This document shows, in pieces, positions 1-64,000 of a stretch of DNA of 64,000 nt. The notes beneath the pieces are model-generated. The model did no database searches and had not been told where the DNA came from. It worked only from the letters and a program-made list of their open reading frames with translations. The DNA lies in NCBI GenBank assembly GCA_947476195.1, contig CANJPT010000001.1:1-64000 (forward strand), read 5' to 3'. Each line of letters opens with the position of its first letter. The first letter of the stretch is position 1. Made by a program: the position numbers and the translations under genes. The DNA is from Lewinellaceae bacterium (GTDB taxonomy: Bacteria; Bacteroidota; Bacteroidia; Chitinophagales; Saprospiraceae).

Positions 1-531
1 ACAATACAATATACGCACCTAAAAACAGAAAGCATCATCCATTCAACAACACAAAATGCGCGGCTTTCAAACGATTAGCCTATGGTGCTTTTTGATTTCA
101 AGTTGCCGGTCTTTCAATTTAATCATCATTCATTTGTTGAATCTCAACTATCATACATTGTCGAAAGGTCCGGTAGCTGCTCCCAAGCAACCATGAAAGG
201 GTTTAGATCTTGGTAGATTCAAAATCAGTCCATTGCTTTTCCCGTAATTTGTTCGGCTGTTTCCAATCAAATCTCCCTCAAATTTACTTCGTTAAATCAT
301 TGGAAAATCAGAAAAGTAACCAACGGTCCAATGGCGTAACCAACGGTCCGTTAGTCGAACCAACGGTAATGCCGCTGATTTTTTCAGGGGGTGTATTTGG
401 ACAAAGATGCTAGTGCCGCGTCAATGGCCGGGTGCTGCACTAGGCCAGATACCATCAAAATGCGGCTATCCTCCAAATGCATTGCCGTATCTTGCCGCAA
501 AATAAAGCGCCGCACCGGAAAATTTGCCCTC
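1..531. other. Upstream non-coding stretch with three 20-bp-spaced direct repeats
   Basis: I see no convincing gene here. The short open frames on either strand have no recognisable protein features. The stretch holds three copies of AACCAACGGT, starting at 318, 338 and 358, so exactly 20 bp apart, and lies ahead of the glycosyltransferase that starts at 532. Evenly phased repeats could be binding sites for a regulator, but no cognate regulator is adjacent. Confidence 0.4.
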
Positions 532-1260
532 ATGACTTTTGACGTAACTATCCCCGTCCTCAACGAAGAAGCAAGCCTGGACCGCCAGGTGCGCATCTTA
601 CACGAATTTTTATGTAAAAACTTTCCTGAACCTGGCCAATGGCACATCGTCATAGCTGACAATGGCAGCACGGACAATACACGCCACCTGGCGGCAGCGC
701 TTTGTGATGAATTTGCAGAGATCCAATTGGTTCGGGTACCTGAAAAAGGGGTGGGGCTCGCACTTAAAACCGCCTGGAGCCAAAGTCAGGCCGACATCGT
801 GGGGTACATGGATCTGGATCTGGCAACTGATCTTCGGCATTTTCCGCAAGCCTATCATGCGCTGGCAACTGAAGACTTTGACCTCGTGTATGGCACCCGT
901 TTGCACAAAAAGTCACGGGTATTGGGTCGCACCTTAAAGCGCGAGATTACCTCCCGGATGTTTAATTTTTTGCTTAAAACGTACCTTAAAACGCATTTTT
1001 CTGATGGAATGTGCGGTTTTAAATGGCTTCGACGCCACCACGTTGCGCCACTCATGGAAGCCGGGGCGGTCTCGAATGGCTGGTTCTTTAGCACCGAACT
1101 TCTGGCAATTGCAGAATGGAAGGGCTTGAAAATCTGTGAGTTGCCGGTCATCTGGACAGATGACACCACGAGCTCCCGGGTGAATATCACCCGGCTCGCC
1201 AAACAGTATCTTGCTGCTATGCGAATCTTGAAACGAAGGAAGCCCACTTTGAATTCATAA
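532..1260 (+). CDS. Family 2 glycosyltransferase, polyprenyl-phosphate-sugar synthase-like
   Basis: This 242-residue protein is a GT-A fold, family 2 glycosyltransferase. Visible motifs are VTIPVLNEEASLD at the N terminus, the nucleotide-binding ADNGSTDNT and the metal-binding DLDLATD. Overall it resembles dolichyl/undecaprenyl-phosphate mannose or glucose synthases, which load a sugar from a nucleotide donor onto a lipid carrier at the inner membrane. There is no C-terminal transmembrane pair, so it is the short soluble or peripheral form. The ATG at 532 is chosen because the family-typical sequence starts right after it; the upstream in-frame extension is basic and unlike the family. A membrane GT-C enzyme lies two genes downstream, so this enzyme may supply its lipid-linked sugar (inference). 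Donor and sugar cannot be read from the sequence. Confidence 0.85.
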   Translation: MTFDVTIPVLNEEASLDRQVRILHEFLCKNFPEPGQWHIVIADNGSTDNTRHLAAALCDEFAEIQLVRVPEKGVGLALKTAWSQSQADIVGYMDLDLATDLRHFPQAYHALATEDFDLVYGTRLHKKSRVLGRTLKREITSRMFNFLLKTYLKTHFSDGMCGFKWLRRHHVAPLMEAGAVSNGWFFSTELLAIAEWKGLKICELPVIWTDDTTSSRVNITRLAKQYLAAMRILKRRKPTLNS

Positions 1261-1330
1261 CCGTAAACGCGCAACTTGTAACTTGAAACTCCCCCCTCAA
1301 TCCACCAAATATTTGTATCGCGGACCAATT

Positions 1331-1360
1331 TGTCTGATAAACCCGGTTACAAATCAGACA
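1331..1360. promoter_or_regulatory. 8-bp inverted repeat ahead of the aldo/keto reductase
   Basis: TGTCTGAT (1331-1338) and ATCAGACA (1353-1360) are perfect inverted copies 14 nt apart, ending 13 nt before the start codon at 1374. It could be an operator or a leader stem-loop. Chance is not excluded. Confidence 0.25.
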
Positions 1361-1373
1361 TTTGCAACCCACC

Positions 1374-2315
1374 ATGAATATTCAAACAAAATCCCTGATA
1401 CTCGGTACGGCCCAATGGGGCTGGACGGTCTCGAAAAACGAGGCATTTCAACTGCTGGATGCCTGGATTGTTGCAGGTTTCCGTCAGGTTGATTGTGCCA
1501 CCAACTATCCGCTCAACCTAAATCCTGCCGACTTCCGTGCCGCAGAACAGATCTTGCAGGAATATACGCTGGCCCATGGCCTGCATGACCTTCAGATAAC
1601 CATAAAAATCGGTAGCCTTGACAATCTCCGTTCCCCCGATGTGAATCTTTCTCCTTCCTTTGTCCAGATGATGACGGAGGAATACCGGCGGCTCTTTGGT
1701 TCGAACCTTGCTTGCACCATGTTTCATTGGGATAACCGGGACAATGTGGCGGAAATCTTCGGCTCTTTAGAAGCCCTGAAACGGTTACAACTAGAACATG
1801 GCATCAGACCCGGCCTATCGGGCATTGCACACCCCAAAGCGTATTCCGAAGCAAACGCAGACCTGGGCCTTTCGTTTGAGATACAATTGAAGCACAATAT
1901 CTTGCAATCAGCTTTTGAGCGCTACGCCCCAATTACTGATTGCAAATCCCCCGTCACCAACCACCAACGCTATGCCTACGGCATCAACGCTGGCGGCGTT
2001 AAGCTGGGCACCCCCTACCCTACCGACAGCACATTTTTGGCCCGGGGAGGTCAGCCTGAAAAAATTGCCCCCCTGCTTGAAAAGATCAGTGCTTCATTGC
2101 CTGTCTGGAATACTGCATTCGTTCGGCCGCCTATCAAAACCATGAACCATATTGGGCTGGTTTTTGCTGGTTTACACCCAGAATTAAATGGCATATTAGT
2201 AGGGGTTTCTTCCGTAGCACAATTACGAGAGACCCTGGATTTTTGGAGAAACTTTGAAGTGTTTGATTACTCAGACGTTTTTTTAGCGTTGAAAAAAATA
2301 CTTTTGTCCGCGTAA
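1374..2315 (+). CDS. Aldo/keto reductase family protein
   Basis: This 313-residue TIM-barrel protein fits the NAD(P)H-dependent aldo/keto reductase superfamily. The N-terminal LILGTAQWGW resembles the LGLGTWxxG opening of that family. The catalytic tetrad can be placed: Asp and Tyr in DCATNYPL, Lys in ITIKIGS and His in MFHWDN. The C-terminal part has ILVGVSSVAQLRETL, the usual cofactor-binding stretch near the end. The ATG at 1374 follows an in-frame TTG at 1362; the ATG is preferred because the first barrel strand starts directly after it. It lies 113 bp after the glycosyltransferase and before a membrane glycosyltransferase, all on the same strand, so a role in sugar metabolism is possible. 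The substrate is unknown. Confidence 0.8.
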   Translation: MNIQTKSLILGTAQWGWTVSKNEAFQLLDAWIVAGFRQVDCATNYPLNLNPADFRAAEQILQEYTLAHGLHDLQITIKIGSLDNLRSPDVNLSPSFVQMMTEEYRRLFGSNLACTMFHWDNRDNVAEIFGSLEALKRLQLEHGIRPGLSGIAHPKAYSEANADLGLSFEIQLKHNILQSAFERYAPITDCKSPVTNHQRYAYGINAGGVKLGTPYPTDSTFLARGGQPEKIAPLLEKISASLPVWNTAFVRPPIKTMNHIGLVFAGLHPELNGILVGVSSVAQLRETLDFWRNFEVFDYSDVFLALKKILLSA

Positions 2316-2322
2316 ATGGTAG

Positions 2323-2419
2323 AATGGCCTTTAGGCCGCCGGGAAAAGTGCCGTTAACGGCACAACGTGAAGCAATACGGGGTGTTAACACCCCTCATCC
2401 CAACGGCCTTAAAGCCATT
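2323..2419. repeat. Nested palindromic intergenic element
   Basis: Between two plus-strand genes lie two perfect 16-bp palindromes, GTGCCGTTAACGGCAC (2348-2363) and GGGGTGTTAACACCCC (2379-2394). Both have GTTAAC at the centre. They are enclosed by an outer inverted repeat, 2323-2338 against 2404-2419, with 14 of 16 positions matching. The whole could fold as a three-armed structure. It has no protein-coding character and looks like a REP-type or small mobile intergenic element. Confidence 0.6.
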
Positions 2420-2459
2420 TCACCCTTTATTGCAACAACTTACTACTGCATCGAACATC

Positions 2460-4430
2460 ATGGCTACCAAAAAAGCTGCTTCTAAATATCCGTCAAAACA
2501 GCCCGCCACAAAGCTGGCTGTATCCATCTCCCGAACCAATTTTATTCAACCCGACTTTTGGAACCAACATCTGGTGCCCGCGTTGGTGTTGATGGCAATA
2601 TCTTTTGTGCTTTACGGCATAACGATCTGGTACGGATACTTACAAGATGACCAGATCTTTATCTGGGACAATACGTTTGTGCAAAAAGGGTTTGCAGGTC
2701 TGGCCGATATTTTTGGGCACGACAGCCTATTAGGTTTTTATAAAGACCCCAAAATGATGCTTGAAGGCGGGCGTTATCGACCTTTGCCCCTCGCAAGTTT
2801 TGCCATAGAGATTGGGCTTTTTGGCAAGGGGAATCCAGGAGTAGGACACTTTTTCAATGTGCTGCTGTACAGCCTCACCAGTATTTTCCTTTACCGCGTG
2901 TTGATTGGGCTTTTCCCGAAGCAGGAAGAGGAGAAATGGTTTTTCAGCATACCATTCCTGACAGCGCTCATTTTTACCTTGCACCCATTGCATGTAGAGG
3001 TAGTCGCCAACATCAAAAGCAGGGATGAAATTTTCGCATTACTTGGTAGTCTTGGCGCCTTATGGGCAATTCTAAAATATTTTGATACCCAGGAAAACCG
3101 TTGGCGCTGGATCGCAGCGGCTTGTTTTCTTTTGGGTCTTTTGTCTAAAGAAAATACGGTGACTTTTCTGGCAGTCATCCCACTTACGCTTTGGGGATTT
3201 TCACGCCTTCCAACTGGTCGCATTTTATCCGCCTGTTTGCCTATGGTCGGCGCACTACTGCTTTTTCTGCTGCTACGCGCAATGGCCTTGGAAGCTCCTA
3301 TTGAACACCCGGACGAACTGGTATTGAATCCGTTCTTTGGTATGGCCGCCTCAGAAAAATTTGCGACCCTATTGCTTTCCTTGGGCTGGTATGTAAAACT
3401 TTTGTTTGTGCCGCATCCCCTTACAATTGACTACTATCCCTACCATGTACCCAAAGTGAGTCTGGCAGATTGGCGCGTGCTGCTTTCACTGTCAGGGTAC
3501 CTTGCAATGGGTTTATGGGCCTATAAGCAACTTAGAAAAACGCGTGATTCGGAAACCAGCAACTGGATGATTCCGGCCTACAGTGTAGTATATTTTCTAT
3601 TGACAATCAGCGTAGTATCGAATGTTTTTGTTCGGACCAGTACCTTCCTGAACGAACGCTACCTGTTCATGCCTTCCATCGGATTTTGCTTGCTGGCAGC
3701 CTGGTTTATAGTGCGAAAATGGCCAGAAATGCTGCGAAAATCGCCCAATCAGCCCAATTTATGGAGCATGGTATTGATTGGAGCAATGGTCATTTTGTTT
3801 GGACTACGCAGCTGGACACGGGTATCGGATTGGGGTGGCGACGGTCGGGGTTTAGTGGAGTCGGCGATCCAGGTTTCGAGTGAGAGCTATCGGGCCAATT
3901 TCTATTATGCCAATATGCTTTATCAAGGCAGGTATCCAGCAATTGAAAAAGCCACCGACCCGGCATTGATAGCCGAGCGAACAGCGCTGCTTGACAAAAT
4001 TGAACCTTATCTCAACCGCTCCCTAAAAATTAATCCAGGCTATCGTTTAGCAGCACCATTAAAAGTGCAAATTGCTGTGGCGAGATTCAATCAGGACAAG
4101 GATCTGGACAAATTGCTGAAGCATTTTGAAAGCCTGATCCAAAGCCAGCCCCAAAATGGGGAAATGCTGGGGATGGTACTTGAGGTGCTGAAATCGCTCA
4201 AAAGTGCTGACCCCAATGTGTACAATTTCTTCTGTCACCGGGTAGGCTATAATTTCTATTTTGTAAAACAAAACGACCCAAATGGAGCGCTTGAATTTCT
4301 CAACCTTGCCCTCGTCAATTACCCCCAGGACAGAAATACCATGCAGGATATGATACAGGTCTATACCTCCACGGGCGATCAGGGAAAGCTGCGGGAAATG
4401 CAGCAGCGGATGAACGGAGTTGGGCGGTAA
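2460..4430 (+). CDS. TMTC/PMT-like membrane glycosyltransferase with C-terminal TPRs
   Basis: This 656-residue protein has many hydrophobic segments between about residues 25 and 480, then a soluble helical tail with TPR-like repeats. The first periplasmic loop carries YLQDDQIFIWDN, equivalent to the acidic catalytic motif of GT-C enzymes. It is followed by GRYRPLPLASF and by HPLHVEVVANIKSRDEI, which closely resembles the HPxHTEAVAxIxGRADxL signature of TMTC/PMT-type protein O-mannosyltransferases. The ATG at 2460 is preferred over an upstream in-frame GTG inside the palindromic element. Family knowledge suggests transfer of a sugar from a lipid carrier to a protein or glycan outside the inner membrane. 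The lipid-sugar synthase-like gene at 532 is the natural partner (inference). The acceptor is unknown. A strong terminator follows. Confidence 0.75.
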   Translation: MATKKAASKYPSKQPATKLAVSISRTNFIQPDFWNQHLVPALVLMAISFVLYGITIWYGYLQDDQIFIWDNTFVQKGFAGLADIFGHDSLLGFYKDPKMMLEGGRYRPLPLASFAIEIGLFGKGNPGVGHFFNVLLYSLTSIFLYRVLIGLFPKQEEEKWFFSIPFLTALIFTLHPLHVEVVANIKSRDEIFALLGSLGALWAILKYFDTQENRWRWIAAACFLLGLLSKENTVTFLAVIPLTLWGFSRLPTGRILSACLPMVGALLLFLLLRAMALEAPIEHPDELVLNPFFGMAASEKFATLLLSLGWYVKLLFVPHPLTIDYYPYHVPKVSLADWRVLLSLSGYLAMGLWAYKQLRKTRDSETSNWMIPAYSVVYFLLTISVVSNVFVRTSTFLNERYLFMPSIGFCLLAAWFIVRKWPEMLRKSPNQPNLWSMVLIGAMVILFGLRSWTRVSDWGGDGRGLVESAIQVSSESYRANFYYANMLYQGRYPAIEKATDPALIAERTALLDKIEPYLNRSLKINPGYRLAAPLKVQIAVARFNQDKDLDKLLKHFESLIQSQPQNGEMLGMVLEVLKSLKSADPNVYNFFCHRVGYNFYFVKQNDPNGALEFLNLALVNYPQDRNTMQDMIQVYTSTGDQGKLREMQQRMNGVGR

Positions 4431-4448
4431 ATTTAATTACTGAAAAAC

Positions 4449-4489
4449 AAAAGGGTCGGGTCGGCTATTTACCACCCGACCCTTTTTTT
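4449..4489 (+). terminator. Rho-independent terminator
   Basis: An 11-bp stem (4451-4461 paired with 4474-4484, AAGGGTCGGGT) with a 12-nt loop is followed by a run of seven T. It ends the plus-strand run 532-4430. Confidence 0.85.
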
Positions 4490-4621
4490 AGAATGGCTAT
4501 CGTTATTTAATTTTGAATGTGCCAGAGGATTTGGAACTATTGCCGGTGCGGTTCATATGCTCCGGTTCAGAGAAGTTACATCGTTTCTCAATTAGACACT
4601 TCACTAAAGGCACAAACAAAA

Positions 4622-4651
4622 TTGCCTACCTCCTGTAAGGGAAGTAGGCAA
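4622..4651 (-). terminator. Probable terminator of the ferredoxin gene
   Basis: TTGCCTAC (4622-4629) and GTAGGCAA (4644-4651) form an 8-bp stem just past the ferredoxin stop. On the minus strand it is followed by the T-rich ATTTTGTTTG. Confidence 0.55.
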
Positions 4652-4675
4652 ACAATTGGTTCTAAAAATTCTTAT

Positions 4676-5023
4676 TTAGAGGTGCAGTCTTACTTTTCTT
4701 GCAAGCAACACCTCTTTTGATTCTACCCGATCAGGATCTGGCACACAACAATCCACGGGACAAACGGCTGCACATTGCGGCTCTTCGTGGAATCCGGTGC
4801 ATTCCGTGCATTTATCCGGTACGATATAGTAAAAATCGTTGGATACCGGACTAATTTTTTTTGCAGCATCCACCTTTTTCCCATCTTCTAGTTCATAAGC
4901 GCCTACTACGGTATTTCCATCGGAAATGGCCCATTCTACACCACCTTCATAGATGGCATTGTTGGGACATTCGGGTTCACAAGCACCACAATTGATGCAT
5001 TCATCGGTTATCAAAATTGCCAT
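4676..5023 (-). CDS. 2[4Fe-4S] ferredoxin
   Basis: This 115-residue soluble electron carrier has two four-cysteine clusters. The first is CINCGACEPECP near residues 9-20. The second begins KCTECTGF and continues CAAVCPVDCC, with a loop between its cysteines as in the ferredoxins usually annotated as 4Fe-4S dicluster proteins in Bacteroidota. The ATG at 5023 is chosen because an AAGGAGA ribosome-binding site lies about 8 nt upstream; the frame upstream has no ferredoxin character. A TACCTTTG element at 5084-5091 suggests its own promoter, so it need not belong to the adhesin operon that ends just upstream of it. The redox partner is unknown. Confidence 0.9.
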   Translation of the reverse strand: MAILITDECINCGACEPECPNNAIYEGGVEWAISDGNTVVGAYELEDGKKVDAAKKISPVSNDFYYIVPDKCTECTGFHEEPQCAAVCPVDCCVPDPDRVESKEVLLARKVRLHL

Positions 5024-5083
5024 ATCAAAATTCTCCTTTTTTACTTTTTTCTTGGAAACAACGTGGATTCCCAAAAGTTGGCG

Positions 5084-5091
5084 CAAAGGTA
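5084..5091 (-). promoter_or_regulatory. Bacteroidota -7 element for the ferredoxin gene
   Basis: On the minus strand this reads TACCTTTG, a perfect match to the TAnnTTTG -7 consensus, about 60 nt ahead of the start at 5023. No clear TTG -33 element is seen. Confidence 0.5.
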
Positions 5092-5161
5092 AAAAGACTT
5101 TGACGTTGGTCGTTTGATATGTATACACAAATCCGAATAAACCCCTTATCCATTCGTCCAA

Positions 5162-7477
5162 CTACTGCACTGCCCGTATAAAAGCGTCAATTTTAGCCTG
5201 TTCAAGTTGCCGTTTGAATGCAGCAGCTTCATTGCGCGTCTTAAATTTGGCAACACAAACTGAAAAGAAATTTGAATTTGGGAACTGAACTACTTCAGCG
5301 TCCTGATACCCCTGTTTCTGAATATTAACCCGTTGATTTTTGGCTCGGTCTTCAGAAAGGAATGATCCGGATATCACGTAATAAAAGTCATTGCTTGCAT
5401 TGGTGATCTTGACATTCCCATTATTAGCCGTTCCATTTCCTACGGATGGGGAAGGTTTTGTAGTTGAATTGCTACTATTTCCATTCGCAACGTTGTATCC
5501 TGCGTCACCCCCGAGCATACGAACCTCTGTTCTTCGGTTACGTGCATGTTCCGACTCAGCACATTTCACGCCATCACTGCAAGCGTTAAAAAGTTCACTT
5601 TCACCGAAGCCTATGGGCGTTAACCTGTTACGGGCAATACCATGGGCTACCAAATAGTCAAATACGCCATTGGCACGCCTTTGACTCAATCCTTGGTTAT
5701 ATTCAACCCTACCCCGGGAATCTGTATGGCTTCTGAGCTCGACCTTGATCAAAGGCTGCTGTTTCATCAGAGCCAAAAGAAGGTCAAGGTCTTTGCGGGC
5801 ATCTGGACGCAAAGTAGCGTCGTTGTAATTGTAGTATATATTTGGCAGTTCGATCACTGAACCTGGAAGTATCGGAGACACCGTAATATTCTGGTACATC
5901 GGCTTGTTGGGATCAGGCCAGCCATTGGTATTTACTTCAGTACTGCCAATAACACGGCCACCTTGCAGGATATCAATTTTATATTTTGAATTTATATTGA
6001 TATAGTGATCAAGGGTGCCATTCGCATCGGTAATGAGTGTATCTTTTACATCATTTTTGTTATCTGTGATGATCAGGGTTGCACCAGCAAGCGGAGCATT
6101 AGTGTTATAATTGAACACCGTTGGGATCCACTGTATTTTCCCCGGTCCAGCCATACTTGACTTTTCTAGTTGAACAGCCAGTTCGTTACCCGTCTTGGAA
6201 ATGGGCAGTCGGATCTGTCTGGTCTGGTAGCTCTTTTTCGTTATGATAATTACATAGTTTCCAGGTTTAACATCCGATCCAAACCGGCCTTTGCTATCTG
6301 TCATACCATTGATACCCTTGTCTGGAGGCATAGAGCCCATCACTTCTTTACCATCAATGGTTTGCACGGTAATGAGGTTTCCTTGTTCGTCTCGTCCGAT
6401 CACGTTGGTCCCGTCATAACTCAAAATCTGGATTTCCGCGTCTTTGATCGGTGCACTATTTAGCTTTTCTGTTACTACAATTTTCAGGTCAAGATTTCGG
6501 TCTGGCACACGTTTGTTTTGCAGCAGATAGTCGTCGAGATTTCCATTTTCTGTGTGAAAGTTAAAAATTTCGTCGCCGCCAGCCCCGGCTGCGCCATTGG
6601 TAGAAAAATAGCCGTTGATCTTGTTGAGGTCAACAATAAGTCCAAAATCATCTCCTGTCGTACTAAAAGGCTCGCCCAAATTGATCGGTTTGGTCCATTG
6701 TGAGCCTTCCGGGATAACATAATAGAGGTCTAAACCGCCTTTCCTATCTTCTTGACCATCAGAAGCAAAATAAAGGGAATTGTCTGAGTGAATGAAAGGA
6801 AATGCATCACGACCTGTTGTGTTGATCCCAGGGCCAAGGTTGACCGGCTCACTCCAGGACTCACCTACTTTATAAGAGACATAAAGATCCGTGCTCCCCA
6901 ATCCACCTGGGCGGTTAGAAGCGAAGTACAACTTATCCCCGTCAATGCTAATAGCCGGGTGGAAGTCGTCAAATTCATTGTTGTTAAAGGGCAGGGGTTC
7001 TGGTGCACTCCATACTCCATTGGTTTTTTTAGCACTATAAATACGCATTTTCTGCGTTTTATCCTTGGCTAACTTAACTTTCCCGCCAACGACGGTATTG
7101 CTTGAAAAGTAAACCGTTTCTGCCGTGCGGTCAAAGCAAACCGGGCCCTCATTGTCAACAGATGAAAGTTCTTTCGCGAACGGTTCTGGCGCACCAAGAT
7201 TCCCTTCTGCATCGCGGCGGGATCTAAGAATTGACATGGATGGCAATTTCAAGCCCTCGTCTGTCAATTTTTTCAAACCGGCTGTATTAGTTGAAATAAA
7301 AACAATACCGTCTTCATAAAATGTCGGGCTGAACTCCAGACCAGCGGTATTGATGGCTGCTTCGTTTTTCACCTGAACAGTCACTTGTACAAATGCTCCG
7401 GGTAATGTTTGCGCAGAAAGTGAAGCACAAATAAAGGCAAAACCGAAAACCAAGGTGATATGCTTAAAGGAATTCAT
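5162..7477 (-). CDS. OmpA/PD40/SPOR outer-membrane protein, PorE-like
   Basis: This 771-residue protein begins with a signal peptide ending near SLSAQ. PD40/WD40-like propeller repeats follow (about residues 40-260; VYFSSN, LYFASNRPGG and LYFASDG are visible). Next come two carboxypeptidase-regulatory-like beta-sandwiches (about 330-410 and 445-510), an OmpA peptidoglycan-binding domain (about 545-655, with IKVELRSHTDSRG and LSQRRANGV) and a C-terminal SPOR domain (about 695-771). PD40, regulatory-like and OmpA domains in this order are known from PorE/P60-type T9SS proteins. The added SPOR domain gives a second peptidoglycan contact. It lies directly downstream of porP/sprF and two giant T9SS cargo genes on the same strand, so it probably anchors that export complex (inference). 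The ATG at 7477 is chosen because the signal peptide starts there. Confidence 0.85.
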   Translation of the reverse strand: MNSFKHITLVFGFAFICASLSAQTLPGAFVQVTVQVKNEAAINTAGLEFSPTFYEDGIVFISTNTAGLKKLTDEGLKLPSMSILRSRRDAEGNLGAPEPFAKELSSVDNEGPVCFDRTAETVYFSSNTVVGGKVKLAKDKTQKMRIYSAKKTNGVWSAPEPLPFNNNEFDDFHPAISIDGDKLYFASNRPGGLGSTDLYVSYKVGESWSEPVNLGPGINTTGRDAFPFIHSDNSLYFASDGQEDRKGGLDLYYVIPEGSQWTKPINLGEPFSTTGDDFGLIVDLNKINGYFSTNGAAGAGGDEIFNFHTENGNLDDYLLQNKRVPDRNLDLKIVVTEKLNSAPIKDAEIQILSYDGTNVIGRDEQGNLITVQTIDGKEVMGSMPPDKGINGMTDSKGRFGSDVKPGNYVIIITKKSYQTRQIRLPISKTGNELAVQLEKSSMAGPGKIQWIPTVFNYNTNAPLAGATLIITDNKNDVKDTLITDANGTLDHYININSKYKIDILQGGRVIGSTEVNTNGWPDPNKPMYQNITVSPILPGSVIELPNIYYNYNDATLRPDARKDLDLLLALMKQQPLIKVELRSHTDSRGRVEYNQGLSQRRANGVFDYLVAHGIARNRLTPIGFGESELFNACSDGVKCAESEHARNRRTEVRMLGGDAGYNVANGNSSNSTTKPSPSVGNGTANNGNVKITNASNDFYYVISGSFLSEDRAKNQRVNIQKQGYQDAEVVQFPNSNFFSVCVAKFKTRNEAAAFKRQLEQAKIDAFIRAVQ

Positions 7478-7602
7478 GATTCTGAATTGATTATGTCGTG
7501 AAGTGATTATTTGGGTATTAAATTGGGGTTGAACAGATAATCCCGCGTTAGCTGCCGGGAAAAACCCGAAAACTGACCTTAAATGGATCATTCAAGCCCA
7601 CA

Positions 7603-8556
7603 TTACATGAAGAACCTTGCGTTCGTCTTTTTCTTTTTGCCAGCATCTACCTTTTTCAAATCATATTGCACCATCAACTCGAAAGAACCTGCATTATAGT
7701 CTTTCAGGTTGCTGAGGGTAAAATCGTAAGCTGCACCGACAGCAAACTGAGGTGCCAATTGCCATAAGGCCAGAAGATCAATTGAATCTCCAGGACCATC
7801 ACCACCAAGGCGGTACGAAATACCTGCGGTAAATCTTTTACGAATATCCAGATTCAAGTTGAAATCTGCGTCAAACGGAGCATTTTTTACATACTTCAAA
7901 AGAATCGCAGGCATCAGGCTAATATCTTCACTGATAGGCAGGATTGCACCAGCCATTCCATAAAAGTGCTGGTATTCTTTGGCCCCGATGCTCGCATTAA
8001 TATTAGACAATCCTATTGCATTGGAATATAAGTGTGGTACCGATACTCCAAAATAGAACTGTTGCATGATCGTGCCATATACCCCTGCTCCGACGTTTCC
8101 GTAAAAGTCATTTGTCTTTTGACTTTCAATGGAAAGATCTCCAATTTGACCTGGCTTTGCCTCGTTGAAGGCTATACCAAGCGAACGCAAGGATCCGGAC
8201 AGACCAATGCGAAGCGAGAAATTTTCCTGTGCTGCCATATCGTATGAATAGGCAACCGAAGCCTGAAAGTCGCGTTGCAAACCAATCCTCATGTTGGAAA
8301 TTGTAATGCCCCCCCCTACCCTGCGGGATAGTAGCGGCCCATTAAAACTGGCCAACATAGACTGCGGTGCACCATCAAAACCCACCCACTGACTACGGTA
8401 GATACCCGTCAGACTGGGCACTCCACGAGCTCCTGCATAAGCAGGGTTTATGTACATCTTATTGTACATGAACTGCGTGTATTGGGCTTCTTGCTGTGCC
8501 GAAAGTGATATGCAAGCTGCCATCAAAAGTGCGATAGAGATAATCAGTTTTTTCAT
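7603..8556 (-). CDS. PorP/SprF family T9SS outer-membrane protein
   Basis: This 317-residue protein has a signal peptide ending at SLSAQ, followed by the family hallmark QYTQFMYNKMYINPAYAG. The rest is a run of amphipathic beta strands typical of an outer-membrane barrel. PorP/SprF proteins are known to work with type B sorting-domain cargo, such as SprB with SprF, and are usually encoded next to it. Here the type B protein 8663-14080 lies immediately upstream and the OmpA/PD40 protein immediately downstream. The three fit a secretion and surface-attachment unit. Confidence 0.9.
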   Translation of the reverse strand: MKKLIISIALLMAACISLSAQQEAQYTQFMYNKMYINPAYAGARGVPSLTGIYRSQWVGFDGAPQSMLASFNGPLLSRRVGGGITISNMRIGLQRDFQASVAYSYDMAAQENFSLRIGLSGSLRSLGIAFNEAKPGQIGDLSIESQKTNDFYGNVGAGVYGTIMQQFYFGVSVPHLYSNAIGLSNINASIGAKEYQHFYGMAGAILPISEDISLMPAILLKYVKNAPFDADFNLNLDIRKRFTAGISYRLGGDGPGDSIDLLALWQLAPQFAVGAAYDFTLSNLKDYNAGSFELMVQYDLKKVDAGKKKKTNARFFM

Positions 8557-8613
8557 TGTAAAATTGAATTTAAAAGGTATCGGGGCTTGAAATGGTTCTA
8601 CTTACAGAAGAGC

Positions 8614-8650
8614 TTGAGTGGGTCAGATTGTTCAAACGCAACCCACTCAA
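8614..8650 (-). other. Intergenic stem-loop between the type B adhesin and porP/sprF
   Basis: TTGAGTGGGT (8614-8623) pairs perfectly with ACCCACTCAA (8641-8650) across a 17-nt loop. No T-run follows on the minus strand, so it is more likely an mRNA processing or attenuation element than a full terminator. It could make the large adhesin and the downstream membrane proteins differ in expression level. Confidence 0.4.
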
Positions 8651-8662
8651 CTATCTCATAGA

Positions 8663-11600
8663 TCAACGGAATATTTCCACAAAACCCTTCATAGGAGCAA
8701 TATTCGGGCCAGGCTTAAAGATGTAGAAATACACCCCGTCTGGAAGATCCTTGCCATCCTGCCCTTCCAGTGTACCATACCAGGCTTTGGCAGGATCATT
8801 ACTATAGGGCGTTGCCTGATATACCTTATCCCCCCACTGACTATACACTACGATTGAATTCTCATTGAACAAGCCTGTATCGATACAAGGTATCGCAAGA
8901 AAGTCATTTAACGCATCATTATTAGGTGTGATGATGTTCGGGATAAAGATACACTTGGTGTCATTGATCGTGATCGTCACCGCTGCCTGATCAGACAAGT
9001 CGCAGGTTCTGGAACAAACGGTATAAAAGAACGAAACCATGCCAGGGATCTCACCTGCCGTGTATGTAAATGTCCCATCGCTATCGTTCATGACGAGCCC
9101 CCCCAAAACACTGATATCACAGATTCCAAAATCAAACGCCGGTGAAAGAATATCGTTTGTTAACACACTGGGGAAGGTGATCGTCTCCCCGGGATTGATC
9201 GAGTATGTCAAATCATTTACCGCTGAAGGCGGCAAGGTCAAATAGACAACTGCTGTATCCGGAGCCGTACTACAACCGTTCACAGTTGCCGTGACGCTGT
9301 AAGGTCCATCATTTTGTGTACTCAAGCTATTGATATTAACGACGTTTGTCGCAGAAGTCACAGGTCCTGTCCAGGTATACGTTGCGCCAGGGATACTGGT
9401 CGCTGTGATAGATACCGCCTCCCCTTCACAACCAGGGCTTGGGTCGACCACTGGGTCAAGCTGAGGCAATTCAACCACTTGAATAAATACTGCACACTGG
9501 GTGAGATTGCCTGAAGAATCTACTGCACGAAATAACAGGTTATTGAAGCCAATGGAGAAGGTCCCTCCGGAAACGGCACCTTCCAGTTGCGTCACCGTTG
9601 GGGTCACACAGTTGTCAGTGGCATTAGGCGCATTAAAGGTCAATTCTACTCCGCCACACCCGGTTATCGTATCAGAACTGATCAGGAAGCCACTTGGGTC
9701 AGAAATAATACCAGCACCCACATTTACAACGATCGGGCTGACGGGACAATTAAATACGGGTGCCACATCTTCCGAAACCGTCACATTGAAAGTAGCCAAT
9801 GCTGCGTCTCCGAGCGCGTCTGTTGCCGTGTAAGTTACGGTAGTTGTACCAAATGGGAAAATACTGCCAGAAGGTAAGGGTGAAACGGTAACCGTAACCG
9901 GTGGGCAAAAGTCAACCGGGATAGGCTCTGCCCAGGTAACCATTGTTTGACAAGTATTAATTGTAATATCCCCTGGAACGTTTGTAAAATGCGGAAAAAC
10001 GTTATTTATGACTTGAATTTCGCAATCAAGACTAACATTACCACTGGCATCAGTTACGATGATTACAAATTTGGTAATCCCGGCAGGGAAGGTATCTCCT
10101 GGCAGATAATTCGTTGAATAAATGAGGCTTGTTTCAGGCGTGCAGTTGTCCGAAGCCGTTGGAAGTGTCCAGATCGGCACTACCCCGCAAGGATTGGATA
10201 CCGGAACAGGAAGTGGTGCTGTTGGACAATCGATTATCGGCTTAACCACGTCAATTACCGACACATTAAAGGCACAGGTCGAACTGTTCCCGGAAGCATC
10301 CGTGACCGTATAGATCACCATCGTGTCTCCGGTCGTGAATAGGGAACCTGGTACAATATTGGAGGTAATGATTAATCCTCCCGCTCCACAGTTGTCCGAT
10401 ACTGTTGGTGGCAACCAACTCAGGATTGTATCACATTTAATTGCCGGAAGAAAGACCAGAATCGGAAGGGATGGGCAGTTGCTTAATACAGGTTTAGTAC
10501 TATCTGCTACGGTTACACTAAAGCTACAAGTCGTCGTATTACCAAAAGCATCGGAGGCTGTGTAGACTACGATATGGGGTGAATTCGCTACGTCAAAGAA
10601 AGTTCCGGATGCCTGTGTAACTACGAGCTTTACATTCTGATCACAATTGTCCAAAGTCAAGGGTGCTAACCAGGTTGGGTTAGCACCACAGTTACCACTA
10701 GACGAAACAATAGAAATATTCGCCGGACATCCATCAGGGAAGGAGGGTGCTAAAGCGTCTACTACCGTAATATTGAATAAACATTGACTTATGTTGCCAG
10801 CGTCATCCATAGCGGTGCATCCAACTTGTGTCACCCCTGAAAATACAGAACCGGATGGGTTGCTACAAAGGATCTCCACGTTCATATCACAGAAATCCGT
10901 AGCCACAGGAGTCACGAAATCCACTACAGAAGTACAGCCATTGATCGGCATAATGACCGTATCGGAAGGACAGGTCATGGTGGGCGGTGTTACATCCCTT
11001 ACCACTACGTCAAAAGAGCAGGTGGTCTGATTCCCGGACAGATCCTTTGCCGTATAACTTACCGTGGTAGTCCCTAAGTCGAACAAACCTCCGGAATCGA
11101 AGTCATTGGTGATAATCAAGGAAGCCGTCTGCCCACAAGTATCCTTGAAGGTAGGTGTCGTCCAGAATGCATTCGCCTGGCATAATGCATTAGCATCCAC
11201 CAGAATAGGGCTTACCGGACAAGTCACAATTTGCGGTGGGTTGTTCTCAAACACGGTCACTGTAAAAGAACAGGTTGTCGTGTTATTCGCATCATCTGAC
11301 ACGGTATAGGTCAAAGTCGTCGGCGGGCCAGCGTTAAATATCGTGGTACCCGGCGAAAGGACAACACTGGCAATGGCTCCACAGGCATCTGAAGCAGCAG
11401 GTGCTACAGGGATATAACTTGCACTACATTCAAGGGGTAGCGCGTTCACTACGGTATCAGCAGGACAAGCCACTACCGGAGGGACATTGTCTAAGGTAAA
11501 GACAAAAGCACCGTTGATTGGCAGCACTGCGACCGGGTCAAAATTGCCATCCAAGGCATCAAACGGACCTGTCAAGGACAGGTTGGTAGTTGCCAATGCA

Positions 11601-14080
11601 TTGACATCCAATACATTGAACGTAAGGGTCATAATAGCCGCACCATTGGGTACATTTGGCCAGGAAGGAGCCCCGCCAAAAAACGCAATTGTTCCATTGG
11701 CCGAATTGATAAAGAGTGGCGGTGGACCTGCTGTGATGAAGTTAATAGGAACCGGAAGCACAAGGCCCAAAACGAGCGGATCCCAGGCCAGGCCAAACTG
11801 CAGACCAACAATATTGTTAAAGTTTTCTACGGTCAGGTTTACCGTAATCTGTGTTGGAGCGCCCTGGCATCCCAAATCAACTGTATCCAGCTGCAAAATA
11901 AGTGGGTCGTCGGCGTTTACAACCACTTGAAAGGAACAAGTTGCGGAATTGCCACTACCATCCAAAGCCGTATAAACGACGGTGGTTGTTCCACCATTGT
12001 AATTGCCATTGGCGTTGCCATTCCCACTATTGGTAGTAGCCCCTGTCTGAGAATACGCAAGATCCGGTAATCCAACGCAATTGTCGGTCAATGTTGTCGG
12101 TTCGAGACCATTGACCGTAGCAAAAAGTTGTCCTTGTGGCGCATCAACGGTGATTGAAGGCGGGCATACAATCGTAGGCGGCACAATGTCAAGCACCGTG
12201 ACCAGCCCGTCAAAGGTCATCATCGGAATTTCATCAAAAGTACCACCGTCAAAAGCAACACGAATGGTCGGAAGATCCGCAAAAGTGATGCTTGAAGGTG
12301 AATTACTTAACAGGTCAAAATTCAGGGTAAAAAGCCGGTCTCCGTCATTTACAGAAGCACCATTCGGGTCGCTGCTTGTCCAGGCAAAAGTGATAAATCC
12401 AACGCCTACACTATCAACCCCGAAGTTGCTCAAGTTGATTCCAATCGGCAGGTTAAAATTGGAAGTAGAGGTATATTGATACAGCGAAGCATCCCATTTG
12501 ATGGTAAACTGAATGCCTGCAACGGTTGAAAAATTCAACGCCGTAATATCAACCCCAAAACCACCGCTACAAGCGGCGTTTGCATTATTGGCTATGATAG
12601 CCAGATCCGAGGTATTGATCCCAAATTCAACCGTAACATTGAAAGAACAGCTGGCCGTATTATTGCCAGGATCGGTCGTGGTATAGGTAACCGTATTGGA
12701 ACCGATATTAAACAGGGCATCACTTGCGTCCGCATCATTCGGGAAATTACCCGAAGTAGCACCCGAAACCGACCAGCCCACCTGAGCAACAGAGCAGTTG
12801 TCCATAACTACCGGAGCAATACCAGGTACAGGCGTTGGACCCGTAGCTAACACTGTAAGGTCTGCAGGACAAGTGATTGTGGGAGGCTGATTGTCCACTA
12901 CTGAAACCGTTGAGCCATAGGTAATGAGCGTTGTTTCATCAAAGCTAGGACCAATAAAAGCCAGTGCCTCCGTTGGCAAGCTGGCAAAGTTTACGGTTCC
13001 TGCACCCAGCGCTGTATAGTTCAGGGTAAACAATAACTCTCCGGCAGGCGCTGAAACGCCATTCAAATTTGCACTGGTCCATGCAAAGGAAAAGTACCCT
13101 AATGCGATAGAATCCGTATTGAAATTGATTGGTGTAATATTGAGCCCAGTATTTGTATTGGTGATCGAAACAAATTGGAGGGCAGCGGGAAGCCAGTCCA
13201 TCGAAAACTGTAATCCTGCAATGCTATCAAAATTGAAAGCCAGCACGTCAATCGTAACAAGTTCACCACAAGAAGGAAGATTGTTTGGATTGGCGATCAA
13301 GGTCAGGTCGGTCGTTGTAACGGAGTATTCAATCAGGATATTGAAAGAACAAGTAGCCGTATTACCGCCAGCATCTGTGGCTTTATAGGTTACGGTGCTG
13401 AAGCCAATATTAAATAAGGCTCCACTTGCATCAGCATCGTTGGGGAAGTTTGCTAAAGTTGCCCCAACAGAGGACCATCCCGCTCCGGGCGTACCGCAGT
13501 TGTCGGCTAAAACAGGCGCAATATTCGGAATAGCGGTCGGGCCGGATCCACCAGTCACTACACTCGCAGGACAGGTAATCATGGGAGCTGTATTGTCTAG
13601 TGCTTTAACCAGGCCGTTTTCTGTTTCAAAAAGCACTTCATTGAATTGGTTGTCAAAAACAGCAATAGCCGTTGGATCATCGACAAAAGAGAGTGATGCC
13701 GGAGGACCTCCAATTCTCTTGAAGGCTACTTTAAACAGAACTGTATTTGACGGAAGACTTAACCCCGCCACGTCGGTCCAGGCAAAAGTAAGTTTGCCAA
13801 GTGAGAGCGTGGCTGGCATAGTATCGAATCCCGCACCCATAAATTGGGGATGCAACATCGTCACATAGGCATAGTCCAGACGCGCTGTGTCCCATTGCAA
13901 CGTGAATTGCAAGCCGGATATATTGGTAAGATTATCCAGATAAACCGGGACAAGAAACGTATCCGGTGACATGCACGGAACTTCGATGATATCGGATCTA
14001 AGGATGACCGCTTGCGCCGAGGCTCTGTTTGAAAAAACCCCAGCCGTAAGCAGGAATAGGATTAAGAAAATATTTCTCAT
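8663..14080 (-). CDS. Giant cohesin-like/HYR surface protein with T9SS type B sorting domain
   Basis: This 1805-residue protein starts with a signal peptide (to about residue 23). Four cohesin-like modules follow (about 24-165, 253-397, 488-632 and 722-860), recognisable by repeated GLQFTLQWD/GLQFSMDW/GIQFTIKWD strands and FAWTS turns. HYR modules separate them. About eight more HYR modules run to residue 1540 (pattern PPxxxCP...DNC...GTTTVTYTATDxxGNxxxCSFxVxV). Then come an Ig-like module near 1547-1612, a cadherin/Ig-like module near 1615-1708 and a C-terminal type B sorting domain (FIPNIITPNNDALNDF...VYSQWGDKVYQ...DGVYFYIFK). The sorting domain sends it through T9SS to the surface. The ATG at 14080 is preferred over an in-frame TTG at 14095. 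Likely role: adhesion or scaffold. The cohesin assignment is by eye. Confidence 0.85.
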   Translation of the reverse strand: MRNIFLILFLLTAGVFSNRASAQAVILRSDIIEVPCMSPDTFLVPVYLDNLTNISGLQFTLQWDTARLDYAYVTMLHPQFMGAGFDTMPATLSLGKLTFAWTDVAGLSLPSNTVLFKVAFKRIGGPPASLSFVDDPTAIAVFDNQFNEVLFETENGLVKALDNTAPMITCPASVVTGGSGPTAIPNIAPVLADNCGTPGAGWSSVGATLANFPNDADASGALFNIGFSTVTYKATDAGGNTATCSFNILIEYSVTTTDLTLIANPNNLPSCGELVTIDVLAFNFDSIAGLQFSMDWLPAALQFVSITNTNTGLNITPINFNTDSIALGYFSFAWTSANLNGVSAPAGELLFTLNYTALGAGTVNFASLPTEALAFIGPSFDETTLITYGSTVSVVDNQPPTITCPADLTVLATGPTPVPGIAPVVMDNCSVAQVGWSVSGATSGNFPNDADASDALFNIGSNTVTYTTTDPGNNTASCSFNVTVEFGINTSDLAIIANNANAACSGGFGVDITALNFSTVAGIQFTIKWDASLYQYTSTSNFNLPIGINLSNFGVDSVGVGFITFAWTSSDPNGASVNDGDRLFTLNFDLLSNSPSSITFADLPTIRVAFDGGTFDEIPMMTFDGLVTVLDIVPPTIVCPPSITVDAPQGQLFATVNGLEPTTLTDNCVGLPDLAYSQTGATTNSGNGNANGNYNGGTTTVVYTALDGSGNSATCSFQVVVNADDPLILQLDTVDLGCQGAPTQITVNLTVENFNNIVGLQFGLAWDPLVLGLVLPVPINFITAGPPPLFINSANGTIAFFGGAPSWPNVPNGAAIMTLTFNVLDVNALATTNLSLTGPFDALDGNFDPVAVLPINGAFVFTLDNVPPVVACPADTVVNALPLECSASYIPVAPAASDACGAIASVVLSPGTTIFNAGPPTTLTYTVSDDANNTTTCSFTVTVFENNPPQIVTCPVSPILVDANALCQANAFWTTPTFKDTCGQTASLIITNDFDSGGLFDLGTTTVSYTAKDLSGNQTTCSFDVVVRDVTPPTMTCPSDTVIMPINGCTSVVDFVTPVATDFCDMNVEILCSNPSGSVFSGVTQVGCTAMDDAGNISQCLFNITVVDALAPSFPDGCPANISIVSSSGNCGANPTWLAPLTLDNCDQNVKLVVTQASGTFFDVANSPHIVVYTASDAFGNTTTCSFSVTVADSTKPVLSNCPSLPILVFLPAIKCDTILSWLPPTVSDNCGAGGLIITSNIVPGSLFTTGDTMVIYTVTDASGNSSTCAFNVSVIDVVKPIIDCPTAPLPVPVSNPCGVVPIWTLPTASDNCTPETSLIYSTNYLPGDTFPAGITKFVIIVTDASGNVSLDCEIQVINNVFPHFTNVPGDITINTCQTMVTWAEPIPVDFCPPVTVTVSPLPSGSIFPFGTTTVTYTATDALGDAALATFNVTVSEDVAPVFNCPVSPIVVNVGAGIISDPSGFLISSDTITGCGGVELTFNAPNATDNCVTPTVTQLEGAVSGGTFSIGFNNLLFRAVDSSGNLTQCAVFIQVVELPQLDPVVDPSPGCEGEAVSITATSIPGATYTWTGPVTSATNVVNINSLSTQNDGPYSVTATVNGCSTAPDTAVVYLTLPPSAVNDLTYSINPGETITFPSVLTNDILSPAFDFGICDISVLGGLVMNDSDGTFTYTAGEIPGMVSFFYTVCSRTCDLSDQAAVTITINDTKCIFIPNIITPNNDALNDFLAIPCIDTGLFNENSIVVYSQWGDKVYQATPYSNDPAKAWYGTLEGQDGKDLPDGVYFYIFKPGPNIAPMKGFVEIFR

Positions 14081-14136
14081 GGTGTTCAATGTCAAACTAT
14101 TAAAGATGGGGGTAATGCCTCGATAAATTTAAAGGA

Positions 14137-14172
14137 TAAGTAAGGCGGCAACGCTTGTCGCCGCCTCACTTA
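14137..14172 (-). terminator. Stem-loop after the giant HYR adhesin gene
   Basis: TAAGTAAGGCGGC (14137-14149) pairs with GCCGCCTCACTTA (14160-14172) at 12 of 13 positions plus a possible G-U, over a 10-nt loop. It lies 11 bp past the stop of the 14183-22882 gene. The minus-strand tail is AT-rich but not a pure T-run, so partial termination or attenuation between the two adhesin genes is likely. Confidence 0.5.
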
Positions 14173-14182
14173 TACCCTAAAT

Positions 14183-17100
14183 TCAATCAATCAAAATCAT
14201 CTTCTTACGATCGCTGTGTTTAGGCGTTGCCAATTCGTAGTAGAAAACACCGTTTGAGCCGAAATCACTTTTCTGGAATGTGATGCTGTTTTTGCCTTCA
14301 GCAAAATCACCGATCACTGTTTTTACCAGCCGACCTTCTGCACTAAACACGCGTAAAGTTGCACGACCCGACTCAGGCAAGCGGAATGAAATGGTCGTTT
14401 GCGCTGTGAATGGGTTAGGCTGGTTTTGGAAGAGCGCAAAAGTTTTGCTTTCCAAATCGCCTGTAGCTACCGAAGCAACGAATTCAAAGCCAACCGCGAT
14501 AGCATTACCTCCTTCGTTGATCGCCAATGCTTCTGTAATCTCTGAACTACTTTTCAGCACCGCAGACAAGGTCGGAACAGATTTCAAAACCTTGAATGTC
14601 AGTGAGAACAATGTTTCGTCATCGTTGAATGAAGTAGGTTTGCCACCTACCCAAAGCGTACTGATCAAGCCGTCTGCAAGGTTGGCCGTTCCAAAATTAT
14701 CTTGCGTGAGGCCGGGCAAAACACCCGCCTGAATGTCTTGCAATTCAAACACTTCCGGATCAAATGCAATGGTCATCTGATATGCCTGCGCATTGATGAA
14801 GTCTTTTGCTTTAAACGGAATGGTGATCGTTTCACCAGCTTGTACGGCGCGCTCATCGAGACGGAACTTAAGGGCATCCGTAAATTCAGCTCCACCTCCA
14901 CCATTGGTCAGGGATGGTACCACCGAACCATTCACGTCGCCCATTAATACACCTGTAAAGTCATCACTCAGGAAGTCTGCCGCAACGTTATTGTGTGTAA
15001 TAAGTGACGGCGGCACAGGATTGTTGAGCGGATTCACTTGAGGTGCTGGTGGATTACCCATAGGCAAGGGTAAAAACACATGAGATGCAGCAATAAACTT
15101 CCAATCCGGTCCGACCTGATTGCCCTGGACGTTTGTAAAGTGTGGTGCATTGCCCAGTACATACCGCTGTACAAGTGCGTAGTCCAATAGATTTATCTTA
15201 AAGTCGCCGTTGATATCCGCAGCCACCCATTGGTAACCATTGGTGAAGGATACCTGCATAGCTGCGTGTGCCTGAATTCCAAGCATGTCACCTACATTGA
15301 TCTGCTGGTTTTTAACCGTAGCAATTTTAAAGGCCGAAACCACCGTGTTTGAACCCCCTTGAACTAAAAATCCGTAATCTGCAGTAGGTAATGCTGTCAG
15401 ATCCATATCAATGTTTGTACCCGCAAGGTCAACCGTAACACCAGGTATTGGCTTCGTAGGCGCCTTCCAGGTAAACACGTCACCGGATATATTGAGGTCA
15501 TTGGATGCAGGACAAGTAATGGTTGCCGAACCATTGTTGAAATTTACCATCGGTGCTTGATTTGTGCCGTCCTGTAAGAACACAAGCGCCGGCAAAGCAG
15601 AAGCAAGGATATTAACCGATGTTCCAACCGCTGCGGCACTAAGTTGAACTTGTAAATTGAACAACAGACTGCCATTCGGGAGTGTCGTAGGATTCAGGGT
15701 TGGGTGGGTCCAGAATACAGAACTTACACCCGGTACTAAACCGACCAAGGCTGGATTCAGATTGGTCAGACCCGTAATCGTCCCAATTACGCCATTGCTC
15801 AGCGCCAGACCCAGAGAGAACCCTGAAACATTGATAAAATTATCCACCGTAACTGGAATCGAGATCGTTTGGCCCTGACAACCGTTGCCGGTTCCAACCG
15901 TGATCGTGATTTTCGGACCAGCTTGTACGATAGCTGTATCTACAGCAATACATCCGCTGCTTACATCTGTCGCAGTTACCGTGTAGGTTCCTGCCGAAAG
16001 ACCGTTCAAATTAGCGGTTGTAGCCATGTTACTCCATTCATAGGAGAAGATACCTGACCCGCCTGTAGTGACGGTGGTTGCGGTTCCATTGTCCGCACTG
16101 AAGTATAATTCTGGCGTTCCGGATGCGCTGAGGATGAAACCTGTATTTACACCAAGCATCACCTGTACTTGTACGACACAGGAATTCGTATTCCCATAAA
16201 TATCCACTGCAGTCAAGCTTATGGTTTGTGTCCCAAGGTCGCCGCAGTCAAAGGTTGATTTAGATAGGAAAAGTGTATCTATAGAACAATTATCTGTGCT
16301 GCCAAGGTCAATATTGCTTGGATCAATGGTAGCTGAGCCGTTGGTCCCCAGTGAAATAATCACATTGTTATTACAAATCATCGTAGGTACACTATTGTCG
16401 ATTACACTGATGTTAATCGAATCAACACCTACATTACCACACACATCAATTGCTGCAAAGTATATCCAGTAGTTTCCTATCAGATAATCACCACTAATAC
16501 TAAAGGAATGATCCCCAAACGGACCATCATTCGTCACCAATAACAGATTGTCGGGCGTACAGTCTTCAAGGAATTGCGCCACGTTAAATACCAATGGTAC
16601 CGTACAGTTCTGGTTGGGTGGAAATTGAGACGTATTCAGTATAAGTGTATCTGGCATCCCTGCAAAAACAGGTTCTGTAACATCTACTACTTTAATCGTC
16701 CGGGCATAAACATTGGTATTACCACAGTTGTCTGTGGCCGTCCAGGTTCGCAGAATGCTATAATCAAACATACCGCAATCGCCCAATGCAACGGCAATCG
16801 TATCAACCGTCAGTTCGACCAAAACATCCGCATCACAGTTATCGGTAGCGGTCACAGGAATCACGGCAATGTTACCATCACTGCAACTTACTGTAACGTT
16901 TGGTGGAAGCACTGAAAAGACCGGCTTAATGGTGTCCTGAATACTGAGCAATTGGTCACAAGTAGAAACATTGTCAGCCAGGTCGACCACTTTCCATGTA
17001 CGGGTGAGCACCTGACAGATATTGCCAACGCCATTGCTAAGCGCGTCCGTGTGGGAAATAGAATCCACTACAATCAGACAGTTATCAGTAGCCGTAGCCT

Positions 17101-20100
17101 CTCCTTGTACCGTGGTGCTTAGATTATCGGTGCACTGAACCGTCTTGTTTGGTGGACAAGTGATGGTTGGAGCCACATTGTCCTGAATCACAATATAAGT
17201 CAGACACATGGACATATTGCCTGAAGCATCCGATACAAACAATTTAACCCCGTGCTGGGTCACTCCGTCTGCATCCGCACAATCGTAGGCAAGTGTAGTC
17301 GTAGGTGGTACCAATGGGCTTTGGTCCAGGCGTTGGATCAACAAGCCCAGATTGCTGGTGCAGTTGTCAAAACTGAAATTGTTGAATTGGTTAAACATCA
17401 CGTTCACGATGCCGGAAGGCTGCAAAGACGCGCTCACACCATTGATACAAACAGCCGTTGGAGGCGTAGCATCATTCACCTGAATAGTGACATTTTTGGT
17501 AGAACTGTTGCCACATTTGTCTGTGGCGGTAAAGCGTACCACATAAGTGCCAACAGGATAATCTGGCGCACTGATATTTGAACCAGACGGAATTACAAAC
17601 GTATTGCCCGGGGGAGCAGAAATGAGGGTATTCGTAATAGTAAGATCTGATGTCGATTCGCAATCTGCAACGTATGGCGCAATATTAAAGTTAACGGCAG
17701 CCTTGCAGTCCAGTGCATTCGGCGTCGTATTGCCGACAACCGTAGCTGGCGTATTTACGGCATATACAGGTGCTTGTGCATCGGAAACAACAATCTTCTG
17801 CGTACGGATAGCTGTGTTTCCAGCATCATCCATTGCCGTCCACTTTCTATTGATCAGATAGCTATATTTTCCGCAGCCAATGGTATCTATCGTGGAAGTC
17901 TCCACCAGGGAAATATCCACTAAAACATCACACTGATCGGTCGCAAACTGTGGATACGATGCAGCTGGCGGAATAGCCGCGCAAGCTTGTATAACAGTGT
18001 CCATCTGCGTTGCACTCCAGGTGCCTGCAAAAACAGGCTGGGTAACATCATGTACCGTTACCGTGGTCTGGAACGTGCCAATATTGCCATTGATATCCGT
18101 AACAGCCAGTACAACTGCATTTACGCCCATGTTAGCCAGATTCGAACAATCAAAATCCAGCGTGTCCAGATAAATATAATTCGGGCTTACACCGGTACGA
18201 ATAGAGATATCAACGGGGCCACAACCATCCTGGTCGTAACTACCATTATTCAATTGTACTGCTGTAATAAAGGCGTCGCCGGCTGCATCTAAGTTGATAT
18301 TGAGGGACTGGCCAATAGCGACCGGTGGCGTTAGATCCACTGAAATGATCACGTTTTGTGGCTGACTCGTTGTATTGTTCTCCGGATCTGTGTAGGACCA
18401 GTTGATCACATAGCTTCCTGGGTTCAGGACATAGCGTGGTGGGCCGCCAGGTACAAGCGGAGGCAATACCATCATTACAGGAACGGAAGGCGTGCCATAA
18501 ATGGTCACCAAGTCAGTGCCATTACAATCTGTAGCAGAAGGTGCCGTAACGGTCTCCTTGGTACAGTTGCTTACGATATCTCCCAGTGTGGTAATGACTG
18601 GCACCGGCGCTTGTCCATCTACAAGGGTGATATTAAAACTACATGGTGCCGACATTAAGTTATCAGGCATATTGTTGATGGCCTTTAAGGTTACAACAAA
18701 GAAGTTGCCCGGTGTTACAGGAATTACACTCGATACAAGTGCATTCGCAGGAGGCGTTTGGATAATCGTAACATCACTCAGACAGTTGTCAGATATGGAC
18801 GCAGGCGGGTAAGTAGGAACTTTAATATCTGCTGAACAACCTGCTGATACGGAGAGGTTCTGATTGCCCGGGCAAGTGATGCTGGGGGCTTGTGTATCTA
18901 TTATTTTAATAATGAAAGAACAAACTACTGGAGGGTTTGCACCCTGGGTAGCGGTGTAGGTAACGGTCGTTTCTCCAACAGGAAACTGTGCAATCACGGA
19001 GCCTCCAATCGCAGGAAGTGTAACCGGGAATGGATTGATCAAATTCACAAACGATTGAACCGACTGGTTATTGATGACCTCCGTAACTGTAAACGCACCA
19101 CAATCAGTGATATCAGTCAAGGAAGGACGAATCCAGGTAAACAATTGATCACAGTTGTTGGTCGTGTTTGGCAACGTGAATACGTCACCACAGATACCGG
19201 CAGGCGCCACTGCGTAATTGTTCATGAACACTGGCGACTGATTGTCTGTCACTATGATGGTGATGACTTTAACCGTTGGATTTCCACAGCCGTCGGTAGC
19301 CGTCAGCGTAACGATATTGGTGCCAATCGGAAAGCTGGAAACCGGAAGCGTATGGGTGCCCAAAGCAAAGGTCAGTACACCCGAAGATGGTGCACCAACT
19401 GCCGGGACCAGACTGTACGAGATTCCCGATATTCCATTGCAAGCATCCGTAATATCATTGAAGTTAACGACCGCTAAAGTGTAATTGCCTGTACAGCTTG
19501 ACGGACCTGATACGTTGACGTTCACGATTCCCGTTGGAAGGTAAGCCGCATTAAAAACCGGGCCTACAATATCCTGAACAGTGATCACCTGGCTTACCTG
19601 GATCGTATTGGATGGTACCGCATTGTCGGAAGCTTCCCAGGTGCGCGTGATGGTATAGGTGCAAAGTCCGGGACCAAAAGTCTGGCCCTTGTAGGTTACT
19701 GTTGCAGAACCACAGTTGTCCGTAGCCGTCGGGTTTGTTACTGGCAGGATCGCATCGCATGCCACTGTAACGTTTGCTGGAACACTCGCAAATACAGGTG
19801 GGGTAATGTCTTTTAAGGTTACCGTAAAGGCACAAAGGTTACTGATATTGGGGGTAGGCAATACCCCGTCTAAGGCACGGACCGTAACGTTTGTAACGCC
19901 CAGCGGAAATACAGGAATATTTGCAAGGTCGCCCCCGGCAAATGTGGTAAACGCCCCTGCGGGACTACCCAAAGCATATTGGTACGCACTTACAGTGCAA
20001 TTGTCGACCGCAGACAATGTGCCCGTCGCCGATCCCACACAAGAGGCAGGTGATGGAAGGACCGGAGTGAATATGGTAACATCGGACGGACAAGTGAGGA

Positions 20101-22882
20101 TAGGCGGCGTTATATCTTTCACCGTTACTACGCCGATGCAGGAAGACGGGTTACCTGCATCGTCCTGAATCTGTAAGGTGTAATTATTCGGGCCAATGTT
20201 AGCGCAAGTGTAGGTTGCATTACCACTTACATACGAATAACCACAGTTATCTGTGCTTGCATTGTCTATCTGTGCAGGCGTAACGACTACTGAGCCAGCA
20301 CCAATCGTGGCACTTAAATTTACCGTAATGTCTTTGCATTTGGCCACCGGAGCCTGGCTGTCCACAGCATGCACATTAAAGGTATAAGAATAAAGGTTGC
20401 CCGCTACATCCCGTACCAGGTAAGTTACAGGGCTTATGCCTCCGTTGTCCGCACTAAAAATAGTGACATTCGAAAAGGCAGATTGGGATATGATTGTAGC
20501 AGCCGAGCAGTTGTCTGAAAACAAAGGCGTACTCCAAATCGCTCTCGACGTGCAGGAACCAAGATTTGGCACATTGGCCAAAATCGTAGAGCCCGGTACA
20601 GGTCCGGGGTTAGGCCCTGCTGCATATTGAGGAGGCGTCTGGTCTTGTACGTTCACAGAGAAGTTGCAAATACCAATATTAGCGGAACCGTCTTTTGCCC
20701 GAAGCGTTACGGTGTTATTTCCCGCAGGGAATGTTACCCCACTTAAATCTACAGGCATCCCAACCGTAATGAGGGTTGGAGGAGAAAATGCAGCTCCGTT
20801 TATGGAATAATCAAAGGTTAGGCCACAATTGTTAAATGTATTGTCCCAGAATTCCTGTGGGCCAGGATTATGCGTGGCAGACTGATTGAAGATCAAGCCC
20901 GGCACATTTGCCGCACAGCTGTTTGCCGGGAAGTTTGGTACAACAAAAGAGGCCGGACATCCAATCGCAGGGGTGGAATTATCCAGCACATATACATTGG
21001 CCATACAAGTGGCCGAATTGGAGGCATTGTCTGTAACCGTCAAGGTAACCGTTTGATTACCCAGGGAATTACAGTTGAAGCTGGTCGGACTGACCGTCAT
21101 GGTTTTGATGCCACAATTGTCTGAAGAACCATTGTTGACCATAGCAGGTGTCACCACCGCTTGATTGATAAATGGATCCATCACTACGGTCACTGTACCA
21201 GGGATACAATTGGCTACCGGTGCTTCCAACTCTGAAACATTCACCGTAACCGTAATCGGTGTAGTGTTGCCATAAACATCTTCAACTTCATAGGTGATCA
21301 CCGTGGTTCCGACCGGGAAGTTTGCAGAAACGGGCGTTATCCGATGGAAAAAGTTATTGGGATCATACGGATAAGGGGTCACCCCGTTGGTGGTCAGAAA
21401 AGTCGGATCACTTACGCAGGAAAGACCAGGGCAGTTTATGGAAACTGTATCATTTTCGGTAAAACTTACAATCCAATTACAGTCGGATACATCATGCGTA
21501 TCCCAACTTGGACGGTACCAGGAAACATTTTGGGTGCAGGAACCCGGCGCCGTATTTACGTTAAAAACAGCCTGAAAATTGATACCAGAAGGATTCGGTG
21601 GCGGTATTAGCGTCACCGTAGGAGGGGTAACATCTTTAACCGTAACACTAAAGGAGCAAGTGGATACACGGGCGGCATTATCGGTTGCCGTCCAGGTTAC
21701 ATTCGTAGTACCCACGGTGAAGACTGCGGCATTCAGAGTATTTGTTCCCGTATAGTTATTCGATGGCAGGCCTGCCAAGGAACAGTTATCCGTAGCAGAG
21801 GCATTGAAAGAAGTACCCGAGACCGTGTAATCGCAGCTTGGAAGGCCAAGTGCATTCACCGTCTTATTAGAAGGACAAGTAATGACAGGATTGGTCTGAT
21901 CTGTTACGTTGACAGAATAGGAACAGCTTACAGGAGCATTCACGCCATCGGTGATGGTATACGTCACATTGGTGACACCCAATGGAAAGTTATACCCATT
22001 CAAATTACCCGGACCTGTTTTATTATTTGACAGCGATGCAAGCAAGGAAGCATCACTGGCGCAGTTGTCGGCAACCATCGCATCGGTAACACCCAATCCG
22101 GTACCGACCCATTGGCAGGACGCATTAGCAGGCGCATTGGGCGCTACTACATTCGCCGGACAAGTTATGGTTGGAGGCGTCGCATCGTTTACCGTGACCG
22201 TGAACGAACAGGATGCCGTATTCGGGGAAGGCAATGCCTGGTCGGCTACGTTCCATTTCACCGTGGTTACACCTGAGTTAAAGACCTTGCCATTAAGTGT
22301 TGCACCTCCTGAACCAGAGGTGGCGCCAGAAAGTTGGTAGGTTGGGATTGCAGAGCAGTTATCCGCGGTAGCCAGCCAATTAAATTCGGAACCAGCCGTA
22401 GTATATTTACAAGCGGCACCTGCATTGCGGATTCGGTTTGCTGGGCAAGAGATGGTAGGGGATATGTTGTCAATCACGTTAATCGTGATGTCAATAATGG
22501 TAGCACCAGGCCCCCCCCAAGTACTAATACCCCAAATAGGATCACCTCCGGCACGAATATGCCAGGTTGTAGAACCAATATCTGCGCAACCAAAAGTTAT
22601 GGGTGCAGCCAAGTAGGAGCCCAAATTATTCGGATCTGGATCGGACGAAAGCCACATACCGCAAAAGAAGTCACTTCCAACATAGAAGCCGGAACCATTC
22701 AGGATTGCATCGGTCAGGGTTACAAAGCCACCACCGCTCAACGTCATATTGATCGTAACTGGTCCTGAAGGAATAGTAGCAAAATCATCGCATTGCGCCT
22801 TTGCACCCACCATTGTGGCAAGCGTAAAGCACAGCACGAGCAGCCCTTGCGCCAATCGACGCGTAGTGGTTGAGATGTTCAT
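14183..22882 (-). CDS. Giant HYR adhesin with cohesin-like and dockerin-like modules and T9SS type A sorting domain
   Basis: This 2899-residue secreted protein has a signal peptide ending near GAKAQ and a unique N-terminal module to about residue 140. About 22 HYR or HYR-like repeats run from 141 to 2244, with the recurring pattern TPPxxxCPxN...TDNC...GTTxVTxTATD. One SprB-like repeat (near 2274-2312, LSAGTYTVTATD) follows, then a cohesin-like module (about 2317-2450) and a dockerin-like segment. The dockerin segment shows DINGDFKINLLDYALVQRYV near 2555 and a second, weaker GDVNGS loop near 2647. A second cohesin-like module (about 2677-2800) precedes a type A sorting domain (FQNQPNPFTAQTTISFRLPE...KKMILID). 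Type A domains direct export through T9SS with removal of the domain at the surface. The ATG at 22882 is chosen by the signal peptide. Likely role: surface adhesin or scaffold. The ligand is unknown. Confidence 0.85.
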   Translation of the reverse strand: MNISTTTRRLAQGLLVLCFTLATMVGAKAQCDDFATIPSGPVTINMTLSGGGFVTLTDAILNGSGFYVGSDFFCGMWLSSDPDPNNLGSYLAAPITFGCADIGSTTWHIRAGGDPIWGISTWGGPGATIIDITINVIDNISPTISCPANRIRNAGAACKYTTAGSEFNWLATADNCSAIPTYQLSGATSGSGGATLNGKVFNSGVTTVKWNVADQALPSPNTASCSFTVTVNDATPPTITCPANVVAPNAPANASCQWVGTGLGVTDAMVADNCASDASLLASLSNNKTGPGNLNGYNFPLGVTNVTYTITDGVNAPVSCSYSVNVTDQTNPVITCPSNKTVNALGLPSCDYTVSGTSFNASATDNCSLAGLPSNNYTGTNTLNAAVFTVGTTNVTWTATDNAARVSTCSFSVTVKDVTPPTVTLIPPPNPSGINFQAVFNVNTAPGSCTQNVSWYRPSWDTHDVSDCNWIVSFTENDTVSINCPGLSCVSDPTFLTTNGVTPYPYDPNNFFHRITPVSANFPVGTTVITYEVEDVYGNTTPITVTVNVSELEAPVANCIPGTVTVVMDPFINQAVVTPAMVNNGSSDNCGIKTMTVSPTSFNCNSLGNQTVTLTVTDNASNSATCMANVYVLDNSTPAIGCPASFVVPNFPANSCAANVPGLIFNQSATHNPGPQEFWDNTFNNCGLTFDYSINGAAFSPPTLITVGMPVDLSGVTFPAGNNTVTLRAKDGSANIGICNFSVNVQDQTPPQYAAGPNPGPVPGSTILANVPNLGSCTSRAIWSTPLFSDNCSAATIISQSAFSNVTIFSADNGGISPVTYLVRDVAGNLYSYTFNVHAVDSQAPVAKCKDITVNLSATIGAGSVVVTPAQIDNASTDNCGYSYVSGNATYTCANIGPNNYTLQIQDDAGNPSSCIGVVTVKDITPPILTCPSDVTIFTPVLPSPASCVGSATGTLSAVDNCTVSAYQYALGSPAGAFTTFAGGDLANIPVFPLGVTNVTVRALDGVLPTPNISNLCAFTVTLKDITPPVFASVPANVTVACDAILPVTNPTATDNCGSATVTYKGQTFGPGLCTYTITRTWEASDNAVPSNTIQVSQVITVQDIVGPVFNAAYLPTGIVNVNVSGPSSCTGNYTLAVVNFNDITDACNGISGISYSLVPAVGAPSSGVLTFALGTHTLPVSSFPIGTNIVTLTATDGCGNPTVKVITIIVTDNQSPVFMNNYAVAPAGICGDVFTLPNTTNNCDQLFTWIRPSLTDITDCGAFTVTEVINNQSVQSFVNLINPFPVTLPAIGGSVIAQFPVGETTVTYTATQGANPPVVCSFIIKIIDTQAPSITCPGNQNLSVSAGCSADIKVPTYPPASISDNCLSDVTIIQTPPANALVSSVIPVTPGNFFVVTLKAINNMPDNLMSAPCSFNITLVDGQAPVPVITTLGDIVSNCTKETVTAPSATDCNGTDLVTIYGTPSVPVMMVLPPLVPGGPPRYVLNPGSYVINWSYTDPENNTTSQPQNVIISVDLTPPVAIGQSLNINLDAAGDAFITAVQLNNGSYDQDGCGPVDISIRTGVSPNYIYLDTLDFDCSNLANMGVNAVVLAVTDINGNIGTFQTTVTVHDVTQPVFAGTWSATQMDTVIQACAAIPPAASYPQFATDQCDVLVDISLVETSTIDTIGCGKYSYLINRKWTAMDDAGNTAIRTQKIVVSDAQAPVYAVNTPATVVGNTTPNALDCKAAVNFNIAPYVADCESTSDLTITNTLISAPPGNTFVIPSGSNISAPDYPVGTYVVRFTATDKCGNSSTKNVTIQVNDATPPTAVCINGVSASLQPSGIVNVMFNQFNNFSFDNCTSNLGLLIQRLDQSPLVPPTTTLAYDCADADGVTQHGVKLFVSDASGNMSMCLTYIVIQDNVAPTITCPPNKTVQCTDNLSTTVQGEATATDNCLIVVDSISHTDALSNGVGNICQVLTRTWKVVDLADNVSTCDQLLSIQDTIKPVFSVLPPNVTVSCSDGNIAVIPVTATDNCDADVLVELTVDTIAVALGDCGMFDYSILRTWTATDNCGNTNVYARTIKVVDVTEPVFAGMPDTLILNTSQFPPNQNCTVPLVFNVAQFLEDCTPDNLLLVTNDGPFGDHSFSISGDYLIGNYWIYFAAIDVCGNVGVDSINISVIDNSVPTMICNNNVIISLGTNGSATIDPSNIDLGSTDNCSIDTLFLSKSTFDCGDLGTQTISLTAVDIYGNTNSCVVQVQVMLGVNTGFILSASGTPELYFSADNGTATTVTTGGSGIFSYEWSNMATTANLNGLSAGTYTVTATDVSSGCIAVDTAIVQAGPKITITVGTGNGCQGQTISIPVTVDNFINVSGFSLGLALSNGVIGTITGLTNLNPALVGLVPGVSSVFWTHPTLNPTTLPNGSLLFNLQVQLSAAAVGTSVNILASALPALVFLQDGTNQAPMVNFNNGSATITCPASNDLNISGDVFTWKAPTKPIPGVTVDLAGTNIDMDLTALPTADYGFLVQGGSNTVVSAFKIATVKNQQINVGDMLGIQAHAAMQVSFTNGYQWVAADINGDFKINLLDYALVQRYVLGNAPHFTNVQGNQVGPDWKFIAASHVFLPLPMGNPPAPQVNPLNNPVPPSLITHNNVAADFLSDDFTGVLMGDVNGSVVPSLTNGGGGAEFTDALKFRLDERAVQAGETITIPFKAKDFINAQAYQMTIAFDPEVFELQDIQAGVLPGLTQDNFGTANLADGLISTLWVGGKPTSFNDDETLFSLTFKVLKSVPTLSAVLKSSSEITEALAINEGGNAIAVGFEFVASVATGDLESKTFALFQNQPNPFTAQTTISFRLPESGRATLRVFSAEGRLVKTVIGDFAEGKNSITFQKSDFGSNGVFYYELATPKHSDRKKMILID

Positions 22883-23698
22883 GGTCAAAAAATTAGTATA
22901 TGAGGAAAAAGGTGAGATGCACAGCATCCTTGAGAAGGAGTGTAGAGGACTCTTCATCAATGATATTCGGTTTGGGATTGCAAAATGTTGTTTACTGTTC
23001 AAACTACAAGTATTTCGTTGAGTTAATGAAATCTACCTTCTTGTGTGTAAGCCTGCCACAATCGGCGGACAAAAGACTTTAGCGGGTAAAAGTCGTATTT
23101 TTAAAGGTGTTAAAAGTTGAGTGAAAACACTCCAACACCATCCCAAATTAGTCTAAAATGCCTCAAAATTGAGGAAACAAAAAAAGACCTCGATGGAAAT
23201 ACTCCTTAACTTTTCAAAAACTTAGGAAACACAAGAGGGCAACTTTTAAAGCAGCCAAAATTATGGATTAAAAGCGGCTGAAACTACGGAATCATAAGTA
23301 TTTCCATAACTTTCATGACCGCAAATCTGAATAGTATAAAAAGCAAAATTAGTGCAAAAATCATTAACCCAAAGAAAAGCTTTTTAAAATCAATTGGGCC
23401 ACTTTATTTACATCGTATAGGTTATCATCAACATGCGGCTCAAAAATGCGCTTTTAAATGCTCCTTACCATCAGCTACTGTTTAAGCTTTTGTCGTCTAT
23501 CTTGCAAAAGAATTTCAAAAACCGTACCAAATTTAAATGCTTTGTCTCAGCAGCGACTTCCAGCCATTAACCCTTGAAATTGCGCAAAAATTGTTGGCTT
23601 TCACGGCTGTAAACATTAAATCTATACCAAATAGCAACGAAAAACCCCTACAGCCCGGTAGAAACAGGAGCGTTAATCCTGAGGATCTTATACGCGGT
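22883..23698. other. Long AT-rich gap with a candidate adhesin promoter
   Basis: There is no convincing gene in these 816 bases. On the minus strand TAATTTTG (23344-23351) has a TTTG at 23370-23373, 18 nt further upstream. This matches the spacing of a Bacteroidota promoter and could drive the giant adhesin with a leader of about 460 nt. A second TAATTTTG lies at 23256-23263. In such AT-rich DNA these matches are weak. The rest shows nothing I can name. Confidence 0.3.
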
Positions 23699-26533
23699 TC
23701 AATTGTACAAATACATGCTCCGGTTGCGCTCCAGTTCCCGGAAATACGGGTCTTTTAAATCCTTGATAAAGTAGATTGCTTCCCCGGTACTCTTCATTTC
23801 AGGTCCCAGACGCTTATCCACATTCTGAAATTTATCAAAAGAGAACACGGGGATCTTGATCGCATATCCATCCAGTTTATGCTGGATGTCGAAGTCTTTC
23901 AACTTATGCGTACCAAGCATCACCTTCGTAGCAATATTCAGGTAAGGGACCTGATACGCCTTGGCAATGAACGGCGTGGTACGCGAAGCCCTTGGGTTGG
24001 CCTCAATGACATACACCTGATCGTCTTTGATGGCGAACTGGATATTGATCAAACCCTTGATATCCAGGGCACGGGCAATTTTTTCCGCGTATTCCACCAT
24101 GCTCTGGATGACAATCGGCCCCAATGAATAATGCGGCAAAACGGCAGAAGAGTCGCCAGAGTGAATACCTGCAGGCTCAATATGCTCCATAATACCCATG
24201 ATATGGATCTCATCGCCATCAAAAATAGCGTCGATTTCGGCTTCTTTCGCACGTTCGAGAAACTGATCAATCAACACCCTATTGTCGGGCAAGTGCTTGA
24301 AGATGGTTAAAACCTGACGCTCTAACTCATTGTCATTGATTACAATTTTCATCCGTTGGCCGCCCAAAACGTAAGATGGACGCACCAGCAACGGGTATGG
24401 CAAACGTTTGGCGATTTCCAGAGCCGCATCTACATCATGAGCTACTCCAAACTTAGGGTATGGAATTTCCAGCTCATGCAACAGCTCAGAAAAACGCCCC
24501 CGATCCTCCGCAATGTCCATGCTGTTATAACTCGTACCTATAATATTGTACCCGCTTTTATGCAGGTTTTCGGCAAGTTTAAGGGCTGTTTGGCCGCCTA
24601 ATTGAACGATGACACCTTCGGGTTTTTCGAGTTCAAGGATCTCTTCGAGATGTTCCCAGAAAACTGGCTCGAAGTAGAGTTTATCGGCCATATCAAAGTC
24701 GGTAGAGACCGTTTCCGGGTTACAGTTCACCATAATGGCCTCATAACCAACTTCTTTGGCCGCAAGTAGTCCGTGCACACAGCAATAATCAAACTCTATA
24801 CCCTGCCCGATTCGATTCGGGCCCGATCCGAGTACCACAACCTTTTTCTTGTTGGTTACGATACTTTCATTGGTATCATCAAAGGTCGAGTAGAAGTAAT
24901 TGGTCTTACTCTCAAACTCGGCAGCGCAGGTATCCACCATTTTATATACCCGACGGATGCCGCGTTTTTTGCGCTCCCTGGTAACCGGTTTTTCGTCGAT
25001 GCGCAGGATCCAGGCGATCTGAGCATCAGAATAGCCATTCTTTTTGAGTTCGATGAAAAAGTCCGTTGGGATATCCTCTGGCACATTGAATCGCAGGAGT
25101 TTTTCTTCCATTTTTACCAGATTCTTAATCTGGCCGATGAACCAGGGATCGATACCGGTAAATTTTTGGACTGTTTTGGACGGAATACCCAACCGCAAGG
25201 CATCTTTCACACGATAGATTCTATCGTCTGAAACTTTTTCCAGGCGCTCCATAATATCATCGGTACGCAGCCATTCTTTTTTATCCGCGCCAAGTCCGGT
25301 GCGGTTATTTTCCTGACTCTGACAGGCTTTTTGCAAGGCTTCGTTGAAACAACGTCCAATAGCCATTACCTCACCGACAGATTTCATTTGAAGCCCCAGG
25401 CGATGGTCAGCACCCTGGAATTTGTCAAAATTCCAACGGGGCATTTTTACAATTACATAGTCCAGGGTTGGCTCAAAATAGGCTGAAGTTGTCCTGGTGA
25501 TCTGGTTTTTTAATTCATCCAGCGAGTACCCTATGGCGAGTTTTGCCGCAATTTTTGCAATCGGATAGCCTGTTGCTTTGCTCGCCAGGGCAGAGGATCT
25601 CGAGACACGGGGATTTACCTCAATTGCGATAAGCTTTTCGTCTGCCGGGTTTTGTGCAAATTGTACATTACAACCACCGGCAAAATTGCCCAGCGCCCGC
25701 ATGATCATAATGGCCTGGTTGCGCATATCCTGATAGGCCGTATCAGAGAGCGTCATGGCCGGGGCAACCGTGATAGAGTCTCCCGTATGAATCCCCATGG
25801 GGTCGAGGTTTTCGACCGTACAGATAATAACCACATTGTCCAGATGGTCCCGAAGGAGTTCGAGCTCAAATTCCTTCCAACCAAGTACTGCTTTTTCCAC
25901 TAACACCTCGTGGGTAGGAGAAGCGTTGAGGCCCCGTTTGAGGGCTTCATCAAACTCATCTTCTTTCATACAAAAGCCACCGCCAGTGCCGCCAAGCGTA
26001 TACGACGGACGGATAACCAGTGGGAATCCAATCTTTTGGGCAGCTTCCTTTCCCTCCAAAAACGAATTGGCAATAAAGGATGGTGCTACATCCAGGCCTA
26101 AAGACAGCACGAGTTTTTTGAATTCTTCCCGATTTTCGGTCGTCTCAATCGCTTTGGTATCCACGCCGATCATACGCACCCCGTATTGTTCCCAGATCCC
26201 CATTTTTTCACATTCAATGGCGAGATTAAGTGCCGTTTGACCGCCCATAGTTGGCAGGACTGCATCGATGGGCGGCAAATTTGGGTCTTCCTGGTGTTCC
26301 TGCAGGATCTTTTCAATGCTTTCCGGGGTCAGTGGCCGCAGGTATATATGGTCTGCAGTCACCGGGTCGGTCATGATGGTGGCCGGGTTGGAGTTGATAA
26401 GGCTCACTTTGATCCCCTCCTCCCGGAGTGAGCGACTGGCTTGGGTGCCGGAATAATCAAATTCACAGGCCTGGCCAATGATAATCGGGCCGGAGCCAAT
26501 AATAAGTATGGACTGGATGCTCGTATCTCTCAC
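23699..26533 (-). CDS. carB: Carbamoyl-phosphate synthase large subunit, short form
   Basis: This 944-residue cytosolic enzyme makes carbamoyl phosphate from ATP, bicarbonate and ammonia delivered by the glutaminase subunit CarA, feeding arginine and pyrimidine synthesis. Both synthetase halves are present. The first starts SILIIGSGPIIIGQACEFDY and contains PSYTLGGTGGG. The second starts VVVLGSGPNRIGQGIEFDYC and contains RPSYVLGGQRM. Each ends with an EVNPRxSRSSAL or EANPRASRTTPF ATP-grasp stretch. The protein stops right after the second half, so it lacks the C-terminal MGS-like allosteric domain that makes enterobacterial CarB about 1073 residues. Short forms are usual in many Bacteroidota. 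No carA is in the window. A TACCTTTG promoter element lies upstream. Confidence 0.95.
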   Translation of the reverse strand: MRDTSIQSILIIGSGPIIIGQACEFDYSGTQASRSLREEGIKVSLINSNPATIMTDPVTADHIYLRPLTPESIEKILQEHQEDPNLPPIDAVLPTMGGQTALNLAIECEKMGIWEQYGVRMIGVDTKAIETTENREEFKKLVLSLGLDVAPSFIANSFLEGKEAAQKIGFPLVIRPSYTLGGTGGGFCMKEDEFDEALKRGLNASPTHEVLVEKAVLGWKEFELELLRDHLDNVVIICTVENLDPMGIHTGDSITVAPAMTLSDTAYQDMRNQAIMIMRALGNFAGGCNVQFAQNPADEKLIAIEVNPRVSRSSALASKATGYPIAKIAAKLAIGYSLDELKNQITRTTSAYFEPTLDYVIVKMPRWNFDKFQGADHRLGLQMKSVGEVMAIGRCFNEALQKACQSQENNRTGLGADKKEWLRTDDIMERLEKVSDDRIYRVKDALRLGIPSKTVQKFTGIDPWFIGQIKNLVKMEEKLLRFNVPEDIPTDFFIELKKNGYSDAQIAWILRIDEKPVTRERKKRGIRRVYKMVDTCAAEFESKTNYFYSTFDDTNESIVTNKKKVVVLGSGPNRIGQGIEFDYCCVHGLLAAKEVGYEAIMVNCNPETVSTDFDMADKLYFEPVFWEHLEEILELEKPEGVIVQLGGQTALKLAENLHKSGYNIIGTSYNSMDIAEDRGRFSELLHELEIPYPKFGVAHDVDAALEIAKRLPYPLLVRPSYVLGGQRMKIVINDNELERQVLTIFKHLPDNRVLIDQFLERAKEAEIDAIFDGDEIHIMGIMEHIEPAGIHSGDSSAVLPHYSLGPIVIQSMVEYAEKIARALDIKGLINIQFAIKDDQVYVIEANPRASRTTPFIAKAYQVPYLNIATKVMLGTHKLKDFDIQHKLDGYAIKIPVFSFDKFQNVDKRLGPEMKSTGEAIYFIKDLKDPYFRELERNRSMYLYN

Positions 26534-26552
26534 AGACGTTGGATATTAGACG

Positions 26553-26583
26553 TTAGACGTTGAACTTACAGGGCTTAAAAAAA
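26553..26583. repeat. 31-bp dispersed repeat, copy 1
   Basis: This stretch, TTAGACGTTGAACTTACAGG then GCTT and an A-run, matches 30080-30110 at 28 of 31 positions. It lies just upstream of carB. The heptamer AGACGTT also starts at 26534, 26548 and 26555. Confidence 0.5.
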
Positions 26584-26666
26584 TGCCGCAAAATGGTTCA
26601 AAAGAGACCATATTGCGGCATAGCCGAATTAAATTTGCCTATAAACCATTTCTTCATTTCGGAGCA

Positions 26667-26674
26667 CAAAGGTA
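26667..26674 (-). promoter_or_regulatory. -7 promoter element for carB
   Basis: On the minus strand this reads TACCTTTG, a perfect TAnnTTTG match, about 135 nt ahead of the carB start. No clear TTG -33 element is seen. Confidence 0.45.
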
Positions 26675-26767
26675 GAGAAAGCTTTGGTAATTTTGAAAGA
26701 ATACGAGCCGCTATCTTTCAGAAAAGTGTTCTGTATCTAACACATACACGAAGTAACCATCTTTTTC

Positions 26768-26775
26768 TAACTTTG
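26768..26775 (+). promoter_or_regulatory. -7 promoter element for the small basic protein
   Basis: TAACTTTG matches the TAnnTTTG consensus and is followed by C, as is common. It lies 32 nt before the ATG at 26808, giving a short leader. Confidence 0.5.
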
Positions 26776-26807
26776 CACCATTCTTAAACAAGCAAAAAGA
26801 ACCAGCC

Positions 26808-27002
26808 ATGTCTGACGAAAAAAACGATCCGTCCCCAAACGAACAGCCTTCAGAGCCAAAAAAGCCAAAAATTCTTGCTCCAAAGAAGAATACGGTGAGT
26901 GATTTTAGCAAAAATAAAAACCGATTTTTATCGCCCAAGCCTGGAACTTCGAAGATGAAAGGCGGTGGAATGAAAGGCGGTGGAATGAAAAAAGGGAAAT
27001 AA
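26808..27002 (+). CDS. Small basic hypothetical protein with GGM repeats
   Basis: I do not recognise this 64-residue protein. The first half is polar and proline/lysine-rich (EQPSEPKKPKILAPKK) and looks disordered. The second half has SKNKNRFLSPKPGTS and then a repetitive tail with two MKGGG units and MKKGK. There is no signal peptide or membrane segment. It is probably real because a consensus -7 element lies 32 nt before the ATG and the gap between carB and the desaturase gene is otherwise empty. The lysine-rich character suggests binding to nucleic acid or the ribosome, but that is a guess. Confidence 0.6.
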   Translation: MSDEKNDPSPNEQPSEPKKPKILAPKKNTVSDFSKNKNRFLSPKPGTSKMKGGGMKGGGMKKGK

Positions 27003-27128
27003 ACTCTCCCCAAAGACGAAGAGTGAACTATTTACGGATGTCAATGCCTCTTTTCAACTGCAGCCGTAAATTTATCTGAAATTGAGCGTGACAAATCTGT
27101 CTCTGAAAGACAGTATTACTATTTACTG

Positions 27129-27158
27129 TTGCCTTATATAAAAAGAGCGGTATTTTGC
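27129..27158 (+). promoter_or_regulatory. Probable promoter of the desaturase gene
   Basis: TTG at 27129-27131 is followed after 19 nt by TATTTTGC (27151-27158), close to the Bacteroidota TTG-N19-TAnnTTTG pattern but one T short. The gene starts 53 nt downstream. Confidence 0.4.
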
Positions 27159-27211
27159 ACGCTATTCTCTAACTCTGTCGCTCTTCAGCGTCAACAATTC
27201 CTACGCAATTT

Positions 27212-28321
27212 ATGGCGCTTTTGCAACCGATTCGATTTATTAGCAAGGATAAGACCCAATTCTACCAAACGTTACACGCCCGGGTAGATTCCTATTTCAA
27301 AGAAAACAATTTATCAAAATACGCCAATGCCGGCATATTCCTCAAGGGGATCATTTTACTCACCGCATACTTGCTCCCTTTAGCCCTGATGTGCTGGTTT
27401 CAACCTTCTTTTGGTTGGTCGCTGGCTTTATGGGCACTGACAGGTGTGGCCATGGCTGGTGTGGGCATGAGCGTTATGCACGATTCCATTCACGGAGCAT
27501 TTTCCGCCAACCCACGCATCAATGAAATCCTCGGATACACACTGGTACTTTTAGGTGGCGCAGTAAGCAATTGGAAATATCAGCATAACAACCTGCATCA
27601 TACATTCACGAATATCACACATTATGATGATGATATTGGTGACAAACCAGGTTTGCATCTTTCCCCGCATACGGAGGTAAAACTTTCCCACCGTTATCAA
27701 TGGTTGCATGCTATTCTTATTTACAGCCTGACAACGCTTTATTGGGCTACTGGAAAGGATTTTATGCAATTTTTCCGTTACAAAAATATCGGACTCAACA
27801 AAAATACACCTGCTCAAAACCGGATCCTTTTAGCCCAGATCATCGGTGTAAAAATCATCTATTTCTCTATCTTCATAGCCTTGCCAATCCTATCTGGCAT
27901 TCCTGCTTTAGAAGTAGTCGCTGGTTTTCTGATGATGCATTTTATCTGTGGAATCATTCTGACAATCATTTTCCAATTGGCGCACTCGGTGGAGGAAACG
28001 ACCCATCCGCTGCCAAATGAGCATGGTATCATTGAAAATGACTGGGCCATTCACCAGATGAATACGACCGTCAATTTTTCGCGTAAAAACCGCCTTTTGT
28101 CCTGGTATGTGGGTGGATTAAACTTTCAGGTGGAACATCATCTTTTCCCTAAAATCTGCCACGTACACTACCCTCGTATTTCAGAAATCGTAAAACGTAC
28201 TGCTGCGGAATTCAACGTTCCATATCTGGAACACAAAACTTTTGGCAATGCCCTGCGTTCGCATTTTGCATTGCTTAAGAATTATGGCAAACTACCGCCA
28301 ATGGATGAATTGATGGGGTAG
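27212..28321 (+). CDS. Membrane fatty-acid desaturase
   Basis: This 369-residue integral membrane di-iron desaturase has all three histidine boxes: HDSIH, HNNLHH and the C-terminal QVEHHLFP. The QxxHH third box is typical of front-end or acyl-lipid desaturases, but there is no N-terminal cytochrome b5 domain, so electrons must come from a separate carrier such as a ferredoxin. Hydrophobic stretches near residues 45-65, 70-85, 165-180 and 215-250 fit the usual four-helix topology. It introduces a double bond into membrane fatty acyl chains. Position and substrate cannot be read from the sequence. It stands alone between divergent or convergent neighbours, with its own probable promoter. Confidence 0.9.
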   Translation: MALLQPIRFISKDKTQFYQTLHARVDSYFKENNLSKYANAGIFLKGIILLTAYLLPLALMCWFQPSFGWSLALWALTGVAMAGVGMSVMHDSIHGAFSANPRINEILGYTLVLLGGAVSNWKYQHNNLHHTFTNITHYDDDIGDKPGLHLSPHTEVKLSHRYQWLHAILIYSLTTLYWATGKDFMQFFRYKNIGLNKNTPAQNRILLAQIIGVKIIYFSIFIALPILSGIPALEVVAGFLMMHFICGIILTIIFQLAHSVEETTHPLPNEHGIIENDWAIHQMNTTVNFSRKNRLLSWYVGGLNFQVEHHLFPKICHVHYPRISEIVKRTAAEFNVPYLEHKTFGNALRSHFALLKNYGKLPPMDELMG

Positions 28322-28466
28322 ATTTTAACAACAAATGATCCAAAGGAGTGGGCAATATTTTTAATGTTGTCCCTAACGCCATGTAAAGTATTCGGTATCG
28401 TCCATGTAGCAGACAAAATGCCAGCTTGCTTGGAGGGATTTAAAATCCTACGCAAGAAATACTCCT

Positions 28467-29933
28467 TTAAAAAACACCCAAAAAACGTTCGGCTATCATC
28501 AATGGCCTGAATACATAGCGTTTTTTGACATGATGTCCTTCGCTTCGGCGGAGGATATCCTGCAAGGTTGCCAGTACCGTCAGCAGGAATTTCCCCTTAT
28601 TCAGCATGACACATTCTGCTTGTACCGCATGAACGGCGTCGCTCACTTCTGAGCGGGTAGCGATGCCGCTTTTATTGAGGGTTTCGAGTACTTGTGTCGC
28701 CCAAATTACGGGCACGTGGGCCGCCTCACAAAGCCACAAGATCTCTTCCTGAACTTCACTCAGGCGCTCAAATCCAATTTCAACGGCAAGATCACCCCGG
28801 GCAATCATCACCCCAAAAACTGGTTCAGCCATACCTTGAAGCAACAACATAGGGAGGTTTTGAACGGCTTCAAATGTTTCGATTTTGATTACAATGGGAA
28901 TGGTTTTACTGCCATCCTTTCGTAATAAATCCTGTAGTTCAGCAACATCTACGGCAGAGCGTACAAAAGAAAACCCAAGAATGTCGGCATATTGTTTGGC
29001 AAATGGGATTACTGATTTGTCGTAATCAGTCAGGCAGCGCACTGTGAGTGCTGTATCGGGAAAATTGATTCCTTTTTCCGGTTTTAGCCGGGGTTTAGCT
29101 GCTGAAATACGGGTCATCCGCAGGGTAGCCATTTGATCACCCGGATTTTCCACCACCGCTTCAAACAATCCGTCGTCAAATAAAACCCGATCACCGATAC
29201 GCAAATCTTTTACAACGCCGGGCAGGGTACAACCTACTACGCACTCTTTTTCATCAAACGTTGCATATAGTTCTGCGAGGTAAAAAAGCGATTGTTCGAA
29301 TAGTTTCAAGCTGCCCTTTTTTCTGCCTTTGCCAAGCAGCATGGTTCGAATCTTTGGCCCAGCCAAATCGAGGTAAATTTTACAGGGAATTCCGGTAGCC
29401 TTTGAAGCTCTGTGAACATTGGATATCATCCGCTTCCAATGCTTTGGTCCATCATGGGCGCTGTTAATACGGGCAACATTCATCCCGGCCTTAAGCAGTG
29501 CCTTCACGGCGGCATAATTGTTGGCCATTTCGGTTTCGAAGGTCACCATCAGGTGAGGAATCTTCGGATCTTCTTTTGAACCAAATAACGCAAAAGCACG
29601 CTGACGAATCTGATGCAACCCTGAAGCCGCATCTCCGGGAGAAATCTCTTCTTTGGGGATCTTAGTCCCCAAACGTTTTAACACGGCTTGTACCTGCCTC
29701 AAAATATGGCTTTCCGCACTGGCCAGTGAAGAAAGGCCAGCATCATGCAATTCATTTTGAATAGGGCGCAAATTCTCCCGCCGGAGCGCCAGATAGTGTA
29801 TCAGATTGGTGATACTGTGTTTTTGCTTTGGATGCACCCGGGCAATGACACCTCCAAAATTTACTACCGCAGCCTTCTGGCCCTGGTAGATGCGTTCAAC
29901 GTCTGCACGGAGTTGGGAGAGAGCATATTTCAT
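28467..29933 (-). CDS. Atypical pyruvate kinase-like enzyme
   Basis: In this 488-residue protein the first 130 or so residues are helical and unlike standard pyruvate kinase. After them come recognisable catalytic-barrel motifs: GMNVARINSAHD, LDLAGPKIRT, VIKIETFEAV with the catalytic Lys and a metal-binding Glu, VMIARGDLAVEI and VIWATQVLETLNKSGIATRSEVSDAV. The usual SGETAxGxYP segment and the whole C-terminal regulatory domain are missing. Two K+-ligand positions differ from the classical enzyme: Ser in NFSH becomes Ala in NSAH, and Thr of LDTKGPE becomes Leu. The Glu of that motif is Lys, as in potassium-independent pyruvate kinases. The ATG at 29933 is preferred over a GTG at 29960. It could be an alternative pyruvate kinase or a related phosphotransferase. 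Confidence 0.75.
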   Translation of the reverse strand: MKYALSQLRADVERIYQGQKAAVVNFGGVIARVHPKQKHSITNLIHYLALRRENLRPIQNELHDAGLSSLASAESHILRQVQAVLKRLGTKIPKEEISPGDAASGLHQIRQRAFALFGSKEDPKIPHLMVTFETEMANNYAAVKALLKAGMNVARINSAHDGPKHWKRMISNVHRASKATGIPCKIYLDLAGPKIRTMLLGKGRKKGSLKLFEQSLFYLAELYATFDEKECVVGCTLPGVVKDLRIGDRVLFDDGLFEAVVENPGDQMATLRMTRISAAKPRLKPEKGINFPDTALTVRCLTDYDKSVIPFAKQYADILGFSFVRSAVDVAELQDLLRKDGSKTIPIVIKIETFEAVQNLPMLLLQGMAEPVFGVMIARGDLAVEIGFERLSEVQEEILWLCEAAHVPVIWATQVLETLNKSGIATRSEVSDAVHAVQAECVMLNKGKFLLTVLATLQDILRRSEGHHVKKRYVFRPLMIAERFLGVF

Positions 29934-30526
29934 AGCCCTGCAAAAGTCCAGAAACCGCACAAAATCAGAACAGATCTATCTTATGAGGGCAGATGATCTT
30001 TATCATCTTGCAAAACGTATTGCAAGACCTGATTTTATTTTGATCCAGTGAACTGGCTACAAAAAAAGATGTCTGATAATTAGACGTTGAACTTACGGGA
30101 CTTGAAAAAACAAGGTTGCCTACTGGAAAGTGTACCCGTTTTACTGAATTTAGATAATAGATTAAGATGCAGCCGTCTTACAATTGTTGTCTGTAAGATG
30201 GATATTTTATACCGTTGGTTTGAAAAGTCAGGTCAACATGACTTCTCTTATACAAGATGGACACCCTACCAAGCAAAGTCTTGGGTAGACAGATTAAAGA
30301 TAAATGACTGTATTTCAATTAGAAAAGCTTTACATTTTTCGAATCAAAAATAGACATTGGTTCTTTGAGCCGTAAGAAAATAAACATGAAGAAAAATTTG
30401 TATTTTTCTAACATACCCCCCCTTATATGCGTCAAAGCTTGGGCAAATGTAGTTTTAATTTTCTTTTCAATTTATTTAAATAACATACTTATTATTTTTT
30501 CTTCGGTATATGTTCTCTAAGTATGC
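29934..30526. other. Gap with a dispersed repeat and a doubtful 44-codon frame
   Basis: This stretch holds the second copy of the 31-bp repeat (30080-30110) and a weak 44-codon plus-strand frame at 30386-30520. That frame begins MKKNLYFSNIPPLICVKAW and contains a run of seven C. Its start resembles the N termini of SusC-type TonB receptors, but it stops before any receptor domain. It may be a fragment or chance. Nothing else is recognisable. Confidence 0.3.
30080..30110. repeat. 31-bp dispersed repeat, copy 2
   Basis: It matches 26553-26583 at 28 of 31 positions and lies about 150 bp upstream of the pyruvate kinase-like gene. Confidence 0.5.
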
Positions 30527-32983
30527 TTAAAACTCCACTACAAAGCCCAGCGTTGGCAAAAAAGAGCCTTCCGTATTGACGAGCAAAAGTGGAATAGCAT
30601 TGCTGCTATCAGATCGAAGCGGCAAATTGTCTGTAGTTGCAAAGGTTGAACCATCGGCACTGCGCTGGAAGGTATAGTTAGGAAATGCCGGATTTACGGT
30701 GTTCAACAAATTCTGAATATCGGCAAACAAATCGAGCGTCATTCGTTTAAAGTTCCACTTTTTGTCCACACGAATATCCATTTGGCTAAAACTACTGAGT
30801 CTAAGCGTGTTCAATTGGTTGTAATCCAGGAGGCCCGTGCCTAAGGTTGCGTAATTGAGCTGACTGGCAACCAGATCAAATGGTGTGTAAGGCACCCCAC
30901 CTTGCCAGCGATATTTGATGCCTAATTCCCAGTTGTGGCGAAATTTATAGCCAGCGATCAAAGAAAGCAAGTGTCGGTTATCCCAGGCGGAAGAAATAAT
31001 TTCACCGTTTTTGTTGCTGAATTTTGACCAGAACAGAGTGTATGAGCCTGTGAAATACAGGTGATTATTTAGTTTTTGCTGCCCAAAAAATTCGATACCA
31101 TAGGCGTTCCCCTTACCTACCGGCAAAACCTTTTCGTTCCCAAGGATGCCAAACCCGCCGCCCTGATTCGCCAGCGAAATACCACTAAATGCACTGATCG
31201 GATAATCCGTATATTGTTTGTAGAAGCCCTCCAATGTGAATCTCAGGCTCCGGTTTGGTACAAACTCCAGCCCCGCGACATAATGATCACATCGCAGATA
31301 AGGCAGGTCTTTATTTCCCAATTCCCCCGTATTATCCCGATAGCCCAACACGGTATAAAGGGGCGTTTTATAATATCGTCCCACCGATGCGTTTAATTTC
31401 CATTTGGAGGCTACACCGTAGCTTAGACTGAATCGCGGGCTGATGGTTTCCAACAATTTAGCACCATTGTCTGTAAATGTATTTCCATCGGTCCGCAGGC
31501 CGAAAGAAAGCCCCAGTCGTTCGTTAAAAAAGGTCCTGTTGACTTGTCCAAACAAACCGAATTTTAAAAAATCAATGGCCGTGTAAAAGCGAGATACGGT
31601 TGCAGGCTGAATCACATTACCCACCGAATCCAGAATCTCAGCCCTGATTCGTGTATAGGCGTCATTATTGTATTTGACGTATTGTGCCATAGCTCCGGCG
31701 CTAAATTTCCAGGATCCGAAATATTGATTGAGGTCAAACCGGAGTTTATTTTCGATTTCCTGACTTTTTATCCCCAGTATGCGTTTCGACTCATCCATTT
31801 GTTTGCCATCTGTATTTTCGGCAAACTGATCTAATTTGTTGTCGAGCATATTTCTGCTGAAGGTCAGATTCCAAAAGCCATTATCAATCAATCGCTTAAG
31901 TGCAAAGCCCTGGGTGTAATTCCATTGATTTGACCCGGGCACGGAGCTCAGAATGTACAAGTTTTCTGGTGTTGCATCCTTTGGAGCTTCAAAATAAAAA
32001 TCGTCAATTGCTCCAACGCCGAGGATAGTCAGGGTCGTTTTAGCATTAAACTTATGGGTCACTTTGTATTGAAAATCCCAGTAATCAGGCCGAATAGGTA
32101 GTCCAATGGCCTTGAACAGTAATTGAAGGTAGGAGCGCCTGGCAGAGGCCAGAAAAGTCGTTTTGCCATTCTTTTTGCCAATCGGACCTTCTGTGGTCAG
32201 CGCAGTTTCTGAGGCACTTACCCGAATATTGCCCTGGATTCGCTCGGGATTACCATCCCGTTGACGGAATTGCAACACAGACGAGAGGGTATTATCATAC
32301 CGGGCATTGAAGGCACTGGTAGACAGGGTTACGTCTTCAATGAAAGAAACATTCAGCATTCCGGCAGGGCCACCGGCAGCGCCCTGTGTCGTAAAGTGAT
32401 TGATTACTGGAATTTCAACGCCATCCAGATAATATACGTTTTCGCTGGGGCCGCCACCTCTGATAATAAGGTCGTTGCGAAATCCCCCGCCTGTTCCGGC
32501 CACTCCGCCCACACCCGGAAGCGCCTGCACAACCTTACTGATATCGAAGTTGCCACCAGGATTGTTTTTGATTTCCTCTGCAGACAGATTTTGGATTGAA
32601 AGTGGTGTTTCCGCAGAAGCAATCCTGACAGAGCGATTCACACTTACAACTACTTCATTAAGGGACTTTCCCTCGGGCTCAAGTTCAAAATTTAGCTGAC
32701 TTGCATTTCCAGTCGTAATAACGACATTGAATTTTGTCTGGGCTTCGTAGCCAATATAGCTTGCCACGATATTGTAGGTTTTGGGTGGAATCCCTGAAAT
32801 CCTGAAATTGCCCTCCGAATCGGTTGCGGCCCCAATAGTGCTGCCTTCGAGTTTAATACTTACGCCTATCAGGGCTTCCTGGCTGAGTTTGTCTTTGACA
32901 GAGCCGGTTAAGATGCCTGTATTTTGGGCTTGAACCAAGGAAGAAATGAAAAGAAAGAGTATTGAAAGACTAGAAATGCGCAT
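30527..32983 (-). CDS. TonB-dependent receptor with carboxypeptidase-regulatory-like domain
   Basis: This 818-residue outer-membrane receptor has a signal peptide ending at LVQAQ. A carboxypeptidase-regulatory-like beta-sandwich follows (about 22-100, GSVKDKLSQEALIGVSI...ASYIGYE), then a plug domain (about 110-230, with LIIRGGGPSENVYYLDGVEIP) and a 22-strand-type barrel to the C-terminal aromatic residue. It lacks the long SusC signature and has no SusD-like neighbour, so it is more like a siderophore, metal or peptide receptor than a glycan importer. The ligand is unknown. It is transcribed alone, converging on the gap that follows. Confidence 0.9.
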   Translation of the reverse strand: MRISSLSILFLFISSLVQAQNTGILTGSVKDKLSQEALIGVSIKLEGSTIGAATDSEGNFRISGIPPKTYNIVASYIGYEAQTKFNVVITTGNASQLNFELEPEGKSLNEVVVSVNRSVRIASAETPLSIQNLSAEEIKNNPGGNFDISKVVQALPGVGGVAGTGGGFRNDLIIRGGGPSENVYYLDGVEIPVINHFTTQGAAGGPAGMLNVSFIEDVTLSTSAFNARYDNTLSSVLQFRQRDGNPERIQGNIRVSASETALTTEGPIGKKNGKTTFLASARRSYLQLLFKAIGLPIRPDYWDFQYKVTHKFNAKTTLTILGVGAIDDFYFEAPKDATPENLYILSSVPGSNQWNYTQGFALKRLIDNGFWNLTFSRNMLDNKLDQFAENTDGKQMDESKRILGIKSQEIENKLRFDLNQYFGSWKFSAGAMAQYVKYNNDAYTRIRAEILDSVGNVIQPATVSRFYTAIDFLKFGLFGQVNRTFFNERLGLSFGLRTDGNTFTDNGAKLLETISPRFSLSYGVASKWKLNASVGRYYKTPLYTVLGYRDNTGELGNKDLPYLRCDHYVAGLEFVPNRSLRFTLEGFYKQYTDYPISAFSGISLANQGGGFGILGNEKVLPVGKGNAYGIEFFGQQKLNNHLYFTGSYTLFWSKFSNKNGEIISSAWDNRHLLSLIAGYKFRHNWELGIKYRWQGGVPYTPFDLVASQLNYATLGTGLLDYNQLNTLRLSSFSQMDIRVDKKWNFKRMTLDLFADIQNLLNTVNPAFPNYTFQRSADGSTFATTDNLPLRSDSSNAIPLLLVNTEGSFLPTLGFVVEF

Positions 32984-33115
32984 GATCTTTATTGAATTAC
33001 GTCTTATTTTAAGAAAAATTGAAACATTTGATTGCTTCCCGTAATATTTCGCAAGTTATCAAGACCGGAGCAATTCATAGGAAGCGGTGGGTAAACATAC
33101 CAGCATTCATTTTGT

Positions 33116-33470
33116 TTATTCAATTGCCCGCCGATAAAACAAAGGCTTCAAATTCCGGAAATTGCCTCTGTTGTCAAAAACATCCTCTATCGGTGTACGG
33201 ACTTGACCAGTGCAATTCGTTCTCCCGATTGCGAAGTTGCTTCAGGGTAATAACTCCCTGTTCCCATTCGTTCTCTAAAGGAATATCAATCACCCAATCC
33301 TGCTCAATTTCCGCTGCCCAAACGATGTCGGGTTCCTTCAGTATGGGTGATTGAGCAAAAAGGGTGGTTACGATCCAGGCATCCGGCGAAGTGATCAGGT
33401 GTTGACCGTTAAGCCTGAATAATTATTTCAAAAATATTTTAACGACAGGCAGCGAATCAAAACCCAGCAT
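33116..33470 (-). pseudogene. Decayed small gene with an in-frame stop and a frameshift
   Basis: On the minus strand an ATG at 33470 starts MLGFDSLPVVKIFLK and meets a TAA at 33423-33425. The same frame then continues for over 70 codons of protein-like sequence, including HLITSPDAWIVTTLFAQSP, IVWAAEIEQDWVIDIP and GVITLKQLRNRENELH. Near 33190-33205 the sensible frame shifts and continues as RTPIEDVFDNRGNFRNLKPL to a stop at 33116. Composition is like a genuine Bacteroidota protein. I do not recognise the family. Sequencing error could explain one of the two lesions, but hardly both. Confidence 0.5.
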
Positions 33471-33603
33471 CGTTTTTATCTTATCATTCGCAAAAACAGG
33501 TTTTGTGAATAGAAAAAGCAGGTTTTTTTTAGTTGGTTTTGTTTGTTTCAATGGGCACGCTGGTAAGTGTGCCTTTTGTATTTTTACACCCAAAATCATT
33601 GCT

Positions 33604-35175
33604 ATGAAAAAGATCCTGACCGCTTTTTTTGCCTTCCTGGGGCCTTTAGCCTTATTTACTCAGAATTTTCCACCACAGATCTCCAGCCTGAGCGCAATCC
33701 CGGATTGGGCAAACCTTACCCTTAGTATAAGCTACGAGGTAACGGACAACGAAAATGATCCTTTAGAGATCATACTACAGTTTTCTGACAACGGAGGCAA
33801 AACGTATGCGTTAAGTAGTCAAATTCCCGCTACCGGAGATGTTGGATTCCCCGTACAACCCGGCAATCGAAGCATTACCTGCGACTTGTCAGCCCTTTCC
33901 AACACGGCTGCCCCCTTCAGTCTCCGTCTAATTGCCGACGATAAACAAATCTTTGATATTCAAGCCCTTATCAACGAGGTCGATAGCAATCGAATGCACA
34001 CCGATCTCGATTTCCTGGAAGGCATCCGCCACCGAACCACTGGCAATCCACACCTGATTGCGACCCGTGATTCTATTCAAAACCTATTCCTGGGTGCAGG
34101 CCTGCAATACGAAGAACAAAATGTTCCTCTGGGAAATTATGTCGGAAAAAACCTGATCGGCAACCTTCCCGGCACAATGGCTGCAGAAAAAGTCGTTATC
34201 AACGATGCGCACTATGATACGGTAAACAATGCACCTGGCGCCGATGACAATGGCTCAGGCACCGTTGGCATGATGGAGGCTGTGCGACTTATGAGCCGCT
34301 ACCCCAGCAAAAAATCACTACGCTTTATCGGCTTCGATCTGGAAGAATCCGGCTTGCTGGGCAGCATTCGCTACGTCAACACTGGCATTCCGGCATCAGA
34401 GCAGATCGAGGGTGTTTTTAACTACGAAATGATCGGCTACTGGAGCGATGAGCCCAATACCCAAATTCTCCCGCAAGGTTTTCCATTTTTATTCCCGGCC
34501 GCCTCTGCCCAGGTGGCCGCCAATAACTACCGGGGTGATTTTATCACCAATGTTGGAAATTCAATTTCTCAGCCGCTCACACTGCTTTTTAGCACTGCTG
34601 CCCAGCAATATGTACCTGATTTAAAGGTTATTACCCTGGATGTGCCGGGAGATGGTTCTGTCGCTCCGGATCTGCAGCGAAGCGACCATGCCTCGTTTTG
34701 GGCAGCAGGAAAAAAAGCCTTGATGCTCACCGATGGCGCCAACTTCCGCAACCAGTGCTACCACACCCCCGGCGATACCCTGGAGGGAAAATTAAACCTG
34801 ACGTTTCTCTCCAATGTAGTTAAAGCTACTATTGCCGCTATGGCGCAATTGGCTGAAATTCAACACGGAGACTGGGCTACTGCTACATTTAAAAGCAATG
34901 TAGGCGTAAGTACTCCGCAACCAATTTGCAATATTTACGCTTATCAGGAGCCCAACCAAATGGACGCACTGGTTCTGGAGCTGAGATCTTGTATCTATTC
35001 AGAAGTCGTTCTTGAACTTTACGACATGAAGGGGACGCTTATTTTACAACAAAATACCATACTTCCGGACAATGGATCATACCCGATACTCCTTCCAAAA
35101 TTGCCCTCGGCCGTTTATGTTCTAAAAATAAAACATGCAGGAGGTACAATGTCGCAGAAAATCATCCTTCGGTGA
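33604..35175 (+). CDS. Secreted M28-family zinc aminopeptidase with T9SS type A sorting domain
   Basis: This 523-residue protein has a signal peptide (MKKILTAFFAFLGPLALFTQ) and an Ig-like N-terminal module (to about residue 115). An M28 peptidase domain follows, with zinc-binding HYDT near residue 203, GADDNGSG near 214 and the catalytic Glu pair in DLEESGLLGS near 247. A further HAS motif lies in RSDHASFW. The last 80 residues form a T9SS type A sorting domain (VVLELYDMKGTLILQ...PSAVYVLKIKHAGGTMSQKIILR). It is predicted to be exported to the surface or medium as an aminopeptidase. The ATG at 33604 is chosen because the signal peptide begins there. It is the third predicted T9SS cargo in the window. 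Confidence 0.9.
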   Translation: MKKILTAFFAFLGPLALFTQNFPPQISSLSAIPDWANLTLSISYEVTDNENDPLEIILQFSDNGGKTYALSSQIPATGDVGFPVQPGNRSITCDLSALSNTAAPFSLRLIADDKQIFDIQALINEVDSNRMHTDLDFLEGIRHRTTGNPHLIATRDSIQNLFLGAGLQYEEQNVPLGNYVGKNLIGNLPGTMAAEKVVINDAHYDTVNNAPGADDNGSGTVGMMEAVRLMSRYPSKKSLRFIGFDLEESGLLGSIRYVNTGIPASEQIEGVFNYEMIGYWSDEPNTQILPQGFPFLFPAASAQVAANNYRGDFITNVGNSISQPLTLLFSTAAQQYVPDLKVITLDVPGDGSVAPDLQRSDHASFWAAGKKALMLTDGANFRNQCYHTPGDTLEGKLNLTFLSNVVKATIAAMAQLAEIQHGDWATATFKSNVGVSTPQPICNIYAYQEPNQMDALVLELRSCIYSEVVLELYDMKGTLILQQNTILPDNGSYPILLPKLPSAVYVLKIKHAGGTMSQKIILR

Positions 35176-35188
35176 GTTAATTGAGCCT

Positions 35189-35217
35189 GTCAACGCAGGT
35201 TTTTGAAAACCTACGGA
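35189..35217. repeat. Degenerate palindrome ahead of ribF
   Basis: A perfect AGGTTTT/AAAACCT stem with a 2-nt loop lies inside a longer imperfect inverted repeat. Its CCTACGGAG flank resembles the longer palindrome at 54690-54721, so both may belong to one intergenic repeat family. Confidence 0.35.
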
Positions 35218-35237
35218 GTCTACGCCCACTTGATTTC

Positions 35238-35245
35238 TATCTTTG
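35238..35245 (+). promoter_or_regulatory. -7 element eight bases from the ribF start
   Basis: TATCTTTG is a perfect TAnnTTTG match ending 8 nt before the ATG at 35254. If used, transcription would begin at or next to the start codon, giving a leaderless mRNA. Confidence 0.5.
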
Positions 35246-35253
35246 CCGCCCTT

Positions 35254-37332
35254 ATGCGGGTTTACACCGATTTATCAAAGCTTCCTTCCTTTCGAAATGC
35301 CGTGGTCACCATTGGTTCGTTTGATGGCGTCCATCTTGGTCATCGACGCATCCTTGAACAAGTACAGACAATTGCCACGAAGCACGAAGGTGAAAGCGTG
35401 GTCATCACCTTCGACCCTCACCCGCGTTCGATATTAAGGCCTGAGGATACAAGCTTCAAGTTACTTTCTACCACCGACGAGAAGATTGCACTCCTTGCCG
35501 AGGCTGGGATCGATCATGTGGTCGTAGTGCCCTTTTCAATTGAATTTTCGCAGCAGACGGCCCTTCAGTATGTCGAAGATTTTTTAGTTAAAAAATTTGA
35601 GCCCTTATTTATTGTTATTGGATACGACCACCATTTTGGCGCTGGTCGGGAAGGGGATATTAATTTCCTCAAAAAATTTGAAAAAACGGCGGGTTTCAAA
35701 GTACTTGAAATCTCTGCTCAGGAGGTCGATGAAATTGCAATAAGTTCATCCAAAATCAGAAAAGCCCTGGAAAACAGTGATATTTGCCTAGCTAATCGTT
35801 TATTGGGCCATTCGTTTTCCTTTTCTGGCAAAGTGGTGGAAGGAAATAAAATTGGACGAACCATTGGCTTCCCTACCGCAAATATTGAGATAGATGATCC
35901 GCATAAATTAGTCCTGCCTGAAGGAATCTATGCATCCCTTGTTTTATTTTCGGGTAAGGACAAACCCATTCAAAATACGGTCAAAGGAGCGCTTTACATT
36001 GGCAAACGCCCTACCCTATCTCCCGATGATAAGCGCGTCATTGAAGTTAACCTGCTTGGATTTTCGGGTGAATTGTATGGCGAAATTCTAACGATAGCGG
36101 TTGTGGATTTTATTCGCCCTGATAAAAAACTGGACAGTCTGGAAGCCCTCAAAAAGCAGATCGCGGAAGATGAAGCCGCGATTGAAAAACGCTTACAAAA
36201 CTTGACACCACTTACGCAAAACGCATCCGACCGAAACACCCGGGCTCAAGACCTGTCCTTCGAACGTAAAAATCCGGGATCAGGCGTGGCTGTCGTGATC
36301 TTAAACTACAATACCCGCCGTCACCTGGAACAATACCTGCCCTCAGTGATCGCCAACAGCGCCGGCGCAAGGATCATCGTGGCAGATAATGGTTCACCCG
36401 ACGATTCCATGGCGTTTCTTCGGAGCCATTATCCAAGCGTTGAACTAATTGATTTACAACAAAACTGGGGCTTTGCGGAAGGGTATAATCGGGCGCTAAT
36501 ACAAGTCCAGGCTGAAATATACGTCATTCTAAATTCCGATGTAGAAGTCGCGCCTGGCTGGCTTTCGCCAATACTGGAGGCCATGAAGAACGACCCGAGC
36601 ATTGCGGTAGCCCAACCCAAAATTCTTGCCTGGGAACCGTCAAGGGTTTATGGCGAACCCTTTGAACCAAAATTTGAATATGCCGGAGCCTCCGGCGGCT
36701 GGATTGATCGCCTTGGCTACCCCTTTTGCAGGGGCCGGATCTTCAGTCAGCGGGAAGCCGATCATGGGCAATACGATGATCCGCAGGAATGTTTTTGGGC
36801 ATCCGGTGCAGCGTTCTTTATCCGCGCTGAATTATATCACACCTTTGGCGGCTTTGACGGCGACTATTTTGCCCACAACGAAGAGATCGATCTTTGCTGG
36901 AGATTGAAGCGTGCAGGCTATCGGATTTGGTGTATCCCAAAATCAGTCGTCTGGCACTTAGGCGGCGGCACCCTGGAATATGAAAACCCGCGCAAGGTGT
37001 TTCTCAATTTCCGAAATAGCCTGTATTCCCTATTAAAAAACGAACCTTGTGGCAAATTACTTTGGTTGATCCCAACCCGCTTTTTACTGGATGGACTGGC
37101 AGGGCTGCGATTTGCCGTTAAAGGGCAGTATCGTGCTATTTGGGCGATTGTAAGGGCTCATTTTTCCCTTTATCGCAATGTTAGGTCAATCCTTCAAAAA
37201 CGACGCGTTGGTAATAAAGTCATTGAAAATCAAAATATTGCACCTGAAAATACAGCAGGCGTTTATCCAGGTAGTATCATAATAGCCCATTATTTGCGCC
37301 GGGTGAAACTGTTTTCAAAATTGCAATCATAG
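35254..37332 (+). CDS. ribF: Bifunctional riboflavin kinase/FAD synthetase fused to a family 2 glycosyltransferase
   Basis: This 692-residue single frame joins two complete enzymes. Residues 1-315 are RibF: FAD synthetase with TIGSFDGVHLGHRRIL, ITFDPHPRSIL and ISSSKIRKAL, and riboflavin kinase with GRTIGFPTANI and GIYASLV. A 25-30-residue polar linker follows. Residues 345-690 form a rhamnosyltransferase-like GT2 domain: VAVVILNYNTRRHLEQYL, IVADNGSPDDS, ILNSDVEVAPGWL and FDGDYFAHNEEIDLCWRLKRAG. RibF converts riboflavin to FMN and FAD in the cytosol; the GT2 half would act on a nucleotide sugar at the inner membrane face. I know of no functional link, so the fusion may be a lost stop codon between adjacent genes, a real fusion or a sequencing artefact. 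The ATG at 35254 is fixed by the RibF start. Confidence 0.85.
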   Translation: MRVYTDLSKLPSFRNAVVTIGSFDGVHLGHRRILEQVQTIATKHEGESVVITFDPHPRSILRPEDTSFKLLSTTDEKIALLAEAGIDHVVVVPFSIEFSQQTALQYVEDFLVKKFEPLFIVIGYDHHFGAGREGDINFLKKFEKTAGFKVLEISAQEVDEIAISSSKIRKALENSDICLANRLLGHSFSFSGKVVEGNKIGRTIGFPTANIEIDDPHKLVLPEGIYASLVLFSGKDKPIQNTVKGALYIGKRPTLSPDDKRVIEVNLLGFSGELYGEILTIAVVDFIRPDKKLDSLEALKKQIAEDEAAIEKRLQNLTPLTQNASDRNTRAQDLSFERKNPGSGVAVVILNYNTRRHLEQYLPSVIANSAGARIIVADNGSPDDSMAFLRSHYPSVELIDLQQNWGFAEGYNRALIQVQAEIYVILNSDVEVAPGWLSPILEAMKNDPSIAVAQPKILAWEPSRVYGEPFEPKFEYAGASGGWIDRLGYPFCRGRIFSQREADHGQYDDPQECFWASGAAFFIRAELYHTFGGFDGDYFAHNEEIDLCWRLKRAGYRIWCIPKSVVWHLGGGTLEYENPRKVFLNFRNSLYSLLKNEPCGKLLWLIPTRFLLDGLAGLRFAVKGQYRAIWAIVRAHFSLYRNVRSILQKRRVGNKVIENQNIAPENTAGVYPGSIIIAHYLRRVKLFSKLQS

Positions 37333-37382
37333 CTGAATAAGATCTTTCCTGCAAACTGGAACCTTGTTCCGGTGTACGAATC

Positions 37383-37429
37383 CCCGGAACAGCGTTCCGG
37401 TCTACAAAATACCAGAACGCTGTTCCGGG
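37383..37429. repeat. 19-bp inverted repeat with internal palindrome
   Basis: CCCGGAACAGCGTTCCGGT (37383-37401) and ACCAGAACGCTGTTCCGGG (37411-37429) are inverted copies at 18 of 19 positions with a 9-nt loop. Another GTTCCGG lies at 37366-37372. There is no T-run, so it is a dispersed-palindrome type element rather than a classical terminator. Confidence 0.55.
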
Positions 37430-37437
37430 ATAAAATT

Positions 37438-38163
37438 ATGACATACGACCTGATTTACGAAGACGAGCACATCATAGTAGTCACAAAGCCCGCCGGTTTG
37501 CTCACCATTCCCGACCGCTTTGGCAATAAGGAAAGCCTGGTGGCCGCATTGCAAGCCAAATATGGCAAGATTTTCATTGTTCACCGACTTGATCGGGAAA
37601 CGAGTGGGATTCTGGTTTTTGCTCGAAATGAGGCTGCCCACCGCCACCTTTCTATGCAGATGGAACATCATACTGCAGACAAATTTTACCTCGCATTGGT
37701 AGATGGCGTTTTACACCACGATGAAGGCGAGATTGACAAACCCATTGGTGAACATTACAACATCCCCGGCAAAATGGCCATTAGCAATTCGGGCAAACCT
37801 TCGCTGACTTTTTACCGTGCCATAGAACGTTTTCAGCGATTTACCCTGGTCGAAGCACAGATCAAAACTGGCCGCACGCACCAGATACGGGTACATTTCC
37901 AAAGCATCGGATATCCCCTTGCCATTGATGCCTTGTATGGCCGTCGGGAACAATTATTTTTGTCGGAAATAAAAGGTAAAAAATTTAAATTAGGCAAATT
38001 TACCGAAGAGGAGCGGCCACTCATGGAACGTACATCGCTGCATTCATTCCGATTAAGACTTCAGCATCCAGTCACCGGCGAAATGATGGAATTCAAGTCA
38101 GAATTGTTAAAAGATTTTACCGCAGTCTTGAATCAGCTGAGGAAGTGGGGACAAGGATCATAG
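37438..38163 (+). CDS. RluA-family RNA pseudouridine synthase
   Basis: This 241-residue protein isomerises uridine to pseudouridine in rRNA or tRNA. The catalytic motif HRLDRETSG, with its essential Asp, lies near residue 46, followed by KFYLALVDG and GRTHQIRVHFQSIGYPLAIDALYG. There is no N-terminal S4 domain, as in RluA/RluC-like short forms. The ATG at 37438 is chosen because the family sequence (YDLIYEDEHIIVVTKPAGLLTI) starts there and the upstream frame lies in the palindromic repeat. The target base cannot be inferred. Confidence 0.9.
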   Translation: MTYDLIYEDEHIIVVTKPAGLLTIPDRFGNKESLVAALQAKYGKIFIVHRLDRETSGILVFARNEAAHRHLSMQMEHHTADKFYLALVDGVLHHDEGEIDKPIGEHYNIPGKMAISNSGKPSLTFYRAIERFQRFTLVEAQIKTGRTHQIRVHFQSIGYPLAIDALYGRREQLFLSEIKGKKFKLGKFTEEERPLMERTSLHSFRLRLQHPVTGEMMEFKSELLKDFTAVLNQLRKWGQGS

Positions 38164-38255
38164 ACTGTTGGCTTTGATATTTAATTGGGGATAGCTGATA
38201 CCCATCTCAGGCCCTTGCTGGCAAATAACCAGATCAACCAATCCATTCCCCACGC

Positions 38256-38263
38256 TATCTTTG
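38256..38263 (+). promoter_or_regulatory. -7 element eight bases from the regulator start
   Basis: TATCTTTG is again a perfect TAnnTTTG match ending exactly 8 nt before the ATG at 38272. This is the same arrangement as at ribF and is consistent with a leaderless transcript. Confidence 0.5.
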
Positions 38264-38271
38264 CCCATATC

Positions 38272-39750
38272 ATGGCTGCAACGCAACAAGAACGTATCAT
38301 TTTTGGGCTAAAAGTCAAGCAGTTTCGGCAGGAACGGGGCTGGAATTTTGAAGAACTCGGTCTGCGCACCGGCATATCGATCTCTTACCTGAACGAAATC
38401 GAAAAGGGGAAGAAATATCCGCAGATAGACTATCGTAAACGGCTGGCAGAGGTATTAGACATTCCTTATGACTTCCTGATATCGCCGGAATTGACCAAGG
38501 AATTTGCACCCTTGGGTGAATTAATCAACAGCAAATTTCTGAACGACCTCCCACTCGATCTATTTGGCATTGGAATGCAGCCACTGGTGGAGATCATTTC
38601 CAGCGCTCCGGCCAAGGTCAATGCATTTATCTCGGCATTGCTGGAAATTGCCCGGGTATATGCCCTGCGTGAGGAACATTTTTACTTTGCTGCACTGCGG
38701 GCATACCAGGAATTACGAGACAATTATTTTGAAGAGATCGAGCAAGCCGCCAGCGATTTTGTAAGGGAGTACCATTTGCCTAATAACGGCGGTGTATCAT
38801 TCGAAATGCTCCGTTCGCTGTTGGAAAAAAAACATGGATATACCATTCTGCCCAACGGATTGGACGCATACGAGCCTTTGAACTGGTTGCGCTCTGTGTT
38901 CAATCCAAATTCAAAGCATCTTCTACTGAACGGTCAACTCAACGATCGCCAAAAAACCTATCAACTTGCCAAAGAACTGGGATTCAACGAGTTGAAATTG
39001 AAAGAGCGCCCATGGGCCTCTAATTTTTTGCGCGTCAATTCCTTTGATGAGGTGCTGAATAATTATAAAGCAGCATATTTTGCAGTAGCAATTCTGGTCA
39101 ACCGGGAATCATTTGTACAAGATATCGGGCGATTTTTTGGACAAGAAAAATGGGATGCAAGCGTACTATCAAGCCTGATGGCTAAATACCAGGCAAGCCC
39201 TGAAGTGTTGTTCCAACGATTCAATGTTTTGACAAAAGATTTTGGACTTGACAAGGTATTTTTCCAGCGCGTGGTGCATGAGCTCGAAAGAAATGTTTTT
39301 GACATGGATAAGGAACTGCACCTCAACCGCCACCATCAACCCCATGCCACCGGACTTGGTGAATATTATTGCCGACGCTGGCTTTCCATCTCGCTATTGA
39401 GGGATCTGCAAAGCCAACAAGCCAAAAACCCAGACCAGCAATTTGTAGGCATCCAACGCGCTGTATTTATAGCAAGCGGGGAAGAATACCTGTGCATCGC
39501 AATCGCTAAATCCGGCCACCCTACCCCAAGGCGGAATGTAAGCGTATGCCTCGGCGTACTGCTCGACGACCATACCAAAGAACGCATCAGGTTCTGGGAC
39601 GATCCTGCTATCCCGCGCCGCATGGTAAACGTCACCTGCGAACGTTGTGCACTCGATGATTGTCCGGAACGCAGCGCAGCGCCCAAGGTCGTATTGCGGC
39701 GGGAGGAACGAAACCGAATGGAGGAGATGCTTCGGCAGCTAACCAGTTGA
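38272..39750 (+). CDS. XRE-family ScfR-like transcriptional regulator
   Basis: This 492-residue protein has an N-terminal XRE helix-turn-helix (about residues 10-66: KVKQFRQERGWNFEELGLRTGISISYLNEIEKGK). A long region in the IrrE-like/DUF2083 arrangement of short-chain fatty-acyl-CoA regulators (ScfR, RamB/PrpC-control type) follows. Near the C terminus the cysteine signature TCERCALDDCPERSAAP matches the CxxCxxxxCxxR motif of that family. Known members control propionate, acetate or glyoxylate metabolism genes in response to short acyl-CoA. No such operon is adjacent; the nearest candidate targets in the window are the thiolase and pckA, far away. The ATG at 38272 follows a -7 element directly. 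Confidence 0.8.
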   Translation: MAATQQERIIFGLKVKQFRQERGWNFEELGLRTGISISYLNEIEKGKKYPQIDYRKRLAEVLDIPYDFLISPELTKEFAPLGELINSKFLNDLPLDLFGIGMQPLVEIISSAPAKVNAFISALLEIARVYALREEHFYFAALRAYQELRDNYFEEIEQAASDFVREYHLPNNGGVSFEMLRSLLEKKHGYTILPNGLDAYEPLNWLRSVFNPNSKHLLLNGQLNDRQKTYQLAKELGFNELKLKERPWASNFLRVNSFDEVLNNYKAAYFAVAILVNRESFVQDIGRFFGQEKWDASVLSSLMAKYQASPEVLFQRFNVLTKDFGLDKVFFQRVVHELERNVFDMDKELHLNRHHQPHATGLGEYYCRRWLSISLLRDLQSQQAKNPDQQFVGIQRAVFIASGEEYLCIAIAKSGHPTPRRNVSVCLGVLLDDHTKERIRFWDDPAIPRRMVNVTCERCALDDCPERSAAPKVVLRREERNRMEEMLRQLTS

Positions 39751-39795
39751 AAGGCTTTTTTGTAAACTAAGTCCTTCAGAACTCCAGAACACGAT

Positions 39796-39803
39796 TAGTT
39801 TTG
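39796..39803 (+). promoter_or_regulatory. -7 element upstream of lysE
   Basis: TAGTTTTG fits the TAnnTTTG consensus. It lies about 180 nt before the LysE-family gene, with the 50-bp repeat copy in the leader. No matching -33 element was found. Confidence 0.3.
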
Positions 39804-39832
39804 CACCGCGAAAAAGCGGGATAACGCAGGAA

Positions 39833-39882
39833 GAAATAAAATTTGCCCATTGCAGGCCAAAATCCAATTACCAAACAAGCGC
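39833..39882 (+). repeat. 50-bp dispersed repeat, solo copy
   Basis: It begins GAAATAAAATTTGC and ends AACAAGCGC. It aligns without gaps to the two arms near 56301-56469, with 40 of 50 identities to each. Confidence 0.6.
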
Positions 39883-39984
39883 ATAATCCGCCGAAGTCAA
39901 GGCATTCCCCATTTTGCCTGCCGAAATTTTGTAACCCGTTGAAAGTTCAACGATGGCGTAAGTGCGAATCAAAACAATTACTCT

Positions 39985-40623
39985 ATGGAGCCAATTTTAA
40001 AAGGTCTGCTCTCCGGGCTGGCTTACGGGCTGCTCATCGGGCCGCTTTTTTTTATGAATATACGTACAACCCTGCGTGACGGGGTGCGACAAGGGATGGC
40101 GCTGGTGGCCGGTGCTTTCACCAGCGATCTGGTTCTTGTATTGGCAAGTTGGTGGGGGGCAGGAAGACTAGCCGCAATGACCAGTGAGGGTATGTTCCAA
40201 AGTTGGTTTGGACTGGCATGCGGATTATTACTATTTGGCTTTGGACTCTCCGCAGTATTGCCTGGGAAAAGAGATCTTTCTGCCCAACTGAATGAAAACC
40301 AATCCGTTGCAAAACGGCATCACGCCTACCTGCAAGGTTTCTCCATAAACATGTCTAATCCTTCCAACTGGCTATTTTGGATTGGAGTGGCTACTGCGGC
40401 AAGGGCAGAAGTACCCAGCGGCAGTGAAACACACATGCGTTTTTTTATGGCTTCAACCTTGATAGCGCTGTTTTTGACCGATCTCGGCAAAGTACTCCTG
40501 GCCCATCAGATCGGCCAACGGCTAAAACCTGGTGTACCTGAAAAAATCGTGCGATTCGCTGGATTTATACTCATGGCTGTGAGTAGTTGGATTCTTTTTC
40601 GGGTAGCTCAAAATGCTTTTTAG
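39985..40623 (+). CDS. LysE/RhtB-family exporter
   Basis: This 212-residue protein has six hydrophobic helices in the LysE layout. The N-terminal GLAYGLLIGPLFFMNIRT replaces the usual GxxPGP motif, and the conserved middle segment is INMSNPSNWLFWIGVATA. Members export amino acids or related small metabolites across the inner membrane. The substrate is unknown. It lies 65 bp upstream of a fatty-acid-hydroxylase family gene on the same strand, so they may be co-transcribed. Confidence 0.85.
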   Translation: MEPILKGLLSGLAYGLLIGPLFFMNIRTTLRDGVRQGMALVAGAFTSDLVLVLASWWGAGRLAAMTSEGMFQSWFGLACGLLLFGFGLSAVLPGKRDLSAQLNENQSVAKRHHAYLQGFSINMSNPSNWLFWIGVATAARAEVPSGSETHMRFFMASTLIALFLTDLGKVLLAHQIGQRLKPGVPEKIVRFAGFILMAVSSWILFRVAQNAF

Positions 40624-40687
40624 TGGAAAGTAAACTCCAAATATCATTGCCAAACAACTACCCCAAAAGACCAGTCATCCAATAAAT

Positions 40688-41584
40688 ATGGACTCTTTAC
40701 GCGAGCAACTTTTGATTTTGATCAGCACTCCACTATATGTGGTAGTAATTTTAGGCGAAATACTCCTAAGCCATTATCGCTTTAAAAATTCGTACACCAT
40801 ACGCGATACCCTGACCAACCTTTACCTGATGCTACTGAACAGTGGTGTTGACCTGGGTTTTCGACTGGTATATCTCATTTTCTTTCAATGGTTCTGGTTG
40901 AATCGGTTGTTTGAATTCAGCACACCATTTTGGTATTGGTTTTGGTTAGTAATAGGCATGGATTTTCTGTATTACTGGTTGCATCGGGTGGATCATTTCA
41001 GCCGTTTTTTCTGGGCGATACACGTTACACACCATTCCTCAGACCAATATAATTTGACGGTGGGATTCCGTTCATCGGTGTTTCAGCCCTTGTATCGGTT
41101 TATCTATTTTATACCGCTTTGCCTGGCAGGGTTCAAATCTGCGGACATTCTGTTCGTTTTCGCAGCTACGCAGATTTGGGGTATTCTGGTACATACGGAA
41201 TTTATCCGTAAAATGGGTTGGTTGGAATACATTCTGGTAACGCCCTCGCATCACCGGGTGCATCACGCTTCTAACCCGCTTTACCTGGATAAAAACCTTG
41301 GAATGTTCCTGATCATATGGGATCGATGGTTTGGTACGTTTCAGGCTGAGTTGCCTGATTCCGAATATGAGCCAATCCGCTACGGTCTCACTTCCCCACT
41401 TCAGAAAAAAGACCCTTTCCACATCGTTTTCCATGAGTGGATCAATATCTTTAAAGATCTATTTAGCAAAAAACCAATCCGCACGAAGTTTTGGTATATA
41501 TTCGGACCACCCGGCTGGAGCCACGATGGTAGTACGATGACCAGCGAACAAATGCGGGAAAAAGAACGGCAATTAAAGCGGTAA
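40688..41584 (+). CDS. Sterol desaturase/fatty-acid hydroxylase family protein
   Basis: This 298-residue membrane protein has four or more helices and the di-iron histidine clusters of the family: HRVDH, HVTHHSS and SHHRVHHASNP. The conserved WDRWFGTF follows the last cluster. Members hydroxylate or desaturate sterols, carotenoids, fatty acids or alkylglycerols. Bacteroidota often use them on membrane lipids or carotenoids, but nothing here decides the substrate. It lies directly downstream of lysE and 91 bp upstream of the FtsX-like permease, all on the plus strand. Confidence 0.85.
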   Translation: MDSLREQLLILISTPLYVVVILGEILLSHYRFKNSYTIRDTLTNLYLMLLNSGVDLGFRLVYLIFFQWFWLNRLFEFSTPFWYWFWLVIGMDFLYYWLHRVDHFSRFFWAIHVTHHSSDQYNLTVGFRSSVFQPLYRFIYFIPLCLAGFKSADILFVFAATQIWGILVHTEFIRKMGWLEYILVTPSHHRVHHASNPLYLDKNLGMFLIIWDRWFGTFQAELPDSEYEPIRYGLTSPLQKKDPFHIVFHEWINIFKDLFSKKPIRTKFWYIFGPPGWSHDGSTMTSEQMREKERQLKR

Positions 41585-41675
41585 AATACCGGGACATACA
41601 ATCGTACATCCAACAACTTTTGGCTTTCATCGAATCCTAAGTTTTGCGAAAAACAGGAACAGTACCTTCGGGCGC

Positions 41676-42938
41676 ATGAAACAATTCTTCCGAATCCTAT
41701 ACGAAGGCGCGGCTCAGGCTTGGCAGCAACTGGTTGCCAATAAACTCCGTTCTTTTCTATCGCTGCTTGGCGTTACGATTGGCATTTTTTGTATCATTGG
41801 AGTTAAAAGTGCGGTCAACTCCCTGGAGGACAACATTCGTGGCTCAATGGCCAAACTCGGCAACGATGTAATCTATATCGAAAAATTTTCCTGGGGCGAA
41901 GATCCTGGTCAGAATTTTTGGAAATGGATGCGCCGTCCCAATTTCACTTTCCACGAATTTGAGACTTTAAAAGACGAGCTGAAATTAGCTGATCAGGTTG
42001 GTTTCTGGCAGTTTTTAGGCGCAAAAACAGCCAAATGGCATTCTTCCAGCGTTGAAAACTGCTATTTTCTTGGCATAACTGAAGATTGTCGCGATTTATT
42101 CCACCTTGAATTTCAAGGAGAAGGACGTTTCCTTTCTCCTGTAGAATATCAAACAGGAACAGATGTTTGTATTCTCGGCTATGTAATAGCCGATGGCCTT
42201 TTTGGCGCAGGCGTGGATCCGACCGGCAAGGAGATTAATGTAGGGGGGCGTAAACTTCGCGTGCTTGGAGTCACTACAAAATCGGGAAAAGACCTGCTCA
42301 AGCCTTTTAATTTTGACAACTGTATCCTGATAGGCTATAATCTGGCCCGCCGTGGATTTGGGGTGCGTGCTACCGGCGATTTTAACCGTACCAGTATCAG
42401 CGTCAAAGCCAAACCAGGGGTTGATCTGGAAGCCTTAAAAGACGAAATCACAGGAGTGCTGCGTGGAGAGCGCCGGTTGAGGCCAAGAGAGGAAAGTAAT
42501 TTTGCACTCAATACCTTGTCTGTCATTAGCGGGCTATTCGACAAGCTGTTTGGCACTATGAATATAGCTGGTCTGTTTATTGGGGGGTTCGCGCTTTTGG
42601 TAGGGATGTTCTCGGTTGCGAACATCATGTTTGTATCAGTTAGAGAACGAACCAACATCATAGGAATCAAAATGGCACTCGGCGCCAAACGCTGGTTCAT
42701 CCTCCTGGAAATCCTCATCGAAGCCGTGGTACTATGCATCTTTGGCGGAATTTTGGGCTTACTACTCATTTGGGGCGTCACCGCAGGTATCTCTGCCGCC
42801 ATTGATTTTGATATTCACCTGTCTATGAGCAATGCATTCTGGGGCGTTTTGGTTAGTGTATTGGTAGGGGTCTTTTCCGGTCTGATTCCGGCATCCCAGG
42901 CGAGTCGAATGGATCCGGTAGAGGCGATACGGAAGTAA
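41676..42938 (+). CDS. MacB/FtsX-like ABC transporter permease
   Basis: This 420-residue inner-membrane protein has an N-terminal transmembrane helix (about residues 22-44, SFLSLLGVTIGIFCIIGVKS), a periplasmic MacB core domain to about residue 285 and three C-terminal helices. The conserved VRERTNIIGIKMALGAKRWFI lies in the loop between the first two of these, and the tail is SRMDPVEAIRK. Such permeases work as mechanotransmitters with a LolD/MacB-type ATPase, for lipoprotein release, export or division. No ATPase gene lies next to it, so it must use one encoded elsewhere. Confidence 0.9.
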   Translation: MKQFFRILYEGAAQAWQQLVANKLRSFLSLLGVTIGIFCIIGVKSAVNSLEDNIRGSMAKLGNDVIYIEKFSWGEDPGQNFWKWMRRPNFTFHEFETLKDELKLADQVGFWQFLGAKTAKWHSSSVENCYFLGITEDCRDLFHLEFQGEGRFLSPVEYQTGTDVCILGYVIADGLFGAGVDPTGKEINVGGRKLRVLGVTTKSGKDLLKPFNFDNCILIGYNLARRGFGVRATGDFNRTSISVKAKPGVDLEALKDEITGVLRGERRLRPREESNFALNTLSVISGLFDKLFGTMNIAGLFIGGFALLVGMFSVANIMFVSVRERTNIIGIKMALGAKRWFILLEILIEAVVLCIFGGILGLLLIWGVTAGISAAIDFDIHLSMSNAFWGVLVSVLVGVFSGLIPASQASRMDPVEAIRK

Positions 42939-42992
42939 TTATGATTTAGGAAAAAAATTTCAAATTCGCATTTCACTTAAACTAAATATGCT

Positions 42993-43565
42993 ATGCACAT
43001 CAGAAATATAACTTTTTCCTTGTTGGTTACCTTGACAACCATTTTTACAACTGGATCGCTTTTAGCACAGGACGCTAAGCCAAAACGTGAGGTGGGCCTT
43101 CAATTTCGCAACTTTGATTTTAATGGCGGAGGCAATTTTTCTGCTTTTTACAAAAAGCAGAAAAAGGAAAATATTTATCGGAGGATCCGGATGTTCTCGG
43201 GCAATCTCTCCACTGGCGTAGTTGGGGAGGATTTTAAGTTCAATTTTTCCGCAGGTATTGCCATTGGAAGGGAAAAACGCAAATCGATTGATCCTAAGTT
43301 GGAGTTTTACCAGGGACCGGAATTTTCATTTGGAATGGGCCTTTCCACTTTGAACGAAGACGATGTGATTTTCAATTTCTCGACTAGTTTTGGTTGGGTT
43401 TTAGGATTACAACACAGCTTTAACGATCACTGGGCGGTTAACCTAGAAACAATTCCGGGGATTTCCATTTCCGCCAATACGAATGGGGATCAAGGACCGG
43501 ATTCTTTTTTCTTTGGCGCTGGCTTTAACAACATGGTGTTGCTTGGGCTGGTACGCAAGTTCTAA
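42993..43565 (+). CDS. Secreted beta-strand-rich hypothetical protein
   Basis: I do not recognise this 190-residue protein as a named family. The signal peptide ends at SLLAQD. The rest alternates short amphipathic strands (LQFRNFDFNGGGNFSAFYK, FNFSAGIAIG, FNFSTSFGWVLGLQ) and ends with a long aromatic strand (VLLGLVRKF), like a small outer-membrane barrel. It follows the permease gene by 54 bp and may share its transcript. It converges on iscA. Confidence 0.7.
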   Translation: MHIRNITFSLLVTLTTIFTTGSLLAQDAKPKREVGLQFRNFDFNGGGNFSAFYKKQKKENIYRRIRMFSGNLSTGVVGEDFKFNFSAGIAIGREKRKSIDPKLEFYQGPEFSFGMGLSTLNEDDVIFNFSTSFGWVLGLQHSFNDHWAVNLETIPGISISANTNGDQGPDSFFFGAGFNNMVLLGLVRKF

Positions 43566-43630
43566 GCGTGTTGAGAAAAAACAAAAGATACGGCATGAAG
43601 GAAACGTATCTGTTGTGGAATAAGCGCCTA

Positions 43631-43990
43631 TTACGCTGAAAAAGAGGTACCGCAACCACAAGTGCTTTTTGCATTCGGATTATCGAAGGTAAACCCACGG
43701 TTGTCGAGTCCATTATGAAAATCCACTTCCATACCGAGCAGATAAATGGCGTGCGCCTTATTCATCACTACATTGATTCCACCGATTTCAAAAGCATCAT
43801 CACTTTCATTGGCTTGATCAAAACCAAGGACATAAGAGAAGCCTGAACAGCCCCCACCCTTCACGCCTAAGCGAAGGCAGTAGTCGGAAGGGATGTTTTC
43901 TTGCTTGCGAATGAGGTTGAGCTGTTCAACTGCGCCTTCTGTGAGGGTGACCGGGACCATGGTGGTCATATTTTCTAACATCATTTCCAT
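43631..43990 (-). CDS. A-type iron-sulfur carrier (IscA/ErpA family)
   Basis: This 119-residue HesB/IscA fold protein has the three conserved cysteines: one in GGGCSGFSY and two in the C-terminal STCGCGTSFSA. It carries or transfers Fe-S clusters to client enzymes in the cytosol. HscB, another Fe-S assembly factor, is encoded about 10 kb away, but no isc or suf operon is present here. The ATG at 43990 is used; further Met codons at residues 3, 4 and 8 are alternatives. Confidence 0.9.
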   Translation of the reverse strand: MEMMLENMTTMVPVTLTEGAVEQLNLIRKQENIPSDYCLRLGVKGGGCSGFSYVLGFDQANESDDAFEIGGINVVMNKAHAIYLLGMEVDFHNGLDNRGFTFDNPNAKSTCGCGTSFSA

Positions 43991-44185
43991 GAATAAATTT
44001 GCCGTTTTATTAAGCTGCGAAATTACAAGTTCTAACAGGAAAGGCGAAAAAATGTTTGCATCTTTGCCGCCCTTTTAACGGCAGAGGCTTTATTAAAGGC
44101 GTTTTTTGTATTTTTTCCACAATATTTGACCACTTTACCCGTCATAGCTTTCGCGAGGGCGGGATATTTTTGACCAAATCTCACT

Positions 44186-44707
44186 ATGGAGTTTTTTCTT
44201 GACATCCTCAAACTCACCATTCCAGGTGTCATCGTAGGCGCTACGGCCTATATGTTGCTAAAGGCCCTTTTGGACGAACGACAACGGATTGATCAAGCCA
44301 TCCTGCGCAACGATTCCAATAAGATCACCCTTCCACTTCGGCTTTCTGCATATGAGCGCTTGATGCTGCTCTGCGATCGCGCTGATATAGCCAACACCAT
44401 GCTCCGGGTTCGTATGCCAAATATGAAAGTCCGCGAATTACGTGGCGTATTACTCATGGCAATCAATCAGGAATTTGAACACAATGTGTCTCAACAGCTC
44501 TATGTGTCTGATACGCTCTGGCAAATAATCCGGATGGCCAAGAATAACACGCTTTCCCTGGTTACCATGACTGGTAATGACCTGGATCCTGATGCACCGT
44601 CAGAAGTATACGTAAACGCCTTGCTACAGGCTGTAGAAGAACAGAGTATCACACCTTTGCAGACAGCGATTCTTGCAGTGCGGATGGAAGCTGGCAAGCT
44701 GTTTTAG
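44186..44707 (+). CDS. Conserved hypothetical membrane-anchored protein
   Basis: This 173-residue protein has one N-terminal transmembrane helix (about residues 9-28, LTIPGVIVGATAYMLLKALL). A cytosolic helical domain with ALLDERQR, ITLPLRLSAYERLMLLCDR and MKVRELRGVLLMAINQEFEHN follows. The composition is typical of a Bacteroidota-specific family of unknown function. There is no signal cleavage site. It stands between iscA and the long dnaA leader. Confidence 0.75.
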   Translation: MEFFLDILKLTIPGVIVGATAYMLLKALLDERQRIDQAILRNDSNKITLPLRLSAYERLMLLCDRADIANTMLRVRMPNMKVRELRGVLLMAINQEFEHNVSQQLYVSDTLWQIIRMAKNNTLSLVTMTGNDLDPDAPSEVYVNALLQAVEEQSITPLQTAILAVRMEAGKLF

Positions 44708-45257
44708 GCAAGTGCTTGAGAATGACGGGATTGGCTTTTTCGAACGAATTATAACAAAACTTATGCAAGGTTTTTGTGCGCAAACAAAGGCCCTTTTTAC
44801 CTTTTTGCCGGCAATCCTAAAACGAGTTCTGTTTAATAAATATTTTGTTTTAAAATAACGAGCAAATTTTTCTTTCGGTTGAATTTAAGGCATTTTTAAG
44901 AGTGGTTTGCGCTACAAATTTGTTTGAAAGATAAATTTTCGCCCAAAGTTAAATTTTTAAAAAAAATTACGTAAGTCCCCATTCAAAGGTTATTTATTTG
45001 AAAATTACCATTTTTTGTTGTATTAATTTGGAAAAAGTGCTTAATGAAGGGCCTTGCTCAAAAACAAAATTGGGTTCCTCCAATCGAAAATTTTACAAAG
45101 CGTTCGTTTTCAAGTTGTTTTGAAAATGTAAAAAAAAAATCTCGAAAAAAGTTAATATCTATTTGTCCAGGTCGCCTTTTTATACAATCTTTGTCGCCCT
45201 ACTCGATACCACAGCATCAATAAGACGAACTATTAACGGGTCACTCCCGAGATCCAA
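44708..45257. other. Long AT-rich dnaA leader
   Basis: These 550 bases have no gene. They are very AT-rich, with several A-runs such as the one near 45131. I looked for TTATCCACA-type DnaA boxes on both strands and found none, so the sequence does not show an origin here. TACAATCTTTG near 45184 resembles a -7 element but has the wrong internal spacing. Confidence 0.45.
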
Positions 45258-46709
45258 ATGAACCCATCTGTTATGACAAGAGACAGCAGGATGGTATGGG
45301 ACGATTGTCTTCGTACTATCAAAAAAAGCGTAAGCCCACAGAGTTTCAAGACCTGGTTCGAGCCTATAAAGCCCGTACAGCTTGATACGGAAGTGCTAAC
45401 AATTCAGGTACCTAATAAATTCTTCTTTGAGTGGCTCGAAGAGCACTATGTGCAGCTTTTGAAAAAGAGCATTCGCCAGGAACTTGGCGAACGCGGACGT
45501 TTGGTTTACCATATACCAGAGAGTGGGTCAAAACCCAATGGCCACAGCAGTAATAGCAGCAAGTTGGATACACGGCCTTCGGCCGACAAAGACAGCGAAC
45601 CAGTGCCTGGTTCCTTCGATGCAGAGATGATCAAAAACCCGTTTATCATCCCTGGCATTAAACGGATCAAAGTTGATCCGCAGCTCAATGCTAATTACAC
45701 TTTTGAGAATTTTATTGAAGGTGACTGCAACAGACTGGCACGAAACGCTGGGCTGGCTATTGCCAAAAAACCAGGCGGGACTGCTTTCAACCCGCTTTTC
45801 ATTTTTGGCGATGTTGGTCTGGGTAAAACCCACCTTGCACAAGCCATTGGCAACGATGTAGTGAGTAAAATTGAGTCGAAAGCAGTGTTGTATGTTTCGG
45901 CGGAAAAATTTACCAACCAGATCATTCAGGCCATAAAGAACAACTCGGTCAACGACTTTGTCAATTTTTACCAGATGATTGACGTATTGATCATTGACGA
46001 TATCCAATTTCTTTCCGGCAAACAAAAGACACAAGAGATTTTCTTCCATATTTTTAACCAGTTGCACCAAAACGGCAAACAGATTATTCTGACGTCTGAT
46101 CGCCCACCTAAGGATCTGGAAGGCATGGAAGAGCGCCTTATTTCTCGCTTCAAGTGGGGACTCAGTGCTGATTTACAAGCCCCTGACCTCGAGACGCGTA
46201 TGGCGATCCTCGAAACGAAAATGGATGAGGAAGGTGTGGATATTCCAAGCGATGTGCTGGAGTTCATTTGCTACAATATAAAGAACAATATACGCGAACT
46301 GGAAGGAGTGATGGTTTCGCTTTTGGCACAAAGCACGCTCATACGCCGGGACGTAGACATGGTTTTGGCCAAAGAAGTGATCCGAAACTTTGTAACTACG
46401 ATCAATAAGGAAATCACCGTCGAATTTATCCAGCAATTGGTGGCGGAACATTTCAATGTTCCCGTAGAAAAACTCCACCACGAAACGCGCAAGCGAAACA
46501 TTGTGATAGCACGTCAACTCTCCATGTACCTCGCAAAAAAACTGACCAACAAATCCTTGAAATCTATCGGCGAACAATTCGGTGGTCGCGATCACAGTAC
46601 GGTGATTTATTCCTGCAAAGCAGTACAGGATATGATGGATACAGATATTGTGTTCAAGGATACGGTAGAAGAAGTGGAGAAGAAATTGAAAATGAGTCTG
46701 AATATTTAA
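45258..46709 (+). CDS. dnaA: Chromosomal replication initiator protein DnaA
   Basis: This 483-residue AAA+ initiator has domain I in the first 90 residues (DDCLRTIKKSVSPQSFKTWF). A variable, Ser/Asp-rich linker runs to about residue 145. The ATPase has Walker A FGDVGLGKTHLAQ, Walker B VLIIDDIQFL and the sensor stretch IILTSDRPPKDLEGMEERL. Domain IV carries the DNA-binding signature GGRDHSTVIYSCKAV. The first ATG is used; an in-frame ATG five codons later is possible. No dnaN or recF follows, as is common in Bacteroidota, where dnaA often stands apart. A clear terminator follows. Confidence 0.97.
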   Translation: MNPSVMTRDSRMVWDDCLRTIKKSVSPQSFKTWFEPIKPVQLDTEVLTIQVPNKFFFEWLEEHYVQLLKKSIRQELGERGRLVYHIPESGSKPNGHSSNSSKLDTRPSADKDSEPVPGSFDAEMIKNPFIIPGIKRIKVDPQLNANYTFENFIEGDCNRLARNAGLAIAKKPGGTAFNPLFIFGDVGLGKTHLAQAIGNDVVSKIESKAVLYVSAEKFTNQIIQAIKNNSVNDFVNFYQMIDVLIIDDIQFLSGKQKTQEIFFHIFNQLHQNGKQIILTSDRPPKDLEGMEERLISRFKWGLSADLQAPDLETRMAILETKMDEEGVDIPSDVLEFICYNIKNNIRELEGVMVSLLAQSTLIRRDVDMVLAKEVIRNFVTTINKEITVEFIQQLVAEHFNVPVEKLHHETRKRNIVIARQLSMYLAKKLTNKSLKSIGEQFGGRDHSTVIYSCKAVQDMMDTDIVFKDTVEEVEKKLKMSLNI

Positions 46710-46753
46710 AGATTTGCAATTTTTGTATATTGTATTCAAATCCTCATTTTTCC

Positions 46754-46799
46754 CCAAAGCCCCATGCGATAACGCCTGGGGCTTTTGTTTTTTTATTTT
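46754..46799 (+). terminator. Terminator after dnaA
   Basis: AAAGCCCCA (46756-46764) pairs with TGGGGCTTT (46777-46785) over a 12-nt loop, followed by TGTTTTTTTATTTTT. Confidence 0.85.
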
Positions 46800-46836
46800 T
46801 CTACGCAACCCTCTTTGATCGGAAACCGTACGGTAT

Positions 46837-47388
46837 ATGGAATCCATTGATGTGAACATAGACGAAATCATAGACGGATGCCGCCAAAATCAAAGGGCCA
46901 GCCAACAACGGCTGTTTGTTCAATACTATAACTATGCCATGACGATTGCCAGGCGGTACATGGGCAATATTGAAATTGCAGAAGAGGTTGTAAACGATTC
47001 ATTTTTTAAGGTATTTACTAAAATCCATCTTTTTTCAGGTGGCCAACCCTTCCGACCCTGGTTAAGAAGGATCATTGTAAATACCGCTATTGACCGGATT
47101 CGGGCAAATATGAGCCTCCAGCCCGAAACTGAACTTCAGTCATGGCACGACCCAGGCACTCTGACAGCGATCGAGGAAGACCTGACCCGCGAGCAGATTT
47201 GGGCAATGCTTGACCGGCTTCCACCAGCTTACCGAACCGTGTTCAACCTGGCCGTGGTAGATTGTTTTTCTCACGAAGAAATCGCCAGCACATTGGGTAT
47301 CAGTATCGGCACCTCCAAGTCTAACCTCTCCCGTGCCAGACAATATTTGAAAACACTTTTGAAAACAGAATTTGAATTTTTCGACTGA
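46837..47388 (+). CDS. ECF-type RNA polymerase sigma factor
   Basis: This 183-residue sigma-70 family factor has two domains. Region 2 shows FVQYYNYAMTIARRYMGNIEIAEEVVNDSFFKVF and the following RPWLRRIIVNTAIDRIR. Region 4 shows LPPAYRTVFNLAVVDCFSHEEIASTLGIS with the helix-turn-helix end GTSKSNLSRARQYLK. The next gene starts 2 nt after its stop and encodes a membrane protein in the usual anti-sigma position, so the two are co-transcribed and probably function together. Confidence 0.92.
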   Translation: MESIDVNIDEIIDGCRQNQRASQQRLFVQYYNYAMTIARRYMGNIEIAEEVVNDSFFKVFTKIHLFSGGQPFRPWLRRIIVNTAIDRIRANMSLQPETELQSWHDPGTLTAIEEDLTREQIWAMLDRLPPAYRTVFNLAVVDCFSHEEIASTLGISIGTSKSNLSRARQYLKTLLKTEFEFFD

Positions 47389-47390
47389 TT

Positions 47391-48794
47391 ATGAGTGACT
47401 TAGACGATTTTTTTGCTAAAAGGCTTGATGAAGAAGCCTCTTTCCCCAATCGGGGCAAGAACTGGCAGCAGATGTCCCAGCGACTCGATGCCTTTGATTC
47501 GGGTACTGTACAGGACAATCGCCCGGGACTTCGTGGCTGGCAAATAGCGACCTTCCTCGCTGTTGCAGCAGCTGGTTTTTTACTGTGGAAAACATTTATT
47601 GTCCAGCAAGAAAGCAAAGCGCTCCGTCATGAGGTCATTGCACTTCAGTCTGAAAGATCAATGCTATTGCAAAAGTTAGGAGACACAAAAAAAGTGGGTT
47701 CCGATGTTACGTTGAAAGAAATACCGCCTCCAATACCAAGGGTATCAGAAGACATTCAAAACCAATCCGTTAAACCTATTGATCTTTCAGAAAAATCAAT
47801 CGCACGCCAGTCATTCAAGTCCTCCAATACACCGCTTAAATCTGGCCTTACAGAAGCTGTTGTGGCCTCAAAAAGTACCGAAACTACGATAGGCAACGCT
47901 ACCCAAAAAGAGACCGCTCCCGCTGATTTCGAACCAATATCCTTCTCCGAAAAACAGGCGACTCCAGAAAATGAATGGGTCCGTTCTGATTCCGCTATTA
48001 CCCAATCATCGGAAATATCCACTTTAGTACCGAACTTAGATTCCCTTGCAAATAGAGGAACCAAAGTTGATTCGCTTGCTGCTGAAATAGAAGACTCAAA
48101 GGTGATCATCGCGTCTAATGCCTCCAATACCCCACCGATCAAACCTGTAACTGTTATAAAAAACCATCTCCGTGTTGGGGCGCAAGCCAGCGTTGGTTTG
48201 GTACAACCCCACCAAAAAGGCGTTTCATCACTTTTGGGACAGGGAATTACCATGGAAGTGAACGCTTTCCATTCCTTTTGGGTAGTTGGTTCAATAGATT
48301 GGCTGCATCATGAGGTCTCTACAGAGAGCTTTGTGCCCAAATTTCATCCACCGCATGACAGCTTTCCTAAGCCTCCGGATGGTGGAATTGGCGGACATCA
48401 AGACCCGCCGAAATTGGTATTGGTAGAAAGCAGCGAGCGTCGACAGCAATTTGCACTTGGAATTCGGTACGAGTTGCCTGTCAAAGGATGGTTTCAACCC
48501 TCTGTACGTGTCGTACATGAGTGGGTACATGTATTGCCTACCTTAATCACCTATAAATTTGAAGAAAATGACCCGATGCCGGGTCCTGGCCCACATAACC
48601 GTCCCCCCTTATATACCCTTGAAAAATTTAAGGATCAATGGCTTAGTAATCAGTGGCGGTTTGGGCTGGGGCTGGAAAAAGACATTCCAAATTGGACCTT
48701 TAGCCTGTGGGCAGACTATTCCAAAGACTTTTCAGCAGCAACGCCCTCCTTTGATGCATTGTATTTCCGTGCAGGAACACAATTTAGATTTTAG
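47391..48794 (+). CDS. Sigma-factor partner with one membrane helix and a beta-rich C-terminal domain
   Basis: This 467-residue protein starts 2 nt after the ECF sigma gene. It has a short cytosolic N-terminal part (about 48 residues, DLDDFFAKRLDEEASF), one transmembrane helix (WQIATFLAVAAAGFLLW) and a coiled-coil stretch. A low-complexity Ser/Thr/Glu-rich periplasmic linker runs to about residue 250. The C-terminal 200 residues are beta-strand-rich (AQASVGLVQP, FALGIRYELPVKGWF, FRAGTQFRF) and end in Phe like an outer-membrane barrel. A canonical anti-sigma zinc motif is not visible. The position fits an anti-sigma regulator; an inner-membrane helix plus a barrel-like end would let it span the envelope (inference). 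Confidence 0.7.
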   Translation: MSDLDDFFAKRLDEEASFPNRGKNWQQMSQRLDAFDSGTVQDNRPGLRGWQIATFLAVAAAGFLLWKTFIVQQESKALRHEVIALQSERSMLLQKLGDTKKVGSDVTLKEIPPPIPRVSEDIQNQSVKPIDLSEKSIARQSFKSSNTPLKSGLTEAVVASKSTETTIGNATQKETAPADFEPISFSEKQATPENEWVRSDSAITQSSEISTLVPNLDSLANRGTKVDSLAAEIEDSKVIIASNASNTPPIKPVTVIKNHLRVGAQASVGLVQPHQKGVSSLLGQGITMEVNAFHSFWVVGSIDWLHHEVSTESFVPKFHPPHDSFPKPPDGGIGGHQDPPKLVLVESSERRQQFALGIRYELPVKGWFQPSVRVVHEWVHVLPTLITYKFEENDPMPGPGPHNRPPLYTLEKFKDQWLSNQWRFGLGLEKDIPNWTFSLWADYSKDFSAATPSFDALYFRAGTQFRF

Positions 48795-49129
48795 TAAACT
48801 AATGAGGCTGTCTCACAAGTCGCATATGAAACAGCCGCTTCGAATAATTCAAAATTTATGGCCGCAATAAAACCAAAACCAGGTCTTTTGGAACAGCCAC
48901 TTAGGAGACAGGACCGAAGTTCCTGACTGGGTTTATCCAAATTGACTAAGGGTGTGCTTAGATATGCCTGCACTACCTCTTTCCCGCCGACTTGACCAGT
49001 ATTGATAATGTCAACCGTAGCCTTGAGCTTTTTAGAGAATTTATTTGCGCTGATTTTTGAGTTTTCATACCCGAAAGTCGTGTAAGAAAGGCCATAGCCA
49101 TTTTGGCCAAAAGTTCTTCCATAAAACAA
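48791..49129 (-). pseudogene. Remnant of a GH3 beta-glucosidase C terminus
   Basis: The minus strand encodes GYGLSYTTFGYENSKISA, then VDIINTGQVGGKEVVQAYLS and LDKPSQELRS. This closely matches the fibronectin-III-like C-terminal domain of glycoside hydrolase family 3 enzymes (FGYGLSYTTF...NTGxxxGxEVVQLY...PxKELKGF). The catalytic domains are absent and the match stops after ELRS, where unrelated sequence follows to the stop. About 200 bp therefore survive of a gene of more than 2 kb. The remnant lies between the sigma operon and the His-rich lipoprotein gene, suggesting a deletion or insertion event there. Confidence 0.65.
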
Positions 49130-49246
49130 AGATATACCAATGGAAATTTATTTAGGGTCATGCGCAACCCACTTGCCCTTCCGTCCGTGTAGTAAAGTAG
49201 ACAAGGCAATAACGCTCTTGTCTAAATCTTCTAAACACTTAACTAC

Positions 49247-49609
49247 ATGAAGAATTTGCTTCTCGCCTTCGCAGTAGGGTTTATGGTCATCTTTTTCTCC
49301 TGCCAAAAAGAAACGCTTTCTTTCGCAGACGCCAACAGCGACCAGATCTCTTTGGATCGTGATGGACACCATCACGGAGCCCCCCTGCATGTACATGATA
49401 GCCTACAGGTTCATTGCGATTCCTTACACATGGACAGTCTCCACATCCATCATTTTGACAGCTTGCACATACACCATATCGATAGCCTTGGTCATATGCC
49501 ACATGATACCATCCATGTGCCACATGATACAATTGGCGGTGGCCCACACGGTGGCCCACACGGTGGCCCGCACGGTGGTGGCCCAGGACATCCTGGACAT
49601 GGTGGGTAA
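49247..49609 (+). CDS. Histidine-rich lipoprotein, probable metal binder
   Basis: This 120-residue protein has a lipoprotein signal (MKNLLLAFAVGFMVIFFSC; Cys19 would be lipidated). The mature part is mostly short repeats: DSLHIHH-type units (HDSLQVH, MDSLHIHH, FDSLHIHHID), two PHDTI units and a tail of four GPHG-type units (HGGPHGGPHGGGPGHPGHGG). Roughly a quarter of the mature residues are His. Such tails bind Zn, Ni or Cu in other proteins, so metal buffering at the membrane is likely (inference). I know of no named family. A strong hairpin terminator follows about 100 bp downstream. Confidence 0.7.
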   Translation: MKNLLLAFAVGFMVIFFSCQKETLSFADANSDQISLDRDGHHHGAPLHVHDSLQVHCDSLHMDSLHIHHFDSLHIHHIDSLGHMPHDTIHVPHDTIGGGPHGGPHGGPHGGGPGHPGHGG

Positions 49610-49715
49610 GCGCAGGACATTTGTCGGAAAATAGACATTTTATCATTTTTATATGTCTTCTGCTGCCATTTTAGTAGCGAATAGAAAACAAATTTGAGTG
49701 GCCGATTGTTAAGCA

Positions 49716-49758
49716 AAAGTTGTGACACTCCTTCCTGGAGTGTCACAACTTTCTTTTT
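49716..49758 (+). terminator. Perfect 16-bp hairpin terminator
   Basis: AAAGTTGTGACACTCC (49716-49731) is fully complementary to GGAGTGTCACAACTTT (49737-49752), with a 5-nt loop and CTTTTTA after it. It ends the lipoprotein gene and lies 25 bp before the next gene. Confidence 0.85.
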
Positions 49759-49776
49759 ATTCAACTCTTCTTTATT

Positions 49777-50583
49777 GTGAAATTTAAATTTTTACCTGTT
49801 CTAACGCTATTATTAGCAGCCTGGTTTTTTTTAACCAACTCCATGCTTAATCCAAGCAACCCGCCTACTGCCAAAACAGGTGCTCCTGGCGAAAGCACAT
49901 GCAGCACCACAAGCGGTTGCCACAACGGAGGTACTTTTATTGGAACAGTCTCCATAAGCGGTGTACCCGACACAGTTGTACCAGGTCAAATTTACACGAT
50001 TGTGCTGACCAATTCAAGTAATGCAGTTCGTGCCGGTTTTGAATTGACCTGTTGGGATGAAATAAATGCGATGTGTGGAACCTTGACGGCCGGCTCGGGC
50101 GTAAGTATCGGTTCTGGCAGCGCAGGCAAAAAATACGCACGCCAATCCACTCCAAAAACACTCAGTGGTGGAAACACCTCCTGGTCATTTACCTGGAAGG
50201 CCCCCACAACTGCTTCTGGCAATAAGATTACCTTCTATTATGCAAGCCTTTGCGCCAACGGTGATGGAGGGAAATCAGGCGATATCGCAATTACTGGGAA
50301 TAAATCGGTGGTATTACAAGCCACTTCAGCTGCGATCGAACCAGCCAAGGAGGCTGACATCAAATTTTATCCAACCCTGGTGCAACAAAACAACATACAT
50401 ATCGAACTTTTGGAAGCACAATCTGGCCAGATCCGGGTGTTCGATCTGAATGGAAAAATCGTTTTGGATAAAACAATTTCTGCCGTCTATAATTTGAATG
50501 TCAGTGACTTGCCTAAAGGTATCTTTACTGCTCACCTCATAGCCAATGGAAAGACTGCAACGAGGAAATTTGTAGTAGAATAG
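49777..50583 (+). CDS. Secreted protein with choice-of-anchor V-type domain and T9SS type A sorting domain
   Basis: This 268-residue protein has a signal peptide (FLPVLTLLLAAWFFLTNS). A reelin-like module with the motif GAPGESTCSTTSGCHNGG and two further conserved cysteine regions follows, matching proteins annotated as choice-of-anchor V. The last 75 residues form a type A sorting domain (IKFYPTLVQQNNIHIEL...GQIRVFDLNGKIVLD...LPKGIFTAHLIANGKTATRKFVVE). It is predicted to be exported by T9SS. Function is unknown; the family is usually found in gliding or biofilm-forming Bacteroidota. The start is GTG at 49777, kept because the only in-frame ATGs lie inside or after the signal peptide. Confidence 0.85.
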   Translation: MKFKFLPVLTLLLAAWFFLTNSMLNPSNPPTAKTGAPGESTCSTTSGCHNGGTFIGTVSISGVPDTVVPGQIYTIVLTNSSNAVRAGFELTCWDEINAMCGTLTAGSGVSIGSGSAGKKYARQSTPKTLSGGNTSWSFTWKAPTTASGNKITFYYASLCANGDGGKSGDIAITGNKSVVLQATSAAIEPAKEADIKFYPTLVQQNNIHIELLEAQSGQIRVFDLNGKIVLDKTISAVYNLNVSDLPKGIFTAHLIANGKTATRKFVVE

Positions 50584-50610
50584 GCGAAATAAGCTACTTA
50601 GTAACAGATA

Positions 50611-50648
50611 TTTTTTAGGAGGGGGCAATGCCCCCTCCTATTTTTTTT
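50611..50648. terminator. Bidirectional terminator between convergent genes
   Basis: TAGGAGGGGGC (50616-50626) pairs perfectly with GCCCCCTCCTA (50630-50640) over a 3-nt loop. A- and T-runs flank both sides, so it can stop both 49777-50583 and the minus-strand gene 50685-53633. Confidence 0.9.
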
Positions 50649-50684
50649 CTATTGTTTCTTAGGTAACGTAGTATTGCTCCGTTT

Positions 50685-53633
50685 TTACTTCCGGATCAAT
50701 TTCCCATTTTCATCCTTGACCACATAGGCATCCGGGTAGCCCATTTTGATGAGCTTTTGGGAGATCTTGGTGGCAGCTTGCAGATCAACATAACTACCTA
50801 ATAGGATGATGGTCATTCCTGGCGAATTCGGCGCTTTTCGTTTCTCAATCCTACCTAAACTTTCAATTGGGGAAGGATCAAAAGCTTCTGGCTTAGAAAG
50901 CGCAGCAATTCGAACATAATATGGGTAGGTTGGTACAAGTGTTGTGCTATAAACTACTGGTTTAGGATCTTCAACTGCTTTTCCCTTTATTTCGGGTTTA
51001 GGTTCCGGAGCAGAAATCAGGAAGTCTCTGATATTCGGGTCATCTGCACGTTCTTTAACAATCGTAACATTGGGGAAGCCTCGACGAGTTGCTTCGGCTT
51101 TTGCGGCTTCGGCTTCGGTAAGGTTCCCCCAGACGCCCATTCGAACTTTCGTGTACCCATTTTCAGCGGTTGAATACACATTCCCCATCCCATTGAGGCT
51201 GGTATAATCGCTGATTGAGATGGATCTACCTGTTTTAAATGAACCTAACTGTACCGCATAACTAACACCAGCATTGTCTCCCTTTCCAACCTGAGCTAGG
51301 TCGTTGTGCGCTAAAGGCACAATATTTTCGCTGCTAAGGATCAAACTCTCCTCTGCATCGTGCTCTTCCACAATCCAAGAGCCAGCATATGCCTTGTCCT
51401 CTAACACGATTTTTAGATTTTCATCTGCTAATGCCAGCGATGGAAAAATACCAAGACGAATCTTATTGATATTGTCTTCCTCCTTGACGTATATGTTGGC
51501 GAGCTTAGTCAATGGCTCGTAATAACGAAGACGAGCATCACTTGGCACTTCAGGCATGGCCTCAAGTTGGATGGAGTATCCGGCAACCTTATCCTTAACA
51601 GAGACCTTATTCACTTCATGTGGATAAACCAGTGAAATTGGATTATTGCTATATACAATAGGCTTGGCGTTGTTATTATACTCAACATAGCCATCTTTTG
51701 CAGTATTGCGGGTGGCCGATTTATCTTCTGTTGTGTTTTTTTCGAGATAGACTGCGGCTAGACGGTTATTGCTGGTAGTCAGAAACTTCGTGCGCACGAT
51801 AGCGTCCATATACCCGTCTTTATTATAAGAAACGAGATAAGTAAGACCCGGTTCTACATTGAGCGTATATAAGCCCACTTCATCGGTATTGGTCTCAAAA
51901 TCACCATCAGCGAGCTGTACTTGTATGGTCACCCCTCTAAGCGGAGCTTGGGTTTTAGCATCAAAAACATACCCGCGAAAATCTTCCCGACTGTCATTCG
52001 CCATTGTGATTTTGATGTTCTGTTTACCAAAACCGCTTAAGGTGTTCGTGGCATCATGAAATCCCTTTTTATGTAGCTTAACCCTGCAATCAATTGGATG
52101 CAACAACTCATCAAAGTAAAACTTGCCATCATCCCCAGTGACCCCCTTACCACCATAACAGTCCGAAAGGTCAACATCTGCTTTGGAAACCGGGAAGCCC
52201 TGCTCATCGGTAATTAACATATGGAGGCTGCCCGGACCTTTTTCTCCGGTATCCTTTACACCTTTCGCATTAGCATTTTCAGTAGCTCGTGGATTCTGAG
52301 CAATCGAAGGTTTATTGCCTGAACGTTCCGCCAACTCGTTTTCGTTCCGTTTTTTCGAAACCATCCAAATATCCTCGTTTCCGCGCCCACCATTCCGGGT
52401 GCTGGTGAGGTAGCCGACCTTGTCGTTGGAATTGTAAATAAAGCCATAGTCCTCCCGTGGCGAATTTACTCCAGGACCCATATTGACGACTTCACCAATT
52501 TCGTCGCTGTCAAATGATGTACGGAAAACATCGAGCCCACCAAAACCATTGTGCCAGTCCGAAGAGAAATAGAGATCCTTGCCATCATAGAAAGGCGTGA
52601 CCTCATCGCCGGGAGAGTTGATTGGTGTACCGAGGTTACGAGGTTCTGACCACCCTAATATGCTCCAGTTTGAAACGTAAAGATCCCAACCACCAAAGCC
52701 ACCTGGTTGTGTAGAAGCAAAAATGAGTTTATTTCCATCTGGAGAAAGGCAAGGAAACCCGGTAGCATAGTTAGTACCGTTAAAAGTGAATGCTTTTACG
52801 TTTTTCCAGTTTCCATCTTCTACATCGGCAAAGTAGATGCTCATGTTCATGCCGGTTTCGGCAATCTGTCGCGTGCCGCTTATAAATTTGTTTCGGCAAA
52901 ATGCTACCCGATGGCCATTCGCTGAGAAACTTACAGGTCCCTCGTTGCGATTATTCTGAATCTCAGAACGCAGGAAAGAAGGCTTTTGAAGCAGTTCATT
53001 TGCCGAAATTTGCTGGCTCACAAAAAGGTAGTTGGTATTACCCCCTTGCGGTTCAGTTACTGGTTTACCTTTTTGTACAATGTCGGTCCGGGCGGAGTTG
53101 AATACGATCCCTGAATTATAGAATGCCGGACCAAAGTCTGACGCGCTGGTATTAATCGCTTCATTCTTAACCTGCCATTGAGATTCTTTTTTGACATTTT
53201 TGATTGCGTAATCAGCCAGGTTTGCAAAGTGCCTGCCAATTTTCTCGTCGGTTTCTGCGTAAAGCAGAAATTGGTCTTTTGCGCCATCGTAGTCGCCTGT
53301 TTGCAAAAGGGCCTTGCCCAGGCGAAGGGGCACATCGGATTCCATATTATTCGTATTCTGGGCTTTTTGATACCATTCTAACGCCGTCTCCGGATGGTTC
53401 AAATGAAAATGGCAGTCGCCAATACTAGCAAGCGCATGCGAATTGCTCTTTTCTTCCTCAAGCGCTTGTTGGTAGGTTTGGATGGCTAGGTTATAGGAGT
53501 ACAGGTTGTACTGTCGGTCGGCGCGGGAGAGCAACTCGTTGACTGGCGACTTTTGGGCGAAAAGTAAGCTGGCAGAGCATAGACAAGCTATTGCCAACCA
53601 CCCTGCACGAAGTTTCGTGTTCATAAGAAGCAT
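50685..53633 (-). CDS. TPR/PD40 envelope protein with three SPOR-like domains
   Basis: This 982-residue protein has a signal peptide ending at LLFAQ and TPR repeats (about 30-140, LGKALLQTGDYDGAKDQFL). A PD40 propeller follows (about 155-430, LIFASTQPGGFGGWDLYVS, LYFSSDWHNGFGGLDVF), then two carboxypeptidase-regulatory-like modules (about 480-545 and 553-630). Three C-terminal SPOR-like modules (about 685-765, 800-870 and 905-982; YSIQLEAMP, SYAVQLGSFKTG, YYVRIAALS) end the protein. The order mirrors PorE/OmpA-type T9SS proteins, but the OmpA domain is replaced by SPOR repeats. SPOR domains bind denuded peptidoglycan, so this is probably a periplasmic or outer-membrane anchor. A second in-frame ATG at 53624 is an equally good start. 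A well-formed promoter lies upstream. Confidence 0.8.
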   Translation of the reverse strand: MLLMNTKLRAGWLAIACLCSASLLFAQKSPVNELLSRADRQYNLYSYNLAIQTYQQALEEEKSNSHALASIGDCHFHLNHPETALEWYQKAQNTNNMESDVPLRLGKALLQTGDYDGAKDQFLLYAETDEKIGRHFANLADYAIKNVKKESQWQVKNEAINTSASDFGPAFYNSGIVFNSARTDIVQKGKPVTEPQGGNTNYLFVSQQISANELLQKPSFLRSEIQNNRNEGPVSFSANGHRVAFCRNKFISGTRQIAETGMNMSIYFADVEDGNWKNVKAFTFNGTNYATGFPCLSPDGNKLIFASTQPGGFGGWDLYVSNWSILGWSEPRNLGTPINSPGDEVTPFYDGKDLYFSSDWHNGFGGLDVFRTSFDSDEIGEVVNMGPGVNSPREDYGFIYNSNDKVGYLTSTRNGGRGNEDIWMVSKKRNENELAERSGNKPSIAQNPRATENANAKGVKDTGEKGPGSLHMLITDEQGFPVSKADVDLSDCYGGKGVTGDDGKFYFDELLHPIDCRVKLHKKGFHDATNTLSGFGKQNIKITMANDSREDFRGYVFDAKTQAPLRGVTIQVQLADGDFETNTDEVGLYTLNVEPGLTYLVSYNKDGYMDAIVRTKFLTTSNNRLAAVYLEKNTTEDKSATRNTAKDGYVEYNNNAKPIVYSNNPISLVYPHEVNKVSVKDKVAGYSIQLEAMPEVPSDARLRYYEPLTKLANIYVKEEDNINKIRLGIFPSLALADENLKIVLEDKAYAGSWIVEEHDAEESLILSSENIVPLAHNDLAQVGKGDNAGVSYAVQLGSFKTGRSISISDYTSLNGMGNVYSTAENGYTKVRMGVWGNLTEAEAAKAEATRRGFPNVTIVKERADDPNIRDFLISAPEPKPEIKGKAVEDPKPVVYSTTLVPTYPYYVRIAALSKPEAFDPSPIESLGRIEKRKAPNSPGMTIILLGSYVDLQAATKISQKLIKMGYPDAYVVKDENGKLIRK

Positions 53634-53846
53634 GTTTTAGAACATTGATGTTCGGGAAGCATGCACCGCTCTAAAGAGAAGACATAACCATGAACACCAT
53701 TGTCCGATTTATAAAATAATTTAAAAAATGTGCGCAAGCCGCGAGAAAACAGCGGAGCGTACTAAGTAGTTTTAAAACGGGCGTAAAACTTCGTTTTTTA
53801 AAACTTAGTATAGTGGAGAGACAATCTTTTGAAATGAGGGACGATA

Positions 53847-53877
53847 CAAAAGTACAGGGTATTACAATACCGCGCAA
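53847..53877 (-). promoter_or_regulatory. Promoter of the TPR/PD40/SPOR gene
   Basis: On the minus strand TTG (53877-53875) is followed after 20 nt by TACTTTTG (53854-53847). This is a near-ideal Bacteroidota promoter, and the gene begins about 210 nt downstream. The rest of the gap 53634-53950 holds no gene. Confidence 0.6.
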
Positions 53878-53950
53878 CAAGTATTTTTATAGTCCGATTA
53901 AGCGCGGATTTGATCGTATAATTTTTTTACCGGAACTACATTCCGACTTA

Positions 53951-53982
53951 CAAAAAAAGCGCCCCGGGAACTCCGGAGCGCT
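53951..53982 (-). terminator. Terminator after tRNA-Leu
   Basis: AGCGCCCCGG (53958-53967) pairs with CCGGAGCGCT (53973-53982) at 9 of 10 positions plus one G-U, over a 5-nt loop. On the minus strand a run of seven T follows. Confidence 0.85.
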
Positions 53983-53986
53983 CTAG

Positions 53987-54069
53987 TGCGGGAAGCGAGA
54001 CTCGAACTCGCACGACCGTGAAGTCACAGGTGTTTGAGACCAGCGCGTCTACCATTCCGCCATTCCCGC
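53987..54069 (-). tRNA. tRNA-Leu (CAA)
   Basis: The 83-nt minus-strand sequence folds as a class II tRNA. The acceptor stem GCGGGAA pairs with TTCCCGC, with discriminator A. The D arm has GGAATGGTAGACGC, the T arm is GCGAG-TTCGAGT-CTCGC, and a long variable arm is present, as expected for Leu. The anticodon loop CTCAAAC gives CAA, reading UUG. The anticodon stem has one U-U mismatch. CCA is not encoded. A terminator follows directly, and hscB ends 9 bp upstream of it, so the tRNA may be on the hscB transcript or have its own start. Confidence 0.92.
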
Positions 54070-54077
54070 TCTTTTCC

Positions 54078-54605
54078 TTAAACGGGTGCAAATTTAGAAA
54101 GATTTTCTTTGATGCGCAACAAATAACGCTTTTTGAAAAAAAATTCTCTCACTTTGATAAGTGATGCATCATTTTCGGGGCTTTCGGTCCAACTGGATAG
54201 AACCGTTTGAACGCTCGTATCTAGTTCATTTTCAAGGGCATTCACGGCTTTTAATGTACTAGAAAAGCGTTCTGTATCAAAGTCGAATTCAAGGTCCATT
54301 AAAGCCTCATTGATGTCCATCATTTCCATTAGGAAATCCTGGGGCAAGGCCGGGCTTTCATTTTCACTACCCAACAAGCCTTTTATCTCCAGAACATAAC
54401 GGATCCGTTTATCCGGATCTGAAAGGGTTTTGAATGCTTCATTGTTTTGGGTAGAGCGTTCAAGCATTTCTGCCTGCGCTGTTTTGCTGGAAAGGGTATG
54501 AAAGTCCGGGTGATATTTTTTACTATTCAGGAGATATGCTTTACGGACGATCGAGTCGTCCACCGTGAGTGCTACCGGGATTCCGTAAAATTCAAAATGG
54601 TTCAT
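54078..54605 (-). CDS. hscB: Fe-S assembly co-chaperone HscB
   Basis: This 175-residue J-domain co-chaperone delivers the IscU scaffold to the HscA/DnaK-type chaperone. The J domain covers the first 75 residues (MNHFEFYGIP, KKYHPDFH with the essential HPD, NEAFKTLSDPDKRIRYVLE). The C-terminal three-helix IscU-binding domain follows (LPQDFLMEMMDINEAL). Length and layout are normal for HscB. It is encoded after rseP and before tRNA-Leu on the minus strand. No other isc genes are adjacent. Confidence 0.93.
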   Translation of the reverse strand: MNHFEFYGIPVALTVDDSIVRKAYLLNSKKYHPDFHTLSSKTAQAEMLERSTQNNEAFKTLSDPDKRIRYVLEIKGLLGSENESPALPQDFLMEMMDINEALMDLEFDFDTERFSSTLKAVNALENELDTSVQTVLSSWTESPENDASLIKVREFFFKKRYLLRIKENLSKFAPV

Positions 54606-54689
54606 GGTTAAAATATTTAAACACGAAAGGGCTGTGTGATTAGAATCTCCAAAGAAAAGTTTGCGATATTTTATTCTGTTTTCAGTCTC

Positions 54690-54721
54690 AAACCTCGTAG
54701 GTTTTAGAACCTACGAGGTTT
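54690..54721. repeat. Perfect 14-bp palindromic hairpin between rseP and hscB
   Basis: AAACCTCGTAGGTT (54690-54703) and AACCTACGAGGTTT (54708-54721) are perfect inverted copies with a 4-nt loop. On the minus strand, in the direction of both flanking genes, there is no T-run. It could be a weak terminator or a dispersed palindromic repeat; 35189-35217 is a degenerate relative. Confidence 0.6.
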
Positions 54722-54731
54722 ATTTATATTT

Positions 54732-56066
54732 TCAAAAAAGCCTCCAGATATCCAATCCTAAAGCAAAGATCATCAACCCGATCAGAAGGAAGAAACCAAC
54801 GGTAACTGCGCGTTCCATGAATTGGTCACTGACTTTTCGGCCTGTGACAACTTCCCAAATTAGGAACAAAACATAGCCTCCATCCAGTGCAGGAATGGGC
54901 AACAAATTCATAAATGCAAGAATGATGCTAAGCGAGGCCGTAACACTCCAGAATATACGCCAATCCCAAGCAGGATCGAATAATTTGCCAATACTGATAA
55001 CACTTCCGAGATTGTCTTTTACCGAAAGTTTACCCTTAAACATCTGTCCAAAAGCACGCATTTGGTCGGTTAAAAAGCCCCAGCCCATATCGATTCCGGC
55101 AGGGAAGGATTGAATCAGGGTAAAAGTTTGGGTCTCTTTTTTAAAGATCCCTTCAAGTTTTGCACCGACGCCAATGGTACCAAGTTCGGTGATGGTCAAG
55201 GTTTTAGTTGTCGTGTCGCCTTTTGAAGTGACGATACTAAGACTGACTTGTTGACCTTTGAACTGATCAGCCAAAGGTTTAAATTGGTCAAAATATTCGA
55301 TAAGCTGACCATTCATGGACACGATCCGATCCCCTTTTTGGAGTCCGGCTACAGCTGCAGGTTTACCTGCAATTGCCGTGTCTAGTACGAACGGTACCCG
55401 TGCCGTGAGCAGGTCGTTTTTGAGGACCTTAGGCAGTTTTTTGGCAAAATCATCTGAGAACGTAATGACCTGTTGTTCTCCGTTACGCACCACAGTGGCC
55501 TGGCGTGCGCCATCAAGCATCACTATTTTTCTGAAACTATTGGGATCAACCCGATCAAAAGCCTTCTCCCCTACTTTCACAATAAGGTCGCCCTGTTGAA
55601 AGCCATTTTTAAGCAGCAGAGAATCGAAAGCCATACCGTCTTTTCGAAGTTCCGAAGTTGGGATATACTGTTTCCCCCAGCCCCAGAGCACCATCGCAAA
55701 GAGAAACATTCCAAGCAAAAAGTTAACCGTAACGCCTCCAAGCATGATAATCAGTCGTTGCCAGGCTGGTTTCGAGCGAAACTCCCAAGGCTGCGCCGGG
55801 CCTTTCATTTGTTCTTTATCCATGCTCTCATCCACCATACCTGATATTTTGACATATCCTCCGAGTGGAAGCCAACCGATACCGTATTCGGTTTCACCTA
55901 TTTTGCGGCTAAAAAGCGAGTTGAACGGTGGCGAATCAAAGAAAAGATAGAATTTTTCAACCCGGGTTTTAAACCACTTCGCTGGTGCGAAGTGACCCAT
56001 TTCATGCAAAACAATAAGTATAGAAAGGCTGAGCAGAAATTGACTAACAATTGATAACTTATCCAT
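54732..56066 (-). CDS. rseP: RIP site-2 metalloprotease RseP
   Basis: This 444-residue intramembrane zinc protease cleaves membrane-anchored substrates such as anti-sigma factors. The N-terminal helix carries the zinc motif HEMGH, followed by FAPAKWFKTRVEKFYLFFD, a periplasmic PDZ pair (GLQKGDRIVSMNGQLIE visible) and the C-terminal LLPIPALDGG motif with the third ligand. The ATG at 56066 is chosen because the first helix starts there; a GTG-started upstream extension is only hydrophobic leader. In this organism RseP could act on the membrane-anchored sigma partner at 47391 (inference). Confidence 0.93.
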   Translation of the reverse strand: MDKLSIVSQFLLSLSILIVLHEMGHFAPAKWFKTRVEKFYLFFDSPPFNSLFSRKIGETEYGIGWLPLGGYVKISGMVDESMDKEQMKGPAQPWEFRSKPAWQRLIIMLGGVTVNFLLGMFLFAMVLWGWGKQYIPTSELRKDGMAFDSLLLKNGFQQGDLIVKVGEKAFDRVDPNSFRKIVMLDGARQATVVRNGEQQVITFSDDFAKKLPKVLKNDLLTARVPFVLDTAIAGKPAAVAGLQKGDRIVSMNGQLIEYFDQFKPLADQFKGQQVSLSIVTSKGDTTTKTLTITELGTIGVGAKLEGIFKKETQTFTLIQSFPAGIDMGWGFLTDQMRAFGQMFKGKLSVKDNLGSVISIGKLFDPAWDWRIFWSVTASLSIILAFMNLLPIPALDGGYVLFLIWEVVTGRKVSDQFMERAVTVGFFLLIGLMIFALGLDIWRLF

Positions 56067-56186
56067 TAAGGGAAAAGAAGTGAGGGTAAGGATGAGTGAT
56101 TTTATGAAAAACAGACTGCCTTTCACCAAAAGAGTAACGGCAGGGGAAACAAGAAATTAACAAAAAACAGCTTCCCAAGTTCAGGG

Positions 56187-56212
56187 CAAAACTACGGAAG
56201 CCGTTCGGACAA
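56187..56212 (-). promoter_or_regulatory. Possible promoter of rseP
   Basis: On the minus strand TAGTTTTG (56194-56187) fits the -7 consensus, with TTG at 56212-56210. The 15-nt spacer is shorter than the usual 19-20, so this is uncertain. Confidence 0.35.
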
Positions 56213-56300
56213 TCAGGCATAAAAAAATGACTACCCAAATACTATATCTCAGGCCTTTCAGTACGGCGTCATTGACTTATGCAAATGGGAAGGGGCTCAA

Positions 56301-56469
56301 GAACTTGTTCCGGAATTGGATTTTTGTTGGCAATCGGCAAATTTTATTTCAGGGAGCGTTTTCCAGATTGAAGCCAAAAAACGGATCGCGTGCATTAAGG
56401 CTTACCATTTGCCCTAGCTGAAATAAAATTTGCTCGTTTTGGGCTGAAAACCAATTCCCGAACAAGCGC
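56301..56469. mobile_element. MITE-like element with 50-bp terminal inverted repeats
   Basis: The arms 56301-56350 (inverted) and 56420-56469 flank a 69-bp centre. Each arm is 50 bp and matches the solo copy at 39833-39882 at 40 of 50 positions without gaps. Conserved blocks are GAAATAAAATTTGC at the inner ends and CCAATT plus AACAAG toward the outer ends. There is no coding capacity. The structure fits a miniature inverted-repeat element or a solo-repeat pair. It lies in the gap between porD and rseP, which holds nothing else apart from the rseP promoter candidate. Confidence 0.55.
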
Positions 56470-56506
56470 TAAAAGAAATACCGTATGCGGACTCCTTAAA
56501 TAAATT

Positions 56507-57424
56507 TTAACTCCCGATTTCGTGATAGCGTTGGGTATTGGCCGGGTCAATTTTAGACAAAATTTGTACCACTCGTTCTTTTTGTGCCTTGGGGGCTATC
56601 TTCCACATTTCTATTAATTCGTCTTTTTTAGTATACGTGAACATCTGGATAATCATAGAATTAAAGTAGGCTGCACTCACTTTATCAATATCTTCTAAAG
56701 CCAGTAAAATGGCAGCCTTAGCCTGATCCTGATTGGTGGTAAAAAGATCTAAGCCCTTTCGATGGTAATTGTACATAGCATTTCTGAAAGGCCTAACCCG
56801 AGGATTGAGCAGATTTTCCATGATCCAATACCGATTTCGATTTTTCCCCCCATCACTAGGACGCCATCCTGAAGCGGAATTGCTGCTGGAGTTTTGTACA
56901 TTGTTGACGATTTTTTCTGCGTTCAACAAATAGTTTTCACCGCCATATTGAGAGAATGAATCATAATCCAGGCCCAGAATAATATTAACGTAAAAGGCCA
57001 AAATGGAGGAAAGATTCTGATTTTCCGGGTTGTCGCGCAAAAATTCAATTGGCTGGTTCTGCTCGTAAGTAAAACTAATGTCCTTATCCAGGTAAGAGAT
57101 CAGGGGTGTTTCATAGCCGCTTCCAAATACCGGGCGCGTGGCTTGTACCGCCAATTCTGCCTCAAACTGGTTACCGTCCAATTCCTGGGAAATAGTGAGA
57201 ATGAAATTGCATTTGATACGCTCTTCTTGCAAAAAAACATCATTCGTCCACTTACTGTTGTTCAGAAATTCTTTAATCGTAACTTCCAACTGGTCAAATA
57301 CCTTTCGGTCATTGCGCTGAAGTTGAGGGGTACTCACACGCACACTTGCATTTAATGCGCCTTGGGAGTAAAGTGTTGAATAACAAATGATAAACGCGAG
57401 AAAAAATCCAAATCTCTTAATCAT
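56507..57424 (-). CDS. porD: Type IX secretion system protein PorD (DUF4835)
   Basis: This 305-residue periplasmic protein has a signal peptide (FGFFLAFIICYSTLYSQG). The DUF4835 core shows VRVSTPQLQRNDRKVFDQLE, IKEFLNNSKWTND, FYVNIILGLDYDSFS and a WIMENLLNPRVRPFR stretch. PorD is needed for T9SS function in Porphyromonas. It lies 63 bp downstream of coaBC on the same strand, a gene order conserved in Bacteroidota. The ATG at 57424 is preferred over an upstream start because the signal peptide begins there. It supports an active T9SS exporting the cargos in this window. Confidence 0.9.
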   Translation of the reverse strand: MIKRFGFFLAFIICYSTLYSQGALNASVRVSTPQLQRNDRKVFDQLEVTIKEFLNNSKWTNDVFLQEERIKCNFILTISQELDGNQFEAELAVQATRPVFGSGYETPLISYLDKDISFTYEQNQPIEFLRDNPENQNLSSILAFYVNIILGLDYDSFSQYGGENYLLNAEKIVNNVQNSSSNSASGWRPSDGGKNRNRYWIMENLLNPRVRPFRNAMYNYHRKGLDLFTTNQDQAKAAILLALEDIDKVSAAYFNSMIIQMFTYTKKDELIEMWKIAPKAQKERVVQILSKIDPANTQRYHEIGS

Positions 57425-57487
57425 AGGACAGAAATATTTCGGCTTAAAAATAGGAGGATTCCAGTTATGCAATGCCCTGACGCATAA

Positions 57488-58678
57488 TCAGGTTTTAAGG
57501 TTGGCTGAACGAATGATTTCTTCCACAATATCCTGAGCCACGGCCATTTTACTTTTTAACGAAAATACGACAATCGAACCATCCTGTCGCAAAATAGTGA
57601 CCCTGTTCGTGTCGTGACCAAAGCCTGCTCCTGGATCACGCATTGAATTAAGGACGATAAAATCGAAGTTTTTTTTCTCCAGTTTTTGGAGCGCATGAGT
57701 GGTTTCATCATTGGTTTCGAGCGCAAAACCGACCAATATCTGGTTTGTTTTTTTGGCTTTCCCAAGCGTAGCCGCAATGTCGATGGTTCTTTCCAGTTCG
57801 AGGGTTAGGGCTCCGTCATTCTTTTTAATTTTTGTTTCCGAAAAAACTTTGGGTCGATAATCAGCAACAGCAGCAGCCAGAACGATGATCTCCGTTTTTG
57901 AAGCTATAGCTTCGCAAGCAGCATACATTTCCTTTGCCGTCAAGACCGATACCACCTTGATAATTGGGTTCTTGGGTTTCAAATCTGTTGGCCCCAACAC
58001 CAAAGTCACTTCGGCCCCCTGTAGAGCCAACACTTCGGCTATGGCGATGCCCATTTTCCCTGTTGAATAATTCCCTAAAAAGCGTACCGGATCAAGCGGT
58101 TCGAAGGTAGGGCCAGCGGTTACTAAGGCCTTTTTGCCTGATAATAGCGTTGACTGTTTGTGGTTGGTATGTATAAATGTAACAATATCCTCTGGCTCAG
58201 CCATACGACCATCTCCTACCAAGCCACTGGCTAACTCTCCATGCCCGACAGGAATGATATTTACACCATGTGCTTGTAAACGCCGGATATTAGCCTGTGT
58301 GGCCGGGTGATGCCACATATCTACGTCCATCGCAGGAGCAACAAAAACGGGGCACCTGGCAGAAAGATATACCGCACTCAAAATATTGTCGCACAAGCCA
58401 TTTGCAAGCTTTGCAAGCGTGTTTGCTGTGGCTGGAGCAATAACCATTGCGTCTGCCCAAAGCCCGAGTTCGACATGGTTGTTCCAACCGGATTCAGATA
58501 CAACTTCTGTAAAAACAGGCCTTTTTGAAAGCGTAGAAAGCGTGAGTGGTGCAATAAAGGCTTTAGACGATTCCGTCATCAGCACTTGCACCTCAGCGCC
58601 TTGTTTTACCAATAATCGGGTCAGGATAGCGGCTTTATAAGCCGCTATCGAGCCCGAAATACCTAAAATAATTTTCAT
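57488..58678 (-). CDS. coaBC: Bifunctional phosphopantothenoylcysteine decarboxylase/phosphopantothenate-cysteine ligase
   Basis: This 396-residue enzyme catalyses two steps of coenzyme A synthesis. The N-terminal FMN-binding CoaC half has GISGSIAAYKAAILTRLL, the catalytic His region in WNNHVELGLWADAMVIAPATANTLAKLANGLCDN and PAMDVDMW. In the usual PxMNxxMW motif the fourth residue is Asn; here it is Asp. The C-terminal CoaB half has ALVTAGPTFEPLDPVRFLGNYSTGKMG and KKNDGALTLELERTIDI. The ATG at 58678 is chosen by the start of the Rossmann strand. It is followed by porD. Confidence 0.93.
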   Translation of the reverse strand: MKIILGISGSIAAYKAAILTRLLVKQGAEVQVLMTESSKAFIAPLTLSTLSKRPVFTEVVSESGWNNHVELGLWADAMVIAPATANTLAKLANGLCDNILSAVYLSARCPVFVAPAMDVDMWHHPATQANIRRLQAHGVNIIPVGHGELASGLVGDGRMAEPEDIVTFIHTNHKQSTLLSGKKALVTAGPTFEPLDPVRFLGNYSTGKMGIAIAEVLALQGAEVTLVLGPTDLKPKNPIIKVVSVLTAKEMYAACEAIASKTEIIVLAAAVADYRPKVFSETKIKKNDGALTLELERTIDIAATLGKAKKTNQILVGFALETNDETTHALQKLEKKNFDFIVLNSMRDPGAGFGHDTNRVTILRQDGSIVVFSLKSKMAVAQDIVEEIIRSANLKT

Positions 58679-58706
58679 AAAAGCACAAACAAGTAAGAGC
58701 ATATAC

Positions 58707-60320
58707 TCAGACCTTTGGTCCAGCCATAACGATCTCTGCACTGGCTTGATCTGTGTATTTTTCAAAATTCTGGACAAATTCCTTGGCCAGAGATTTTGCT
58801 TTAAGGTCGTAATCAGTCTTATCCGTCCAGGTGTTACGAGGGTTCAGGAGATCACTTGGAACACCTGGGCATGAAGTTGGAATTTCCATGCCAAAAACCG
58901 GGTGCTTTTCAAAGCTTACTTCATCTAAGCCACCGTTCAGTGCTTCCGTAATCATAGCACGGGTGTATGGAAGTTTGATCCGACTACCGACCCCGTAAGG
59001 TCCGCCAACCCAACCAGTGTTTATAAGCCAAACCTTTGCCTTACTCTTGCGGAGCTTTTTACCCAATAAATCAGCGTAACTGGCAGGGTGCAAAGGTAGG
59101 AATGGAGCGCCAAAACAAGCAGAAAAAGTAGATTTTGGCTCCTTGATTCCTACCTCAGTTCCAGCCACTCGAGCCGTGTAGCCACTGATAAAATAATACA
59201 TGGCCTGCTCCGGTGTAAGACGTGAAATGGGCGGAAGGATGCCATAAGCATCGCAAGTAAGGAAGAAGATGTTCTTCGGATCACCCATTGCACGGCTTGG
59301 ATTTACCGCGTTTTCAATGTGATTTATTGGATAGGATACACGCGTATTTTCTGTGATGCTACGGTCAGCGTAGTCTACCGTACGGGTACCCGGAAAGAAT
59401 TTGATATTTTCTAAAATTGCTCCGTGTCGGATGGCACGGAAGATATCTGGCTCTTTTTCTGCTGTCAGGTCGATCGTTTTGGCGTAGCAACCACCTTCGA
59501 AGTTGAACACCTCGTCGGAGCCCCAGGCATGCTCATCATCACCGATAAGGGCACGATGTGGATCAGCGCTGAGGGTCGTTTTTCCAGTGCCTGAGAGGCC
59601 GAAAAACAGAGCAATGTCTCCATCATGGCCCACATTTGCGGAGCAGTGCATAGGGAGCGTATCTTTGGTACGCGTAGGCAAGACAAAATTAATGACAGAG
59701 AAAATACCTTTTTTTATCTCACCAGTATATCCGGTACCGCCAATGAGCAGGCGACGTTTTTTTACATTTACAATTGCAAAGTTATGTTGGCGTGTGCCAT
59801 CTACTGCAGGGTCAGCTTTGAAGCCAGGAGCGCAAAGTACCGTCCACCGTGCGTCAAAAGTTGCCAGATCTGTTTGGTCCGGGCGGATAAACATATTGCT
59901 GGCAAATTGACTACTCCAGGGGTATTCAGCGATTACCCGTGCCCGGAGGTGATAGTCTGGGTTCGCGCTTGCATTGGCTTGTACGTCGCGTACATACAAA
60001 TCTTTTTTTCGGAGGTAAGTGCATACTTTGCGCCACAATGCGTCGAATTTTTTGGGCTCAAATGCAAGGTTCACTTTCCCCCAATAGACCTTGTTCGCAG
60101 TGACACTGTCTTTCACGATAAAACGATCCTCTGGCGAACGGCCCGTGAATTCACCGGTGTAAATGACCAAAGCACCCGAATCTGCTAATTGGCCCATGCC
60201 TTTTGAGATAGTATGCTCCACCAGTTCTTCTGGTGAGAGGTTCCAATAAGCCATCTTCCAGTTTTTCAGACCAACTTCGTGGAGATCAGCGTCTGGATTT
60301 TTAAATCCCTGTTCTTGCAT
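58707..60320 (-). CDS. pckA: ATP-dependent phosphoenolpyruvate carboxykinase
   Basis: This 537-residue cytosolic enzyme interconverts oxaloacetate and phosphoenolpyruvate with ATP, the entry step of gluconeogenesis. Signature stretches are FFGLSGTGKTTLSADP (kinase loop), LIGDDEHAWG (metal site), FNFEGGCYAK and the substrate site TGRSPEDRF. Length is normal for the ATP-type family. It lies 28 bp upstream of coaBC on the same strand. Its leader contains a 14-bp palindrome (60560-60573) that could bind a regulator. Confidence 0.96.
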   Translation of the reverse strand: MQEQGFKNPDADLHEVGLKNWKMAYWNLSPEELVEHTISKGMGQLADSGALVIYTGEFTGRSPEDRFIVKDSVTANKVYWGKVNLAFEPKKFDALWRKVCTYLRKKDLYVRDVQANASANPDYHLRARVIAEYPWSSQFASNMFIRPDQTDLATFDARWTVLCAPGFKADPAVDGTRQHNFAIVNVKKRRLLIGGTGYTGEIKKGIFSVINFVLPTRTKDTLPMHCSANVGHDGDIALFFGLSGTGKTTLSADPHRALIGDDEHAWGSDEVFNFEGGCYAKTIDLTAEKEPDIFRAIRHGAILENIKFFPGTRTVDYADRSITENTRVSYPINHIENAVNPSRAMGDPKNIFFLTCDAYGILPPISRLTPEQAMYYFISGYTARVAGTEVGIKEPKSTFSACFGAPFLPLHPASYADLLGKKLRKSKAKVWLINTGWVGGPYGVGSRIKLPYTRAMITEALNGGLDEVSFEKHPVFGMEIPTSCPGVPSDLLNPRNTWTDKTDYDLKAKSLAKEFVQNFEKYTDQASAEIVMAGPKV

Positions 60321-60859
60321 AAATTCAATTTTAAAAGGTGGTTAAGACAAAAAAAGATCAAGCGCAAAAAATTATGGTGTAACACTTGACTGGGCGAAGA
60401 TACGGCGGAGGTTTATGCAATTTATATGGGCCGTACCTTTACTTCTGTTTGTATTTCAATAGCCACTTTGATCGTATGGTTGTAGCGCATTATGCCCAAA
60501 CCCGGGAAGAATCTGAGCTTTGGATTCCAAAAAGTCAGACAAAAAGTCGACCACAAACAGGGCAAATTTGCCCATAAAAGCCTTATTTTTGCCCCAAAAT
60601 ATTTAAACAGGCGTATTTGGATACCGGCTACTGGAAATGTTAAAACTGTAGTGTAAGCAGTCAATAATTTTCAGGAATAAATTTACCCGGTGCAGTCCGA
60701 ATCCAGAATCCCAGACATACGCGATACTGAAAATATACAGAAGCCTACCCTGGGAATATATTTTTGAAATCTTTAACCGCTTATTGTGCAACTACAGGCA
60801 CTTTGTATCGTTTGTAGCAATAGGATGAAGTTCGCCTACACACAACTCAATTTCAAATA
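60321..60859. other. Divergent regulatory region between pckA and lolA
   Basis: There is no convincing gene in these 539 bases. They hold the perfect palindrome GGGCAAATTTGCCC (60560-60573), a possible operator for one of the divergent genes. TTG plus TATCGTTTG near 60787-60818 roughly resembles a promoter for the LolA-like gene, but with a 3-nt internal gap. Confidence 0.4.
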
Positions 60860-61531
60860 ATGAACAAACTGCTTTTTTTGCCAATTGCACTCTTGATTTC
60901 AAGCCAAAGCCTAACCGCACAATCTACCGTACCTGAAAAAAACGACCCTGAAGCCAAAAAGGTGCTAGACAAGATCCGAAAGAAATATGATGCCTATAAT
61001 ACGTTAGAAGCCACTTTTTCGCTGGCAATTGAAGTGCCCGGAGCGCCAAAAGATGTTCAAAAAGGCACCGTAATGCAGGATGGCAAAAAATTTCGCCTGG
61101 ATATGAGCGATCAGATCGTTGTCAGCGATGCTGTTACCACTTGGGCATATCAGAAAAAAGCCAACGAAGTTCAGGTTAACAACGCTGATCCAAACGATGT
61201 AAATGCCTTCTTTACACCCAAAGAACTGTTGGGCCGTTATCAAAAAGGAGATTACATGTACGCCATAACAGATAAAATCATGGAAGGCGGTAAATTGCTC
61301 ACGCAAATAGAGTTCAAGCCGAAAGACAAAAACGCTGAATATTCAAAACTCCGAGTATCTATAGACGAAAAGGCTGGCACGATGCAAGGTGTCAAAGCCT
61401 TTGCCAAGGATGGTTCTCGATATACGTTTACAATCACTCGCTTATCTCCAAACAAGGCGATTCCCGCCACGCAGTTTACCTTCGATACAAATCAGTTTAA
61501 AGGCGTGCGGGTAGAGGACTTGCGGATGTAG
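60860..61531 (+). CDS. LolA-like outer-membrane lipoprotein carrier
   Basis: This 223-residue periplasmic protein has a signal peptide ending at SLTAQS. The LolA-type half-barrel shows ILDKIRKKYDAYNTLEATFSL-like sequence (here VLDKIRKKYDAYNTLEATF), KGTVMQDGKKFRLDM and TTWAYQKKANEVQVNN. The C-terminal FTFDTNQFKGVRVEDLRM is typical. It should carry lipoproteins or glycolipids from the inner to the outer membrane. No LolB is visible. It converges on the thiolase gene with a 10-bp gap and no hairpin terminator. Confidence 0.88.
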   Translation: MNKLLFLPIALLISSQSLTAQSTVPEKNDPEAKKVLDKIRKKYDAYNTLEATFSLAIEVPGAPKDVQKGTVMQDGKKFRLDMSDQIVVSDAVTTWAYQKKANEVQVNNADPNDVNAFFTPKELLGRYQKGDYMYAITDKIMEGGKLLTQIEFKPKDKNAEYSKLRVSIDEKAGTMQGVKAFAKDGSRYTFTITRLSPNKAIPATQFTFDTNQFKGVRVEDLRM

Positions 61532-61541
61532 GAAGTATTTC

Positions 61542-62717
61542 TTACATCTTCTCAATCACAATCGCAGTAGCCCCTCCCCCACCGTTACAGATCGCGGCGA
61601 GTCCTAACTTGCCATTTTTCTGATGTAAAACATTGGTCAGGGTCGTAACTATTCTTGCTCCTGAAGCCCCCAGTGGGTGACCGAGCGATACAGCTCCTCC
61701 AAACACGTTGGTCTTCTCGTGGCTGATTCCCATTACTTGTTCAAAAGCCATCGTAACGACTGCAAATGCTTCATTTATCTCAAAAAAGTCAATGTCGTCT
61801 TTGGTCACGCCGGCCATTTTCAAGGCTTTAGGTGCTGCGATAGTTGGAGTGGTCGTAAACCATTCAGGGGCTTGTTCCGCATCGGCAAAGCCACGGATTT
61901 TAGCAATTGGCGTGAGTCCAAGCCGTTTTACGGCTGCTGCACTGGCTAAAATCAGGGCTGCTGCACCATCGTTGATGGTACTGGCATTGGCTGCTGTCAC
62001 GGTACCATCGGGCGTAAAAGCCGGGCGTAAACCTGGAATTTTGTCAAAAAATACTTTTTTAAATTCTTCGTCTTCTAAAATCTGAATCGGGTCACCTTTC
62101 TTCTGCGGGATCGTGACCGGTATGATCTCTGATTTGAAAAAACCTGCCTCCGTTGAAGCCGCTGAGCGCTTGTACGATTCAATAGCAAAGGCATCCTGCG
62201 CTTCGCGGCTAATGGCAAACTTTACTGCCGTAGCATCCGCGCAAAAGCCCATTGCTTTTTGGTTATATACATCAGTAAGACCGTCTTTGAAGCCATCTAC
62301 GACTTCACCATTTCCAAATTTATACCCCCAACGGGCATTTGGCAGATAATAGGGGATCTGTGACATGTTTTCCATACCACCAGCTACCACAATATCGTTG
62401 AGTCCCAACATAATACTCTGTGCGCCAAGGGTGATACACTTCATGCCCGAAGCGCAGACCTTATTTACGGTTGTACAGGGAACTGAATCAGGGATGCCTG
62501 CGAATCGCGCTGCCTGTCGTGCCGGCGCCTGGCCAAGGTTGGCACTCACTACGTTGCCCATGAGCACTTCGTTGACTTCTTCCGCAGCAATGCCTGCTTT
62601 TTCCAATGCGCCACGAATCGCGATTGCACCCAATTGAGTAGCGGAAACACCCGACAGGGTTCCGCCAAAACTGCCAATGGGTGTTCGAACCGCGGAGATG
62701 ATGAATACTTCTTGCAT
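61542..62717 (-). CDS. Acetyl-CoA C-acyltransferase (thiolase)
   Basis: This 391-residue thiolase condenses or cleaves acyl-CoA. The active-site Cys is in VNKVCASGMK near residue 88. The C-terminal catalytic set shows NEAFAVV, GHPLGASGARI and the final CNGGGGATAIVIEKM. It best fits the biosynthetic acetyl-CoA acetyltransferase type, though a beta-oxidation role is possible. No hydroxyacyl-CoA dehydrogenase lies next to it. Confidence 0.94.
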   Translation of the reverse strand: MQEVFIISAVRTPIGSFGGTLSGVSATQLGAIAIRGALEKAGIAAEEVNEVLMGNVVSANLGQAPARQAARFAGIPDSVPCTTVNKVCASGMKCITLGAQSIMLGLNDIVVAGGMENMSQIPYYLPNARWGYKFGNGEVVDGFKDGLTDVYNQKAMGFCADATAVKFAISREAQDAFAIESYKRSAASTEAGFFKSEIIPVTIPQKKGDPIQILEDEEFKKVFFDKIPGLRPAFTPDGTVTAANASTINDGAAALILASAAAVKRLGLTPIAKIRGFADAEQAPEWFTTTPTIAAPKALKMAGVTKDDIDFFEINEAFAVVTMAFEQVMGISHEKTNVFGGAVSLGHPLGASGARIVTTLTNVLHQKNGKLGLAAICNGGGGATAIVIEKM

Positions 62718-62781
62718 GTTTATAATAATTTGGTTAGGCTGATTTTTATTGTTTGGCTAAAATGTCCATGGGCCAATGTCC

Positions 62782-63720
62782 TCAATGCATCTTAGACCGC
62801 TTGGCCATCCACGTCTGAAGAATCGGGATAAAACCCTGATTGATATCGGCTTCCACAAAATCAATTTTAAATTGAAGACATTTCATCCGCAACTGCGCCG
62901 TAAATGCCCCAACTTGTTTGGTGTAAAATTCCTTCACCTGATTGGGCTGTAAACGAACTTCCTCCCCATTTTCCATATCCACAAAAATATAAGGACGGTT
63001 TTCAAATTCAAAGTCCAATTCCTTGCTCTTGTCGGTGACATGAAATAAGATAACTTCGTGTTTGGCGTGGCGTAAGTGCTGTAATGCCGAAAAAACCTCT
63101 TCTGCCTTTTCCGGATTCTCCATCACATCCGTAAAAACCACTACCATGGAGCGCCGATGGAAGGATTCGGCTACCTGGTGGAGACTTGAAGCCAAATTAG
63201 TTGGTTTGTTCAGTTGCGGATTTTCAATACGCTCAATCAGTTTGGAAAGCAACAAACGGTAATGAACCGTGCTGGACTTCGCTCCGGTGCTAAATCGGAT
63301 CTCATCATCAAAAAGCGTAAGTCCAAATGCATCGCGTTGGTGCTTCAGGGCATTCATCAATACTGCCGCTGATTGCGCTGCAAAGCAAAATTTGTTGCTG
63401 TACTTATTCTTTTCAGGATGCTTTTCATCCCAGGGATAGTACATGGTTGAAGATGCATCCACCACGATGTGACAGCGTAGATTGGTCTCCTCCTCGTATC
63501 TTTTAGAAAAAAGTTTGTCCGTACGCCCATACACCTTCCAATCCATGTTTCGGGTACTCTCTCCGGGGTTATAAAGGCGGTGCTCAGCAAACTCAACTGA
63601 AAAACCGTGAAAAGGGCTTCGGTGAAGCCCCACAATAAAGCCTTCAACTATCTGCTGCGCCAACATTTCGAGGTTGCTGCCGAGCGCCCGGATATCCTGG
63701 GTTTCTAATATTTGTGACAT
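62782..63720 (-). CDS. DUF58 (von Willebrand A-like) protein
   Basis: This 312-residue cytosolic protein of the DUF58 family has HRSPFHGFSVEFAEHRLYNPGE, the family marker RNMDWKVYGRTDKLFSKRYEEETN and a vWA MIDAS-like HIVVDASSTM. Such proteins usually accompany a MoxR AAA+ ATPase and BatA/BatD-type genes. Upstream sequence to the window edge shows only a divergent gene, so the partner lies elsewhere or beyond the window. It is read away from that divergent gene, toward the thiolase. Confidence 0.9.
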   Translation of the reverse strand: MSQILETQDIRALGSNLEMLAQQIVEGFIVGLHRSPFHGFSVEFAEHRLYNPGESTRNMDWKVYGRTDKLFSKRYEEETNLRCHIVVDASSTMYYPWDEKHPEKNKYSNKFCFAAQSAAVLMNALKHQRDAFGLTLFDDEIRFSTGAKSSTVHYRLLLSKLIERIENPQLNKPTNLASSLHQVAESFHRRSMVVVFTDVMENPEKAEEVFSALQHLRHAKHEVILFHVTDKSKELDFEFENRPYIFVDMENGEEVRLQPNQVKEFYTKQVGAFTAQLRMKCLQFKIDFVEADINQGFIPILQTWMAKRSKMH

Positions 63721-63896
63721 ATCTTTGTTAAATATTGAGGTCTTTTCAAGACCGTTTGGACTTTAGGATTTCGCGATCGACCTTTGGATTATCGTAATAC
63801 AGAGCGCGAAGGTAGGACTTAGAACATAAAATTCGCTTTGTGGTTAGATGGACTGGAACCATTCTTAGACATAAGCAACTAAACACTCTTTTTTAG

Positions 63897-64000
63897 ATGA
63901 AAAACAAAGGACTTTTACTCTTGTTGGGCTATTTGCTCTTCACGCTTGGCATTACATCGGTCGTCATGGAGCTGGTAGGCACCCATTGGTATTTTCTGGC
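63897..64000 (+). CDS. Start of a membrane protein, cut by the window edge
   Basis: An ATG at 63897 opens a frame of at least 34 codons that runs off the end. It begins MKNKGLLLLLGYLLFTLGIT and continues SVVMELVGTHWYFL, a clear N-terminal transmembrane helix. Similar short starts are seen in small Bacteroidota membrane proteins. Nothing more can be said. Confidence 0.5.
   Translation, partial: MKNKGLLLLLGYLLFTLGITSVVMELVGTHWYFL

Follow-up and report, generated by a model that had tools for sequence, protein, structure and literature searches.

A conserved pair of T9SS proteins with cohesins and a dockerin, a candidate hydrolase-free surface scaffold in Saprospiraceae

Type A T9SS proteins of P. 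gingivalis are linked by A-LPS (PMC9143113). The same paper reports a PorE-PorP-PG1035 complex recovered by pull-down from P. gingivalis, and proposes that PorP and PorE tether the non-mobile type B proteins to the wall (PMC9143113). In F. johnsoniae, Fjoh_3952 is described as static foci in imaging and as encoded with SprF-like and PorE-like genes (Fjoh_3952-3951-3950; PMC12618676). Cohesins have also been placed on T9SS cargo, since section 7 of PMC8542988 presents a predicted cohesin scaffoldin with a T9SS tail, found together with hydrolases, in Ca. Stygibacter (Cloacimonadota).

Here we describe a locus in a window of 64,000 nucleotides, the whole stretch of Lewinellaceae bacterium DNA that was analysed (Table 1). 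Its genes are transcribed from the minus strand in the order BIG, SMALL, PorP/SprF, PorE-like protein and ferredoxin. A sequence-only reading had proposed two giant surface proteins of 2899 and 1805 residues, and both their lengths and their coordinates fit the open reading frames. The BIG ORF (14183-23002) encodes 2939 aa and the SMALL ORF (8663-14095) 1810 aa; counted from their likely starts, M41 and M6, the proteins have 2899 and 1805 aa, and read by eye, an apparent signal peptide follows each start. Residue numbers refer to the full ORFs. The locus had been drawn at 4676-22882, and its PorP/SprF and OmpA/PD40/SPOR genes were recovered; the end at 4676-5161 is a ferredoxin and no obvious part of the system. 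This ferredoxin lies downstream of the PorE-like gene here and in 15/17 complete loci. It was excluded because no functional link was found despite the frequent synteny. In line with the earlier claim that hydrolases are missing, no hydrolase family scored above the Pfam cut-off within the locus. The sole hydrolase name was GH43 (12.9 bits, cut-off 32.2), on the PorE-like propeller.

Table 1. Features of the BIG-SMALL locus, by position in the window.
Feature	Position	Strand	Basis
BIG, giant T9SS protein with HYR array and C-terminal Coh-X-Doc-Coh-tail	14183..22882	-	ORF list, Pfam, orthologues
BIG cohesin A, residues 2363-2511 of the 2939-aa ORF	15470..15916	-	AlphaFold and VIA, profile
BIG Ig-like (X-type) module between cohesin A and dockerin	15326..15439	-	profile; Coh-X-Doc alignment at high rmsd
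BIG type I dockerin, residues 2563-2621	15140..15316	-	Dockerin_1 above cut-off, PDB profile matches, loops
BIG conserved post-dockerin segment (DWKF...GDVNG)	14930..15115	-	profile
BIG cohesin B, residues 2709-2842	14477..14878	-	Pfam Cohesin 44 bits, profile
BIG type A-like sorting tail	14186..14443	-	Por_Secre_tail below cut-off; fold like PorU 6za2 end
SMALL, type B protein of 1805 aa; four cohesins alternating with HYR, followed by an HYR array	8663..14080	-	ORF list, Pfam, orthologues
SMALL cohesin 1	13613..14008	-	sequence profile; VIA Z 16.7 to 6kgf_C
SMALL cohesin 2	12911..13312	-	sequence profile
SMALL cohesin 3	12206..12610	-	sequence profile; VIA Z 17.1 to 6kgd_A; 40% identical to cohesin 2
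SMALL cohesin 4	11510..11902	-	sequence profile
SMALL type B tail (CHU_C)	8672..8947	-	Pfam 65 bits
PorP/SprF-like outer-membrane shuttle and anchor	7603..8556	-	PF11751, 224 bits
PorE-like periplasmic anchor: PD40 propeller, carboxypeptidase-regulatory domain, OmpA, SPOR	5162..7591	-	Pfam
Ferredoxin	4676-5161	-	ORF list

The C-terminal part of BIG carries, in order, a cohesin (A), an Ig-like module, a type I dockerin, a second cohesin (B) and a type A-like T9SS tail. Pfam recognised Dockerin_1 (24.3 bits, cut-off 22.9), one stretch of Cohesin (cut-off 24.1) and 11 stretches of HYR. Cohesin A was missed by Pfam and recognised as a cohesin by its fold. An AlphaFold model of residues 2317-2939, built with 41 relatives, reached a mean pLDDT of 88.8 and a pTM of 0.60, and in it residues 2364-2498 superposed onto 4uyp_A (VIA Z 16.6, rmsd 2.2, 131 aligned). 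The cohesin-Ig-dockerin run aligned with 4fl4_I (Z 15.2, 226 aligned, rmsd 15.5) and 3kcp_A (Z 15.0, 230 aligned, rmsd 16.7), chains of the Coh-X-Doc end of CipA; the PDB profile search lists 3kcp_A as Cellulosomal-scaffolding protein A. The large rmsd values indicate that the domains of BIG are arranged unlike those of either structure. A profile of the region matched solved dockerins and cohesins in the PDB, among them the dockerin 4uyp_B (2.1e-8) and 3l8q_A (1.2e-8). The dockerin fold is assigned from the Coh-X-Doc alignment and sequence profiles, and cohesin B from Pfam and a sequence profile. When 19 reversed proteins were searched with six BIG-family profiles, no match reached domain E<=1, indicating that the profile matches are not due to composition. 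A Pfam match and a cohesin fold thus confirm cohesin domains in BIG, and the two cohesin-like modules and dockerin first read there hold up. The dockerin, supported by Pfam and by matches to solved dockerins, was placed imprecisely: it covers the span in Table 1, and a degenerate first repeat precedes the segment originally quoted. The conserved segment that follows it recurs in 11/13 dockerin proteins tested (E 0.011 or lower).

In SMALL, Pfam found Cohesin in four stretches (58 bits), 11 HYR stretches and CHU_C, matching the four cohesin-like modules interleaved with HYR of the earlier description. The AlphaFold model of residues 24-860 had a pLDDT of 82.5 and a pTM of 0.38, with parts of module 4 weak. 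Cohesins 1 and 3 were matched to solved structures, whilst cohesins 2 and 4 were assigned by sequence profiles. Over both proteins, three of six cohesins were matched to solved cohesins via the AlphaFold models (Z 16.6-17.1), the rest being assigned by sequence; the structural check proposed with the sequence-only reading is therefore in favour for the modules compared with solved folds. The top Foldseek match of the SMALL model was the neck of the Aureispira grappling hook GhpA (9flp_A, E 3.9e-17). Kinship with this hook was rejected, at 13% identity and an rmsd of 94.7 to 9flp_A, and GhpA chains were absent among the sequence matches listed. We take the similarity as a generic run of beta-sandwich beads.

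The number of cohesins in SMALL varies: the window and four relatives have four, the remaining 18/23 loci three. Together with the identity between cohesins 2 and 3, the four cohesins in 5/23 loci point to a cohesin-HYR duplication; cohesin 3 and its HYR are likely a copy of cohesin 2, confined to the four-cohesin loci. By eye, cohesin 4 resembles the last cohesin of three-cohesin orthologues.

Both proteins carry T9SS tails, as expected from the export route first suggested, and the difference in tail type is an addition to that suggestion. The tail of BIG scored 24.5 bits against Por_Secre_tail, below the Pfam cut-off of 27, and 98 bits against a tail profile built from the family, with BIG among its members. 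In the AlphaFold model it folds like the last part of PorU 6za2 (VIA Z 9.9, rmsd 2.6 over 87). By its tail, BIG is a candidate type A T9SS cargo. SMALL has the make-up of an anchoring module, with a type B tail and adjacent PorP/SprF and PorE-like genes. By analogy with the P. gingivalis and F. johnsoniae modules, it looks anchored to the cell wall.

The gene pair is conserved. When the C-terminal 623 residues of BIG were compared with 24 congeners, a full-length match was found in 19, and a SMALL match adjoins BIG in 19/19 of these; the search of related genomes for this gene order, proposed with the sequence-only reading, thus found it conserved. The remaining 5/24 are draft genomes, in which loss and a missing contig are indistinguishable. 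Loci were fetched from the 19 congeners and G035 (n=20). SMALL follows BIG in 20/20, and SprF and PorE come next in 17/17 loci whose contig continues; three end inside SMALL. The named genome collection returned 56 loci, 30 of which (L081-L110) match nearly the whole query, and a SMALL match lies beside BIG in 26/30. Among the others, L089, L102 and L104 are additional copies, the pair being present elsewhere in the same genomes, and L108 is truncated by a contig end. The L081-L110 records are all metagenome-assembled and are labelled Saprospiraceae, Saprospirales, Chitinophagales, Bacteroidetes or Bacteroidota. Second copies of BIG in G007, G009 and G022 are without SMALL among the matches listed beside them.

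We tentatively favour, at somewhat below even confidence, a conserved hydrolase-free cohesin-dockerin surface scaffold of T9SS-secreting Saprospiraceae, in which SMALL is the anchored socket and BIG is docked. SMALL would be exported as type B cargo and passed to its own PorP/SprF barrel, and the PorE-like protein, by analogy, may tie it to peptidoglycan. Its three or four cohesins would then be fixed sockets on the surface. BIG would be exported as type A cargo, its dockerin docking, in a presumably calcium-dependent manner, on a cohesin that most likely belongs to SMALL. Once docked, BIG may extend its long HYR array away from the surface and so serve as an adhesin or matrix arm. The sequence-only reading had pictured two adhesins that bind each other and form a self-assembling fibre. 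That picture is partly supported, by the modules, the tails, the lack of hydrolase matches and the gene order; mutual binding of BIG and SMALL and their assembly into a fibre are putative. From the analogous modules, SMALL would belong to a static complex anchored to the wall rather than to a free fibre.

To place the pair in context, cohesins and dockerins were inventoried across genomes. In its own genome, Pfam gave 13 cohesin and 10 dockerin matches. A family-built dockerin profile matched 13/19 own-genome proteins tested and, in the stretches examined, 14 ORFs. Ten of these 14 also carry a cohesin, which counts against a simple pairwise fibre and makes cis or other partners possible. The other four are without a cohesin by profile, one being truncated at a contig end. 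No hydrolase family matched at E<=0.01 in the 12/14 own-genome dockerin ORFs scanned, BIG included.

The wider sample comprised the own genome and 7 congeners, in stretches around the cohesin matches listed (at least 151). ORFs were classed by profiles, with a tail called at 8 bits or more and own-genome members included in the tail profiles. Across the eight genomes there were 78 dockerin ORFs, a number that under-counts dockerin proteins without cohesin because congeners were sampled by cohesin. Of these, 75 were type A (75/75 callable), two uncalled, one cut and zero type B. The 46 rows of dockerin-free cohesin ORFs (true count 45, as G007 C1:1955001-1962821 is the front of a dockerin ORF also counted) comprised 23 type B, 14 type A, four uncalled and five cut. 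Two or more cohesins were present in 23 dockerin-free ORFs, namely 15 type B, two type A, three uncalled and three cut. Type B thus accounts for 15/17 callable dockerin-free multi-cohesin ORFs, and each of the 15 has SprF no more than 3 kb downstream; these rows fall into two sets of orthologues, the SMALL family (8 genomes) and the C22b family (7 genomes), so the counts are by no means independent. A third orthologous family (C48) makes up the 8 type B rows with a single cohesin. The own genome has 46 CHU_C tails over the cut-off against at least 150 type A tails (150/293 candidates scored), and type A is therefore expected for most proteins. The notable part of the tail table is type B among the dockerin-free arrays.

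Two further type B cohesin families are conserved in these genomes. The second locus (L046, own genome C22:38860-45825) begins with a type A protein of 296 aa and one cohesin, followed by a 1661-aa protein bearing three cohesins, SprB repeats and CHU_C and then by SprF; the same small and large pair is found in G005, G007, G008, G021, G022 and G035. The third family (L049, own genome C48:22259-27052) is about 1600 aa long, with one cohesin, SprB repeats and CHU_C, and SprF was absent within 3 kb downstream in the 8/8 genomes examined. With 46 type B tails and 13 PorP/SprF matches in the own genome, type B proteins outnumber shuttles.

We also compared the divergence of the BIG dockerin with that of the cohesins over 23 loci, removing overall divergence via PorE and SprF distances. 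The test was post hoc, designed after the pairing idea, and is exploratory. As controls, 18 non-cohesin windows of BIG and SMALL were used, which are not independent of one another. The dockerin gave a residual r of 0.47 with BIG cohesin A, 0.37 with cohesin B, and 0.45, 0.47 and 0.48 with the first, second and last cohesins of SMALL. The control windows had a mean of 0.14 and a maximum of 0.40, and the X module, post-dockerin segment and tail of BIG itself gave 0.24, 0.25 and 0.22. The Mann-Whitney p was 0.0001 for the five cohesins and 0.0008 for SMALL's three, and over 14 settings it stayed at 0.0075 or lower and 0.0173 or lower, respectively. Some other parts of BIG also exceeded all 18 of their own controls: the X module with SMALL's second and last cohesins (0.43 and 0.42), the post-dockerin segment with the second (0.46) and the tail with the first (0.42). 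The dockerin signal is thus not unique, only more uniform, with a mean over the five cohesins of 0.45 against 0.25, 0.24 and 0.21 for X module, post-dockerin segment and tail. An initial test with the SMALL HYR block in the control gave 0.35-0.45 for the cohesins and the same tail exception. With the four-cohesin clade removed, some single cohesins fell to 0.24-0.30, under the highest control of 0.42. In a 14-genome subset with all loci, own-locus cohesins gave 0.55, 0.34, 0.39, 0.60 and 0.36, against 0.20, -0.06 and 0.21 for the C22b cohesins and -0.28 for the C48 cohesin. The 19 controls of this subset had a mean of 0.17 and reached 0.62 at most; single own-locus values therefore lie inside the control range, and up to 5/19 controls equal or exceed them. 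Co-divergence leans towards dockerin-cohesin pairing at the BIG-SMALL locus, as a sequence-based lead, not proof.

The dockerin might instead act in cis or between like copies, an explanation we consider rather unlikely. Paired with the cohesin just C-terminal to it or with cohesin A, it would make an intramolecular clamp or head-to-tail polymers; it would be a general C-terminal module of type A cargo, and the cohesins of SMALL would bind other ligands. Such an arrangement is consistent with the architecture of these proteins. A cohesin lies C-terminal to the dockerin in 10/13 own-genome dockerin proteins tested (profile E<=1e-9), and order-wide 25/150 dockerins among the matches listed have a listed cohesin 190-292 bases C-terminal. 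Within the genus, many of the BIG C-terminus matches among those listed extend from dockerin to tail, and the dockerin co-diverges with cohesin A too. However, cohesin B, the neighbour on the C-terminal side, is the weakest of the five in co-divergence and is matched or exceeded by 3/18 controls. The own-genome dockerin ORFs without a cohesin also speak against action in cis, which moreover leaves the dockerin-free cohesin arrays beside BIG unexplained.

The state of the calcium loops bears on a second alternative, that cohesin and dockerin folds are mere structural beads or spacers in long surface proteins and have lost mutual binding. The BIG dockerin has an intact second loop and a degenerate first loop. 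Among 80 dockerin segments, the full set of four calcium ligands occurs in 1/70 first loops found and 67/75 second loops found, in a motif search that read a few sequences wrongly and located no loop in some others. The decay of the first loop fits loss of binding, and cohesins also occur outside cellulosomes, 2xdh for one bearing the title non-cellulosomal; the second loop is nevertheless intact in most segments. Dockerins and cohesins also co-occur over the order's genomes: among the matches listed, 36 genomes have both, of 69 with dockerin and 46 with cohesin in 149 (p 1.6e-7), and outside the family the p is 0.007. With the co-divergence signal as well, we find loss of mutual binding quite unlikely. 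A single intact calcium loop, like the second copies of BIG listed without SMALL, was counted against docking of BIG on SMALL.

In cellulosome work, dockerin loop positions 10-12 choose the cohesin partner. Among 63 non-BIG dockerins with both loops found, these positions read TYD or TFD in 33 for loop 1 and TFD in 33 for loop 2, a pattern seen in 0/7 BIG dockerins with loops found. That SMALL serves as a general socket for many other dockerin proteins rather than mainly for BIG, as the many dockerin ORFs and few type B cohesin arrays might suggest, is very unlikely given the adjacency of BIG and SMALL in congeners and the deviation of the BIG dockerin from a pattern that about half of the others share in each loop.

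The favoured reading of an anchored SMALL with BIG docked on it may be one case of a broader arrangement, which we offer as speculative and somewhat unlikely. Cohesin-dockerin pairing would provide a second, non-covalent hold for type A T9SS cargo. A few type B cohesin proteins (the SMALL, C22b and C48 families) would act as fixed sockets, and two of these families have a SprF of their own. Type A proteins with dockerins, up to dozens of them, could plug in, giving an enzyme-free, exchangeable and modular adhesive coat. BIG and SMALL would be one dedicated pair in it.

These results bear on the role of non-cellulosomal dockerins and on the retention of type A T9SS proteins outside P. gingivalis. 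If type B sockets do hold dockerin-bearing type A proteins, two classes of T9SS cargo form one assembly, and cohesin-dockerin scaffolding reaches from enzyme complexes to an adhesive surface. No paper on the BIG-SMALL locus was found in the literature searched, which covered few subscription journals, and neither was the hydrolase-free combination of cohesin arrays on SprF-linked type B proteins with dockerins on type A proteins.

The locus shares with the Clostridium thermocellum cellulosome the cohesin and dockerin modules, the Coh-X-Doc order and an anchored multi-cohesin protein. It differs in having no hydrolase family above cut-off in the locus, in its T9SS tails and HYR arrays, and in that most dockerin ORFs of its own genome also carry a cohesin. 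Identity with a cellulosome was rejected, as hydrolase matches were absent from the locus and from the dockerin ORFs scanned. Peer et al. in 2009 reportedly described non-cellulosomal cohesin and dockerin modules, the shared feature being cohesins and dockerins outside cellulosomes.

The Ca. Stygibacter scaffoldin is likewise a large T9SS-CTD protein with tandem cohesins, accompanied by separate dockerin proteins, but there the dockerins are attached to hydrolases and peptidases, and CBMs occur on the scaffoldin; section 7 does not describe a type A/type B split (PMC8542988). The closest modules in gene content, PG1035-PorP-PorE of P. gingivalis and Fjoh_3952-3951-3950 of F. johnsoniae, likewise combine type B cargo, PorP/SprF and a PorE-like protein (PMC9143113, PMC12618676). 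Compared with those accounts, the PorE-like protein here has SPOR and is without a TPR match in Pfam, the type B cargo is a cohesin array, and a dockerin-bearing giant protein is encoded directly upstream of it.
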